Shown here piece by piece: positions 1 through 64,000 of a DNA stretch of 64,000 bases. Made by a program: the position numbers and the translations under genes. The stretch is from Mercurialis annua (taxonomy: Eukaryota > Streptophyta > Magnoliopsida > Malpighiales > Euphorbiaceae). The notes beneath the pieces are model-generated. The model did no database searches. It was not told the DNA's origin and was given only the letters and a program-made list of their open reading frames with translations. The stretch spans positions 34,498,628-34,562,627 of the forward strand of contig NC_065576.1 of the NCBI RefSeq assembly GCF_937616625.2, in the 5' to 3' direction. Numbering within the stretch: position 1 is the stretch's first letter; each line of letters starts with the position of its first letter.

Positions 1-3
1 AGC

Positions 4-1370
4 GTGCATAGTTCAAGAGCCGACTCACATCAGAGAAAAACTATAAATGAGGAGGTCTTAGGTTTAGTGCAAATAAATGAGGAGGTCTTAGGTTTAGTGC
101 AAGCCGAGCTGGCAAAACACAAGGGAAACAAAGGCGTATCCAACCCACCATGTGTGATGGGCATCGGCAGCCCGTTGATCCGAGACATCCTGTTAGAGCC
201 ATTCCCAGATAAGTTCAAATACCCAACTATAAAACAATATGATGGTAAGTCGAACCCCATGACTCTTCCAAACTGTTTTCAGGTTGCCATGAGCGAACAT
301 AGGATTTCAGACGCATCGGTGTGTAAAGTCTTTCCTACAATCCTGATAGATGCCGGACAAAATTGGTTTCAAAACTTGAGGGAAGGGTCTATTGGAATTT
401 TCTAAGAGCTGGCAATAGCTTTCAAAACTCACTTCGCACCGAGCCTCTAGAGAAAGAAAAAGTCGAGCGATCTGAAAAAGTGCTTTCAGAAACCTGGTGA
501 GAGCTTAACATATTATATATCTCGGTTTAATGCGTAGAGGGTCCAGGTGCAGAACCTTATCAACGATACCGTAATAGACGCTATGAAAGATAATACTACT
601 ATGGTAACTTTCCGAGATAGTTTAATCACCAGTCCAGTGGAAACCTACACTGCGCTCATGGAACGAGCTTGAAATTACTTAAATTTGAGTGAAGATGGGC
701 AAAGAACGGCTCCTGTCCTGGCTCAGAATGCACAACCAGGACAAAACCCTCCCAACAATGGTGGCTGAAGCCAAGAAAGTTTTATACCAAACAATGAACA
801 GGGGGACGAGGTAGAAGCATGCATGAAAATCAGTCGAATTATAACAGTGACGGTAGCATACCGGCATACTCGAATGCGCTATCGAGTTTCAGGCCGAGTT
901 TTGATATCGGGGGAGGTGCGAAAGGTTATCGTGATGCACGAGGATATGAAAGACTTTTCGTACCTCTGAACACACCGGGCGATCAAATTCTGGCATGGAT
1001 CAAAAGTAATAACAAATAGATTAATTATCCTCCTAAGATGTTGAGAGAAGGAGATAAGACAAAGTTTTGTGATTTCCATGCGGGGAACGGGCATGAAACA
1101 GTAGATTGCAGACAGTTGAAGAGGGAGATAAATAAGATGGTATGCCGGGGTAAACTGAAGGGCTTTGTGGCTAACCCACCACCGCAAGAAAACACAAATA
1201 GAACTAACACGGTTAGGAATGAGCCTAATACTTCTCGGGATCCTGACCATCAGGCGAAGAGAACCCAGATCACAGGGGTAATCAATACCCTAGCAGGAGG
1301 TACTATTGGCTCGGAAAGGTGCTGCAAGAAAAAACAGAAAATGGTGATGTCGGTGTCGGAGCGTCCCTAG
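4..1370 (+). pseudogene. Tat-type gag remnant
   Basis: The first open stretch (4-405) reads as the plant retrotransposon gag domain, with the segments FPDKFKYPTIKQYDG and NWFQNL that typify Tat gags. Homology continues in shifting frames to about 1370. A knuckle-like CDFHAGNGHETVDC (C-x2-H-x4-H-x4-C) lies near 1070-1110. The product would be the capsid/nucleocapsid polyprotein that packages element RNA. Stops and frame changes (for example after 405 and around 1018) make it non-functional. A 30-bp in-frame duplication sits near its start. Confidence 0.8.
43..102 (+). repeat. 30-bp tandem duplication inside gag
   Basis: The unit starting ATAAATGAGGAGG occurs twice without change (43-72 and 73-102), adding ten in-frame codons. 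It looks like a local replication slip in this copy. Confidence 0.85.
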
Positions 1371-2926
1371 TGGCCCGACCTATCGTTTAGCATAGCAGAT
1401 GGTAAAGGAGTTGAGTTTCCCCATGAGGATGCTTTGGTCATCTCAGCCGACATACAGACGAAATGGGCAAGAAGACTCCTCGTGGATGATGGTTGCTCGG
1501 TCAACCTGTCAGCACACCGCTACCCGATTTAGGAGGAACACTAGTCAGTCCGGAGGGCATTATTGAGCTAGATCTGGAGCTTGGAGTGGAAATACCATAG
1601 AATGATGGAAGATCCGACATAATGGCGGAACCAACACGGAAGGTAAAAACCCTTTTCATGATTGTTGATATGCCATTAGCTTATAATGGAATACTTAGTA
1701 GGCCTCTGTTATACAGTACAAGTGCTGCTACTTGTATTAGATATGTCATGATGAAGGTACCTACTAAGCAAGGGGTAGTTTCCGCCCGGGGTGATCAGAA
1801 AGTATCAAGGGAGTGTTACATGTCGGCCATCAGTTCGACAGTGGAGACAATGAATATTGAGATCCCAGAATTAGTGCTGAAAGAAAAGAAGGGACAGAAG
1901 CCGCCCGAGCCTTTGGAAACAATCGAGTTACAGCAGGGAATCGACATGTCGGCACAAATGGGAATGAATTGCCCTGTAGAAGGCCGAGCGGAAGTAGTAA
2001 AACAAATAATGGAATTCACCTCAGATTTTTCTAACATACCAGAGGAGATAAGTGGGGTAGATCCAAGGGTTAAAACCCACAAGTTGAAAGTAGATCCGAA
2101 TTGTAAGCCGGTCAAACAGAAGAAAAGAACTTTTTTGCTGGAGAAGCAGTTAGCGATTAAGGAGGAGGTGGATAAGTTGCTGATAAGCGTGTTTTATCAG
2201 GAAAGTCCACCACTCCGAATGGCTGGAAAATGCGGTGTTGATTAAAAAGGCAAACAGAAGATGGAGGCTTTATATAGATTACACTGATCTAAACAATACC
2301 TGCTCAAAGGATTGTTTCCATCAACCGAACATTGATCAACTGATAGATGCGACATGCAATTATACAGTGTTCACTTTTTGGATGCCTCTCAAGGTTATCA
2401 TCAAGTGCAGATGGATAAAGAAGATGAGCAGAAGACATCTTTCATCACCAATATGGGGACATTTTGCTATTATAAAATGCCCTTCGGTCTGAAGAATGCC
2501 GGAGCAACTTACCAAAGGATGAATTATGTTTTCAGTGACCAGTTAGGTCGGAATGTGGAGGATTATGTTGATGATATTGTAGTAAATTCCAAAAGCATAG
2601 GGGATCATGCTAAGGATTTGGCCGAAACGTTCGTTAAGCTGAGAAAGTACAATGTGAAACTGAACCCGGACAAATGTGTGTTCGCGGTCAGGTCAGGAAA
2701 GTTTATGGGACACGTGGTGTCAGAAAAGGGGATCGAAGCCAACCCGGTCAACATAGAGGCCATTAAGGAAATGAAAGCCCCAAGGTCGGTCAAAGAGGTG
2801 CAAAAGATGAATGGGCGGATTACGGCTTTGGGCCGATTTATGAGTTGCTCGGCGAAAAGGTGTTTGCCATTTTTCAAGATATTAAAGAACACTAATAAAT
2901 TTCTATGGACGGAAGAACGCGACTAA
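1371..2926 (+). pseudogene. Tat protease and reverse transcriptase remnant
   Basis: The segment VDDGCSVN near 1480-1505 corresponds to the aspartic protease active-site loop, with the usual second aspartate context changed. The stretch 1622-1810 contains the YNGILSRPLL block that follows protease in Tat elements. Reverse transcriptase runs from about 2040 to 2926: FLDASQGYHQVQM, MPFGLKNAGATYQ and the catalytic EDYVDDIVV (near 2560-2580) are all visible. It would copy element RNA into cDNA. A frame change around 2230-2354 and a stop at 2924-2926 disrupt it. Confidence 0.85.
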
Positions 2927-3790
2927 GCTTTTGAGGAGTAAAAGGTCTACCTTTACACTCCACCCGTTCTGGGTAGGCCAGAACCCGGAGAAGTTCTTTA
3001 TTTGTACTTAGCAGTGGCTGAGAAAACAGCAGCGACGATGCTTGTTAAAGAAGAAATGGGTCTTCAGACGCCGAAGCAAAGTCCTAAAGGGACCAAAGAT
3101 GAGATATTCGAAGATAGCGAAATTCGCTTTTGCTCTTAAAACAACGGCTTTGAAATTGAGGAGATACTTTGAAGCCCATGTGGTGGTAGTTCGAACCAAC
3201 CAACCCTTGAAAAGAGTGTTGCAACGACCATAAACTTTGTGAAGATGGTCTCATGGTTAGTATAAATGAGCGGTTTTGACATCAAATATGAGGCTAGACC
3301 GGCTCTCAAAGCTCAAGTTTTGGCAGATTTTCTAGCAGAAACAACTACTCATGAACAACTTATAGATGTAGAAGAAGAACTTATTAGTTGGGTCATGGAA
3401 GTAGACGGCGCGTCTAACCTAGATGGAGCAGGAGCAGGGGTAATTTTGAAAGGGTCGTCAGCTGTCGAGTTGCATAGCTTGGTCCTTTTCAGTTTCGCTG
3501 CGTCCAATAATGCAGTAGGATATGAAGCATTGCTGGCCGGTCTGCGGATGGTAAAAGTGGTTAAAGCAGAATATGTTAAAATAAGGAGTGATTCACAACT
3601 AGTGGTAAATCAGATACTAGGCACGTTTGAAGCCAGTGACGCAGAAATGAGGAGGTATGTGGATTGGGCTAAGTTCTTTCTGGATCGTATCACGGAACGG
3701 GGAGGAAAGTGGGAGCTGGAGAAAGTCCCCAGGTCGGAGAATACAGAGGCAGATATACTAGGTAAAGCAGCCGTAAAAGGGGAGAAGTAA
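2927..3790 (+). pseudogene. Tat RNase H plus archaeal-type second RNase H remnant
   Basis: From about 2990 the translation shows LYLAVAEKTAATMLV, typical of the first gypsy RNase H; it is broken by stops. A cleaner domain follows (3266-3790, 174 codons) with VMEVDGASNLDGAGAGVIL, YEALLAGL, IRSDSQLVVNQI and ENTEADILGKAA. These supply the D, E, D, D set of an archaeal-type RNase H. The duplicated RNase H places the element in the Tat lineage. It would remove RNA from RNA-DNA hybrids during reverse transcription. Confidence 0.85.
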
Positions 3791-5107
3791 CCCGGAGTAC
3801 ATTGTTCAACTCTGTGATATTCTAGCATCGATCACCCAGAAATCATTTTTCTCACACAACCGTTGGATAGCTGGATGAAAGGCATTGCACAGTATCTCTC
3901 CGAAGGAAGTCTGCCAGAAGATAAGAAAGCCGCGTACAAAATTCTATGTCAAGCACCGCATTACGCATTTGTAGATGGAATTTTATATCAAAAGTCTTTC
4001 TTGAGGCCTTGGTCGAGATGTTTAACTTCAGAAGAGGGAGAGTATGTATTAAAACAGGTACCTGAAGGTTTATGTGGTTCCCATATTGCCCCAAGATCTT
4101 TGGTGAAGAAAGTTGTTCTTCAGGGATATTACTGGCCATTGATGCTTAAGCAAGACAAGAATATAGTTCAGAAATGTGAAAAAAGTCAGCAACATCAAAA
4201 TCTAAGACACGTACCGACCATTGAGAAATCCCCTATCCTCAGTCCATGGCAATTCTCAACCTGGTGATTGACATTCTGGGTCCTTTACCCACGACAATGA
4301 GGGAGAGAAAGTTTATAATCGTAGCAATCGACCATTTTACAAAATGGATCGAAGTAGAGGCAGTAAGCAAGATCACTTCAGCTCAGCTCAGGGACTTTTT
4401 CTGGAAGCAAGTGATATGTCGGTTCGGGCTTCCTAAAGGTTTTATCGCAGATAATGGGAAGCAATTTGACTTCAAGAAATCTAATGAAATTTTGCGAGAA
4501 TTCAGATATCGACCTACGGTTTACATCAGTAACACACCCCCAATGTAATGGGATGACCGAGGTGATAAACCGGACCATACTGAAAGGGATGAAGACCAGA
4601 GTAAAAAAAGTTAAGAAACAATGGTTGGAAGAGTTACAGAACGTGATTTGGGCCTACCAAACTACCCCGAGAGAAGGAACAGGAGAAACTCCTTTTTTCC
4701 TGACATACGATTGTGAAACAATGGTGCCCGTCGAGCAAGGAATTCCGACTTTGGGAGTCCAATTTTTTAATGAAGCTACAAATGAGGAGGAACAGAGGTT
4801 GAGTTTATGTTTGTTGCAAGAACAAAGGGAACAAGCTTCAGTCAGGATAGAAGAATACAAGCAAAGAATGGCAAGGTATCACAACAACCGGGCCAAACCA
4901 CAAAGTTTCCAAACGGGAGATTTGGTAAGGAGAAGAGTGGATATAGGAAAAGGCAACACGAGCGTAGGCAAGCTGGAAGCTGACTGGGAAGGACCTTACC
5001 GAGTTTCAAAGGTCGGAAAGGGGGGAGCATATAACTTGGAAACCATGTCGGGCAAAGCCATCTCAAGGACATGGAATTCCCAAGTTCTTCGAAAGTACTA
5101 TCGGTGA
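3791..5107 (+). pseudogene. Tat integrase remnant
   Basis: From about 3863 (SWMKGIAQYL) through the damaged zinc-binding region to the catalytic core: VIDILGPLPT (first D, near 4270), FIADNGKQF (second D, near 4450) and MTEVINRTI (E, near 4560) are recognisable. The C-terminal part with TGDLVRR and DWEGPYRVSKV ends at 5107. The zinc finger is damaged (4140-4210) and the core changes frame at about 4245 and 4500. It would have joined element cDNA to the host chromosome. A short non-coding stretch then leads to the tandem repeats. Confidence 0.85.
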
Positions 5108-5167
5108 TTCGTTATGTGTTTTGTTCCCAAGTTTTTCACAAAAGAAACGATAAAAAGAAAACGTCAT

Positions 5168-5216
5168 ATGTCGGTACCGAGATAGGCTTCGGCCGTCCAA
5201 CGAGGCTTTGGCCGAT
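5168..5216 (+). repeat. Left part of Tat 3'-region tandem repeat, cut by element A
   Basis: About two units of a roughly 18-19 bp repeat (AACGAGGCTTCGGCCG core) precede the TSD CCGAT at 5212-5216. The array resumes at 33957 on the far side of element A. Confidence 0.85.
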
Positions 5217-5437
5217 TGATAGGAGTAAAATACTCCTATATTTTTTAGGTGTTTTCATATACTTCTACATGTTTTATCACGCTTTTCGGTTGCTTTATAT
5301 GCCTTATTGCGCGTGTGTGTTATAGGGAAAGTAGAGCAAAACATAGTCTTTTTGGGCTAAAGAAGGAAGAATCAACGAATCGGAAATCAAGCGAAGTCTT
5401 GGAGCGTTTTGGCGAGAAATGACCCCTCTCAGCAAAA

Positions 5438-5566
5438 GGGCTCGATTGAGATCCCCCTTTAATGAAGGGCTCGATCAAGCCCTAGTCAATTTTCAAGGCA
5501 TGAAGCCTTCGGGGATGGGGCTCGATCGATCCCCTCTGCGTTAAATGAAGGGCTCGATCGAGCCCT
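5438..5566 (+). repeat. Palindrome tetrad in 5' LTR of A
   Basis: Four imperfect copies of GGGCTCGATCGAGCCC occur at about 5438-5455, 5466-5481, 5517-5534 and 5550-5565. Copies 1-2 and 3-4 are separated by short spacers containing TTAATGAA or TTAAATGAA. The middle spacer holds AAGCCTTCGGGGATG. The module lies about 120 bp upstream of the LTR TATA box. Confidence 0.85.
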
Positions 5567-5683
5567 TCTATTCTATCACTTGGAAATTACATTTTTGGAG
5601 CTCTAAACAAGATGAGGACCACTTTCGGATTTAGCCCAACACACCTATTGTACTAGGAGTTTTATTTCCTCTTTTGTAAGCCA

Positions 5684-5690
5684 TATATAA
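5684..5690 (+). promoter_or_regulatory. Probable TATA box of the A LTR
   Basis: CCATATATAAGGC sits about 470 bp into the LTR, the place expected for the U3 promoter. Element B has CTATATAAGACAC at the matching position. Confidence 0.6.
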
Positions 5691-8193
5691 GGCATTTTAT
5701 CTATACTTTAGGGTATGCAACATTCTCTATACATAACACTTTTTATCTTTTTGATTATTTCCTTTGTTTTAGTAATTCTAGGGCTTTGAGCCATCTTCTC
5801 CAAGTAGCAATTACTTGTAATACCCCTTATTTTTTTGTTATGTTTTCGACATGGTTTCAGATTAGGTTGAGCATTGTGACACCTTGATTGAGTCGTTTTT
5901 TTGTATCTTGTATGTGTCATATGTATCGTGTGGGTAGTAGATATTGATTCGATTCATTTTCGGGTATATATTGAAGTTGTTTTCCCATGTTTTCGAAAAC
6001 TGCCATGTGTTAATAAAGCGTTGATATCTCACAATTGAACAGTCGGATCGGGTTCATCTTTGGATATGTTGTTCCTAAGAGGATTTTTTAAAATCTGGTC
6101 GGTTGGATTGCTATTTGGAGGTTTCTAACTCTAAAAATACATGTTAAACCGTGGGCTTTAATTGCAGCCCAAGTAAAGCCCGCAGGAGTCTATAAATAGA
6201 CCCCTTAAATTGCAAACCCTAGCCCCCATTCAACTCCAAACCCTAAAAACGAATTGCTTCACTCAAAGAACTTGATTTCTTCTTTCTAAAAAGTCCGAAT
6301 GTGATTCATTCCGCTTAGAGTATGATTTTACATCCTACTCGCAAGATCTACGCGATTTCTATGTTGCGTTCTTCGTTGGAAGCTTGTGGATTAAATTGAA
6401 TTCGGTCCAGCCCCTTGAACCTTGGGTTATTACATCATTTACATCATTGTTCATCATCCATAGGTATTTTTTTCGTATCCTTTTGATTCATGGATTCATT
6501 GTTGTGTGATTTTGCCTTTAATGCATATATAGGATTTTAATAAAGTGAATTGTTGCTATTATTATGCTATGCTTATGCTACTGCGTTATATGGATAAAAT
6601 AATGGTTTGTATATATATAAATTGATGTTACATGTTTTGGAAAGCATTTGGCATGATTCATCAATGTTAGGATTTTTCTAGAAATTGTTGTATTCTAATC
6701 GATTTGGTGGTTTGAATCTATGAAATTGAGATTCTATGCTAAGGTTACTAATATGTATGATATTTTTGATGGATTTTATGTTTATGAACTGATCTTGTTA
6801 GTTGTATCAACACTTTGGCATGCTCTCGATTGTTTTAGCTGAAATAGCGTAAAATGGTGAATTTTGGGCTGTTTGAGAGTTGTAATCGCATAAATATTTT
6901 GAGATGATGCACCTACTGTTCTAAGATGATATATATGATTTTTATATGATTTAGTATCAGTGGTTATATGATTTGGGTTGTCGAATGCATGATTTTGCTT
7001 AGTTAGCATGTTTAGGCAATTTCTAACGAAATTGCGTTATCGATTGTTTAAGGGATGTTGGCATGAGTTTAGATCTGAGTTGGTTTGCTATTTTGAAATT
7101 ATGTATGATATAATAATGATCTAAATGAGTTTGGGAGTTTGAATCATAAATGTTTTGGTACGTGTTGGCTTAGTTTGCAAACTAGGTAGTTTTACGCTAA
7201 AATGCTTTGATTTCGGATTCGATACTTTGTAATGACCTAAGATCTGAATTACTTTCATATTATTTATTATGGTATGTATATGAACTGATCTAAGGTGTTT
7301 TAGTTTGACGATTCATGTTTGGTCTCGTTTTCGTCTAAGTGTCATGAATGCTTAATTGGCTTGATTTTGTGAAAAATATGTTAATTGATTCCAAATATTT
7401 TGCTATGGCATGTGTTATATAAAATGTGATTATTAAGCAAGGTAAGGCTGTTGTGTATTGGTTTTTGGCTTATTTGGTTGTGTTTGTCCTTTGGAGACTT
7501 TTATCGAACACTTTATAATTATGATGTTATACTTGGGTTTTAATGTTAATTGAGTTCCCTTGTTTTCTAAATTGATACTTTGGTATATTTAAATGATTCC
7601 GGACTTCAAAAGAATTGTTTTACTTTGGTTGGATGTTTGGTTTGGGTTAGACTTGGGTCGCCCAATTTGTGAGTATAGGCTTGGCAGTTGTGATAACTCG
7701 GCTAGCTGACCACTTTGGTTTAAACTTGGTTTTATAATTTTAACTAAGTTATTGAAATGATTTCCGGATTATGTTTTCAAAGTGGGAACTCAATTTGACT
7801 TGGCTATCGTATGACTTTGGTTATATTGAATATCTATGATTACTCTACTTTGGTTTATGCTTTGGCTATGGATTAAGTAAGTGTGTTTGCTTTGTGTTTG
7901 ATGAATGTCTTGACTCGTTGATCTTTGTGTTAGTCATATGTGTTGTCTAGTGCTCTCTAGAGTTAGGACATGTTTTAATTCTGATTTATATTGTCTAGAC
8001 TCGTCGAATGTTCGTGCTTCGGAGACGAATCAGGATTAGTTGCTTGCCAGGTTATCACGTGGATTAGCAAGCAGTGAGTTTGTACTTACTATTTACCGCT
8101 TTATTAAGTAAATTGTTATGTTAGTATCTATATAATGTATACGTACAATTGCGAACTGTTTTTATCATTATGGCTTTTAGTTGGAACATGCTA

Positions 8194-8212
8194 CCTAATG
8201 GGCATCATTAGG
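8194..8212 (+). repeat. Short inverted repeat shared by two solo LTRs
   Basis: CCTAATGGGCATCATTAGG has 7-bp arms (CCTAATG/CATTAGG). A near copy occurs at 52801-52819 in the other solo LTR at a similar distance from the LTR end (about 770-845 bp). Confidence 0.7.
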
Positions 8213-8254
8213 ACCGCGTGCGCACCGGTATTGATCTAGATAAGGTATGTGATA

Positions 8255-8385
8255 TGTGGTGGTAATCGGTGTGAGCATAGCTCTCGAGACCAGTAGAGTA
8301 ACTCGGTGTAGCTCAGCTCTCGGGACTCTGATTATGAATTAAGAGTGGTCGGTGGTAACTCGGTGTAGCTCAGCTCTCGGGACCA
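8255..8385 (+). repeat. Short direct repeats in solo LTR
   Basis: Three spaced copies of a motif like CGGTGTAGCTCAGCTCTCGG (the first degenerate) occur here. Confidence 0.7.
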
Positions 8386-9061
8386 GGCCTATTAGATTAT
8401 GGATATATTTATTATTGTGGATTAGGGTTCCAACTATTATACGTAATGTTGTTATTAAATGTTTTAAACGGTTTTAAAGGTTTTCCACTTGATAAATGTA
8501 AATAGTGGTATGAACTCATCTCAGTATATCTGACCCTGTTGTTTTCCCAATTTTTTCAGGGTTATGATTTGAGCGAGTCAGCTGCTCTCCGATTCTTTAT
8601 TTCGTCGGAGGTTTTACTTTATATTTTAATAAAGTTAGTAAACTGATTTTATTCTTAGACCGCAGTAGTAATTAGAAGTCTTATGTCGAATACTTGTTAT
8701 AAATCTATTCAATTAATTAATTATTATTTTTAGCATCCTTTTATTAACTTGGGTTAATATGTACTTCTGCCATGTATAAGACTCAGAGTTGGCTGAGCAC
8801 TTTATAATAAATGTTGTATACTATGAACTACTAGAATTAGGCTGAAGTCTCGGTTGCCCCTAAGCATTGGTTTTCTTGCAGGTTTATATATTTGTTGATT
8901 ATCCGCAAAACTAGCTACGGGTTTTGGTACAACCATACCCATACCCTAGCGCCGGTCGCGATTCATGAAATTGGGTCGTGACATTACTCCATTGTTGAAT
9001 ATTGTTTGAAGCTTTTAAATTGAAGATTATGTTCCTTTATTATTAATTGAGGATTTATCTT

Positions 9062-9188
9062 TATTATTGAATATTCTCATTAGTTGTCTCTAAGAAAGTA
9101 ATTAATTTTCTCTCTTCAATGCTTTATTATTGAATATTCTCATTAGTTGTCTCTAAGAAAGTAATTAATTTTCTCTCTTCAATGCTTT
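9062..9188 (+). repeat. 63-bp tandem duplication in 5' LTR of A
   Basis: The unit beginning TTATTATTGAATATTCTC and ending in CTCTCTTCAATGCT appears twice in a row with no visible differences. The 3' LTR of A (about 33130-33210) has it once. The duplication therefore arose after insertion of A. Confidence 0.85.
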
Positions 9189-9945
9189 ATTATTCTTATT
9201 GTGTGATTGTTGTTGACATAGCCATGCTTTGCTAAGCCCCCTTGTTTGGGGATTGATATGAAGATTAGATAAATGCATGATTGGGTTAGGGTTTAGGCTT
9301 GTTTTAATGTTCTAATTAATGCTCTTAATGCTTGCTTTAGATTAGCTACCTAAGTATGATTCTAGATTAATTAAGGCTTTGGGAGAAGGTTAATTAATTG
9401 GATTAGGTCGATTATAATCTTAATTGATAGCACCATGAGAGTGGGTTAGAGATTAGGAAACCTTAGAGTTGAATATTAATTGTGAACTTGCTTGGTAATC
9501 TTGTTTAGTGCCACGAGAGTGGGTTAGGCGTGATTAGTAGGTTTGTGTTACGGTTTTGTATCTCTTTGAGACTCGAGAGAGCGGGAGATACGCATTATGA
9601 ACGCTTGGTTCACATTTATAGCCATAAACCTTATTCCCAAGATTGCATGACCTAGGTGTAATTTTGACCTCCAGACCTCTTTATCATTTAAATTTTTGTT
9701 AGTTGTTAATCACTTTAATCTTTTATAATTGTTAATTTAGTTGTTGAATTGCAAGTTTGGTTACTTAGTCGAATTGTTAGTAGTTTAGTTGATACTCCAA
9801 AAACATCTCTTTTCGTTGCTAAATGAATTGAAATTCAAGATTGACTTCGCTCACTTTAAACCTCGTATTTTCGTGGGATCGATTCCGTACTTACAGATTA
9901 GTACAAGTTGGTATTAGCGCGTGAGCGTTTTTGCCAACAAGTTTT

Positions 9946-9963
9946 TGGCGCCGTTGCCGGGGA
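9946..9963 (+). other. Primer-binding site of element A (tRNA-Asp)
   Basis: TGGCGCCGTTGCCGGGGA lies six bases after the LTR end. It complements the 3' end of plant tRNA-Asp, the primer used by Athila elements. Confidence 0.9.
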
Positions 9964-10113
9964 TGTGGTTGCGTTTAATTGATTGGAGAGTATTTTTACA
10001 TTCGGTCGAGTTAGCCTTGATTTTCTGTTTTATTTTTATTGCTCAATTTTGCTTTTTTGTGGTTTACGCTCGGTTTTTTTATTTTTGCTTGTGAAGGAAA
10101 TTGAATCTAGTGT

Positions 10114-11498
10114 ATGCATAATACACGACGTTCCAATCTTCCGCTCGAACCTTTTGAAGAAAACCTTGGTAGATTCGAAAGATGTGTGAGAAGAAGAGCC
10201 CGTATCCCCGTAGTTATGGAAGGTGATGGCAATAATTATGAGGAAGTGGAGAGGTTCAATCCTCTAGCGGAAGGAGGGGAACAACAATATCCACCACCTC
10301 CTCCTCCGCTTGAGAATGTGAACCGACAAAGGATTCAAGAGCGCCCAAGGGATGATCGCCCCCAAGAGCACACACAAGTGTATAATCAACCAAGACAAAC
10401 TTTGGGTGAATTCTTCTTGCTAGATGAGGATAATGCCACGTTTGGGTGTTTTGCGATGCCGGTTCAAGCATCGACTTTTGAGATCAAGCTAAGTACCATA
10501 CAACTTTTGGAGAACCGGTATGCATTTTATGGATTGAGTCATGAGGATCCCAATGCACATATTGCCAAGTTCTTGGGTTTACTCAACACTTTCAAGATTT
10601 ATGGGACAGCCGCGGATCAAATCAAGCTAAGGATGTTCCCCTTCTAATTGAGGGACAAGGCAAGTTTATGGCTTCAATCTCCCCCAATGAGTCAATCCAC
10701 AACTGGAGAGATTTGGCTTAAGTGTTTCTCAACAAGTACTTCCCTCATGGCAAGACCGCAAGGCTAACTAAGGAGATAATTGATTTTGTCCAATTTGAGG
10801 GGGAGTCACTATATGAGGCATGGGAGCGGTTTAAGGATCTATAAAGGAACGTTCCACATTATCAACTCAAGAGAGAGCATGTCATCCAAATATTCTATGA
10901 TGGGACAACCGAGACTACTAGAGCTTCTATTTATGCGGCGTCGGGTGGTTCCTTAATGTAAAAGACATATGAGGAAGGTATTAAATAGGTGGAAACATTG
11001 GCTATAGTAAGTAGTACATGGTCCTCCACAGATAGAAGCAGACCATCTAGTCAAAAGTCGGCAATGATTCTTGACTAAGTAAAGAAGATGGAGGCCATGA
11101 AAACACATAATGCTTCACTTCAATCCCAAGTGGATGCCATGAGGAAATAAGTTGCTCCAAGAAACACACCGGTAGCTTATGGGCAAGTGGGATGCGATTT
11201 TTGTGGGGATTACAATCATGCAGGTGGAGAATGTCTAGTTGCGGGAAAAGCTTTGAGTGAGAAAGTGAACTACATTAAGGGAAAAAGACAAGTCAATGAC
11301 CCCTATTCCAATACTTACAACCCCAGGTGGAGAAATCACCCTAATTTTGGGTGGAGAAACAATGAGGGGCAAGGAAATGTTCAAGCTTCTCAACAAGCGG
11401 GTCCAAGTTTTCAAGGTGGAAACAAACCTCCTCAACAACACCAAGGTCACTACCACAACAATCAACACCATGGGAACAATTTTGGTGGTAGGCCTTAA
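10114..11498 (+). pseudogene. Element A gag remnant
   Basis: The first ATG at 10114 begins MHNTRRSNLPLEPFEE, almost the same as element B (MHNTRRANLPLEPFQE). The frame is open for 177 codons to a stop at 10645-10647. Homology then continues in other frames. A zinc knuckle CDFCGDYNHAGGEC (C-x2-C-x4-H-x4-C) lies at about 11190-11235. It would encode the capsid and nucleocapsid part of the polyprotein. Stops, for example near 10960 and 11075, and frameshifts inactivate it. About 75-80% of residues match element B by eye. Confidence 0.85.
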
Positions 11499-12859
11499 CA
11501 TCCTCCCGGATTCCAACCACAAAGCAACGCGTATGAGTGGAGTAAGATGGACAAGTTGTTAGAGAAGCTTGAGAGAATGGAACTTGAAAATAGGCAACTT
11601 CACAAAGAACCAAGCCTCCACTAATCAAATTTTTGAGACTCAAATCTCACAAGTTGCTCTTGCACTCCAAGGTAGACCTCAATGGGGCTTGCCTTCTACT
11701 ACAAAAACTAATCCAAGAGAACAACTCAATGCAGTTGAGCTTAGGAGTGGGAAGAGTCTTGAAAAGGCTAATGTCAAGAGGCCAAGAATCAAAGACGATG
11801 AGCCTCATGTGGTGATTGATATTGCAAGTAGTAGCCGAGAGTTGCCTAAGGTTTGTGAGGAGGTGGCTATTGATATTGAAGAGCCATATTTGAGACCACC
11901 ACAATCTCCACCATTTGTGCCTAAGGTGCCATTCCCAAGCCGGGTAAGAAAGGCGTCGGACAATCAAAAGTTCCATAAGTTTCTTGAGATATTCGAGAAA
12001 CTTCAAATCAACCTAAGTCTAGCGGATGCCTTGAAGGAGATGCCCCAATATGCTATGTTTTTGAAGGACATCATCACCAACAAGATAAGTTGGGACAATG
12101 GTGGAACAATTTCCGTTCCGGAAGTTTGTAGCTCAATTATCTTGAGCGATTTACCGGCTAAGTTGAAAGATCCAGTGAGTTTTTCTATACCTTGCACAAT
12201 CGAAAACATGAACTCCATCAATAGTTTATGTGATTTGGGGGCTAGTATACATCTTATGCCTTTTCAACTCTTTTCAGGACGCTTTTTGGGGATCAAACCG
12301 TGAAGAACACCTCGATGGTACTCCAACTAGCGGATCACTCATTGAAGAGGCCTTATGGGATTGTTAAGGATGTGCTAGGAAAGGTAGACAAATTCATCTT
12401 TCTAGTGGATTTCGATATTTTTGATTATGCGGTAGACAAGGAGTGCCAATGATCTTAGGGCGACCGTTTATGAACACCAGAAGAGCTTTGATTGATGTGC
12501 ATGGTGGGAAATTGACCTTGAAGATTGATGAAGGTTGAGTTTTATATGAAGAAAGTCATGAGAGGTACCATCAAGAAGGAAGATTGCATGAGGATTGATT
12601 TGGTGGATGAACTTGTGAGGGATCAAATTGAAGTGAACATGGAAGCATTGAATCAAGGAACAGGGCAAATTTTTGCGAAAAATGAGTTTTCAGAAGAGGA
12701 GCTCGATCGAGCCCCTTTGCTTGATCGAGCCCCACTGCATCTGAGAAATGAAATTCACTTCGGCAATAGAGCTCGATCGAGCCCCACTGATTTAATGAAG
12801 GGCTCGACCGAGCCCTCTGATTTTAAGGGAAAATCAGACTTTTTGGGGTCGCTCAAGTC
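11499..12859 (+). pseudogene. Element A protease and protease-RT linker remnant
   Basis: The frame 11569-12303 runs from the gag-protease linker into the aspartic protease; [12 protein letters not shown] near 12227-12262 is the active-site loop in its Athila form (DLGA). After a frameshift at about 12300 the flap region and the block LGRPFMNT follow in another frame (about 12455-12478). The linker after it (12525-12926) contains the palindrome module. The protease would mature the polyprotein. The break at about 12300 and further indels make this copy inactive. Confidence 0.8.
12698..12815 (+). repeat. Palindrome tetrad in protease-RT linker of A
   Basis: Four copies of a (G/A)GCTCGATCGAGCCC-type palindrome lie here; the second has lost part of its left arm and the fourth reads GGGCTCGACCGAGCCC. 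The last pair is joined by ACTGATTTAATGAA. The module is translated without a stop. Confidence 0.85.
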
Positions 12860-15811
12860 ATGTTTCAATCCGATGATTCAAATTATGATTATACCGAAGA
12901 AAATGACCCTCAACCAATGGAATTGAACAAGAGCAAGGTTCTTACACCACCATCCTTCGAGGTGCCTCCAAGTTTCGAGATGAAACCTTTACCACCTCAT
13001 CTCCGGTATGGTTTTGTGGGTGAAAACAAGACTCTCCCTATCATCATCTCCAACATGCTATCACAAGCTCAAGAAGAAAGGGTTGTGCTAGTGGTAAAGA
13101 TCATGTACTAGCCATGGGATGGAAAATTTCCGACATCCGAGGGATAAGCCCTCAAGTTGTTATGCACAAGGTTCATCTCGAAGATGAGTCAAAGAAGTCA
13201 GCTCTAAGGCAAAGGAGACTGAATCCAAATATGAAAGAAGTGGTGCACAAGGAGATTGTCAAGCTCCTAGATGCCGACATTATCTATCCTATATCGGATA
13301 GCGGATGGGTTAGCCCTATCCAATTTGTACCCAACAAAGGTGGAATGACCGTTATTAAAAATTAGAAAGGGGAGCAAATCTTAATCCGTACGGTGACATG
13401 ATGGCAAGTGTGTACTAATTACCGCAAGCTAAATGCGGAAGCTTGAAAGGGTCATTTCCCTTTGCCATTCAATGATCAAATAGAGAGAGTGATGAGTCAC
13501 AAGTATTATTGTTTTCTTGACGGATATTCCGGATATAATCAAATACTCATTTTCCTGGACGATCAAGAAAAGACGACATTCACTTGCCCCTACAGAACTT
13601 TTGCATGAATCTATCTTTGCCGACACGATAGAGGACATCATAAAAGTATTTATGGATGACTTTTCGGTGTTTGGGGATTCCTTTGAAATGTATTTGAAGA
13701 ACTTGGACCAAGCGCTAGCAAGATGTGAGGAAACTAACCTCGTGCTTAATTGGGAGAAATGCCACTTCTTGGTAGAAGTAAGAGTTGTCCTTGGCCATAA
13801 AATTTCTAAGGCGGGCATCAAAGTTGACAGAGCAAAGAAGAAGGTGATAGAGAAGCTACCTCCTCGTACTATCGTGAAAGGAGTTCGTGCCTTCTTGGGG
13901 CACGCCGGGTTCTATCGCCGCTTCATAAAAGACTTTTCTTCTATTGCTTGCCCTTTATCTAATTTGCTTATGAAAGATGTGTCTTTTGAGTTTACTAACA
14001 ATTGTCTTCTTGCTTTTGATAGGTTGAAGCATGAGTTGGTCTCCGCCCCCGCCATCTGCTCACCGGATTGGACCTTACCATTTGAGTTGATGTGCGATGC
14101 TAGTGATCAAGCACTCATGTGTGCTCTTGGGCAAAGAAAAGAGCAGCGGGTTCACGTTATCTACTATGCAAGTAGGAAAATGGCGGGGGCCCAACTCAAT
14201 TACACAACAACGGAGAAGGAGATGCTAGCGGTAGTCTTCGTTTTGGACAAATTTCGGCAATACTTGCTTGACTCAAAGGTAATCATATTTACCGATCACG
14301 TCACTTTGAGGCACCTTTTTGCCAAGCAAGATGTTAAGCCACGCCTCATCCGGTGGATTCTCCTCATGCAAGAGTGTGATATGGAGATTAGGGATAAGAA
14401 AGGCATAAAGAATTCGGTAACGGACCACTTGTTAAGGTTAGAGCATTCAGAACCGATTCCCTTAGGGGTTGAAATAACTTAGCGGTTCCCAAACGAGACG
14501 CTTATGGTCATATCTAATTTGAAGACGCCTTGTTATGCCAAAATCGCCAATTATCTTTCATCGGAAGTCATGCCTCCGGACTTGACGTCTCATCAAAGGA
14601 AGAATTTTTTATCTGATGTGAGGAGGTATTCATGGGATGAACCCGTCTTGTTTAAGATTTGTGGTGATGGGATGCTAATAAGGTGTGTGGCTTTGGGAGA
14701 AATGATGCCAATTTTGAATTTGTGTCGCGATTCCGACTATGCCGGGCATTATGGAGCAGCAAGAACCGCCGCTAGAGTTCTAAAGAGCGGGTTCTTTAGG
14801 TCGACGCTATTCCGAGATGCTAAGGAATTCGTTGATCATTGTGACCGTTGTCAACGAGTTAGGAACATCTCAAAGCGGGATGAGATGCCCTTGACCACTA
14901 TTCAAGAAGTGGAGATATTCGATGTGTGGGGAATCGACTTCATGGGACCCTTCCCAGTTTCATTTAAGAACCAATACATTTTGATATGTGTTGATTATGT
15001 CTCAAAATGGGTGAAAGCGGAGCTTTTTCCCACTAATGATGCTAAAGTGGTAATGTGTTTTCTCAAAAGGCTTGTGAACCGATTTGGGACTCCAAGAGTG
15101 ATTATTAGTGACGGTGATTCGCATTTTTGCAATCGACAATTCGAAGCTCTAATGAGGAACTACAATGTGCATCACCGAGTCGCTACCCCTTAGATTCCAC
15201 AAAGAAGTGGTCAAGTGGAAGTGTCAAATAGAGTGTTGAAGCGGATCTTGGAGAAGACGGTGAATCGGTCCCGAACTTATTGGTCCTTGAAATTGGACGA
15301 TGCATTATTGGCGTATCGGACGGCTTATAAAACGCTGCTTGGTATGTTTCCATTCCGCGTTCTTTATGGGAAGGCATGTCACCTCCCATTAGAGCTTGAG
15401 CATAGAGCGTATTGGGCTATAAAGAAGTTGAACTTCGATTTTAAAGCGGCGGGGGAAAAGCGGTTGCTTTAATTGAAAGAATTGGATGAATTCCGGTTAT
15501 TGGCGTACGAAAACGCCAAGCTTTACAAGAAGAAAACAATGAGATGGCACGGTGTTCACATTGCCCCCAAGGTTCTAGAAGTCTGGTCTTTTTTACTTCT
15601 TTACAACTCAAGATTGAAGTTATTTCTGGGCAAGTTGAAGTCCCGATGGAGTGGCCCGTTCAAAATCCGGAATATTGTGAGTCACGGTGCGGTGGAATTG
15701 GAGAATGCTAAAGGCGAGACTTTCAAAGTCAATGGGCATCGATGCCAACCCTATCTCGGGCCATTGACTAACCGAGTGCAATACGAGGTCTCTTTCACTA
15801 CTCCTACTTGA
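12860..15811 (+). pseudogene. Element A pol remnant: RT, RNase H, integrase
   Basis: The RT N-terminus (GWKISDIRGISPQ, 13114 on) is open to 13363. After about 13605 the frame changes, because roughly 55 bp coding the RT block around MPFGLC is missing relative to B (22583-22637). The catalytic FMDDFSVFG survives near 13650. RNase H ([31 protein letters not shown]) spans about 14090-14330. Integrase follows with a zinc-binding HYGAARTAA...CDRCQ and the core D, D residues in GIDFMGP and ISDGDSHF. Stops at 14480-14482, 15191-15193 and 15470-15472 interrupt the last frame. Confidence 0.88.
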
Positions 15812-16037
15812 GTCCACCGTGTGATAGTCAAGCTTTCGACTTAAAACAAGCGCACTCGAAAGACAATCTCGAGAGGTTTGATTTTTTTTAGCTTTGATTT
15901 CATGTTTTAAGTTTTTGATCTTATATGTTTGTGTGTTTAAGTTTTATGTTTATGTTTAAGTTAATGCCGGGTGTTTTCGTCTTTGGCGCGTAGGAATTTC
16001 CGCGAAAAAAATTGAAGTTCTTGGAGTCCTCTGAGGA

Positions 16038-16166
16038 GGGATCGATCGAGCCCCACTGCTAAATGAAGGGCTCGATCGAGCCGTTTGGTTCTAAAAAGAA
16101 GCAATTGCTTGGGCATTAGGGCTCGATCGAGCCCTCAAGTTACATTAAGGGGCTCGATCGAGCCCC
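16038..16166 (+). repeat. Palindrome tetrad between pol and post-pol ORF of A
   Basis: Four palindromes centred on TCGATCGA lie at about 16038-16054, 16068-16083, 16119-16134 and 16149-16166. The first pair is joined by ACTGCTAAATGAA, the second by TCAAGTTACATTAAG. The third is a perfect GGGCTCGATCGAGCCC. Confidence 0.88.
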
Positions 16167-16517
16167 ACTTTCATAAAGAGGGAATATTTGCTTTTTGGAG
16201 GTCTTAATTTCATTGGTCCAATGAGGTGGCATGATCTAAGCCTTACAAAACAAATGTATTTGACTTGGATAGGTGAAGTGGCATCATCTACACCCTTCAA
16301 ATTCAAATTCAAAAACCAAGTGTGTTTCTTTATCAAAAATGTCCACTCCCACTTTATCTTCTTCCTCACTTCTTTACCAAGAATAGAATCTTTACATTTT
16401 TCATCTCTCTTCAAGAACACCACAGCCAAAAAATCAGCCACCACCTAAACCACCACTAAATTCTGGCGAAGCTTCATTTTACACACATTTCCGACTATCC
16501 TTTTGCCTACTCTAGCC

Positions 16518-17351
16518 ATGGGTCAAACCAAAAAACCAATCTTTTCTCATGGAACCTCCTCCAAAGAACCTCAATTGCCTATAACCCGAGCCACTCGTGC
16601 TCCTAGGAAGATCACCTCCTCCGGTGCTAGACTTTTTGGTTCCAGCACTCCGGCGTCTCTAACTAAGCGAATCAAGAGCCCTTTCGAAATCTGTTCTATT
16701 GCGGAAGGAGAGCATTATGAGAAACTTGTGGAAAGGGGTATTGCTAAGCCTTTTCAAATAGATTGGACCACCATGAGAAGCTTGGTTATTCTTGAGGACG
16801 TATAAGACCATCTCGATCAATTAAAAATGCAAAAATTGGCGGAACTTCTGCACGAGTATATTGAGGATTTGACTTATGAGTTTTTCACTACGGTGAAACC
16901 AATTGAAGGGTCCAAGACCAACTTTGAGTATCAGTTGAATGGGGTGGAATGCACTTATACCTGGAAAGACATGGAGGAGGAGTTTGACATGGAGCACCAG
17001 GGATTTTGGAAGATGTCGATTAGAGAAGGCTTTGATGAACATTCAATTTGGAAAGAGATCTCGGATTTTGAGCACTACAAATCAAATTCTGCTAAGATTA
17101 ATGAAGTCAAGGACACCACTTGGGTGGTGACGATGAAGTGGTTTGACCACACGTTTTGCGGCCGGAATGAGTATAGCAAGGTGGCGAAGGACGACTTGAT
17201 AGCTTTCAATGCAATGCTTCATCCGGAAAAGAACTAGTGGCAAGTTGAAAATGTCTACCGCTTCATGCACATGTTGAGATCAGCTTGGGAGGTAAACAAG
17301 AAGATTTGTTTTGGGTGTTTTGTGACCTATTTAGCTTGGAAACTTGAGGGC
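16518..17351 (+). pseudogene. Element A post-pol ORF (ATHILA ORF-1 / plant transposon protein type), 5' part
   Basis: The ATG at 16518 starts MGQTKKPIFSHG. The family signature segments KSPFEI, VERGIAKPF, YEFFTT and VKDTTWVV match the intact ORF of element B (25523-26914). Frameshift or stop breaks occur at 16803-16805 and 17235-17237. The gene is then physically cut by element B at the TSD AGGGC (17347-17351) and resumes at 30267. This position after pol has been called env-like in Athila elements, but I see no signal peptide or transmembrane segment. Its function is unknown. Confidence 0.8.
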
Positions 17352-17642
17352 TGATAGGAGTAGAATACTCCTAGTATTTAGATAGTTTTTGCATCACTTT
17401 ATTACGTTTTGACATGTGTTTTTAGGTGTTTCGATACCTTATTATGTGTGTTGGCGTTTCAGGTGATTTGGAGTGTTTGCGGAACTATTTGGGCTAAAAA
17501 GAGTGAAGAATTAAAGAAATATCAAAGTCGGAAGCTAAAGCAAAGAGTTAAAGAGAAATCAAGTTTTTAAAGCATGTCTTGGAAGAGAAGTTCATGAGCA
17601 AAAGAGAAGCTGAGGAGCAAAAGAGACATGTGTAATTTAACA

Positions 17643-17765
17643 CATGTCTCGACCAAGACATGAGCTTCTCGACCAAGACATGAAGGACCATTTTACACGA
17701 AGGTTCATCAAATGAGCTTCTCGATCGAGAAGCTCAACTTAAATGAGCTTCTCGACCAAGACATG
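17643..17765 (+). repeat. Palindrome tetrad in 5' LTR of B
   Basis: The order is CATGTCTCGACCAAGACATG (17643-17662), GCTTCTCGACCAAGACATG, GAGCTTCTCGATCGAGAAGC and GCTTCTCGACCAAGACATG. The middle gap contains TTTTACACGAAG and the last pair is joined by TCAACTTAAATGA. It lies about 115 bp upstream of the TATA box, as in element A. Confidence 0.88.
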
Positions 17766-17881
17766 GGAAAAAAAAGCTGAAGACGAAATTTGTTTGAAGA
17801 AAGAGCTTTAAGTGGCCCACTTCCCCTTTTAGCCCAACAACTCTTGTACTAGGATGTTATTATTTCCCTTTTTATCCGGAC

Positions 17882-17888
17882 TATATAA
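17882..17888 (+). promoter_or_regulatory. Probable TATA box of the B LTR
   Basis: GACTATATAAGACAC lies 530 bp into the LTR and is kept in the 3' copy (29252-29258). It matches the position of the TATA box in element A. Confidence 0.65.
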
Positions 17889-18897
17889 GACACTTTATAT
17901 TTTTAGGTCAACATTCATTCACTTTTGTAACAACAACTTTAAATCAATCAATTTCATTCCTTTTGCTCTCTACTTTTAGAATAGGATCTTCATAGTTCTT
18001 GGTGTTCTTCATTTAATTTCCATATTTTGCTATATTGGGAAACTTATTAAATACAAGTATTGATCTTTTAATTCAAGCTTCATTATCTTGTTCATGTGTT
18101 TGAAGTTCATTTATTACTCAAAGATATTTATTCTTTACTCTATGTCTAATCTTCACTATTGCTTAATTAGTTATGCCATGATGATGATTAGTAGCTAAAC
18201 CCCTTGTTTGGGGGTTGTTATGATTGCCATGATTGATTAGATAGGTGATTAGGGTGAGGGTTTATGGGTGATGTTGGTTGTTGTGCTTCTTGAGCTTAAT
18301 GCTTAGAATAGGTTGGTCTCTTATTCTTTGCTATGTGGTTTAATTAGGAGGACGAGAGTTAACTAATTAGATTATACCTAGGGGAGTACATGCTTTAGCC
18401 CTAGATGCATTAGCATGATCTAGGGCTATCTTGGTTGTGGAGTTTGCTTGATTAGTTGGCTTTATTAACTCTCTTGAAATCTATGAGCACGAGAGTGGAT
18501 TAGGTTTCGGGATTGTTAATCAAGTTTCGACTCTTTCACTTCCGGCTCGAGAGAGTGGAATTGGTTTCGTAGAATAGCTTGACCCGACCTAAGTTCCCAT
18601 CACCTTAACCCAAACTACCTAGATATGACTTTGGCATGACTAGCAACCTCTAAACGCTTTACCCTATTTGTTTAAATCGCGTGTTAATTAGTTGATTGTT
18701 GATTAATTGATTTAGTTAAGTAGCGTGTTTAATTAATAGTTGTTTGCAAGTTCTTTTATTTGAAACCAAAACCAATCTTTCCATTACTTTCCGAATTGAA
18801 TTTCACAATCAATTTCGTTCACTTTAAACCTCTAATCCTTGTGGGTTCGACCTCGACTTGTCGAGTACTACGAGTTGGCTTTTTGCTAACAAGTTTT

Positions 18898-18915
18898 TGG
18901 CGCCGTTGTCGGGGA
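18898..18915 (+). other. Primer-binding site of element B (tRNA-Asp)
   Basis: TGGCGCCGTTGTCGGGGA differs from the element A site by one C-to-T change. Confidence 0.9.
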
Positions 18916-19064
18916 TTAGGTTGCGTTTAATTGATTGAAAGTATTTTGAAATTCGGTCGAGTTAGCGTAATTTTCTGTTTTTACTTTTATTGTTCATTCT
19001 TGCGTTTTCGTGATTTACGCTCGGTTCTCTTGTCTTTGTTTGTGTAGGAATTTACCCTTTGTGT

Positions 19065-22000
19065 ATGCATAATACACGACGTGCTAACCTTCCACTAGAA
19101 CCTTTTCAAGAGGATCTCGGTAGTTACGAAAGAGGCGTGAGAAGAAGAGCCCGAATTCCTTTAGTTATGGAGGGTGACGGGCATGATTATGAGGTAGAAG
19201 AAGGATTCAATCCTCTAGTGGATGAAGGGGAACAACAATATCCACCCCCTCCTCCACTTGAGAATGTGAATCAACAAAGGCAACAAGAGCGACCAAGGGA
19301 TGTTCGCCCTCGGGTGCAACCGCAAGTGCAAAATCAACCGAGGCAAACTTTGGGCGAGTTCTTCTTGCCGGATGTGGATAATGCCACGTTCAGATGTTTC
19401 GTTATGCCGGTTCAAGCGGCGACTTTTGAGATCAAGCCTAGTACTATCCAACTCTTGGAAAACCGTTGTGCTTTTTATGGGTTGAAACATGAGGATCCAA
19501 ATGCACATAGAGCCAAGTTCTTGGGGCTTCTTAACATGTTCAAGCTTCATGGGATAACCGCGGACCAAATCAAGCTCCGGATGTTCCCCTTCTCTTTGAG
19601 GGATAAAGCTAGTTTGTGGCTCCAATCTCTACCCAACGAATCGATCCACACTTGGCGGGAGTTAGCTCAAGCTTTTCTTAACAAGTACTTTCCACATGGC
19701 AAGACAACAAAGCTAACCAAAGACATTCTCGAGTTTGTGCAATTCGATGGGGAGTCGCTCTATGAAGCATGGGAGCGCTTTAAGGACTTACAAAGAAGTG
19801 TCCCCCATCACAAGCTTCACAAGGAGCATGTGATTCAAATTTTCTATGATGCAACGAATGTCACCACTAGAGCCACTATTGATGAGGCTTCGGGTGGGTC
19901 TTTGATGCAAAAGACGTACGAAGAGGCTCTTGAGTTGGTAGAGAAGTTGGCCATGGTTAGTAGCACATAGGGGCCCATGGATAGAAGGGCACCGGCTAGT
20001 CAAAAGTCGGTAATGACGCTTGACCAAGTGAGGGAGATGGAGCCTATCAAGGAAAAAAATGCTTCACTCCAAGCACAATTGGATGCTTTGAAGAAACAAG
20101 TTGCACCAAGAAATGCTCCGGTGGCCTATGTCCAAGTAGGATGCGAGTTTTGTGGGGATTTCAACCACTCGGGGGGCGAATGCTTAGTCACGGGGCAAAA
20201 TATGAGTGAGCAAGTGAACTACATTGGGGGGCAAAGGCAAGCTAATGATCCTTATTCCAACACCTACAACCCCGGATGGAGGAATCATCCAAATTTCGGG
20301 TGGAGGAATTAAGAGGGGCAAGGCAATGCTCAAGGGTCTAATCAAGCGGGTCCAAGCTTCCAAAGTAACAATAGGCCTCCACAACAACAAGGCCACTACC
20401 AAGGAAACCCAAACCATGGGAACAATTACGGTGGTAGACCACAACAACCACGGAATATGGATGAGGGAAATGTGCTTGCCAAGGTACTTGAGAAATTGGA
20501 AAAAATGGAGCAAAGGGAGAAGAATCAAGCTTCCACTATTCACCATTTGGAAACCCAAATTTCTCAAATGGCTATCTCACTTCAAGGTAGAACTCAAGGG
20601 GGATTGCCATCCACGACGGAAAATAATCCTAGAGAACATGTTAAGGCGGTAGAGCTCCGAAGTGGGAAAAACCTTGAAAAAGCCAATGGTAAGAAGCATG
20701 TGGTTGAGGAGGATGAACCTCAAGTGGTGATTGATGTTGCTAGCTCTAGTCAAGAGCCACCTATTGTTTGTGAGGAGGTGGCTATTGAGGTTGAAGAGCC
20801 TTATGTGAGACCGCCACCACCGCCACCATTTGTACCACCGGTCCCGTTCCCAAGCCGGTTAAGAAAAGCTCAAGGGAACAAAAAGTTTCACAAGTTCCTT
20901 AAAATTTTCAAGAAATTGCAAATTAATCATAGCTTGGCGGATGCACTACGAGAGATGCCACAATATGCCAAGTTCTTGAAGGATATCATCACCAACAAAA
21001 GAAGTTGGGATAGTGGCGCAACGGTTCCTATTCCGGAAGTGTGTAGCTCCATTATTTTGAATGATTTACCGGCTAAGTTGAAGGACCCAGGGAGTTTCTC
21101 TATACCTTGCACTATAGGAAACATGAGTTCTATAAATTGTCTATGTGACCTTGGTGCTAGTATTAATCTTATGCCTTTAACTCTTTTCAGGACACTTTGT
21201 GGAGATCAAACCGTGAAAAGCACCTCGATGGTACTCCAACTAGCGGATCATTCGTTGAAAAGGCCGTTTGGGATCGTTGAGGATGTGCTTGTCAAGGTAG
21301 ATAAATTCATCTTTCCTGTTGATTTTGTTATTTTGGACTATGCGGTTGATAAGGAGTGCCCAATGATCTTGGGGCGACCCTTCATGAACACCGGAAGGGC
21401 TTTAATTGATGTGCATGGTGGGAAATTGACCTTGCGAATCGATGAGGAAACGGTTGAGTTTGACATGAAGAAGGTCATGAGGGGTACCATCGAGGAGGAG
21501 GATTGTATGAGGGTCGATTTCGTGGATAATCTTGTGACGGATCAACTTGAAGCAAATGTGGAAGCAATGAATAGGGGAAATGTGCGAAAAATTGATGATT
21601 TTGAGCTCCCAGACTCATGTCTTGGTCGAGAAGCAAGAGACAGTGCATGTCTTGGTCGAGAAGCAAGGTTTGAAATTGCTTCGTGCAAAAATGACCTTCA
21701 TGTCTCGACCAAGACAGCCTCTTCTCGATCAAGACAAGGCAAAAAATTTCCATGTCTTGATCGAGAAGCTCATGTCTTGACCAAGACATGCTCTGTTGAG
21801 CCCAAAGTTGATTTTTCAACCGTTTCTAAGGTCACTTTCGATTCTAAAGAGCTTGATGATGAATACACGGAGGAGGATGAACCTAAGCCGGAGAATTTGA
21901 ACAAGAGTAATGGTGTGACCCCACCATCTTCCGAGCTACCGCCAAATGTTGAAATGAAACCACTTCCGTCTCATCTCCGGTATACTTTTGTTGGGGAGAA

Positions 22001-24845
22001 TGAGACCTTGCCGATAATCATCTCGAACAAGCTTTCCAAGGAGCAAGAAAGGAGGGTTGTGCAAGTGGTGAAACAACATGTGTTAGCCATGGGGTGGCAA
22101 ATCTCCGACATCCGAGGCATAAGTCCTCAAGTGGCGATGCACAAGATTCACCTTGAGGATGAAGCTAAGAAGTGTACTCAAAGGCAAAGAAGATTGAACC
22201 CTAATATGAAGGAGGTTGTGCACAAGGAAATAGTAAAGCTTCTAGATGCCGGGATTATTTATCCAATCTCCGATAGTGGTTGGGTTAGTCCGGTTCAATG
22301 TGTACCTAAGAAGGGAGGAATGACGGTAGTGGAGAACGAGAAAGGGGAACAAATCTCTACAAGAACGGTTACCGGGTAGATAGTTTGTATTGACTATCGA
22401 AGGTTGAACGCGGAGACTAGAAAGGACCATTACCCGCTACCATTCATTGATCAAATGCTTGAAAGGGTGGCGGGTCACAAGTACTATTGCTTTCTCGATG
22501 GATATTCCGGCTACAACCAAATTTTGATCTTTCCGGATGACCAAGAGAAAACAACATTCACTTGCCCCTACAGTACTTTTGCTTATAGACGAATGCCATT
22601 TGGATTATGTAACGCTCCCGCAACCTTTCAACGTTGCATGACCTCAATCTTCAATGATATGGTGGAGGACATAATGGAGGTATTCATGGACGATTTTTCC
22701 GTTTTCGGTGATTCATTTGATGGTTTCTTGGCTAATCTTGAGTGAGTATTGGCACGGTGTGAGGAGACCAACTTGGTGCTCAATTGGGAGAAATGCCATT
22801 TTATGGTAGAAGAGGGTATTGTGCTTGGGCATAGGATCTCGGAAGCGGGTATCGAGGTTGATAGAGCGAAGACGGAGGTTATTGAGAAGCTAGTTGCTCT
22901 GGTTACGGTTAAGGGAGTCCGGGCATTCTTGGGCCATGCGGGGTTCTATCGGCGTTTTATCAAGGATTTTTCATCTATTGCAAGGCCCCTAACGAGTTTG
23001 TTAGTAAAGGATGCTCCCTTTGATTTTACCAAGGAGTGTCATGAGGCCTTCGAGAAATTGAAAGAGGCTCTTGTGACCGCACCTATTATCTCATCTCCGG
23101 ATTGGAGTTTGCCCTTTGAACTTATGTGTGATGCAAGCGACCAAGCTTTGGGGTGCGTATTGGGTCAAAGAAAGGACAAGAAGGTGCATGTGATATACTA
23201 TGCTAGCCGGACCATGGCGGGAGCTCAACTCAATTATACCACTACCGAGAAGGAGATGTTGGCAGTAGTCTTTGCTCTAGATAAGTTTCGGCAATACTTG
23301 CTCGGCTCCAAGTGCATTATTTACACCGACCATGCCGCCTTGAAGTACCTATTCACAAAGCAAGATGCCAAACCAAGACTCATCCGATGGATCCTTCTCA
23401 TGCAAGAGTTTGATATAGAAATCCGGGATAAAAAGGGCACGAAAAATGTGGTGGCGGACCACCTATCGAGATTTGAAAATTCGGAGCCTATTCCTATTGG
23501 CATGGAGATTAATGAGTGTTTTCCGGACGAGACACTTATGGTGATTCGGGAGGCAGAAACACCATGGTATGCCGGTATAGCTAACTTTCTTTCCTCTAAT
23601 GTCATGCCTCCGGATTTGACACACCATCAAAGGAAGAAATTTCTCTCCGATGCCAAGAGATTTCTTTGGGATGAGCCGTATTTGTTTAAGGAATGTGGAG
23701 ACGGGATGTTGAGGCGATGTGTCGCTTTGAAGGAGATGATGCCCATTTTGGAGGCTTGTCACACATCCAATTATGCCGGTCACTACGGAGTGGCAAGAAC
23801 CGCCGCTAAGGTTTTGGAGAGCGGATTCTTTTGGCTCACATTATTCCGCGATGCCAAAGACTTTGTGAGCCATTGTGATAGGTGTCAACGGGTTGGCAAT
23901 ATTTCAAAGAGGGACGAGATGCCATTGACTTCCGTGCAAGAGGTAGAGATATTTGATTTATGGGGGATTGACTTCATGGGGCCGTTTCCAATGTCGCATG
24001 GGAACCTATATATCTTAGTCGGCGTGTGTTATGTTTCGAAGTGGGTAGAGGCGGAGGCCTTGCCTACAAATGACGCCAGAGTGGTTTTGAAGTTCCTTAA
24101 GCGTTTGATGAATAGGTTCGGCACCCCGAGGATTATCATTAGTGACAGTGGGTCACATTTTTGCAACCGGCAATTCGATGCCTTGATGAAGAAATACAAT
24201 GTGTACCAGCGGGTTGCTACCCCCTATCACCCACAAACGAGCGGGCAAGTTGAGGTCTCCAACCGAGAGTTGAAACGGATACTCGAGAAGACGGTGAATG
24301 GCACTCGTAAGGATTAGAGCTTGAAGCTTGATGATGCACTATGGGCATACCGCACGGCATTCAAAACGCCTTTAGGGATGACCCCCTATCGCATTGTGTA
24401 TGGTAAGGCGTGCCATTTGCCTTTGGAATTGGAGCAACGGGCTTATTGGGCGATTAAAAAGTTGAACTTTGACCTTAAGGCGGCGGGGGAAAAACGTTTG
24501 TTGCAATTAAATGAATTGGAGGAATTCCGGTTCTCGGCATACGAAAATGCAAAACTCTATAAGGAGAAGACCAAGCGTTGGCATGACGCGCACATTTCCC
24601 CCAAAACTTTTGAGGTAGGAACTTATGTCTTGGTGTATAATTCACGGTTGCGACTATTTCCGGGCAAGCTTAAGTCCCGATGGAGTGGGCCCTTCAAAAT
24701 TCGGAGTGTGGCAAGTCACGGAGCCATTGAGTTAGAAAACCAAGGAGGTGAAACGTTTAAGGTCAACGGACACCGTTGCAAGCCTTACTTGGGGCCTTTG
24801 ACGGATCAAATTGGGGAGCAATGTTACCTCGACCCACCCACTTGA
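19065..24845 (+). pseudogene. Element B gag-pol polyprotein, single frame with five nonsense codons
   Basis: The ATG at 19065 (MHNTRRANLPLEPFQE) matches the element A start. All segments to the TGA at 24843-24845 are in one frame. Stops lie at 19968-19970 (TAG), 20310-20312 (TAA), 22377-22379 (TAG), 22743-22745 (TGA) and 24315-24317 (TAG). Domains, counting from the ATG: gag about 1-340; zinc knuckle CEFCGDFNHSGGEC from 360; protease DLGAS at 695; RT catalytic FMDDFSVFG with the first D at 1209; RNase H starting CDASDQAL near 1355; integrase zinc region near 1565-1610; integrase core D1636, D1694 and E1730 (DD35E spacing). I see no chromodomain, as expected for Athila. Relative to element A, three of the five stops are TGG-to-TAG changes. 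Function would be capsid formation, reverse transcription and integration; this copy cannot make the full protein. Confidence 0.92.
21616..21790 (+). repeat. Palindrome cluster in protease-RT linker of B, inside the coding frame
   Basis: Copies of CATGTCTTGGTCGAGAAGC, CATGTCTCGACCAAGACAG, CTTCTCGATCAAGACAAG, CATGTCTTGATCGAGAAGC and CATGTCTTGACCAAGACATG follow each other. They are translated in frame, giving repeated CLGREAR/CLDREAH peptides. The position matches the module at 12698-12815 in element A. Confidence 0.88.
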
Positions 24846-25522
24846 GTTCGCCATGTGATAGTCGAGCTTTCGACTTTAAACAAGCGCACTCGGGAGGCAA
24901 TCCCGAGAGGTTCGATTTCCTTTCTTGTTTATTTTTCATCTTGTTACTATTTTAATTTTAGTGTTTTTATTTGAGTATTTATGTCTTTTTGTGCGAGATA
25001 ACTCCGGGGTATTTGCATTGTTTGTGTTGTGTAGGATTTCATTTTTTGAATTTTTGAGAAATGTCAGTTTTGTGCATGTCTTGATCGAGAAGCACAACTT
25101 AAGTGAACTTCTCGATCGAGACATGAAGGGCAATCTTCGACGAAGCAATTTACACATTGCTTCTCGATCGAGAAGCACCACTTAAAGAGCTTCTCGGTCG
25201 AGAAGCACACTGCTGAGCCAAAACTGAACTTTTTCTCACAAATTTGAAAATTCAAATGGGTCAAAGGCACATGGATTGATGACGTGGCAAGGATCCAAGC
25301 CATCCAAAAGAAACACATTTCACATGGATCACCAAATTAGGGGAATCTCAACCATCCAATAATTCAAAAAAGAAACTTGCCATTTAAGAACACCCAACCC
25401 TTCATCTTCTTCCCCACTTTTACTCGAATTAGAAAATTAACTCCATAGACTCTCCTCCCTCTCAAGAAATCCGGCCACCACCCTACCAACTCAAAAATCC
25501 CACCACTTTTCTTCACCAAATC
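24846..25522 (+). other. Non-coding gap between pol and post-pol ORF of B
   Basis: No ORF is supported here. The stretch carries the palindrome tetrad at 25075-25208 and otherwise resembles the matching gap 15812-16517 of element A. It may hold signals for expression of the downstream ORF, but none is recognisable. Confidence 0.7.
25075..25208 (+). repeat. Palindrome tetrad between pol and post-pol ORF of B
   Basis: The order is CATGTCTTGATCGAGAAGC, spacer ACAACTTAAGTGA, ACTTCTCGATCGAGACATG, a gap containing CTTCGACGAAG, then GCTTCTCGATCGAGAAGC, spacer ACCACTTAAAGA, and GCTTCTCGGTCGAGAAGC. It is preceded by GTCAGTTTTGTG and followed by CACTGCTG. Confidence 0.9.
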
Positions 25523-26914
25523 ATGAAGAAAGCCACCAAACCATGCGGGTCTCGTCAAGCCCCAAGTTCCGCTCAAGAACCACGACCACAACGTGCCTCA
25601 AGCCGGAAAACACAAGCCGCCGGACCAAATTCCACCACGGCCTTGACTCGCCAATTTAATGCTCCATTTGAAATCCGTAGAGTCGAAGAAAGGGAAAAAT
25701 ATGAAGCCTTGAAGGAACGCGGTTTGGCAATCCCATTCGGAATTTGTTGGAATTCCATGAGGGATTTGGGTTTAGAAGAAGAGGTGAAGCGTCACTTGGC
25801 GGTGTTGGGTTTGCAATTCATGGCGGAACTCTCTCATGATGTCTATGAAGAATTGGTGTATGAATTTTTCACCACCTTGCGACCACATTCTCAATGTGCG
25901 GGAGATATGCAATATCGGTTGCGGAATGTGGGTCGGATTCTCACTAAGGGTGAGTTGACTAGGTATTTTCACTTACGGAACACGGGGTTGAAGGCGACAC
26001 CATCACGTTTTGATTGGGATGCGGCATGGCGTGAGTTGTCCGATAAAGAGGTGTTCCGGGCAAGAGTGTCGAAGGTAAACGACATCAAAGATACGGCTTT
26101 GGTGGTAGTAATTAAATGGTTAGGCCACACTTTTGGAGGGCGAACCGAGTACAACAAGGTGGGCGAAAGTGATTTGTTCATGTTAAACGCGATTATGCAC
26201 CCCGAGGTGGAAGAATATCAAGTGGATTCGGCGGAAATGCTTTATCGGAAGTTGCAAGCGGTCCCGGACAATACAACACCTCTTGGGTTTGCATCACTCG
26301 TTTACTTTTTGGCAACCAGCCAAGGGTTAACCGATGTCTCCGACTACACCCACACGGCTCCGAGAATGATTAACACGGAGCATTTGGAGCGGGCTAAGTA
26401 TGTTCACAACGGGGTAGTCCTTTCTTACTACAAGCGTCCGGCTTGGATTAAGGAGCATGGAGCGGAGGCGGCTCGTAGAGCGGAATTTGGGGAGGAAGCC
26501 GAGTTTGTGCCTGAGGAAATTCCACCGCCGGCTCCGAGAAGGCAAAAGGAGAAACCACGAAGGAAAGGGAAAGGAGTCGAGCAATCTAGCGCTCAAGGCG
26601 AAGAAGAGGCACCGCAAGGAGGTTTTGCGGAAGCAAGTTATGGGGGGGCCGAGGCCCAATGGTCCGCTTTTGACCATCGGTTTAATGAAATGGCGGATTA
26701 CAACCGCCAAGCTTGGGCGGAGCAAAAAGAAATTTTGGAGCGAATGGAGACGGCCCAAAGGCGGGGAATGGCAAGAATCGAATATAAGCAAGGGCGGTTG
26801 AAAGATAAAATCGAACGGCAAAGGGCGGATTTCCGAAATTATGTGAATGGTCAAGGCATCATTGAGTGGATTGACACTCCCCCTCAATCCCCCTCTACCC
26901 CGGAGTTCGACTAG
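25523..26914 (+). CDS. Element B post-pol ORF, ATHILA ORF-1 / putative plant transposon protein, intact
   Basis: This is an uninterrupted 463-codon ORF (ATG at 25523, TAG at 26912-26914) on the same strand as gag-pol. The N-terminus is basic and serine-rich. A conserved domain of about 230 residues (APFEIRRVEE, RGLAIPFGI, VYEFFTT, VNDIKDTALVV, GRTEYNKV) matches the plant transposon-protein family found in Athila elements. The C-terminus is low-complexity, rich in E, R and K, with a likely coiled coil near residues 390-440. No signal peptide or membrane segment is visible, so an envelope role is not supported. Its biochemical function is unknown. It is notable that this frame is intact while gag-pol has five stops. 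Confidence 0.85.
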   Translation: MKKATKPCGSRQAPSSAQEPRPQRASSRKTQAAGPNSTTALTRQFNAPFEIRRVEEREKYEALKERGLAIPFGICWNSMRDLGLEEEVKRHLAVLGLQFMAELSHDVYEELVYEFFTTLRPHSQCAGDMQYRLRNVGRILTKGELTRYFHLRNTGLKATPSRFDWDAAWRELSDKEVFRARVSKVNDIKDTALVVVIKWLGHTFGGRTEYNKVGESDLFMLNAIMHPEVEEYQVDSAEMLYRKLQAVPDNTTPLGFASLVYFLATSQGLTDVSDYTHTAPRMINTEHLERAKYVHNGVVLSYYKRPAWIKEHGAEAARRAEFGEEAEFVPEEIPPPAPRRQKEKPRRKGKGVEQSSAQGEEEAPQGGFAEASYGGAEAQWSAFDHRFNEMADYNRQAWAEQKEILERMETAQRRGMARIEYKQGRLKDKIERQRADFRNYVNGQGIIEWIDTPPQSPSTPEFD

Positions 26915-28721
26915 CGAGATTTGCACTTTCTAACTCTCTCATACAATTTCATGCTTTATTTTTATTTCTATGCTTTAGGGACTAAGCTAGAAATAGTGTG
27001 AGGAGGGTTGTGAAATTGTATCTCGTGTTTTATCTTGTTTATTGATTTATGTCTTTTACTTTATGTCGTGTGTTTAGTTTTGATTAGTTGTTTTGTGGCA
27101 CCTCTAGCACTAAATCATTGGCTTAGTATGTTGAGAGCATGATTAGTAACTTTGGTGCACGTATGAAAGTTGTCAACGATTGTTATGTCCCGATCAATGA
27201 ATTTATTCAAATGCGTTTTCTAGTTTAATCAATCGAATGTCGATGCTTGCCTAATGAAATGCAATTTGTATGACATGTTTTGATAAGATTAGGGTGAATT
27301 TGAGTAATGGCTTGTGTGATTTTTGAATTTTCAGAGGTTACTTAATGCGGATTCATGATTTGTACCAAAAAGTTGAAAGAAATTTAAGTTGTGAAAATTC
27401 AGTTTTTGGCATGTCTTGATCGAGAAGCACTGTTAAGTGGTGCTTCTCGACCAAGACATGAAGGCCACTTTTCGACGAAGTGAATTCTTCATAGCTTCTC
27501 GATCGAGAAGCACTTTTAAGTGATGCTTCTCGATCGAGAAGCACACTGCTGGGGCAAAAAGAAACCTTTCAAAAACTGAATTATTTGTCACACTTTGGCA
27601 CTTTTTCATAAGAATTAAGTTTTTGGGCATGACACCACTTTTATTTGAGCATGTTTTGAGCCTAATTGTTTTTTGTGAGTGTCCTTTGCATGCCTAATTC
27701 CTAGAACTTGCTCGGTGTCCGTTCCAGACTATATGGTTGAGTGTCGATAACTAGATGAGTATGTCATTTGGATTACCCCATTTTCTTAAAACCACTTAAA
27801 AGCCTACCCTTTACCACTAGATTACACCTTTTGAGCCTTAGCCATTTTTTATTGATTTCACCATACTTTCACACATTTTATCCCTTCAACATTTTACCTA
27901 TAAAAACACCCCAATTTGACTTGATTAACTTAAAAATTGTAAAATTTGATGCTAGCTTGATGAAAAAGAAAGAAAATGTGAACAAGTGCTTGAAAGAAAG
28001 AAAAAAAAGAGAAGCAAATTTAGATGCCTTGAAAAGAAAAGAGAATAAGAAAAGCATGAAAAAAAAAACAAAGAAAATAAATAAAGGCAATCAAAAATGA
28101 AAAGTTCACAAGTACGGAAAAATTCCGAGCTAGATCAAAAGTTAGTAGTGCTTTGTAAGATTAGTTTTCAAGTCAATTTGTAGCCATATTTATCCATTTT
28201 TACCTACCCCTAACCCTTAGCCAAGTTACAACCCTTAACAAGTCCATATGATAGTTGTTGATTACCGAGCTAAGTAGTGGAGTCCGGGACTACGAGCAAG
28301 CCTATGGTGAATTTGCATATGTATTGAACTTTACTTTTGCACCCGAAACACTTGAGTGTTAGAGTGATACCTTGTGAGGAATGACGCCCTTACTTGATGC
28401 TTATGAACATAGTGCCATGATTTGCTAATTTTGTTTAACCAATGTGTTGCATGTCCCGTAGATGATGGTAAACTTGAGATTGTTTGACATAATGCCATAT
28501 CATTAGTAGTCTCAATGTCATCGGGATATGTCATTATAATTGCATTCATCATTTGTTTGCATCGCTTTTGGTTGATGATATTAGACGGTTGCATTTGTAA
28601 CTTCATTGATTGGGAATTCGTTGTTGACATTTGTTCATAGTTGCCAAGGTTGTTAATTGTGTGTTGATGGTGAGATTCATTTCTTGCTTGAGGACAAGCA
28701 AGGGCTTAGTGTGAGGAGGTT
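26915..28721 (+). other. 3' non-coding region of element B with two polypurine-tract-like motifs
   Basis: No coding region is supported. The true polypurine tract AGTGTGAGGAGGTT ends directly at the 3' LTR (28708-28721). A near-identical AGTGTGAGGAGGGTT lies at 26995-27009, just after the post-pol ORF. The stretch also contains a palindrome tetrad (27410-27544), a purine-rich tract near 27960-28095, and a conserved block CCTAGAACTTGCTCGGTGTC (27701-27720) shared with element A (31403). Confidence 0.75.
27410..27544 (+). repeat. Palindrome tetrad in 3' non-coding region of B
   Basis: The order is CATGTCTTGATCGAGAAGC, spacer ACTGTTAAGTGG, TGCTTCTCGACCAAGACATG, a gap with TTTTCGACGAAG, then GCTTCTCGATCGAGAAGC, spacer ACTTTTAAGTGAT, and GCTTCTCGATCGAGAAGC. 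It is preceded by AAAATTCAGTTTTTGG. Element A has no module at this place (about 31270-31330). Confidence 0.9.
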
Positions 28722-30261
28722 TGATAGGAGTAGAATACTCCTAGTATTTAGATAGTTTTTGCATCACTTTATTACGTTTTGACATGTGTTTTTAGGTGTT
28801 TCGATACCTTATTATGTGTGTTGGCGTTTCAGGTGATTTGGAGTGTTCGCGGAACTATTTGGGCTAAAAAGAGTGAAGAATTAAAGAAATATCAAAGTCG
28901 GAAGCTAAAGAAAAGATTTAAAGAGAAATCAAGTTTTTAAAGCATGTCTTGGAAGAGAAGTTCATGAGCAAAAGAGAAGCCGAGGAGCAAAAGAGACATG
29001 TGTAATTTAACACATGTCTCGACCAAGACATGATCTTCTCAACCAAGACATGAAGGACCATTTTGCACGAAGGTTCATCAAAGGAGCTTCTCGATCGAGA
29101 AGCTCAACTTAAATGAGCTTCTCGACCAAGACATGGGAAAAAAAAGCTGAAGACGAAATTTGTTTGAAGAAAGAGCTTTAAGTGGCCCACTTCCCCTTTT
29201 AGCCCAACAACTCTTGTACTAGGATGTTATTATTTCCCTTTTTATCCAGACTATATAAGACACTTTATATTTTTAGGTCAACATCCATTCACTTTTGTAA
29301 CAACAACTTTATATCAATCAATTTCATTCCTTTTGCTCTCTACTTTTAGAATAGGATCTTCATAGTTCTTGGTGTTCTTCATTTAATTTCCAGATTTTGC
29401 TATATTGGGAAACTTATTAAATACAAGTATTGATCTTTTAATTCAAGCTTCATTATCTTGTTCATGTGTTTGAAGTTCATTTATTACTCAAAGGTATTTA
29501 TTCTTTACTCTATGCCTAATCTTCACTATTGCTTAATTAGTTATGCCATGATGATGATTAGTAGCTAAACCCCTTGTCTGGGGGTTGTTATGATTGCCAT
29601 GATTGATTAGATAGGTGATTAGGGTGAGGGTTTATGGGTGATGTTGGTTGTTGTGCTTCTTGAGCTTAATGCTTAAAATAGGTTGGCCTCTTATTCTTTG
29701 CTATGTGGTTTAATTAGGAGGACGAGAGTTAACTAATTAGATTATACCTAGGGGAGTACATGCTTTAGACATAGATGCATTAGCATGATCTAAGGCTATC
29801 TTGGTTGTGGAGTTTGCTTGATTAGTTGGCTTTATTAACTCTCTTGAAATCTATGAGCACGAGAGTGGATTAGGTTTCGGGATTGTTAATCAAGTTTCGA
29901 CTCTTTCACTTCCGGCTCGAGAGAGCGGAATTGGTTCCGTAGAATAGCTTGACCCGACCTAAGTTCCCATCACCTTAACCCAAACTACCTAGATATGACT
30001 TTGGCATGACTAGCAACCTCTAAACGCTTTACCCTATTTGTTTAAATCGCGTGTTAATTAGTTGATTGTTGATTAATTGCTTTAGTTAAGTAGCGTGTTT
30101 AATTAATAGTTGTTTGCAAGTTCTTTTATTTGAAACCAAAACCAATCTTTCTATTACTTTCCGAATTGAATTTCACAATCAATTTCGTTCACTTTAAACC
30201 TCTAATCCTTGTGGGTTCGACCTCGACTTGTCGAGTACTACGAGTTGGCTTTTTGCTAACA
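28722..30261 (+). repeat. 3' LTR of element B
   Basis: It is 1540 bp with ends identical to the 5' LTR. I count about 24 substitutions, roughly 15 of them transitions, and no indel. The palindrome tetrad is at 29013-29135. Confidence 0.95.
29013..29135 (+). repeat. Palindrome tetrad in 3' LTR of B
   Basis: Same order as 17643-17765. The second palindrome has two changes (ATCTTCTCAACCAAGACATG). Confidence 0.88.
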
Positions 30262-30266
30262 AGGGC

Positions 30267-30866
30267 TTGGATTAGAGTCGGGTAAAGATGGAAACCCCGC
30301 AGATGATAAACATGGAACACCTTGCGACTTCATCATTTATCAAGAGTGGTAAAATTGTGCCTTACTATAAAAGGGCCGCATATGTGAGTCGCCATGGGGC
30401 TAGACTGGAGTCCCCTACAGTGGAGGAGCAAGAACCCGAGGTGGAGAAAGAGCCAAGGGAAAGGCCACAAAAAGAGAGTGTGAGGAGGAAGGACAAGCAT
30501 GTGGCGGAATCAAGCGCCCAAGGTGAAGAGCAAGGATTTGAGCAAGCTCCGATTTGGGAGACATTCCCCAAAGCTTAATTCCAGGGTGCCCAACGGGACC
30601 AACCACAAGCTCCAGGAAATTTTGAGGAGGCACAACGCCTATTCATGGAGGAGCAACGAAAAATGTGGAAGCAAATCTGTTATGACCAACAAAGGCTTCG
30701 GGCGAGGCAGAGGAGGCACGAGGAAAAGTTGAAGGACTACTACAATGCCCTCGGCGGGCCGAGCTATCCTTCACCTACGCCATCTCCGGAACCCCCGACA
30801 TTTGTATTTTCTAATTCTATCTCATACAATTTCATATTTTTATTTTATTTCATGCTTTGGGACTAA
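30267..30866 (+). pseudogene. Element A post-pol ORF, 3' part
   Basis: This continues the gene cut at 17351. Segments MINMEHL, YYKRAAYVSRHG and SSAQGEEQ align with the C-terminal half of the intact element B ORF. It is open from 30288 to 30578 and then in another frame (30645-30866, ARQRRHEEKLKDYY). An in-frame stop near 30275 and the frame change inactivate it. Confidence 0.8.
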
Positions 30867-32466
30867 GCTAGAAATAGTGTGAGGAGGGTTGCGAAATTGT
30901 ATCTCGCTCTATCTTTTATTTTTATCGCTTTATGTTGGTGTGTTTGTTTTTATGTTTGTGTTGTTTTGAATCACCTCAAGCACTAAGTCTTTGGCTTTGG
31001 ATTGTTGTAAGCATGATTAGTTGCCTTGGTGTACTTTTTAAAGTTTGTCAACCGATGTTATTTCCCGATCAATGAAGTTATCAAATTAAATGTTGTGTGT
31101 GTGTGTGTTTGCTAGTTTAATTAATTAAATGTTGATTCTTGCCTAATGAAATGAAATTTGTATGAAATGCTTCAATGAGATTAAGGTGAATTCAATTAGT
31201 TGGTTGTTGTAATTTTTGCATTTGCATGGTTACTTAATGCAAATGCATGATATGTGCTTTAAATTGTAAAAATTATGTCAATTTAAATTCTTTTGCATGA
31301 TTGGCATGTGTTCACATGAGTTAAGTATTTAGTATGACACCACTTTTATTTGAGCATTTGTTGAGGCTAATTGTTATTGGTGAGTGTCATTTGCGTGCTA
31401 AATTCCTAGAACTTGCTCGGTGTCCGTTTGAGACTATATGGTTGAGTGTTAATAGCTAAATGATTATGGCATTAGAACTACTCCATTTTGAATTAGACCA
31501 CTTTAAAAGCGTACCCTTTACCCTTTGATTACACCATTTGAGCCTAAACATTTCCTCGATACACACAAATCACATACATTTAACCTTCAACAATTTACCT
31601 CTTTAAAACACCTAAATTTAACTTGAATAACTTAAGATAAGAAGAATTAACTTGAATAACTTAAGATGAGAAGAATGTGACCCTAGCTTGATGATTACAA
31701 AAAAATGTGAACAAGTGCTCTAGAAGAAAAATGTGCCTTAAGAAAAAGAAAATCAAAAGAAAGAAAGAATAAAGAAAGAAAAGAAGAAAAGAAAAGATAA
31801 AAAAAAATGATGAAGGAAATAAAAAGAAAATATGAATAAAGGAAATGAAAAATGAAAAGTTCACTAGTATGGAAAATTCCGAGCTAGATTAAAAGTGCTT
31901 TGTAGGTTAGTTGTTCAAGTCAAGTTTTAGCCAATTATCCCAATTTACCTACCCCTAACCCCTAGCCAAGTTACAATCCTTACACAAGTTCATATAATAG
32001 TTGTTGATTACCGAATTAAATAGTGGAGTTTGGGACTAAAATCAGGCTTATGGTGAATTTCGCATGTAGTGTGAGCTTTATTGTATACCAGAAACACTTG
32101 TGTGTTGGAGTGACATCTTGTGAGATTTAATTGATTTTCTTGATACCTATGAACAATATGCCATGATTTTCCATTTCTTTTCGACCAATGTGTGCATGTC
32201 CTGTAGATGATGGTAACTTGAGATTGTTGACATAGTGTCATTTCGATAGAATTCTCAATGTCATTGGACTATGTTATTATAATTGCATTCATCATTTGTT
32301 TGCACCACTTTTGGTTGTTAATGTTAGTTAGTTGCATTTGGATCTTCATTGATTGGGATTTTGTTTATTGACATTTGTTCATAGTCGCCAAGGTTGTTAA
32401 TTGCGTGTTTAATAGTAAGATTCATTTCTTACTTGAGGACAAGCAAGGGTTTAGTGTGAGGAGGTT
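30867..32466 (+). other. 3' non-coding region of element A
   Basis: No ORF is supported. It matches 26915-28721 of element B in layout: an internal polypurine-like AGTGTGAGGAGGGTT at 30876-30890, a purine-rich tract at about 31725-31860, the shared block TAGAACTTGCTCGGTGTC, and the true polypurine tract AGTGTGAGGAGGTT at 32453-32466. A (GT)n stretch lies at 31094-31109. The palindrome tetrad found here in B is missing. Confidence 0.75.
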
Positions 32467-33956
32467 TGATAGGAGTAAAATACTCCTATGCTTTCTAGGT
32501 GTTTTCCGTATGCTTTTACATGTTTTACCACGCTTTTCGGTTTCTTTGTATACCTTATTGTGTGTGTGTGTGTGTTGTAGGGAAAGCGGAGCAAAACAGA
32601 GTCTTTTTGGGCTAAAGAAGGAAGAATCAACGAATCGGAAATTGAGCGAAGTCTTGGAGCGTTTTGGCGAGAAATGACCCCTCTAAGCAAGAGGGCTCGA
32701 TCGCGCTCCCCCTTAAATGAAGGGCTTGATCGAGCCCTAGTCAGTTTTCAAGGCATGAAGCCTTCGACGATGGGGCTCGACCGAACCGCTATGTATTAAA
32801 TGAAGGGCTCGATCGAGCCCTTCTATTCTATCACTTGAAAATTGCATTTTTGGAGCTCTAAACAAGATGAGGCCCACTTCTGGATTTGGTCCAACACACC
32901 AATTGTACTATGAGTTTTATTTCCTCTTTTGTAAGCTATATATTAGGCATTTTATCTCTACTTTAGGGTATGCAACATTCTCTAGATATAACTCTTTTTA
33001 GCTTTTTGATTATTCCCTTTGTTTTAGTAATTTTAGGGCTTTGAGCCATATTCTTCAATTAGCAATTACTCCATTGTTGAATATTGTTTGAAGCTTTTTA
33101 ATTGAAGATTGTGTTCCTTTATTATTAATTGCAGATTTATCTTTATTATTGAATGTTCTCATTAGTTGTCTCTAAGAAGGTAATTAATATTCTCTCATTA
33201 ATGTTTTATTCTTATTGTGCGATTGTTGTTGACTTAGCCATGGTTGGCTAATCCCCCTTGTTTGGGAGTTGATATGAAGCCTAGATAAATGGATGATTGG
33301 ATTAGGGTTTAGTCTTGTTTTGATGTTCTAATTAATGCTCTTAATGCTTGCTTTAGATTAGCTACCTAAAGTATGATTCTAGATTAATTAAGGCTTTGAG
33401 AGAAGGTTAATTAATTGGATTAGGTTGATTAGATTCTTAATTGATAACAACATGAGAGTGGGTTACAGATTACGAAACCCTAGAGTTGAATATTAATTGT
33501 GAACTTACTTGTTAATCTTGTTTAGTGCCACGAGAGTGGGTTAAGCATGATTAGTAGGTTTGTGTTGCGGTTTTGTATCTCTTTGAGGCTCGAGAGAGCG
33601 AGAGATACGCTTTAGGAACGCTCAGTTCACATTTATAGCCATAGACCTGATTCCCAAGGTTGCATGACCTAGGTGGAATTTTGACCTCCATACCTCTTTA
33701 TTATTTGAATTTTCGTTAGTTATTAATCAATTTCATCTTTTATAATTGTTAATTTAGTTGTTGAATTGCAATTTTGGTTACTTAGTTCAATTGATAGTTG
33801 TTTAATTGATACTCCGCAAACATCTCTTTTTGTTGCTAAACGAATTGAAATTCAAGATCGACTTCGCTAAGTTTAAACCTCTCCTCTTCGTGGGATCGAT
33901 TCCGTACTTACATATTACTACAAGTGGTCATTAGGGGGTGAGCATTTTTAGCAACA
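32467..33956 (+). repeat. 3' LTR of element A
   Basis: It is 1490 bp, starts TGATAGGAGTAAAATACTCC, ends TTTTAGCAACA, and is followed by TSD CCGAT (33957-33961). It is clearly more diverged from its 5' partner than the two B LTRs are from each other. Confidence 0.93.
32693..32820 (+). repeat. Palindrome tetrad in 3' LTR of A
   Basis: Four GGGCTCGATCGAGCCC-type palindromes occur, two with substitutions. Pairs are joined by CTTAAATGAA and TATTAAATGAA, and the gap between pairs has AAGCCTTCGACGATG. Confidence 0.85.
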
Positions 33957-34075
33957 CCGATCAACGAGGCTTCGGCCGTCCAACGAGGCTTCGACTGATC
34001 AACGAGGCTTCGGCCGTCCAACGAGGCTTCGGCCGACCAACGAGGTTTCGGCCGCCCAACAATAGAGCCTCGAGT
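33957..34075 (+). repeat. Right part of Tat 3'-region tandem repeat
   Basis: About five to six units with the core CAACGAGGCTTCGGCCG, slightly diverged (CGACTGAT, GTTTCGG variants), continue the array at 5168-5216. Such repeats between pol and the 3' LTR are known from Tat-lineage elements and can seed satellite DNA. Confidence 0.88.
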
Positions 34076-34547
34076 CTACCGAGAAACATCTCCGTCCATC
34101 TTAAATTAGGCACCGAGATAAGGGCTCCATACAAATAGACTCACCATGTACATACAACATTAGCCTACACAATGAGATTGATATGAAAAAAATTTAAACG
34201 ATGGACACCGAGGAACCATCAACATTATACAAATTCCAGAAAATCATAAAACTCGTAAGGAAGAGTCCAAGAAAGCAAAGTGCTGGTCAAAAGAAGAACC
34301 TAGGATACCAATAACTTTAAAATAAAGTTAAACACACATACATCAAGACATCAGCAAAACCAAACCATGAGATAAGAGGATTTAACTAGAAAAACACACA
34401 TGAAAACAACTAAAGAAAAGCATTCACACATTGTACCAGGATACGCATCCCGTTAAACATCTCACCGCGGGATCCTAAAAACAACAAATTGTACTAATCT
34501 TACAAAAATAAAAAGTTCAAAATCTAAGACAATTGAAGTTTTTAATT

Positions 34548-36975
34548 TCAAGGGGCAGGAGGTTGTTCGTTATCCTCAGGAGTATGAATATAATCTTCCT
34601 CATCCTCCTTCACCACCACCACTTTCTCCTCTTTTGGGGGCAAAATAGGCACAAGCGCGATCAGCTCAGTCACATCCAACTTTAAGGGGGTCAGATCCAC
34701 CTGGTCCACACTGATAGATTTAGCAGCATTAGACACTTGGATTTGAGCAGCTCGGAGAATCTGACGAAGATTCTCATACATCTCGTCTTCTCTCGCCACC
34801 AATTTCACACCCCAGGATGTGTCTTTTTCGACTAACTTATCCTCTAGGATTTTCTTATGGTTGTACACTTCCCTCTGTAGACTGGCAATCTTTTTCTTTT
34901 ACTGATTTGTGATAATCCCATGCCGCTTTTTGTCATCTCGGCTGTCTGTTTCTCCAGCTGATCTTTTAACCCAATTTCTATCCAACATATCCCTCCACTT
35001 GAGTCTGCAGGTCTTGAATTTTCTTCGCGTTAGCAGCCTGGTGTCCTTCTAAGTCTTTGAATCGGTCGCGCTCCTGTTTGGCTTGAACAATCAATCAATG
35101 GACCTCTTTTTAGCATCAGCCGCCTTCTCTTTCTCCAGTTTTAGTCGCTCTACCGACAGGACCCAATCTTCGTGAAATTTGTTGTACGATTGGTAAACCA
35201 AATAACCCGTTTGAGCACCCTAATAAACAACGACATATGAAAATAACTGAGCTAACTGAGACAAACAGATAAACACATAATTCAATAAAACTGCACATAA
35301 TTCCTGAAGCCTGTGTGAGTATATTATACTACTGAATCTCATTGGGTCATGCACATGATAAGCGGAATCGTCAATCGGGAAAGTGGTCACCCGAGAAACT
35401 TCTCTCGCGACAGTGAGATTATCCACCAACATTGGAATCTTATTCTTGGCACAACGTATCGATATCCATTCATAAAAAGACATCTGAGTAATGTTGGTTA
35501 AAATGGAGGACACCGTGGTTTCCCAAGGAAACTCGTCTCGTTTAAGTTTTCCCGACCTATCATTAGGAGTAGCCGTAGACTCAATTTGAATCACCTCTTT
35601 ACCTACGTTGTCCGACAAACCAGGATTTTTCCGAGCTTCGTCGAATTCGATGGACGATCAAGTAGCTTCTCTTGATCTGGATCCACAAAAGTCCGACGCT
35701 CAGGGTCATCGTTCGCAGTATTAGTAGTGCTACCTACCGGGTTAGGCATCTAGGTTATCACAGGATCATAACTCGGCGTATTCGTTGTCCTAGAACTCGG
35801 AACAGGAATTGGAACGAAACCAGGGGTAGTCTCCTTCGGAGCTACGCTTTTTTTCTCTTCATAATTATCTTTTTCATCAATCTTTCAGGGTCGATATTCA
35901 CTGCAAAGAAGAAAAAACAACAGATTCAGCTTCTGAATAACCACATTAGAAGGCATAAAAATGATAAGTCATCTAACACAAATAATTAGAAAACAACAAT
36001 ATGTCATTTTTACCATATTTTTTTCCCTTTATCAGACTTAGCCCAAAAAGAAAAGGGAAATTTTGGAAACAAATGGTCGGCATGAGGGATCCCGGTCGTT
36101 TTCTTTTCTTTATCTAAAGAGCTATACTCGCCAACTCGAAGGGGCCCGAATTATAGTAATCTTTATTCAACTTCTTGGGTTTGTTAACCCACAACTTGCG
36201 AGACCGAAAGTCTGTTTTGTCCGACCGTGAGATCTGAAAAAAATCCTTTTTCCAGGCCTTCAAAGAGTCAGTTACACCAAGCAACACCTTCTCCACGAGC
36301 TCCTTCCTGTCTTTGCAAAAACAGAAATGCACGATGTGCAACTTATCTTTCAAGGTCATGCTATATAGACAGGCAAATAAACGGACACTTGGTATAATGT
36401 TATGGTGCTTACAACGAACTAAAAAACAAGAAAAATGTCGTATCCCGTTGGGATGGATTTGCCCCAGGGGAACATTGAAAATGTTGCTCAGATCCTCATA
36501 TATCGAGTCAAGAGGAAACCAGATCCCCGATTGAAAATGTTCTTTGTGCAATGTGATGGTATTTGATGGGTTAGTCACGTTCGTCAGTTCCCCTTCGGGT
36601 ACTACGGATAAAGTATAGGGGTTCTCTATCCGTACAACGAGATGGGTAATAGGGCTTCATTTCCCTCCTCCTCCTCCTATGCCTCAATCTCATCTAGTTC
36701 TTTCCCCTTCTTCCAGGATGATTTTCTAGACGGTCCATCCATATCGCCCAGAACCTCGCAAGAGAGGTCTTTATTCTTGTTTTTATCTCGACGAACAATA
36801 AATGCAAGTCTTCAGGATCTTCGTCTAGTGATATTACATCTCGGTCTCTATGCAGTCTTTTAAGAGGAGGGTCTACCCTCTCTGAAAAGGAATTGACATC
36901 ATCATCAGCAGAGTCAATTAGGTCATCGTCGGCATAACCCCGACCTTCGTATTCTTCGTGTTCGTCCGATATACC
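34548..36975 (-). pseudogene. Antisense ORF of the Tat element (putative gypsy-type transposon protein family), apparently with an intron
   Basis: On the minus strand, opposite to gag-pol, three long open stretches (36578-36114, 35618-35220, 34868-34548) share one phase. The first contains SGIWFPLDSIYEDLSNIF and GQIHPNGIRHFSCFLV, the pattern of the plant 'putative gypsy type transposon' (Transposase_28-like) domain. Between 36011 and 35902 a GTAAAAAT donor and a TTCTTTGCAG acceptor bracket an AT-rich gap, so splicing is likely. Another acceptor-like CGTAG near 36976 suggests an upstream exon. The C-terminal part is charged (EEKVVVVKEDEED). Antisense extra ORFs are known in Tat elements; their role is unknown. 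Stops indicate decay. Confidence 0.72.
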
Positions 36976-37924
36976 TACGAAATAGAAAGAACTCTAAATG
37001 ATGAATAAGTACCGAGATAGGAGAAATAGATTTTGAAAATTTTCTTAAAAATTACAGATCTAAATCAGAAGACGAAGAGATTGTTTAAGGAGATGAACAC
37101 AAAGAACACGAATAACACGAAGAATGCGAAGATCCTAAAATCCAAAAAAACGTCGAAGACGAATGCAACATCCAAGCAATTAGGGAAACCGAACAAAATC
37201 ATACAAACAATGCACAAACCAAGCCATAAACAAAGCAGTGATGGAAATCCTAAACCAAAAACAACAAAATCCAAACATGCAGCAGTAAACACAGCCAATA
37301 TGTTCCAAAAAGTAATTCAAATAAAAACTTCAATCTCAAAACAACATAGAATAAAAAGAAAAGACAAATTTACTTGTACTTGATGGAATGAGGTAGGAAA
37401 TTTTAGAAACAGAGCAACGCTCCTTGACCTAGCGCAGTTGACAGTGAAGAACAGTGAGATTTGGGAGAAAGAGAGTTTTCCTATTTCTCTTTCGCGTTAC
37501 AAAAAAGGAGAAAATGAATCAATAGGCTTTTGGTAAAAGAAAAAGGGGTTTTTATATTTAAGCAAAAGTGGAAAACAATACGATCCTAGAAAGCAGGTAA
37601 CTGAAAAGGGAGGGAAAATGGCAAGGCACCAATTAAGTTTTCTTAACTCCGTAGATGAAATAGTCGTAAACTTATACGTGGCAGTCTCTAAGGAAGACAC
37701 ATTAGCAAGTCTGACCTCCACTAATCGACACCTCGGGCACAGTTGTCCAAAAGGACAGGTCGCACTGCCCAAGAAAGGACGAAAAGATGTCCTCGCCTGA
37801 CAAACCGTACTGCAACACGTTATTAATGTCGCTTCATCTTATCCTGGAAAATGATCAAAGCATCAGGTCGGCAAAACATAACTCCGCTCGGACATAAATA
37901 TCTGACATATTGAGGGGGGACTAG
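36976..37924 (+). other. Non-coding stretch before the Tat 3' LTR
   Basis: I see no convincing gene. The lysine/asparagine-rich open stretch at 37033-37383 is low-complexity AT-rich sequence and probably the leader of the antisense ORF. The polypurine tract TTGAGGGGGGACTAG ends at 37924, directly before the LTR. Confidence 0.6.
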
Positions 37925-38546
37925 TGATAACGTAGCAGACAACATGAAGGGAGCGTTAGCAGCCTTGACGAGATAAGACTTCACTAAGTCACGCAATCAG
38001 GGGACCCGGACCGAGATACCCTATCATTGAGTAAACTCGTTTAACGTGAAGAAAACCGGAACGGAGAAGAAGGAAAACGGTATCTCTGTAAGAAAAGGAA
38101 TCTGATACAGGGAACGAGCTAGCCAACATACCAATGTTGTCATATGACGGACCGACTTAACTCTATCAAAAGACCGAGTTAACCTCTTCCACCCTCAACA
38201 AACTTTTGGGACCATAGACAAGATCTCGGTCACGGAGAATGTTCCTCGCATAGCATATCTGAATCAACATTTGAGTCGCAGCAAGAAGTTGCCACGCCAG
38301 CTAACCGAATCGTGGGGACCAAAAGAAGGGAATTCATCCGCTGAGGTAGGTTTGCACCGGGTGAACCTATAAAAGGCACCTTACATGCAAACCCTCAGGT
38401 AATTACTTTTTACCCTACACCTTCTCTTTCTTTTCTCTTTCTTTTTCCCAGTCACATACTTGACCATCAGAGCAAGTTTCCGTTGTCCCCCACCGGGATT
38501 CGGTCTTACGGTTGTTGTTTTCTTATTCCTCAGGTTTCTGTTGACA
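37925..38546 (+). repeat. 3' LTR of the outer Tat element
   Basis: It begins TGATAACG after the polypurine tract and ends TTTCTGTTGACA, about 622 bp. A TATA box TATAAAAG lies at 38368-38375. The first bases after it, TATAG (38547-38551), would be the TSD; the partner lies outside the window. Confidence 0.75.
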
Positions 38547-38973
38547 TATAGACTATAAAAGAAAAGTAAAGATAGAAATAAAATATTTATAATAAAAAAT
38601 ATAGTAATTAGCAATTTTAAGTGTCAATTTAAATATAATACGCTCATTATGATATTAAAAAAAATATATGTGATATAAATATTTTTATTCATGTGTAATT
38701 GAAAATAATAATTATATAAAGTTTATTCGATGATAAAATTAATATTTTCAGTAAAAAAAAATAAGTCAAAATTTTTGACTTATTATTTTAAGTGGTTTTT
38801 GGCTTAACTGAATAAATTAAATTAAACTTTTTTGTTATCAAACCAACTTAAAATAATTAAGTGCTTGATACATTAATTTAAATAATAAGTTGGGCTATCA
38901 AACACCCCTTTATTCTGGTTTAAATTAGAATTATATAGCTTGATTGTTATTTTTTGGTTATTTTTTCAAGATT
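38547..38973. other. AT-rich intergenic stretch
   Basis: Strongly AT-rich; no gene, repeat or signal that I can support. Confidence 0.6.
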
Positions 38974-39375
38974 AAATTACTATGAGGTCCCTCACATTTT
39001 ACATAAATCACATTTTAGTCTCTCCTGTTTGAAAATTGAACTATATGACATCTCATTTTTGTTTCTGTCAACAGTTTAGTCCCTCGTCCATTTTTATTAT
39101 TATTCAACGAAGTCAAAACACTTAGGAGTAAATTAATTTTCAAATATGAAGGACGAAATTGTTGACAAAAACAAAAGTGAGGGACCAAATCATTAAAAAA
39201 AAAACAAAAGTGAAGGACCATATAGTTTCGTTGACTTTGTTGACTAACATCAAAAATAGACGGAAGGGCTAAATCGTTGACAGAAACAAAAATGAGGGCC
39301 CATATCATTTGATTTTCAAACAAGAGGGACTAAACTGTAAATTATGTCAATTATTAGGGGTGTCATAGTAATTTA
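38974..39375. mobile_element. Foldback MITE
   Basis: The two halves are inverted copies of each other over almost their full length. The left end TTAAATTACTATGA mirrors the right end TCATAGTAATTTA, and TTTTGTTTCTGTCAAC on the left mirrors GTTGACAGAAACAAAA on the right. No ORF is present. The arms are diverged by roughly 15%, so it is not recent. Confidence 0.78.
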
Positions 39376-39980
39376 CTCTTTTTTCAATCAAGATCGGTCA
39401 AAATATATCGGAATAATGATCTCATAATAAATTAAAAATTTGCGCGACTAAATTATTTTTAAGAAAATACAGTCAAAATGTCTTATTTTCTTATGTTCGC
39501 CCATCATTACCATTTCGTTTCTTATAGCAAAATAAGAACCTTATGGAAGTAAGAGGAGCTATAAAAAAACCATGGAACTTCCTCTTTGGGATATTCTCGT
39601 TGTTCGGGAGAAGAACCATCACCCGCTAGATGCAAAAAGAACTCACGAATTGTACGGCTCGGAAGAAGTAAACTAGAAATAACCATAACACCAAGGCACA
39701 ATTAATTTAGCATAAAAACATCTAGATATAAATCCTACAAAACGAACACCAGCCGCATACATAACTAAACTAAGAGCTTAACATTCTTATCCATACTAAC
39801 TTATCGAATGTAAATCAATTAATATGTGACTGATTATCACAATTATAGAGTTTCAAGTTCTAACTAGAGTTGATTTATTAAAAAAACAAATCATAAAACA
39901 AAAGAAAACAAATAATCAACACTCTTGCACAAGTTTGAAAGAAACAATAGATGGGGACTTAAATTTCAAAGTAAAAATAT
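39376..39980. other. Intergenic region downstream of the P450 gene
   Basis: AT-rich apart from 39530-39680, where base composition is more balanced and GAACTCACGAATTGTACGGC resembles organelle sequence. The last 100 bases are the probable 3' UTR of the P450 gene. No ORF is supported. Confidence 0.5.
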
Positions 39981-41501
39981 TCAAATCGGTTTCCTGGTAA
40001 CCCTAACTTTTAAGCCCTGCTTCATGTGAAGAATGATGGAGTTACTTGCTGGGGACACATGATGTCCTTCCACTAAATCAATATTGTAAGAGTTGATGAT
40101 GGAAGCTGCAACTGCCTTCATTTGAGAGAATGCGATTTCTTTTCCTAAACAAGTCCTTGGTCCTGCATTAAATGCTAAGAATTTGTATGATGGTTCGTGT
40201 TTTATCTTCCCTCCTTCACTAATCCATCTCTCTGGCTTGAATTCTAAACAATCTTCTCCCCAAATTGATCTCATTCTCCCCATTGAATATAACGAAAACA
40301 TAATTTTAGTATTCGGTTTGACTTTATGCCCACTCGGAAGAACATCTTCTCGAATAGGAGCTTTGTGCTGGAATGGAACTGGTGGGTATAGCCTTAATGA
40401 TTCACATAAAGCTCCATGAAGATAAACTAGACCGTTTAGCTCTTTCGGTTCGAATATGGAACAGTTTTCGGGTATTTTTGCGTTGATTTCTTCTCTTATC
40501 TTGGATACTACTTGTGGATTCTTGAAAACAAGCCAGAAAAACCATGTTAGTGCAGAACTAGTCGTGTCTCTTCCAGCTATCAAGAAATTTATAATGACAT
40601 CTCTTAGGAACTTATCGTCTAATTTTGCGCTGTTAATTTCGGCATTGTTGCTCATGTATGATGTTAGCAAATCAACGCCTTCTCCATCTTCGGGATCAAG
40701 CTGTTTCTTTAGTTGTTCTCGTTTTCTTGATATGCATTGGGTTGCTACGTCGTCAAGAACTTCCCAAGCTTTTTGCATTCTCCATTCTGGACCAAACCGC
40801 AGCCACCTTTGTAACTTCCACGAAAATTCAGGGAAGAAGTGCCGATAAAACATTGCTTCTTCAGCATCGTGTATGGCCTTGGAGAACTCTACATCTGGAA
40901 AGTCGATGGATAGGCATTTCGGATTATAGCCTGTCACCAATACGCATGTAATATCAAATGTAAACCTTTGAAACAAATCTTGTAAGTCGACGATAGATCC
41001 TCGATCAGCGACGTGCTCAAGAACTGGAGCAAGCCCTTTCTCCATCATATTTTGACATGTTTTCATTGAGAAGTGGTGAAATCGCGGGTGATGAATCAAT
41101 GCTTGAGCAAGTTTCCTTTGGTTCTTCCATGAATCATCATTCGAATTGAAGATTCCATCGCCCATGATGCTGAATATCTTGGAGAATTCAGGCCCTTTCG
41201 GAAAATTTGTGAAATTGGAGCTCAATATATAGTGGATGTTTAATGGTTCCACTGTGCCTAAAAACTTAACACTGGAAAACCAAGGACCTTTGTACGAAAA
41301 TGTGAGACCATTTTGCTCTAGAACTTGTGTGATCCTATCATGAGCTTGGTGGATGTTTGAGATTGTATCCGGCAGCATTCCGAGGATCGGCCAATTTATG
41401 GGTTGGCCCTTGGTACTCGAGAGAGAACGAAGAATGACAAAGATTATAACTGCTAGAAAGATTTCTGAAAGGCTTATTAAGGCCATTGTTGCATAATGCA
41501 T
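39981..41501 (-). CDS. Cytochrome P450, CYP96A-like (mid-chain alkane hydroxylase type)
   Basis: A single-exon ORF of 506 codons from the ATG at 41501; a second ATG at 41486 would give 501, close to the 497-500 residues usual for CYP96A. Features in order: an N-terminal membrane anchor (about residues 4-25); the conserved INWPILGMLPD and NFTNFPKGPEF segments typical of CYP96A; I-helix AGRDTTS (309-315); ExxR as ESLR (367-370); FKPERW; and the heme loop FNAGPRTCLG with cysteine 451. Such enzymes sit on the ER and hydroxylate long-chain alkanes or fatty acyl chains in cuticular wax synthesis; the exact substrate is inferred. The lack of introns fits the CYP86 clan. All motifs are intact. A TATA-like ATATATGTATATAG lies just upstream (about 41523-41540, minus strand). 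Confidence 0.9.
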   Translation of the reverse strand: MHYATMALISLSEIFLAVIIFVILRSLSSTKGQPINWPILGMLPDTISNIHQAHDRITQVLEQNGLTFSYKGPWFSSVKFLGTVEPLNIHYILSSNFTNFPKGPEFSKIFSIMGDGIFNSNDDSWKNQRKLAQALIHHPRFHHFSMKTCQNMMEKGLAPVLEHVADRGSIVDLQDLFQRFTFDITCVLVTGYNPKCLSIDFPDVEFSKAIHDAEEAMFYRHFFPEFSWKLQRWLRFGPEWRMQKAWEVLDDVATQCISRKREQLKKQLDPEDGEGVDLLTSYMSNNAEINSAKLDDKFLRDVIINFLIAGRDTTSSALTWFFWLVFKNPQVVSKIREEINAKIPENCSIFEPKELNGLVYLHGALCESLRLYPPVPFQHKAPIREDVLPSGHKVKPNTKIMFSLYSMGRMRSIWGEDCLEFKPERWISEGGKIKHEPSYKFLAFNAGPRTCLGKEIAFSQMKAVAASIINSYNIDLVEGHHVSPASNSIILHMKQGLKVRVTRKPI

Positions 41502-41575
41502 TTTTTGTTGCAGCCGCACTCTATATACATATATAAGACATGAAAATTAGTCAAATGTAACTAATACTATCTTTG

Positions 41576-41579
<4 letters not shown>

Positions 41580-41612
<33 letters not shown>
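41580..41612. repeat. (AT)n microsatellite
   Basis: About 16 AT units, 80 bp upstream of the P450 start. Confidence 0.9.
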
Positions 41613-41614
<2 letters not shown>

Positions 41615-43179
41615 AGATTTGGAAATACAACTACACCAACGTGCATAGCATACCACATCTTTATTCGATATTAAAAGATTTCATTTCTGAAATCTAGATT
41701 TTGCTAAACCACATCTTTTGGGAAATGAAACACGGCATGTTATCATAGAATGAAGGAAAAGATTTCATTTTTGAAATCTCGATTTTGCGAGTGTTACACC
41801 ACTAATACAACCTGAAAATAATTGTATTTAATGATTATTTTAATTATCCTAAGTGGGAGACCAAGCGGTATGCGAGCTTTTAGTGGTTATGTTATGATAT
41901 CCGCATTGGTGTATAGTTTGGCCAATTATTAGCATTCTAGCTCAAACTCACCCCATTTCACTTCTAAATATTTGTTTTAAATTTGTTGAACACCTAATTA
42001 AATGGGACTAATCGAGGAAATTAACTCGCATTAGTGTCACAAAGGATTAAATTGATAGAAATAAAGTTTGGTTTACTTAAACATATTTTTTTATAGATAT
42101 AGAAATTCGTCCAAAATTAAATGAAAAAGTAGAATAATTTACCATAAAAAAGTAGAATAATTTTCTAAGAATATTCCAATAATATAGAATTATTATTAGT
42201 ATTATTAGCATAATATTTTTAAAAATAGTTCATTTTTATTATTTATATAATAAAGTTTTAATAGTAGTATAATAAAAAAAACTGCTTATCAAATAAGTAT
42301 AAAAATTAATAAAAAAACCATTGAGAAAAATTATTTTTTTTATCTATAAATTGGCCCAATTTTAATAAAAATTTATACCAACTGACTATTATTTTCATTC
42401 ATTCAATAAATTAAACGTAGCCCTAAATAAATAAAAATTTATTGAAATTGATATATTTGGTTTAAAAAAAATCATCTATTGAAATATTATATACTATATA
42501 TAATTAATTATTTTATTTTTCAATAAATTAATGAACTTATTTTCAAAAATATGTGATATTTTAAAATTTAACAATATTCTATTAATCTTTAGTTTAATAT
42601 TAATTTATTTAAATACATAACTTAAAAAAAAAAAAACAAGTTCAAAATTTGCTTAAGATGTATCAAAATGGTCCTGTGGCAACCATGCATCACCTCTCTT
42701 TCCAGGCATGGTGATCCCATACTGCCATTAGTAGTCAAACACAACCACATGTATTATTCACATTGTAAATATCTCTTTTACGGATTAGTAAATGTAGAAG
42801 TATGTGAAGTAACCGATGATGATTTTTTACATTCAGATGACGAGCTACTAATCTGCTTTATAAAATTCAAATAAACTTGATTAACATACAAAAAAAACTA
42901 TAGAAACTAAAACATATTTGTCGCAATCAGTCTATAAAAATTCTAATATTTATGATAAAAATTTAAGATATTGGATTAATCGGCATGCCTTAATATTTAT
43001 TGACCAATTTTCGGGGTTTGTTGACCCTTTTGAACCAAAATCTAACCTGAGTGACTTTTAAGATCTTTTCACTCTTTCAGAGACTAAAAAATTTTTTTTT
43101 TGCCATTTTTTATAGCATTTTTTATTCAGTCTAAAAATTGAAAAATAAATACAAGATAAACAATAATTAGTGATTAATT

Positions 43180-43396
43180 CAGTGGCCAACCTAGCACCAC
43201 AATAAACGGGTCAATTGACCACCTTAATATTTTACTGTTTAATAATTTATATTCAAACTAATATAAAGTTATGTATTTAATTATTTTTTACGAGTATATT
43301 ATCCACCTTATTCATGTAATTTATATCTAATGGTAATTTAAAATTATAATCCGTAAAGTTTTTCCCCTTTCCAAAATGATTTAGACTTCGCCCCTA
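43180..43396. mobile_element. MITE-like element, copy 1
   Basis: It starts CAGTGGCCAACCTAGCACCA and ends AGACTTCGCCCCTA, and is similar along its length to 43695-43859 (shared AATAA(A/C)GGGTCAATTGACCACC). Ends are imperfect inverted repeats. No clear TSD. Confidence 0.6.
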
Positions 43397-43694
43397 TATG
43401 ACGTCAACTCTTACTTTTCAGTTGACGCCATCCTCTGTATTCACATATTTTCGATCCCAGTCAATAATTTTTTGTTTTATTTCTGACCTTCTCAAGTTTT
43501 CAAATAGCACTCGATATAGGCCAATAAACTTGTATTAACCCAAAAACGCTTATTTTTTTTATAATCAAATCACGTTTCTCTCATATTGCCAGAAAATTGA
43601 CAGACATCCACCAAACACCTTAAAGGTTCAAAAGTATTCTAACTTTACATGTTTAAACTGTTTTTTTAGTTATGTTTAAACTGTTATATATAAT

Positions 43695-43859
43695 CAGTGG
43701 CGAAACTGGAACCACAATAAAAGGGTCAATTGACCACCTTTGATTATGTTTTATTAGTATATTACACGTCTTATCCTTATAATTATTTCTAATAAAAATT
43801 TAAATTTACAATATATAAAATTTTGTGCTCCTTGAAAATATTTTATGGCTTCACCCCTG
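43695..43859. mobile_element. MITE-like element, copy 2 (possibly hAT-type)
   Basis: The left end CAGTGGCGAAACTGG mirrors the right end ATGGCTTCACCCCTG. Flanks TATATAAT and TGTATATT are a possible decayed 8-bp TSD. No ORF. Confidence 0.6.
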
Positions 43860-44949
43860 TGTATATTGATACTTCGTATTGCATTAAATGTATGTCCAAA
43901 TTCAATTTTAACATGATTAATAAGAAAATCATGTTATTTAGTTCAAAACATATAGAAATCTTAAAACTGACATGTAATATGTAACTAGTGGTTGTATATG
44001 GTAATTTCTAAAATCACCTCATATATACATCCGATTTAAATTTTATGCATGTAATTAGAATAAAATTATTTCACTTTATTATGTGTTAAAAACATCCATG
44101 GTTAGATAATTATTTAAAGAATACTTGTTTGCTACTTATCGTGCCAATCCGTATTAAATCATATGTTAGTTTATAATGTATTTCATGTTTATGTCATTTT
44201 GTATAATTTATTTCTGTCATTTATTTTTTAATATTTATTTGCTTTTTAATTTATTTGATTGGGATGATATTGTTATGGCATGTATAACATGAAATTATCT
44301 ACTTGACGTATGTCTCTTAAATTAATAAAAGTAATAAATTAAGTAGAAGAATTAATTGTGTTCACAATTTCGGTATCTTTTTGTCTAATGCACGATGTCT
44401 TGTGTCTCCGTAAGCGAATAACTCACCAAGTATAAGAGTTAATTTTTAGCATTGTTAGATGGCGACTCTATTTTTTAGTTAAAACCATATGTTATCATGA
44501 GATTGACTGAACTAGGCACCCCACAATTCTCCCCGTTCCCACATATGTCTTTGATAGAGATGATAGTTCCAGAATAAGGAGGGATCACGTGCCGAAATAG
44601 CGGCAACAAGTTTCCACCACTCGTTCAATTTGCCATTTTCCTTTAAATTAATAAAAATTATATTTTCAAAATGTGATTGTAAGTTTATTAAGAAATCATT
44701 CTAATTTTTTGTAGATTGATTTATTTTTTCTGATAAATATTTTTGATCAATCAAATTTGATATATTAATTTTGATTAATTTTTTTTAAATAATTTTTAGA
44801 TTATAAATTATAAAAATCAATATAATTAGTTACATTGTTATTGAACCCATTTCTATAGTGTTTTATATGAAAGGCTTACAAATAGACTTACACCCTACAG
44901 CGGTCCATAAAAAGAAAAAGCTCATGATACAAAACCGTGGAAGATGAAG

Positions 44950-45643
44950 AAAAATATGGACAAATGTGCAATTGTGTTACAATATTGATAAAGAACAATT
45001 TGTTGATTATGTTTCTTTTATTCCTAGTGAGAATTATGTTGATTCTGTTTATATGATTCATGTTGTCAATTCTGTTGACAATGATAATTATGTTATAAAT
45101 ACTAAGGATTCTTGTTTAATTGATTATGATTATACAAGCAATTTATGACATTTTAGAATAAGACACTTTGCTAATTCTAGATTAGAATGTATGAACATAT
45201 TGATTCATCAATAATAGTTCATGTTAGTACTTATTGCAAAACATCTCATTTATCAAAACAAAAAAAAAATTCCTTTTTTAAAAAGTAACTCTACTGTTAA
45301 TAAATGTCTTGATCTTATACACATAGATTTATGGGGACCAACTAGGATTAACTCTTTATATGGACATAGATAACAGTTGTTAAAAAATGAAAGTAGGTTT
45401 AAATAGTTATTTTTATTAAAAAAAAATCTAAAGTAAGACTGTTAATTCATGATTTTTTTATAGTTATATGGAAACTCAATTCGATATTAAAGTTAAATGC
45501 TTAAAATCTCATAATGGACATGAGTTCCATATGCGTGTTTTCTTTGGTAATGAAGGAGTTGTTCAACAAACAACTTTTGCGTACACTCCAAAACAAAATG
45601 TAGCGGTGGAGAGAAAACATCAATATATACCTAAAGTGACTAG
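44950..45643 (+). pseudogene. Ty1/copia remnant C0: GAG-pre-integrase and integrase N-part
   Basis: In mixed frames the translation shows FRIRHFANSRLECM (45150-45195), AKHLIYQNKKKIPF, DLIHIDLWGPTRINSLYG (45311-45364) and CLKSHNGHEF with TPKQNVAVERKH (45490-45620). These are the zinc region and the D, D and E parts of a copia integrase. Much of the core is missing or garbled near 45370-45465. Homology stops at 45643, where the LTR of C1 begins; the rest of C0 is not in the window. Confidence 0.8.
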
Positions 45644-46199
45644 TGTTGGACGGCACAGTGGAATAACGTTGTCGAAAATAAAATTAAGGACGGCATAAAT
45701 AAAATATAAATGACACTCAAATTTTTTAACGTGGTTCACCCTTAATGTAGGATTATGTCTATGGGGCAAAGTCCGAATAATTCTTCCACTATCAAAATAG
45801 TAGGCTTACAAAGATAGTAATTTTACAGAGAGATCTCACAAAAATAATGACACTCAAGTGTTTTTCACACATCCGAATTATCTCACTATTTTTATCTCGC
45901 AATTCTCTCACCTCTCACCCTTTAAAGAAAACGTTTCCCTACCTTGTCTATTAGCCCGAAGCTAATAGCACTCATAAAAGTTTTTGTGAAAAATTGATGA
46001 TGATGTAAGACCTTCATCACCTCCTTGCTATTTATAAGCAAGGAGGTGAGCAGCCTCCAAGAAAATTTGCTTGGAGGCTATGTTGCTTGCTTGGAGTAGC
46101 CTGCAAGCAATTTGTTTGGAGGTTACTCCAAGTAAAAGAGTTTATATTTTTTTTTAATATTAAACATGTGGGGCTTATGTTGGAGGGACCACCACAACA
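45644..46199 (-). repeat. 3' LTR of copia element C1
   Basis: Read on the minus strand it begins TGTTGTGGTGG and ends CCGTCCAACA, 556 bp. A minus-strand polypurine tract CGGGAGGGGGAGATT (46214-46200) directly precedes it. ACTAG at 45639-45643 would be the TSD; the partner is lost. It holds a local inverted repeat near 46025-46130 (GCAAGGAGG, TTGCTTGGAGG). Confidence 0.75.
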
Positions 46200-47306
46200 A
46201 ATCTCCCCCTCCCGACTACATGGGAGGCACCACCATTCCTGCTGCTTGTCGACAATATTCAAACTTTTCCCTTGGAAGTGTTTTGGTTAACATGCCAGAT
46301 CCATTTTCATTAGTATGGATCGTTTTTAGCTGTCACTGCTTCATCTCCAATACATCTCGAATCCAATGATATCTCACATCAATATGTTTTAGATCTTGAA
46401 TGAAAGGAGGAATTCTTCCCGAGGTGAATGACGCTTTGACTATCACAAAACATCTCGTACTTTGACTGGTGGAAACCAAGTTCACTTAAGAACTTCTTCA
46501 TCCATAACAACTCTTTACAAGCTTCAGTTGCTGCAATAAACTCTGCTTCTGTTGTTGAGAGCGCAACACATTTCTGTAGTCTCGATTTCCATAACACAGC
46601 TTCCCTTGCAAATGAAATCAGATAACTTGATGTAGACTTCCTCGAGTCAACATCGCCAGCCATATCTGCATATGTGTAGCCAACTAACATAGGTTATCCA
46701 TCTCCAAAAGAAAGACACATTCTTGATGTACCTTGAAGGTATCTAAGAATCCATTTCACTGCAGCTCAATGTTCTTTTCTAGGATTTGAAAGGAACCGAC
46801 TCACTACTCCAATTGAGTGAGCAATATCTGGTCGTGCACACACCATGGCATACATAAAACTCCTAACTTCTGAAGCGTATAAAACTCTTTCCATCTCCTC
46901 CTTCTCTTTCTCAGTAGAAGGGCACTGTTCAGAACTCAATATAAAATGATTAGAAAGGGGACAGCTAACCGCTTTAGCTTTATCCATGTTGAAAATTTAA
47001 AGTACTTTTTGAATGTACTTCTCCTGTGATAAACATAGTCTCTTGGAGCCTCTATCTCTGGTTATCTTCATGCCTAGAATTTGCCTTGCCGAGCCCAAAT
47101 CTTTCATAGAAAAAGACTTCCTCAACTGCTTTTTCAAGTTGTTGATTCTTGAAATATTCTGGCCAACGATCAACATGTCATCCACATAGAGCAAAAGTAT
47201 AATAAAATCATCATCAGAGAGTTTCTGCACGAACGCACAATGGTCTAAAGTAGTCTTCATGTAGCCTTGCTCCCCCATAACAGACTCAAACTTCTTGTAC
47301 CATTGC
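46200..47306 (-). pseudogene. Copia C1 reverse transcriptase and RNase H remnant
   Basis: On the minus strand the RT end (QWYKKFESVMGEQGY, LLYVDDMLIVGQ with the catalytic DD, MKDLGSARQILGMKI) spans 47306-46997. Then come YAMVCARPDIAHS and SRFLSNP (46900-46766). RNase H (YTYADMAGDVDSRKSTSSYL, LSTTEAEFIAATEACKE, FCDSQSVIHLGKNS) spans 46690-46380. Stops near 46990 and 46765 and local losses break it. Upstream homology ends abruptly at 47306, where a gypsy fragment starts. Confidence 0.87.
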
Positions 47307-47517
47307 GTATAATAAAATCATCTTTGATCAAAGGTAAAGGATTATAGCTCATCAATTTGAAGTTTGTGTGGTTTGACTTTGAGTTATATGGTTAGGTTTG
47401 AATTTGATTTTTCTTGAAATTGTAAGCTTTGGATTGTTGATGATTAAATTGATTTGAGAGGTGAGTTGTGAGTGTTGGTTGCTATTGATTTGAAGCAAAA
47501 TTGGTCCCTAACTCCGA

Positions 47518-47670
47518 AAAGGATTCTGGCAAATGAACCTTGTTCCAGAGAGGAAAGGAATTCTGCCATTAATGGAAGAATTGCTGCCGGGATGAAGCAG
47601 AATTCTGTCATTGGCAGAAAACCGTCGTGAGCAGAGCTGGGCTCTACTCCGGCTGGACTGCAATGGCAGT
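47518..47670 (+). repeat. Palindrome-rich segment in the Tekay-type LTR
   Basis: Motifs related to GCAGAATTCTGCC recur (GGAATTCTGCC, AGAATTGCTGCC, GCAGAATTCTGTC), followed by CAGAGCTGGGCTCT and GGACTGCAATGGCAGTCC. Pairs are joined by short ATTAATGG or ATTGG spacers. Confidence 0.6.
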
Positions 47671-49692
47671 CCATATGGGCTTCTTGGACAGTCCCTAAAG
47701 GTCATGGAAGACGATAGTCCGATCATAAATAATTAGCTTGACGATTTGGCGATTTTATTTAGAATTGAATAAAATAGTGTGACATTTTGCGATAGAATGT
47801 TACGTTAGCTAAACGTAGATTGTTTATGAATTAATAAGTTAATTTGGAATATAGGATTAATGGGATTAATAAAAGATGAATGGATATAGAGCGTTAGTTT
47901 ATTTAATACGGAAAATCAAAAAACAATAAGAATGGAATATGCAATAGAAAGTTCGACAAACTAATGACGCACTAAAAAGTTAAAAGCGAGATTAATTGTT
48001 AAGTCGATTATTTGATAAGGAAATCAAATAAACGTTATGATAAACCTGAAAGCATATATGTGATAGAATAGTATTTCAACAAATTTATATAGCACGTATC
48101 GCTATTACACGCAAAAATTTGACGAGTCGCGTATACGATTAATTCTCTTATCTAAGTGTTTAGTTTAATCCTTACTCGAGCCTTATTGTTAATTGTCATA
48201 GATCCGGAAAGGCGGCGTAATACCTGGCAAGAATGTCAGGGAACTTGACGGATATCGAGAACAAAGTTTTTGGAAAATAGAAAGTAGTGAGTTTATAAAT
48301 ATCTTTGCGTTTGAAGTATTTAAAATGCATTTGTTTTACGCAAATTGTATATACAATTGCATAGCATTATTTCAAATGAAATGCCTTGTTTAAAATGCAT
48401 ACATCATAGGTTTAAAACCTGTATGAATCCGATGAAACGAGCATTGCTATTGAGCGACAATAGGAACTGTTTGATAACTAGTTAAGATCAAAGATTATAC
48501 AAGCATCAGAAATGGGCAGATACCTTCTCAAGAACACGACATGCATAGGTTGAACTCAGTGGATGTATCTCGCGACCTATGTCCAGGGAGTTGAATTTGA
48601 TGGAATTATCCCGGGACTTGCCTCATTTATTGGATATAAGATAATACTAGTTAACTCGATTGAATTATCCTGGGACCATACTATATGGTTATAGTTAACT
48701 CGGTGGAACTATCTCGACACTAAACCATCAGTAATAAGTATCATAAATTTGTTCAAGACCGCAGTGGATATGGGTTATGACAGTAAAAGCTGAGGTTTAG
48801 GGTTTCAATTAGAGTATTATATGTGGATGCAAATAAATGATTGTTTATAGCATTGTTTGAATGTTTTATGCAATACTCATTTGTAAACTTATGAAATCAC
48901 TCAGTTTTAACTGACCCCGTTGATATAACAATTTTTTCAGGTAAATAGTCTTTTTAAGAAGTAACGGACTTCTATCCTTGTTCTGAAATCCATGTTTTGG
49001 GAAGTATGTACAGAGGAAGTTCCTGTCAGTAGTGTAGCAGCTAGTTAAAGTCCTAGTTTATATATATATACCTTTTGTCAAACGGTTATAAAAAGCTACA
49101 GCTTTACTCTAATGTAATCAAAAGTGAATGGTTTTAAAAAACTACGCTTAAACCTTTTTTGCTACGAAATAGGGCTATGCTAGATGAAATATCGCGACGT
49201 AAGACCCTAGTTTCTATAAATTGTTTTCCGAGAACAAGCGAAAGTTTGTATTCGCAACTCTTTAAATAGTTTTGTTTACGAAAGGGTTTTTATGTATACG
49301 TTTGGGTTATAGAGATCGATTGAAAAAAAAATTATTGCATTTTTAGGCTTTCTACGGGTTTCAAAACTACCATTCCCATTCTATAGCGCCAATCTCGGCC
49401 CGAGATTTCGGGTCGTGACAAACGTGGTATCAAAGCATTGCTCTGAATAAGATCGAAGTTGTTTGTACCTAGGATGGACATTGTCAGTAGGTTATGCTAA
49501 GAACTACTGCACCTATAGGACTCCAGTCATGTCATTGATAAGTCCTCATTGTTTTCTAAATTTTGAAATCTTCCTTATAGGATACGAGTTTGTTTTGAGT
49601 TTAGGGTTGCAATTTGCAACTAAGTGCATATGCGTATATGGTCAGTTTTGCACTTATAAGAATATTGATCATGACATTGTTTGCTTTGGTCA

Positions 49693-50284
49693 GGATGGCT
49701 GACCAAAGGCAAGTAAGAACACGTGCAACTATAACACGCGAAATGGCACAAAGAGAACAAGGAGCCGAATAGGCTCAAGATGAATCTTCTATCCAAGGAA
49801 GACTACCTGAACCGGTTGAAGTAGCCGGAAGAGGTAGAGGCTGTGGAAGAGGCCGAGGTAGAGGCAGAGGTCAAACTGCCAATGTACAAGAACCAGAGAT
49901 GCCTGCCCTAGGAATGCCACAACCTGCGAATCCCGCACGTTTTAACATGGACTGGTTTTTGAATGGAGTTGTGGCTTTGCAAACCAATCAGGCAGTAAAT
50001 CAGACTATGCGTAGAGAGCAGATGAAGCAACAACAACAACGCTTAGTCGGAAACGTTGATTGAGATATCGTTCTAGCTTAAGTGCGTATTAAACCAACAG
50101 ATTTCAATGGCTTTGGAGATGCATTAGAATTCCTAGAGAAAGTAGAGCGTAATGTTAGACGTTTCCAAGCTGATAAGAGACACTCTATTATTCTGGAAAA
50201 AATGTCATTGAAAGGACCAGGAAAGGATTGGTTTCAGCGACTAATTCAGTTAAATATGGGTCAGATGACATGGGCTGAATTTGA
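49693..50284 (+). pseudogene. Tekay-type gag N-part
   Basis: The ATG at 49693 gives MADQRQVRTRATITREMA; stops lie near 49768 and 50060. An RG-rich stretch (AGRGRGCGRGRGRGRG) and then PTDFNGFGDALEFLEKVE and KDWFQRLIQLNMGQMTW identify a chromovirus-type gag. It ends in mid-domain at about 50284, where minus-strand copia sequence begins. Confidence 0.8.
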
Positions 50285-50378
50285 TTGCTATTCATGGAAT
50301 CCATTTCGAATTTATTCCTTCAAACCATCTTAAATAATTTATATCTCATATAGCTTCCTTAAAAGTTGAGGGATCGAC
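50285..50378 (-). pseudogene. Copia C2 RT N-terminal fragment
   Basis: On the minus strand the fragments LKEAI, RWFEGINSK and EMDSMNSN (in two frames) match the segment that opens copia RT. It is cut at 50284 by the junction with the gypsy gag. Confidence 0.65.
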
Positions 50379-53300
50379 TGTAGTATCCCGTGAGTTTCCA
50401 GCATGTTTCGCCCAGGTTTCAGATAGCTTCCGATTATTTTCTAATTTCTTTCGTGTTAATTTTGTCTGTGTGTTTGTTTTTAATTGGCTTGATTTGATCA
50501 TTTGGTTTTTGGGATAAGATTTTTAGTATTTTTGTGCATGGTGGGATGTGAGTGTTATCGGGTTTTATAATCTTTGTGTTATGGTTATCGTTCAAAGTTT
50601 AAAAAATTGATTTAAAGCTTAGGTTCTTTTTAAATTTTGGAAGATCGTCCAGTATTTTAGACGATTGTCTAGACCAGTCTGTATAAAACATTTGGAAAAT
50701 CGTCTAATATTTTAGAAGATCGTCAGTTCTTTTTAAACTTTGGACGATCGTCAAGTGTTTTAGACGATTGTCTAAACCGGTGTGTATAAGAAGTTGAATT
50801 TTTTTTAAACTTAATTTATACTCAAACTTCATAACACCAACAATATACATTTTCTCTCCCAACTCAAATCTCTTACCCTAAGCCTAACCGTGGAGATTTT
50901 AAGATCAAATAACATGTTCAAACACCCTTTCCAAAAATTAACCAGAATTTGGCACATGCATTAATGATTTTTAAGGTTTTTCGACTTGAACTTTTCTTGA
51001 AGCTTGATTTTCGGGTTTTCAAGCTGATTTCCATATTTTTAGTCTTCAAGAGGTTATTAATTTGTCAATGGAGTTACTCTTTCAAGTTTTATGTTGAATT
51101 GGTGAATACTTGTCGAGTTTTTCATGATTTTATGTAACTTTTGAGTTAGAAAATGCTTATGATCTTTATGCTTTGATTCTTGATTTTTGAGTTTGATTTC
51201 TTTGGCATAGAATCAGTTCATATAGTCTATAATTTCTGGAAAATTCAAATGCATGTGGGTTTGATGGGCTAGATGATGTGATTTGATGTTTAAGCATGCC
51301 AAGTGCTGATTGTATGGTGATTTATGCTTTTAAGGTGAATTGTAATGATTTCTTTGAACATACAACATGATTAAAATTCATATTAAATCTGGAAATATGT
51401 TTTGATGGGTGGATTTGCATGTTTGGTCCTTGGTTCATATGTTTTTGGCATGATTAATTAATTAAGGGTGAAATTGCCATTGTTTGCAGGTCTGGAGGCC
51501 ATTGTGGCATGTTTGGCTAAGTGTTGGTACGAATATGGTTGCTATAAATTATGTGAGGGATGATTATGCATGTTTGGCTTAGTTGGTATGTTTTGGTGTT
51601 TTTGGCAAAATTCAAGTTTAGGGACCGACTTGCAATTTTTGGCAATTTGAAGGGCTAAATGGTAATTTTGTCAAATTTGTAATTTTGTTGTCATAGGGGC
51701 TGTTTGTCATGTTAGTAAAGTTGGTTTGGTTGCTTGGAAATGATTTGGTTTGAATTGGTTTGGTTTTGGTCGATTTTTAAAGTATAGCACTAAAGTGCAC
51801 TTTTTATAAAATTCAAGGTTTATTTTGTAATTTGACCAAATCTACATGTTTGCCTAAAGGGGATTTTTTAATAAAATATTTTATGAAAGAAAATGAAATT
51901 GATTTGAAATGTTTTTACTTTTAACTAAGCGTTTTGCCGATTTTTTATAATCGGTGAGTTTTTGGCATTTTTGCCATTTGACGATATGGGAACCATGAGG
52001 GCTGATTTGAAATAAGTTTTATGATGAGAAGTTTTAAAATAGTTTTGGATTTACCTTAGAGTCTAGAAGCGTCACGAATAAGTACTTTGTCGATTTTTAC
52101 GAAAAATGAGGTTTTCGTGTTCTTAAGCCGAAATTGTTTTAACGTTAGAACTCGTTCTCAAAATGGAAGTGAGTTAGCATATTTCTAGAAGAACTAGAGT
52201 TTAACTATGTTTTGAAATGTTTTACCGTGTTAACAGGTTTTCTAGTTTCAGGCTTGGTAACAGGGTTTCAGCCGAAACAATTGTTTAAACACTATAGCAA
52301 GTTTTGAAGGTTTTAAAATTACGTTGTGATTTTAAAAGTGGTTTTTATCATTTTCGGAAAGATGCTTTTTGAGCCGGAGTGTGGTCGGGATTCGAAAATC
52401 CTTTAAATTTGGGAATATTTGAATTTTTCGATTTACATGTTTCTACTTGTTTGGGTGTAATCGAGTATTGCCTTACTTGTATTTTGTTTTAATGCGTTAT
52501 GGCTTGATTCAGTGTTTGCCTTTTTGATATGGCTTGTGTTAGAATTCTAAAGTTAGGCGGGGTCTTTTCTGCGTGATTAGATATTAATGTTACCTCTTGT
52601 TCCTAGACCCGTTTGTATCGAGGGAGTCTGCGTCGGAGACGGTGTAATCTTGAGGAGTGTTCCAGTGACGGAGGCAGTTTTTGTGAGTTTTATTTATTAC
52701 ATTTATTTTACTAAGTAAATGTATTTTAGCATTGAAAGATTTTAATTATGATTTTCGAAACAGATTCCGAACGATCGTATGGAAAACATGGAACGTGCTA
52801 CTTAATGGGCGTCATTAGGGCTGCGGGTGTACCAGTGCGAATCGTACTTAGGAATATGACCATACACATGTATTGAGGATGATAGATCAAAATCGATGGA
52901 TTAAGTTTCCGGGCTATATGTTTAGCGATAATACTCGGTTGATTAATTCTCGGGCTATGTGCTAGTGAGTGTACTCGAGCTTCACAAGTTAGGATTAAGT
53001 GAGTCGGCGATTTACTTGGTGATTAATTTTTCGGGCTTCACGACTCCTTGGATTGTGGAATTGATTGAGGTTTAAGTGTTTGATAGGCGGAGCGTCTCGG
53101 TGGATTAATTTTTCGGGATCCACGACCACTTGGAATATCGATGGTATTATTGAATATCATGATATTAAGGTTTAAGGCTCCATTGTTTTCACTATTGATT
53201 TATATATGTATTATGGTTTTGTTTTTTAACTTAATAATTAGATTTAACTTATAGAACTCATTCAGTTTCGACTGACCTGGTTGTTGTTTCAAAATTTCAG

Positions 53301-53662
53301 GTTTTATCGAGTAGTTTGTGGACTTCCATTTTCTTTCGAAGGTTAAATTTTCAGGGAAAATAAGTCCAGTTGTTTTACTTCTTTTGTCCGCGGTAGTTGT
53401 TAGACGTTGAGTATATCTGTTGTATTTTCGTTAATTTGTTTCCGCACTCTATTTAAAATGATGAAAAGATTTCATGTTTTTCTCTATCTTGCATTTATTT
53501 ACGTTATGTTGCGGTGAGATGAGACTTGGAGTATCGGGTTGCCTACGAGCATGCAATTGTGTGTTTTAGGTAACTAAATTGTTCGTCGTTTTCTGAGGCT
53601 TGCTACGAGTTCTGGAGCAACCACTAGTGTCGGATGCGATGCCGTGAAATCGGGTCGTGACA
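50379..53662 (+). mobile_element. Solo LTR (3284 bp) of a Tekay/Del-type gypsy element
   Basis: It begins TGTAGTATCCCGTGAG and ends GGGTCGTGACA, with TSD TCGAC at 50374-50378 and TCAAC at 53663-53667; the one difference is a CpG-type change. There are no coding domains. It contains a palindrome cluster (50639-50780) near its start and CTTAATGGGCGTCATTAGG (52801-52819), which is shared with the other solo LTR. Confidence 0.87.
50639..50780 (+). repeat. Palindrome cluster in solo LTR
   Basis: Three repeats of a paired module occur: GGAAGATCGTCC, spacer AGTATTTTAG, ACGATTGTC; then GGAAAATCGTCT, AATATTTTAG, AAGATCGTC; then GGACGATCGTCA, AGTGTTTTAG, ACGATTGTC. GACGATCGTC at 50743-50752 is a perfect 10-bp palindrome. 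It lies 260-400 bp from the LTR start. Confidence 0.82.
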
Positions 53663-54735
53663 TCAACACTTGATCTTTTACTCCATGACTAAACAACTCT
53701 TGCTTATCATGCGGAAAAACTATATCTTTCCGGTGGACGAGATACTCTACTTTTTTTCGTTATGTTATTTTAGATACATCTTATACTAACTCTGACTCCT
53801 ATATATTGTGTTTGATCAATTTTTATTGATTCATTCTTTTGTTCGTCTTTAGATGACTTCTCCTCTAATTCTATATTCCTTTCTTAGTCTGCCTCTTGAA
53901 TAAATGATTTATCAAGAAAGACTATCACCGAGAAAAACTAATTGGTTGTTGGGTTAGAATATAGATATAACATCCTAAATTGTCTTTACGATATCTAACA
54001 TAACCTTTCCATGAATTATTTTAATTTCAAATTTATCGGATATCAGTTTCTTGATATGATCCGAACACCCTCAAATATTAACATCCTTAAGATTTGATTG
54101 CACACCATATCTCATAAAGTATCTATTTAGTTGGAATTAGAATTTCATTTACGGTAAGAACTGCATGACCCCAAACCTATATGGGAAAGTCAGTATATAA
54201 CTCATTATTATCATATCATGTCCCACAATGTACGATCCCTCCTTCTCAGACGCATCATTCAACCATGGTGACCCGGAGGAGTAAGTTGAGAAACAATACC
54301 ATATTCTTTTTAGAAACGTACCTAATTCAATAATCAAGTATTCTTCTCTTTTTGATCACATAGTAAAGTCTTAATACTTTTTCGAATTTGGTTTTGTACT
54401 TCATTATTGAAGTATTTGAACATTTCAAAATCTTCATGTTTGTTCTTCACAAGACAATCTTAGCCATATCGTGATAACACATCGATATAGGTAGTGAAGT
54501 ATAAGTATTTATCATGTTGCGTTCTCTAAACGTACCACATACATCACTATGTATGATTTCTTAAACGTCTTTAGTTCTACCACTTTGTACTACAAAGGAT
54601 GATCAAATCATTTTACCTTTAAGATACGACTCACAAGTTGGAAGCGATATAAAATCGTGATGGCTCAAGATTCCCATCTAATCTAACTTGTTAAATACGT
54701 CTTGTGCAATTTATTCTTGTCATGAGCGCCAAAGT
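53663..54735 (-). pseudogene. Copia C2 integrase remnant
   Basis: On the minus strand, from 54735: a GAG-pre-integrase tail, VVQSGRTKDV and IIHSDVCGTF (first catalytic D, about 54540), then IIELGTFLKRIWYCFS and SPWLNDASEKEG (54337-54225, around the E). DMIIMSYILTFPYRFG follows. The C-terminal LDKSFIQEAD and NIELEEKSS near 53900 match the copia integrase-RT linker. Frameshifts and stops are frequent. Confidence 0.8.
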
Positions 54736-55242
54736 AGTTTAGTGGTTTGGTATTAAGATACACTTATTTAATAATATACCAAAACTTTATAAAAAAATGG
54801 AAGCACAGAAATTCTATTAAACTGAATTAACCGATCTATTTTACTTAATTCAGTTAAGGTTTTTAATAGTTCGATTTGGTTCGGTCTACTAACTATGCGA
54901 GTATGTAATGAACTATACTAATGTATTACTGCTACGCAATTATGGAGAAACTGCAAGTTTAGGGTTTACTTAAGATCTAAGTCTCAGTTTAAAGGAGAAT
55001 TTAATCAAACGATGAATAAAATACTTACGATTTTGAAGAATTTTCTTTTATTATAAATGGAAATTCAAGCATTGGCTGAAACACAAGCTAGCAGACAATG
55101 TTGTTGTGGTTAGGGTATGTAAAAATCGAACCAGACTAAATAACCAAATTGAATCGATTAATTTAATTGATTCAATGTGGAATTATAAGAAAAGAAAATT
55201 ATTTTTCGGGTAGGTTTTTTATTTTTTTTCTCCTCACCACAC
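54736..55242. other. Intergenic stretch downstream of the first AIR12-like gene
   Basis: AT-rich; no ORF or repeat I can support. The part next to 55243 is the probable 3' UTR. Confidence 0.55.
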
Positions 55243-55977
55243 TCAAAATCCAATAAAACTAGCAATCAGAATAATAACCCCCAAGCAAGATGCCATGCTC
55301 AAGTTGCTGACAAATGAAGCTCCGCCATTGCGAGGAGGAGCGGGCGCTGCCGGAGTGGAACCACCGGGAGCTGCCGGAGTAGAACCACCAGGAGCTGGTG
55401 TTGATCCACCACCACCCATCAACTTCAAAACTCCCATGGATTTCATGTGATCCGAACTCATTTCATGGCCAGCAGGATGTCCAATAGTCACAGCAGGGCC
55501 ATTTTGCCATACTTGATTAACCTCGGCCGCCTTCTCTGGCACCTTAACAGAACCGAAAATCACCAAATTATCGCCATTGGACTCACCGCTCAGATCCCAA
55601 ACCTCGAACGATAGCTTGGATTCCGTAATAGGTCCAGGAGATTTAATATTATAAGTTTTTACCACAACCGCGTCCTTATCGGATTTATACGCAAGTAGAG
55701 CCTGTGCACCGGCCATACCCGTCGCGGTTGGATTAATAGCCCATGCAACCCAACCATCAGGCTTCGGAGGCGCAGAAACATAACCAATTGAAAGTGATGA
55801 ATTGGTTGCATTATACGTGTAATGCAAGTAAGAATCCAATACAGGAAGATCAATGCAATCTGTGAATTTTTTATCGCTCGTAAATTTCTGTGATGTACAA
55901 GTGGTGGCAGAGTATGATGGGGTGATGAGCAAAGCTGCACATAGCGTGAGAGTTATTATAATTCTAGCAGAAGCCAT
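55243..55977 (-). CDS. AIR12-like DOMON-domain protein, secreted and probably GPI-anchored
   Basis: 244 codons in one exon, ATG at 55977. Residues 1-23 form a signal peptide. A DOMON domain (about 45-170) carries WVAWAINPT, the candidate heme-b ligand methionine 88 (TATGMAG) and histidine 171 (GHEM), matching the ligand positions known for AIR12. A proline/glycine/alanine-rich linker (PAPGGSTPAAPGGS) and a hydrophobic C-terminal tail point to a GPI anchor. AIR12 proteins are apoplastic b-type cytochromes on the plasma membrane that take part in redox exchange with ascorbate or quinones. A paralogue lies at 59495-60187 on the same strand. A TATA-like TTTATAAAATG lies about 70 bp upstream. Confidence 0.9.
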   Translation of the reverse strand: MASARIIITLTLCAALLITPSYSATTCTSQKFTSDKKFTDCIDLPVLDSYLHYTYNATNSSLSIGYVSAPPKPDGWVAWAINPTATGMAGAQALLAYKSDKDAVVVKTYNIKSPGPITESKLSFEVWDLSGESNGDNLVIFGSVKVPEKAAEVNQVWQNGPAVTIGHPAGHEMSSDHMKSMGVLKLMGGGGSTPAPGGSTPAAPGGSTPAAPAPPRNGGASFVSNLSMASCLGVIILIASFIGF

Positions 55978-56461
55978 ATTATAAACTCAGAATTTAGAAA
56001 ACGAAATAAAAAATTATGATTGGATTATGATGATGAATGTGTCATTTTATAAAGAGAAGACAGAGGCGTGTGGTCAGCATGTGATATGCTGTCTGATGCA
56101 ATGTTTACGGAGTTAACTTGTGGTCTAATTACTTCAACTCTTTGAAATCTGAATTGTTTTGTCTATTTTTGTATGTTAACTGGATCGGTGACTGCTTCAA
56201 TCCCTATTTGAGGTAATAATAAGTTTCATTTTGATATCTATTGAGAATGTCTAAATAAAGCATGAGCGTGTGTTGGCCCTACGTGTTCTATCTTGGATAT
56301 ATTTTTATTTTTAAGTCAATTTTGAATCTTTCTACTTTCTAGTATGTGGTTCATCGTTTGTTACACCAGTTTAATTCACTACAGAATTTATTAAGAACTT
56401 CATTTTTTATATTTCATGTACTAATAGTTATGTTACATTCAACTCAAAAATACATGACGAT

Positions 56462-56688
56462 AATCCCAAAGCGCAGATGAGTTGGTAAGGCGCTCTTCTG
56501 ACTTAATTAAGATTGCGGGTTCGAACCGTACTCATGTATGCAGCCGTTAAAACATGAGGGCCAAAATTTGTCTGCTGTAAGGGACCTACACGGTTCGAGT
56601 GAGGATTAGTTTGAATGTGGAAGGTTTAATGGTGTCGTCTCATCGTTAAGACCCGTTCAGGAAACCTCATGCACTCTGTACCAAAAAG
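56462..56688 (+). mobile_element. tRNA-derived SINE
   Basis: An internal RNA polymerase III promoter is visible: a box A-like GATGAGTTGGTAAGGCG (near 56474) and box B GGTTCGAACC (56519-56528). The unit is flanked by a 15-bp TSD (56447-56461 and 56689-56703) that agrees at 13 positions; both differences are G-to-A. Length is 227 bp, in the range of Au-like plant SINEs. The family name is not certain. Confidence 0.85.
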
Positions 56689-56703
56689 AAAATACATAAC
56701 AAT

Positions 56704-57213
56704 TCATTAAATACAAATTGTAATGTAAAATCTAGAAGGATTAACCCATTTTAAGATCTCTTAACTTTCCGTGTTTTGGTTATCTGGTCCCTGAACTTCA
56801 CTTTACCTTTTATGATCCGTGAATTTTGATTTTTCGCTTTCTCAAATTCTTAAACTTTGATTTTTCGCTTCTCAAGTCCTCAAACAGGTACGGATCACTA
56901 AACATAAGTTGACTAATAGTTTAGGGGTTTATCTCTCTCCCAAAATTGTAAACGAACAAAAAGAATTGACAGAGGATCTGAGAAAATAAAAAACTAAAGT
57001 TCGGCGACCAGAAAGGACGAAAGTGAAGTTCAAAATTTACATTAAAATATATCATCTTTTAATTTTTTCGTAGAGGCAAAATTTATTTATATCCACAACT
57101 TTAACTATGTTGTTCAATTTATCGTTAACATTAATTTAAATTTGTTTGTCAAATTTACAAATTGTTGTAAATATATCCAACACTCAATTTAAATCTACTT
57201 TTGAAGCACTTAA
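56704..57213. other. Intergenic stretch with a decayed foldback-like repeat
   Basis: GAACTTCACTTT (56795) and its inverse AAAGTGAAGTTC (57021) face each other across about 220 bp, with weaker matches inside. It may be an old foldback MITE. No ORF. Confidence 0.45.
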
Positions 57214-58976
57214 CCCTTTACTTATCTCGGTGTTCCCCTATGTAAAGGCAGACCTAAGATCTCTTATTTTGATAAACTTTTGGATTCGATGCGCGTTAGA
57301 TTAGCGGGGTGGAAGGCTAAATGCCTCTCTCCGGGAGGTAAACTTATTCTGATTAAATTTGTCCTTTGTAGCCTTCCTATTTACTCTCTTTCTATTCTCC
57401 CTGTTCTTATGACTATTCTTAAGGAATTAGAGAGAATTATGGCTAACTTTCTTTGGAACTCTAGAGATATTGATCGTTTTCATTGGATTTCTTGGAGCAA
57501 GATTTGTAGACCTATTTCTGCCGGTGGCCTTAATATTTGTAGACTTCCTGATATGTTGGAATCTCTTTTGGCTAAGATGGCTTGGCGCTTTATTTCCTTG
57601 GACTCGCTTTGGTCTTCTTTCATGCGTGATATGTATGGTTCTGTTACCCATTACCATTCTGCATCTTTTTGATTACTAGTGGTTCAACCCTTTGGCGTAA
57701 GATTCATTCCAATATTGATGATATTCTTGTTAATTCTATCTGGAATATTGGTTGTGGGAATGTTTCTTTTTGGTTTGATAATTGGAATGGAGTTTGTCTT
57801 GCTCCCTTTGCTCCCTTAGATTTTGATCCTTCTTTATCTATTGCTGATGGCCTTTCTGATATGGTTGCATCCTTTAGGTGTTTTTTCCACTTCTTTCTTC
57901 AATTCTTGGAAATTCTGCCCTTCCTCGTCTTCTTCTTGTCAGTGGAATTCTAGAATTTGGAGTATTGACATTCCCACTAGAATTAGTTTTTTTTCTTTAG
58001 AAGCTCTGGTATAGAGGCATCCCCACTGATAATAGGATTTGTAATTTCAAGATTCATTTTCCTTCTCGTTGTCATTGTTGCACCACGCCTTCGGTTGAGT
58101 CCTTTGATCACCTCTTCTTTCATGGCCATCTTGCTTCTTTCATATGGCGCTATTTGGTCCGTATTCTTGATGATTACTCTTTTCCTCTCACAATCCCGCA
58201 TTTGTATTTATCTTTGCTTTATGGTAGTTTGTATAACCAGTTCAACAAAGTCAAAATGCAGTTGATGTGTTGTGCCCTTTGGGAAATCTGGAAGCATAGA
58301 TGTGCTAGCTTTCATTCTGGTAATTCTCTTTCTTCGCATTCCACTCTTAGAGCTGTTATTAGGTGGATCCCAGATTTTCAACTTTCTCCTAGATTTCCTC
58401 TCATCTTTCGGGCAGAAAATCCATTCTCTTCAGGCTCTTCAAATTGGTATTATTCCTATCCTCCCTAAGAGAGTGTCTTGGCACAGATGGTTGACTCCCT
58501 CAAGTAATCTCAAGATCAACTTTGATGGTTCGTTTATGCTTGGTCGTGGTGTAATAGGTGGTATTATTAGAGATTCGTGTGGTACATGTATTAGTTGTTT
58601 TGCAGGTCCAGTGAGTGCTAGCACCAATCTAGATGCAGAGTTAGGGGGTCTTTTGCAGTGTTTGACAGTTTTTTCGGACTATTGGCCAGTTGTCGCTCAA
58701 GTGGAGTCTGATTCCAAAATTCTGGTGGAATCTGTTAAAGGCTCGATTGCTGCCCCTTCGATTATTGATAGGATCTTGCCTCATATTCATTCCTTAATGG
58801 ACTCTACGATTTTCACTCACATCTTTAGAAAGCAGAATATCACGGCAGACGCTCTTTCCAAGATTGGCCACTCTTTGGCTGTTATTACTTCTTTTGATGT
58901 TTTATATTTACCTAGTTCAGTTTCTACTTTTCTTTTGCAAGACTATCATGGTTATATGTTTCCTAGAACTAGTTGA
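57214..58976 (+). pseudogene. LINE ORF2 C-terminal part: RT end, zf-RVT and RNase H
   Basis: Frame 57280-57672 carries RLAGWKAKCLSPGGKLILIK and MANFLWNSRD, typical of the RT end in plant LINEs. After a frame change the CCTTP and FDHLFFHG pattern near 58075-58130 marks the zinc-binding zf-RVT region. Frame 58272-58976 ends with an RNase H (LKINFDGSF, GGIIRDSCG, DAELGGLLQCL, VESDSKILVE, NITADALSK) with the D, E, D, D residues. ORF1 and the catalytic RT half are absent. At least two frameshifts and stops, so inactive. Confidence 0.85.
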
Positions 58977-59130
58977 GTGCGTTATGCTCTTTTTTTATAG
59001 CTTTCTTTTTTATGCTTTGAGAGAATTTTTTATTTATTTATTTGTATCTCTCTTGGCTTATGTAACTACGGCAATTCCCTCCGCCATAAGTTAGGCTTTT
59101 AATAAAATTATGTGGCGGTTTAAAAAAAAA
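57214..59130 (+). mobile_element. 5'-truncated LINE (L1-type)
   Basis: It starts abruptly in ORF2 (PFTYLGVPLCKGRPKIS), runs through the RT C-terminal region and RNase H, and ends in a short 3' UTR with AATAAA followed by a poly(A) run (59122-59130). Possible 6-bp TSD ACTTAA (57208-57213 and 59131-59136). It lies between the two AIR12-like genes in the opposite orientation. Confidence 0.87.
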
Positions 59131-59494
59131 ACTTAAATAAAAGATCGATTATGTATTTATGACATCAAAAATTTATAAAAGAATTCGAAAAATAAGTTTT
59201 TTTATTAAGAGTTAGATATATATATTTGTCACAATGTATAAAATTGTGGTCCAGAATATTCAAGTAATTCTTTAGAGATATATATTTGACAAAATGATCA
59301 AAATTATGAAGATAATAAAGTATTTTGCCTTTCATAGATCACATTCCGTTCGAATTCTAAGGTATTTAAAAAATAGAAATATAAAGCATTAGGAAAAACT
59401 AGAAATCTTGCCAAATTAAACTATAGTTGCAGCAATATGAAGCATGTTACAATATATTCTAAATGAAAAAAAAATCAAGAACGAAGACGAATTA
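59131..59494. other. Intergenic stretch downstream of the second AIR12-like gene
   Basis: AT-rich; contains the probable 3' UTR of the gene at 59495. Nothing else supported. Confidence 0.55.
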
Positions 59495-60187
59495 TCAGAA
59501 TGCAACAAAACCAGTAATCAAAGCAAAAAATGGTACGATGAAATCCGAATTCCACTTCCGAACAGTAGAAATAGATCCTGACTTGTCCTGAGATGGTCCA
59601 GGAGTAGAAGCAGCAGCAACAAGCTCCAACACGCCTTTAGAGTTCATATTAGCATCAGCCATTTCATGCTGCTCAGGAACACCACTATCACTCACAGCTG
59701 ACCCAACCTGCCAAACCTGGTTCAACCTTTCCGCATTTTTAGGCACTTTTACCGTCGCGAATATCACTATGTTTCCTTCGTAAGACTCCGCGCCTATATC
59801 CCAAACATCGAACGAGAGCTTGGATTCCTGAGGCGGATCGTGGCTACTTATGTTGAAAGTCTTGACAATCAGTAAACCGTCATTCGATTTAAATGATAAT
59901 AAAGCCTGCGAACCTATCATGCCCGTTGATGTCGGGTTGATTGCCCACGCCACCCATCCGTCGAGTTTGGCAGGAGGGGCGACGAAGGCGATAGAAAGCG
60001 ATGAGTTGGCATTGTTGTAAGTGAAATGCAGGAAGGAATTGAGGACAGGAAGATCAGTGCAGTTTGCAAAGAGTTTGTTGCTTTTAAATTTTTGCTTATT
60101 ACAAGTTAATGAAACTGATGGAGAGATTAGCAGAGCTGAAGATAATATAAGGGCAATGTATAGAGTTTTGAAGTTAATCAACGCCAT
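59495..60187 (-). CDS. AIR12-like DOMON-domain protein, second paralogue
   Basis: 230 codons in one exon, ATG at 60187. Signal peptide about 1-26, then a DOMON domain with DGWVAWAINPTSTGM (methionine 90) and QHEM (histidine 174), the expected heme-ligand positions. The linker before the C-terminal hydrophobic segment is shorter and lacks the proline/glycine repeats of its neighbour (55243-55977). By eye about half of the residues match. A GPI anchor is likely from the hydrophobic tail (FIVPFFALITGFVAF). The same strand and proximity indicate an old tandem duplication later separated by a SINE and a LINE. It probably has the same type of apoplastic redox role. Confidence 0.88.
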   Translation of the reverse strand: MALINFKTLYIALILSSALLISPSVSLTCNKQKFKSNKLFANCTDLPVLNSFLHFTYNNANSSLSIAFVAPPAKLDGWVAWAINPTSTGMIGSQALLSFKSNDGLLIVKTFNISSHDPPQESKLSFDVWDIGAESYEGNIVIFATVKVPKNAERLNQVWQVGSAVSDSGVPEQHEMADANMNSKGVLELVAAASTPGPSQDKSGSISTVRKWNSDFIVPFFALITGFVAF

Positions 60188-61293
60188 TGTGTCTGAAGGA
60201 AAATGTAAGTGTATAAATTATATTCTCGTGGCCTTTTAATATAAATTAAATTGATTAAAAAAAAATGTATATAAGTAAATAACAGAAGGAATAGTGCTGA
60301 GAATACAAGAATCGTGATGATCTAGGGAAGGAAAATGAATTGAAATTAATTCAGGGAAATTGCCAAAAATGGTTCGATATTTCCAATTTATATTGCATGC
60401 TATAATTTCTAAGTTCGTGGGAATTAGTCTATTTTGTTTTTTCCTTTTTCTTGACATATAATGAATTAGCTTTCTTTCACATGCATGATACAGATTTATA
60501 TTTCATCAGATTTTGGTGTAAACAAAACAAATTAATTGGATATTAAACTTTTCAAATCACTTGACTTTTCTCAAATTAAAGAAAGATCATTAAATAAATT
60601 TTTCTTATAAAATTATCGCTAAACTATAACTTTTGTTATAAAAATATTTCTATTGTCATAAAAAGCTAATTTTTTTATAAATTACAAAAAAATTATTGAA
60701 TATACCCTTAATTAAAAAAAGATTACTGAATTATGTCTCTTTTATAATTTCGGCTTGCCACATAAGTAAAAATGTTGAATTTTAGCGTGAGAACGGTAGG
60801 TCTTATATGGATGAACCCTTTTGTAATAAAAGATTTAATTTAATGACTATTTTATAAAAAAAGGTTTGTTTAATAATTTATCTGCAATTTTAAAAAAGTA
60901 TAATGAGTTACAGAATTTAATATCCCCGATTAATCAGTGAAGAAGGGTTCGAAATGGCAGAGGGATTCTTCCACTCCACCACTTATTGTTGCACTTCGAC
61001 TCTAATTACAAATGACTTTATTATCCATTAGCAAGAAGTATTTATCTTTTATCTTCTAATATTTCACAATATCTTTAATAATTACTGCTCTAGCTAGTTT
61101 TATTGCAATTCTATTTATCCAAAATTCCTAATGTCCATATATTTACAGCAAGAAATTCATAAATTAAAAAAAAAAAAGCAACAATACATATGGAAAAAAT
61201 AAATTTAAAAGAATTAAAATTAATTTCTTTTGAACTATTTAAAACGTTGTTATGATTTACGTATTTTATAACTATTTGTGATTTATAGAACAA
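60188..61293. other. AT-rich region upstream of the second AIR12-like gene
   Basis: It includes the promoter of the minus-strand gene (TATA-like TTATATACA about 85 bp upstream of the ATG). The rest is AT-rich with no ORF or repeat I can support. Confidence 0.55.
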
Positions 61294-61371
61294 AGGCTCA
61301 CTTTACCCCTCAACTTGGCACAAAGTATTAAAATCGTCAAAGTTATATATAAATTACGAACAAAGGATCAC

Positions 61372-62410
61372 GAAAGGTTTGACCTTTTTAATCATTTGGT
61401 CAAAGTTATATATAAATCACGAACAAAGGATCACTTTGCCCCCTCAACTTGGCACAAAGTATCAGTCATATTTCAATACTAAATAATTAATTAAAAACTA
61501 CCCTAATTAGTCATATTTCAATACTAAATAATTATAGTTTAAACCTAATTAATTCAGGGGCCTTTTTAGACTTTTTTCAAAAAAAATTCAAATTTTTTTC
61601 TCAGTTTCAGGCGAGAAGGAACTCTCCTCGCCGGAAAAAGGAAGTTGCTGCTCCTGAGGAGCAGCAGCTGCGGTCTGTTTCTGAGAGAATAAACCCGCCG
61701 TCTGTTCTCTAATGAACAGACGAAGGGTCTGTTCTCTGAAGAAGAGACCCGCCGTCTGTTCGATCCGCCGTCTGTTCTTCAGAGAACAGTCGGCGGTCTG
61801 TTCTCTGAAGAACATACCTGGATCTGTCAGAGAACAGATCCGGTTTGTTCTCTAAAGAACAGACCTGGTCTGTTCTTGAAGAAGAACAGATACCCAGATC
61901 TGTTCTTCTTCAATAACAGACCCACGGGTCTGTTCTTGAGGACCCACGGGTCCATAAAAAAATTTAATTTTTTTTTAATTTTTTTGTTAAAAATTTAACA
62001 AAATTTAATGTTTTGATTAAAAAATTGATTTGGGGATTGATTTGTTATATATAAAAAATTTTGGGGTTAATTTGTTATATAAAATTTTAAATTAAAAGGA
62101 TTAAATTGTTTTTGTTTTAAATTATTAGGAGTTAATTTAAAATGTTATGAAATAATTAGGATCATTTTAACCTCTTTACCATTTAAAACTACCTAGGATA
62201 AAAGAAACCCGGGGAGTGTATCTCACTCTCTTAAGTGGGAGTGGGGAGGGGGATTTTGTACCAAATTTAACAAGTTCAGGGTAAAAGTGATCCCGTTTTG
62301 CTAATTTGGACATTTTTGATACTTTGTGCCAAGTTGAGGGGGCAAAGTGATCCTTTGTTCGTGATTTATATATAACTTTGACCAAATGATTAAAAAGGTC
62401 AAACCTTTCA
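61372..62410. mobile_element. Foldback element with perfect 92-bp inverted ends
   Basis: 61372-61463 and 62319-62410 are exact inverted copies over 92 bases. The 855-bp interior has a cluster of palindromes (61660-61945) and AT-rich sequence, and no convincing ORF. A partial direct copy of the left arm lies just before it (61294-61371). No TSD is obvious, so the true element ends may lie a little outside. Confidence 0.8.
61660..61945. repeat. Cluster of short palindromes (GTCTGTTCT/AGAACAGAC)
   Basis: About eight hairpin-forming units share arms GTCTGTTCT and AGAACAGAC with variable 3-6 base loops, for example around 61680-61722, 61733-61755, 61770-61790 and 61845-61864. Linkers contain CCGCCG or GATC. 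Confidence 0.8.
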
Positions 62411-62656
62411 TGAAAGATTCACAAAAGTCTTAATTTTTCAATTGTATCCAATTTGTCCTGAAACACATGATTTCGTTTCAATATGTCCAATTATTTAATT
62501 TTGCTCATGTGGCGCCTACGTGGCGCTGATCTGACATGGCACACATCAGTGCCACATAAGTAAAAGTGTGTAGTTGGACAAAATAACGAAATCATGCGTT
62601 TCAGAACATATTGGATAAAAATTGAAAGATTTTGACTTTCGTGAAACTTTCATGAA
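62408..62656. mobile_element. Foldback MITE
   Basis: Ends TCATGAAAG and CTTTCATGA face each other. Inside, CATGATTTCGTT mirrors AACGAAATCATG and TTGTATCCAA mirrors TTGGATAAAAA. An inner GTGGCGCC and TGGCGCTG palindromic centre lies at about 62505-62545. The outer flanks also pair (GACCAAATGATTAAAAAGG with CCTTTTTTAGTCATTTGG). Confidence 0.75.
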
Positions 62657-62783
62657 AGTTTTGGCCTTTTTTAGTCATTTGGCTTATAATAAAACATTCT
62701 AGAAATATTTATAAAAATTATAAGGTAATAATAAGTATTAATGAATATATACATGAACATATACATAAATTTTATATAATGAG

Positions 62784-62807
62784 GTCTCTCTCTCTCTGTG
62801 TGTGTAT

Positions 62808-62836
<29 letters not shown>
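62784..62836. repeat. Compound microsatellite (TC)n(TG)n(TA)n
   Basis: Simple dinucleotide runs in series. Confidence 0.9.
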
Positions 62837-62839
<3 letters not shown>

Positions 62840-62966
62840 ATTAAAATTAAGAAATATATGTATTTTTTTATGAATGATTTAGTATTAAAATAATATTTAG
62901 ACTTTTCCTTTTATATTTTAAAACTATTAAATAATTACATTACTAATACTATTATATAAATTATAG

Positions 62967-63277
62967 GGATAATGTCAAAAAAAATAATGAACTTTACACG
63001 TTTTTTCATTTTAATCACGCAATTTAAATTTTTTTATGTTCATGCACGAACTATCACTTTTTCTCAAATTTGTGCATGGTGCTGAGGTGGCATTCATTCA
63101 TTGGTGTATAATGACCTCCACCTCACTGAATTGCACCAATAGAACCATGACACCTCAGCACCATGCATGAATTTGAAAAAAAATAGCAGTTCGTGTATGA
63201 AAATGAGAAAATTTAAACTACATGATTAAAATGAAAAAACGTGTAGAGTTGGTGAATCTTTATGACATTAACCCTAA
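62967..63277. mobile_element. Foldback MITE
   Basis: The left end GGGATAATGTCA mirrors the right end TGACATTAACCC. CACGTTTTTTCATTTTAAT mirrors ATTAAAATGAAAAAACGTG, and GGTGCTGAGGTGGCA mirrors TGACACCTCAGCACC. No ORF. Confidence 0.82.
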
Positions 63278-64000
63278 ATTATAACTATAAGATATTAAAT
63301 ATCCATTCAACCATCTATCACTTTATTTCGTAAAGCACTCTTAATTAAAAATTCAATAAATATACACTCAACATTTATTAGTAATTAACAAATACTCTAT
63401 ACTCCATTTATTTGTATAAATATTTGTATAATATTCTAATATACATTTATATTTTAAATATTAAAAGAGTTTAATATAAATTTATTTTTTAATTTGAAAT
63501 TTATACTTTTATTTTATCATTATTGATGTGTTAACTTTAGATTTTTGAAAGTAATATTTTTTTATTTTAATTTTTAAAAAATTAAATTAAGTTGTCTAAT
63601 GTATAAATAAGATATATAGTTGATCTCTTAATTTTACATACTGAAATTTATAAAACGATCATACCAGAGTCACATCGAGTTAGTTTCCCTTAGGGAGAGT
63701 TTGGGAGAAAATGTGAGAGATTTGGTACATAGTCACTTTAGAAGGAGAAGTTTCATATTTCTTTTCCCTCTCTCTTTCAAGCACTTCGCTGCTGGAATAA
63801 TGCGAAATAAAAAATTAGACTCATGTCAGACCGCTCTGAACTCCGAACCGCCAACATTACGATCCTGGATTATAAAAGCTTGGTTAGCCTTGACCTGACA
63901 AGCTACTTATATTTATTTAAGTAATTTTATTAAAAATATATGACAAGATATCGTTTCCACTCATAATCCTACACGGGTACCTCTGGGAATATTATAAGAA
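63278..64000. other. AT-rich intergenic region to window end
   Basis: No gene is supported. From about 63660 the composition is less AT-rich; a short open stretch (63701-63898) has no recognisable domain and may belong to a repeat continuing beyond the window. Confidence 0.5.

Follow-up and report, generated by a model that had tools for sequence, protein, structure and literature searches.

A recurrent near-palindromic module in the LTRs and internal regions of two nested Ty3-type retrotransposons of Mercurialis annua

Results

Two nested elements and nine modules

The window, meaning the whole 64-kb stretch of DNA that was analysed, contains two related Ty3-type LTR retrotransposons, A and B, and nine copies of a short module distributed over both of them (Table 1). 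That the modules belong to two related elements had been predicted, and the LTR pairs, the TSDs and the coordinates bear this out, with B nested in A. Read by eye, A has the ends TGATAGG..AACA and the TSD CCGAT, and B has the TSD AGGGC. The LTR pair of A is about 90% identical, its 5' member being interrupted by another insert at about 5812-8982, and that of B is 98.3% identical. A Pfam search found a gag domain in B, and RNaseH domains ahead of integrase domains in one B ORF, which is the Ty3 order. We take A to be putatively Athila-like, in line with the original prediction. The U3 regions of A and B are much diverged: they align weakly, and no match was found between them beyond the modules.

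Table 1. Elements, modules and the B post-pol ORF (positions are those of the window).
Feature	Positions	Strand	Unit cores	Context
Element A, Ty3-type LTR retrotransposon	5217..33956	+		B nested inside
A 5' LTR U3 module	5426..5577	+	5441, 5470, 5521, 5553	TATA 5684
A protease-RT linker module	12687..12827	+ (forward orientation)	12702, 12720, 12772, 12803	in open frame 12522-12926
A post-pol module	16026..16177	+	16041, 16071, 16122, 16153	upstream of post-pol ORF, ATG 16518
Element B, kin of A	17352..30261	+		nested in A
B 5' LTR U3 module	17633..17775	+	17648, 17668, 17720, 17751	TATA 17882
B protease-RT linker module, inverted	21604..21793	-	21621, 21651, 21704, 21724, 21756, 21776	six units
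B post-pol module	25065..25217	+	25080, 25111, 25163, 25193	upstream of post-pol ORF, ATG 25523
B post-pol ORF, 463 aa	25523..26914	+		no Pfam match; module on either side
B-only module	27400..27553	+	27415, 27446, 27498, 27529	downstream of post-pol ORF
B 3' LTR U3 module	29003..29145	+	29018, 29038, 29090, 29121	TATA 29252
A 3' LTR U3 module	32681..32832	+	32696, 32725, 32776, 32808	TATA 32937

Units, cores and spacing

A scan for the 10-bp near-palindrome CTYGRYCRAG found modules at all nine predicted positions and resolved them into 38 units. With at most one mismatch there are 54 sites in the 64 kb, 38 inside the nine modules and 16 outside; exact matches number 34, of which 32 are in modules, whereas 100 order-1 Markov sequences averaged 0.66 and never exceeded 3. 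Near-palindromes, defined by 8 or more symmetric pairs out of 10 and a GC content of at least 35%, occur 43 times in the window (mean 16.4 in 10 order-1 Markov sequences), and 20 of the 43 are within modules. The expectation that every palindrome is centred on TCGATCGA did not hold, as this sequence is exact in only 15 of the 38 units. Four units per module, also expected, are found in eight modules but not in the B linker module, and a CTTCGACGAAG-like string is present in the gap, although its offset differs between A and B. The CpG observed/expected ratio is 0.60-1.12 across the nine modules versus 0.64-0.79 in the LTRs and internal parts.

The cores are regularly spaced (about 31-52-31 bp), and the spacing classes of 20, 31 and 52 bp come close to 2, 3 and 5 helical turns. 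A simulation with three free spacings and a fitted period gives p of about 0.006 for this helical phasing, a value that takes the classes as independent though the modules are related by descent; the 18-bp spacing in the A linker module is off helical phase.

A and B have cores and spacers in common while their arms are unlike. An arm matches its partner at 0.70 in A (12 units) and 0.54 in B (18 units), and the match of A arms to B arms is only 0.20 and 0.23; the arm vocabulary is specific to each element. The units in B mix two half-site types, with all four combinations found, and because many of them unite unlike arms, strict homodimer palindromes can be ruled out as a general rule in B. 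The description of the units as palindromes does not hold for the arms of many B units, which are symmetric in the core only.

Promoter context and the post-pol ORF

The last core lies 129-131 bp upstream of a TATA box in all four LTRs. In each element four cores also lie upstream of the post-pol ORF, at 16041-16162 in A and 25080-25202 in B. In neither element does the stretch from the post-pol module to its ORF contain a TATAWA match; one is present at 27899, which is 370 bp past the last core of the B-only module. By eye, a possible splice acceptor sits just upstream of the post-pol module in both elements (ending at 15993 in A and 25034 in B), so the post-pol ORF could come from spliced RNA instead. 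The B post-pol ORF has no Pfam match at E <= 0.001, and of 7995 candidates scored against it none reached E <= 1e-5, results that divergence could explain. Both linker modules sit inside open reading frames, that of B being in frame within a 688-aa ORF (20313-22379).

Probable copying within each element

The B linker module is reversed relative to the other B modules. With its units masked, it matches those modules on the reverse strand only [score 94, forward 40.5; 1000 shuffles gave a mean of 41.9 and a maximum of 64], and it scores 43.4 bits on the minus strand, the plus-strand scores being 15.1 and 18.5. The B-only module has no counterpart in A: the homologous site there, near 31255-31301, is empty, and the stretch is about 190 bp shorter. 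The B-only module shows 80.8% identity over 172 bp to 25054-25223, the region of the B post-pol module. LTR pairs aside, these two modules give the highest module-to-module score. The prediction that the modules occupy fixed places in A and B is only partly borne out.

Modules are more similar within one element than at equivalent positions of A and B. Excluding the LTR pairs, scores within A are 100-118 forward, and those within B are 110-186 forward and 92-114 reverse for the linker; between elements the same positions score 34-60 forward, or 42 reverse for the linker. The best A-to-B score (60) belongs to the post-pol pair, a trace of positional shared descent which implies that homogenisation is incomplete.

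Decay and relatives of the module

Between the two LTRs of A, 16 of 138 module sites differ versus 40 of 444 in the remaining LTR, and for B the counts are 4 of 131 versus 20 of 1411. Differing CpG sites in A number 7 of 13 in the module, and 5 of 12 and 14 of 24 in the first and second parts of the remaining LTR; in B they are 1 of 6 versus 4 of 28. The module has decayed at least as fast as the remaining LTR, so neither constraint nor protection of the module is visible after insertion.

Two further M. annua gene models also carry the B linker peptide, which means that this copy is not the only one with the B linker module. By eye, the peptide is missing in 8 of 10 aligned M. annua homologues, which were hand-picked from 27 M. 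annua models in the 120 matches listed. A pol query found no matching stretch in viral_contigs, and of nine stretches in genome_contigs that fit a pattern none was confirmed; a two-core pattern matched four IMG/VR contigs (L001-L004), as a pattern match only. Our literature search found no paper covering both Mercurialis and Athila.

Discussion

A candidate regulatory cassette and its alternatives

With moderate confidence, we interpret the module as a cis-regulatory cassette of clustered dimer-type sites, serving the LTR promoter and an internal promoter, that is copied within its element in either orientation. In the LTR the cassette would act as the promoter's upstream activator, and the post-pol copy would serve an internal promoter for the last ORF. 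Further copies may then arise elsewhere in the element, facing either way; template switching during reverse transcription, helped by the cassette's own palindromes, is the simplest route. Such copies would persist where they are harmless, as in the variable protease-RT linker, whose reading frame they preserve, and in B also downstream of the last ORF. Through recurrent copying, units would remain similar within an element even as the vocabularies of different elements diverge. The near-constant distance to the TATA box together with the regular spacing in both elements suggests constraint in the active lineage. Binding by a protein dimer, one of the options originally proposed, is supported by this fixed distance and by the near-integral helical spacing of half-sites, though we know of no factor that binds CTCGATCGAG. 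Auxin-, heat-shock- and TCP-type motifs were considered as candidates. A coding linker is an unexpected setting for a control site, so the copies there count against the cassette, as do the lack of a TATAWA match before the post-pol ORFs, the possible splice acceptors and the absence of visible constraint after insertion.

A self-spreading palindromic repeat with no function for the element is a possible but doubtful alternative. Such a repeat would spread by template switching or gene conversion and pile up where it is tolerated, in U3, the linker and the gaps beside the last ORF. The inverted linker copy, the B-only copy and the likeness of modules within an element lend this option, also part of the original prediction, partial support, and the lack of post-insertion protection and of the linker peptide in most of the chosen homologues agrees with it. 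It does not account for the near-equal TATA distance in the four LTRs or the regular spacing in A and B, and neutral decay alone would probably erode the dyad symmetry.

The module could also work as RNA, forming long hairpins in genomic and spliced RNA for packaging, for dimerisation by self-complementary stems or for regulating the last ORF via its 5' UTR. Single-module folding, done for seven of the nine, gave stabilities far above those of shuffled sequences in every case [z for B: linker -10.6, U3 5' -10.5, post-pol -9.9, B-only 3' module -8.2; for A: post-pol -6.7, linker -4.8, U3 3' -4.4]. The 15 lowest z values among 409 windows all overlap modules, the best A linker window ranking 29th, and family-specific self-complementary arms would suit self-recognition. 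However, while this stability fits the suggested hairpin array, no specific pairing is favoured. In an alignment of eight modules, leaving out the B linker, three incompatible schemes score alike (paired cells: self-palindromes 78.4%, P1:P2+P3:P4 82.4%, P1:P4+P2:P3 79.7%), which supports no particular RNA fold. Unit order and orientation bring no pairing gain: the fraction at least as good as nested pairing is 0.12 (B) and 0.98 (A) when units are permuted within the element, counting Watson-Crick pairs only, and 0.35 (B) and 0.94 (A) with random unit orientation. The predicted folds also vary from module to module, and neither of the two Rfam matches at E <= 1 in 5000-34100 falls within a module. 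These results set back an ordered RNA fold as the specific explanation, and we consider an RNA element unlikely. That the module is mainly a host-silencing target, its palindromic RNA being cut to small RNAs by which the element is recognised, is very improbable: maize Sireviruses do show an excess of small RNAs at palindrome clusters (Bousios 2016, as told in PMC10760457), but this accounts for a consequence and does not explain the retention and copying of the module by the element.

A more elaborate form of the cassette reading, which we think improbable, is that the cassette moves in either orientation inside its own retrotransposon and is repeatedly re-homogenised, giving each family a private binding-site code that evolves simultaneously at all its promoters and together with a family-specific recognition factor encoded by the element or the host; the cassette would serve also as in-frame coding filler in the polyprotein linker. 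If the cassette interpretation is true, plant Ty1/copia and Ty3 retrotransposons reached the same promoter design, in which LTR and internal promoters share palindromic site clusters. The inversion, the empty site and the private arm code would then show a retrotransposon rewiring its own control sequences, and the cassette would offer a direct test of how the post-pol ORF is expressed.

Comparison with known systems

VANDAL transposons carry motifs bound by their own VANC proteins. Like the A/B units, these motifs are short, spread across non-coding parts and family-specific; VANDAL elements, however, are DNA transposons, and no such protein is known from A or B. Athila6A is presumably related in type to A and B. 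In Arabidopsis an internal promoter is reported for its ENV ORF, the ORF after pol (PMC4977677); the relevant parts of that account mention no palindromic module.

The original prediction knew of no described element with copies of such a module both in its LTRs and at its domain borders. This is contradicted by the Sireviruses, for which the sections of PMC2829016 on repeated motifs (RM) describe, in nine ENV-bearing elements, palindromic repeats that lie both in the LTR and ahead of ENV and are proposed to be regulatory. According to these sections, each element has at least eight of these short RM, which lie upstream of the U3 TATA box and of the ENV-like gene, their outer sequence varies by element while the core is common, 77 of 79 linker-domain copies lie before ENV, and the motif clusters border CpG islands. 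A and B likewise have dyad-symmetric repeats upstream of TATA in the U3 of all four LTRs, many B units being symmetric in the core only, as well as extra copies upstream of a last ORF whose likeness to ENV is putative, and common cores with differing arms. Sireviruses, however, are Ty1/copia elements, whereas A and B are of the Ty3 type, with RNaseH before integrase in B. The CGG-CCG signature, reported there for 12 of 13 elements, with Tnd-1 having ACAATCGATTGT, contrasts with the A/B core CTYGRYCRAG with CTCGATCGAG. The four-unit cassette with 31-52-31 spacing, the copies in the protease-RT linker, one of them inverted, and the B copy after the last ORF also set A and B apart. Palindromic repeats similar to those of the A/B cassette are already published for these Ty1/copia elements.

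Host elements

The modules lie in two related Ty3-type LTR retrotransposons, A and B, with B nested in A. Paired LTRs are about 90% identical in A and 98.3% in B. Element B has a gag domain and one ORF in which Pfam finds RNaseH before the integrase domains, the Ty3 order; the post-pol ORF matches no Pfam family. The lineage label Athila is that of the original prediction and is kept here as a presumptive one. The nearest protein relatives are M. annua (Euphorbiaceae) gene models, which account for 27 among the 120 matches listed of 2579; the six best of the 120 have 61-87% identity and 55-96% query coverage. These matches point to M. annua or a relative of it as the probable host.

A 19/38-bp tandem array (CCGACCAACGAGGCTTCGG) surrounds the A insertion site (33957-34060 and left of 5217), and beside it open frames at 1601-5107 look by eye like a Ty3-type pol remnant. 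The gag parts of both elements match Rfam snoR71 (RF00097) on the minus strand, at 10761-10867 in A (40.1 bits) and 19710-19817 in B (37.2 bits; gathering threshold 40). Retrotransposon sequence may form part of the Rfam family; the alternative is that the elements conserve a snoRNA-like antisense sequence at this place.

Elements, module starts and spacing of successive unit cores (bp)
Feature	Window position	Core spacing	Remarks
Element A	5217-33956		LTR ends TGATAGG..AACA; target duplication CCGAT; ends by eye
Insert breaking 5' LTR of A	about 5812-8982
Element B, within A	17352-30261		target duplication AGGGC; ends by eye
A U3 (both LTRs)	5438, 32693	29-51-32
A linker (protease-RT)	12698	18-52-31
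A post-pol	16038	30-51-31
B U3 (both LTRs)	17643, 29013	20-52-31
B linker (protease-RT)	21616	30-53-20-32-20
B post-pol	25075	31-52-30
B 3' module	27410	31-52-31

The repeated unit

The repeated unit consists of a CTYGRYCRAG core with arms of about 5 bp. The nine modules contain 38 units, with 16 single sites elsewhere in the 64 kb (at most one mismatch), and 32 of the 34 exact core matches fall in modules (0.66 expected). The original prediction centred all palindromes on TCGATCGA, which is found exactly in 15 of the 38 units. Its TTAARTGA-like spacers are indeed common to A and B modules, and its CTTCGACGAAG-like gap string recurs in several modules of both elements, but at an offset that differs between them. 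The spacing classes of 20, 31 and 52 are near 2, 3 and 5 DNA turns, and a helical-spacing simulation gives p about 0.006 (three free spacings, period fitted), which is modest evidence of helical phasing because the modules share a common descent and the A linker, with its 18 bp, is off phase.

The B U3 module is preceded by a degenerate stretch resembling a unit (CATGTCTTGGAAGAGAAG, 17570-17640), and the two pair in the predicted fold. An outer inverted repeat (TCAGTTTTG..CAAAACTGA, 25055-25240) flanks the B post-pol module and closes its predicted fold, and by eye the copy at 27410 is also flanked by a related outer repeat. A different palindrome (like GGTCTGTTCTCTGAAGAACAGACC) is clustered at 61660-61940; the repeat that contains it is about 1.1 kb long and bounded by inverted copies of one sequence (61368-61464 and 62413-62317, 99%).

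The term palindrome holds for the core, but the arms of many B units are unlike each other. A arms are GGG/CCC; B arms are built from two half-sites, CATGT and GCTT (and complements), joined in all four combinations, so that many B units are not palindromic outside the core. With one LTR of each element omitted, the 12 A units have an arm symmetry of 0.70 and the 18 B units one of 0.54. Arms pair with other units of the same element (A 0.63, B 0.55) about as well as with their own partner (permutation test 0.10 for A, 0.53 for B), and for pairing between A and B arms the values are 0.20 and 0.23. What is conserved is the arm vocabulary of each element, not the individual palindromes.

Position and orientation

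The predicted correspondence of positions stands for the U3, linker and post-pol modules, but the module at 27410 has no A counterpart and the B linker module is inverted relative to the other B modules. From module end to TATA box, the U3 distances hardly vary: they are 131 and 129 bp (A 5' and 3' LTRs) and 131 bp in both B LTRs. The post-pol modules lie at nearly equal distances downstream of the alignable pol ends. The linker modules stand inside open frames, and the sequence on either side of them can be aligned between A and B. Module 27410 is closest to the B post-pol module (80.8% over 172 bp), and A is about 190 bp shorter at the matching place.

On the B linker, a profile from the other eight modules scores 43.4 bits for the minus strand, compared with 15.1 and 18.5 for the plus strand; the eight source modules score 58.8-94.3 bits forward and 10.8-37.7 in reverse, the latter because the units are near-palindromic. 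Once the units are masked, similarity between the B linker and the remaining B modules is seen in reverse only (94, shuffle mean 41.9, maximum 64, n=1000; forward 40.5), and the A linker scores 41.0 forward (shuffle P 0.002) and 29.0 in reverse against the other A modules. The first four B linker cores (30-53-20) mirror those of B U3.

Within-element module scores are 100-118 in A and 110-186 forward in B (B linker 92-114 in reverse), and A-to-B scores at the same place are 34-60. Judged by these scores, membership of an element counts for more than position in how the modules group; the post-pol pair has the highest A-to-B score (60), so some memory of position is left.

RNA folding

Folded singly, seven of the nine modules are far more stable than shuffles (z -4.4 to -10.6), and in a scan of 5224-33956 the 15 lowest z of 409 windows all overlap modules (the best A linker window ranks 29). 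This stability would suit an RNA element, but three incompatible pairing schemes (self-palindromes; P1:P2 with P3:P4; P1:P4 with P2:P3, P being the units) score alike when the eight modules other than the B linker are aligned: the share of paired cells is 78.4, 82.4 and 79.7%, the covariation score 0.263, 0.287 and 0.257, and units permuted within an element pair equally well. Each scheme beats its own shuffles and slid versions on both measures. Any palindrome set would tend to give a low folding z, and arm vocabulary alone can explain the both-side changes in 14 of the 33 consensus-fold pairs. We regard the RNA reading as a possible one, but not as the favoured one.

Copies in other gene models

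Two further gene models of M. annua (P0003, P0004) also carry the B linker peptide and are the only matches in a search with the linker region alone (E<=0.001, 40 candidates). By eye, it is missing from the alignment of 8 of 10 chosen M. annua models, an uncertain absence since gene models may have spliced the linker out. Under a strict word-pair test (at least two spaced core-coding pairs), the same two of 27 M. annua models listed qualify and none of the 93 other listed proteins does; P0023, also from M. annua, shows a single pair, located elsewhere than in the linker.

Proposed working

The cassette is most likely a dimer-type binding-site cluster that drives promoters and spreads within the element, with the binding and promoter roles predicted. 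As a cluster of putative dimer-type sites it would drive the LTR promoter, and a second copy would drive a putative internal promoter before the last ORF. Its spread within the element would come from copies made in one orientation or the other, probably through template switching in reverse transcription. Counting against this proposal, no TATAWA lies between the post-pol module and the ORF in A or B. A possible splice acceptor (..GTAG|GA, by eye) at the same place in both elements (15993 in A, 25034 in B), 46-48 bp before the first post-pol core, also counts against the proposal, as does the lack of slower module decay in either LTR pair, where post-insertion differences number 16/138 in the module vs 40/444 in the rest for A and 4/131 vs 20/1411 for B.

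Comparison with known systems

A search of literature titles and abstract openings, covering few subscription papers, found no description of the module in Athila elements. The original prediction knew of no element repeating such a module, a claim contradicted by Sireviruses (PMC2829016). Their LTRs hold palindromic repeats with dyad symmetry, and nine ENV-bearing members have such repeats upstream of ENV as well; a regulatory role is proposed in that paper, which also sees an internal promoter as supported. The annotated Arabidopsis Athila6A includes an ENV ORF promoter (PMC4977677). In maize, small RNAs are reported to accumulate on the palindromes of Sireviruses, as told in PMC10760457, and PMC3276544 lists hairpin-like structures among three models of how Athila6 small RNAs first arise. 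With a different core and a different host element, the A/B module is not a Sirevirus motif; its build resembles that of one, and it probably functions in the same way.
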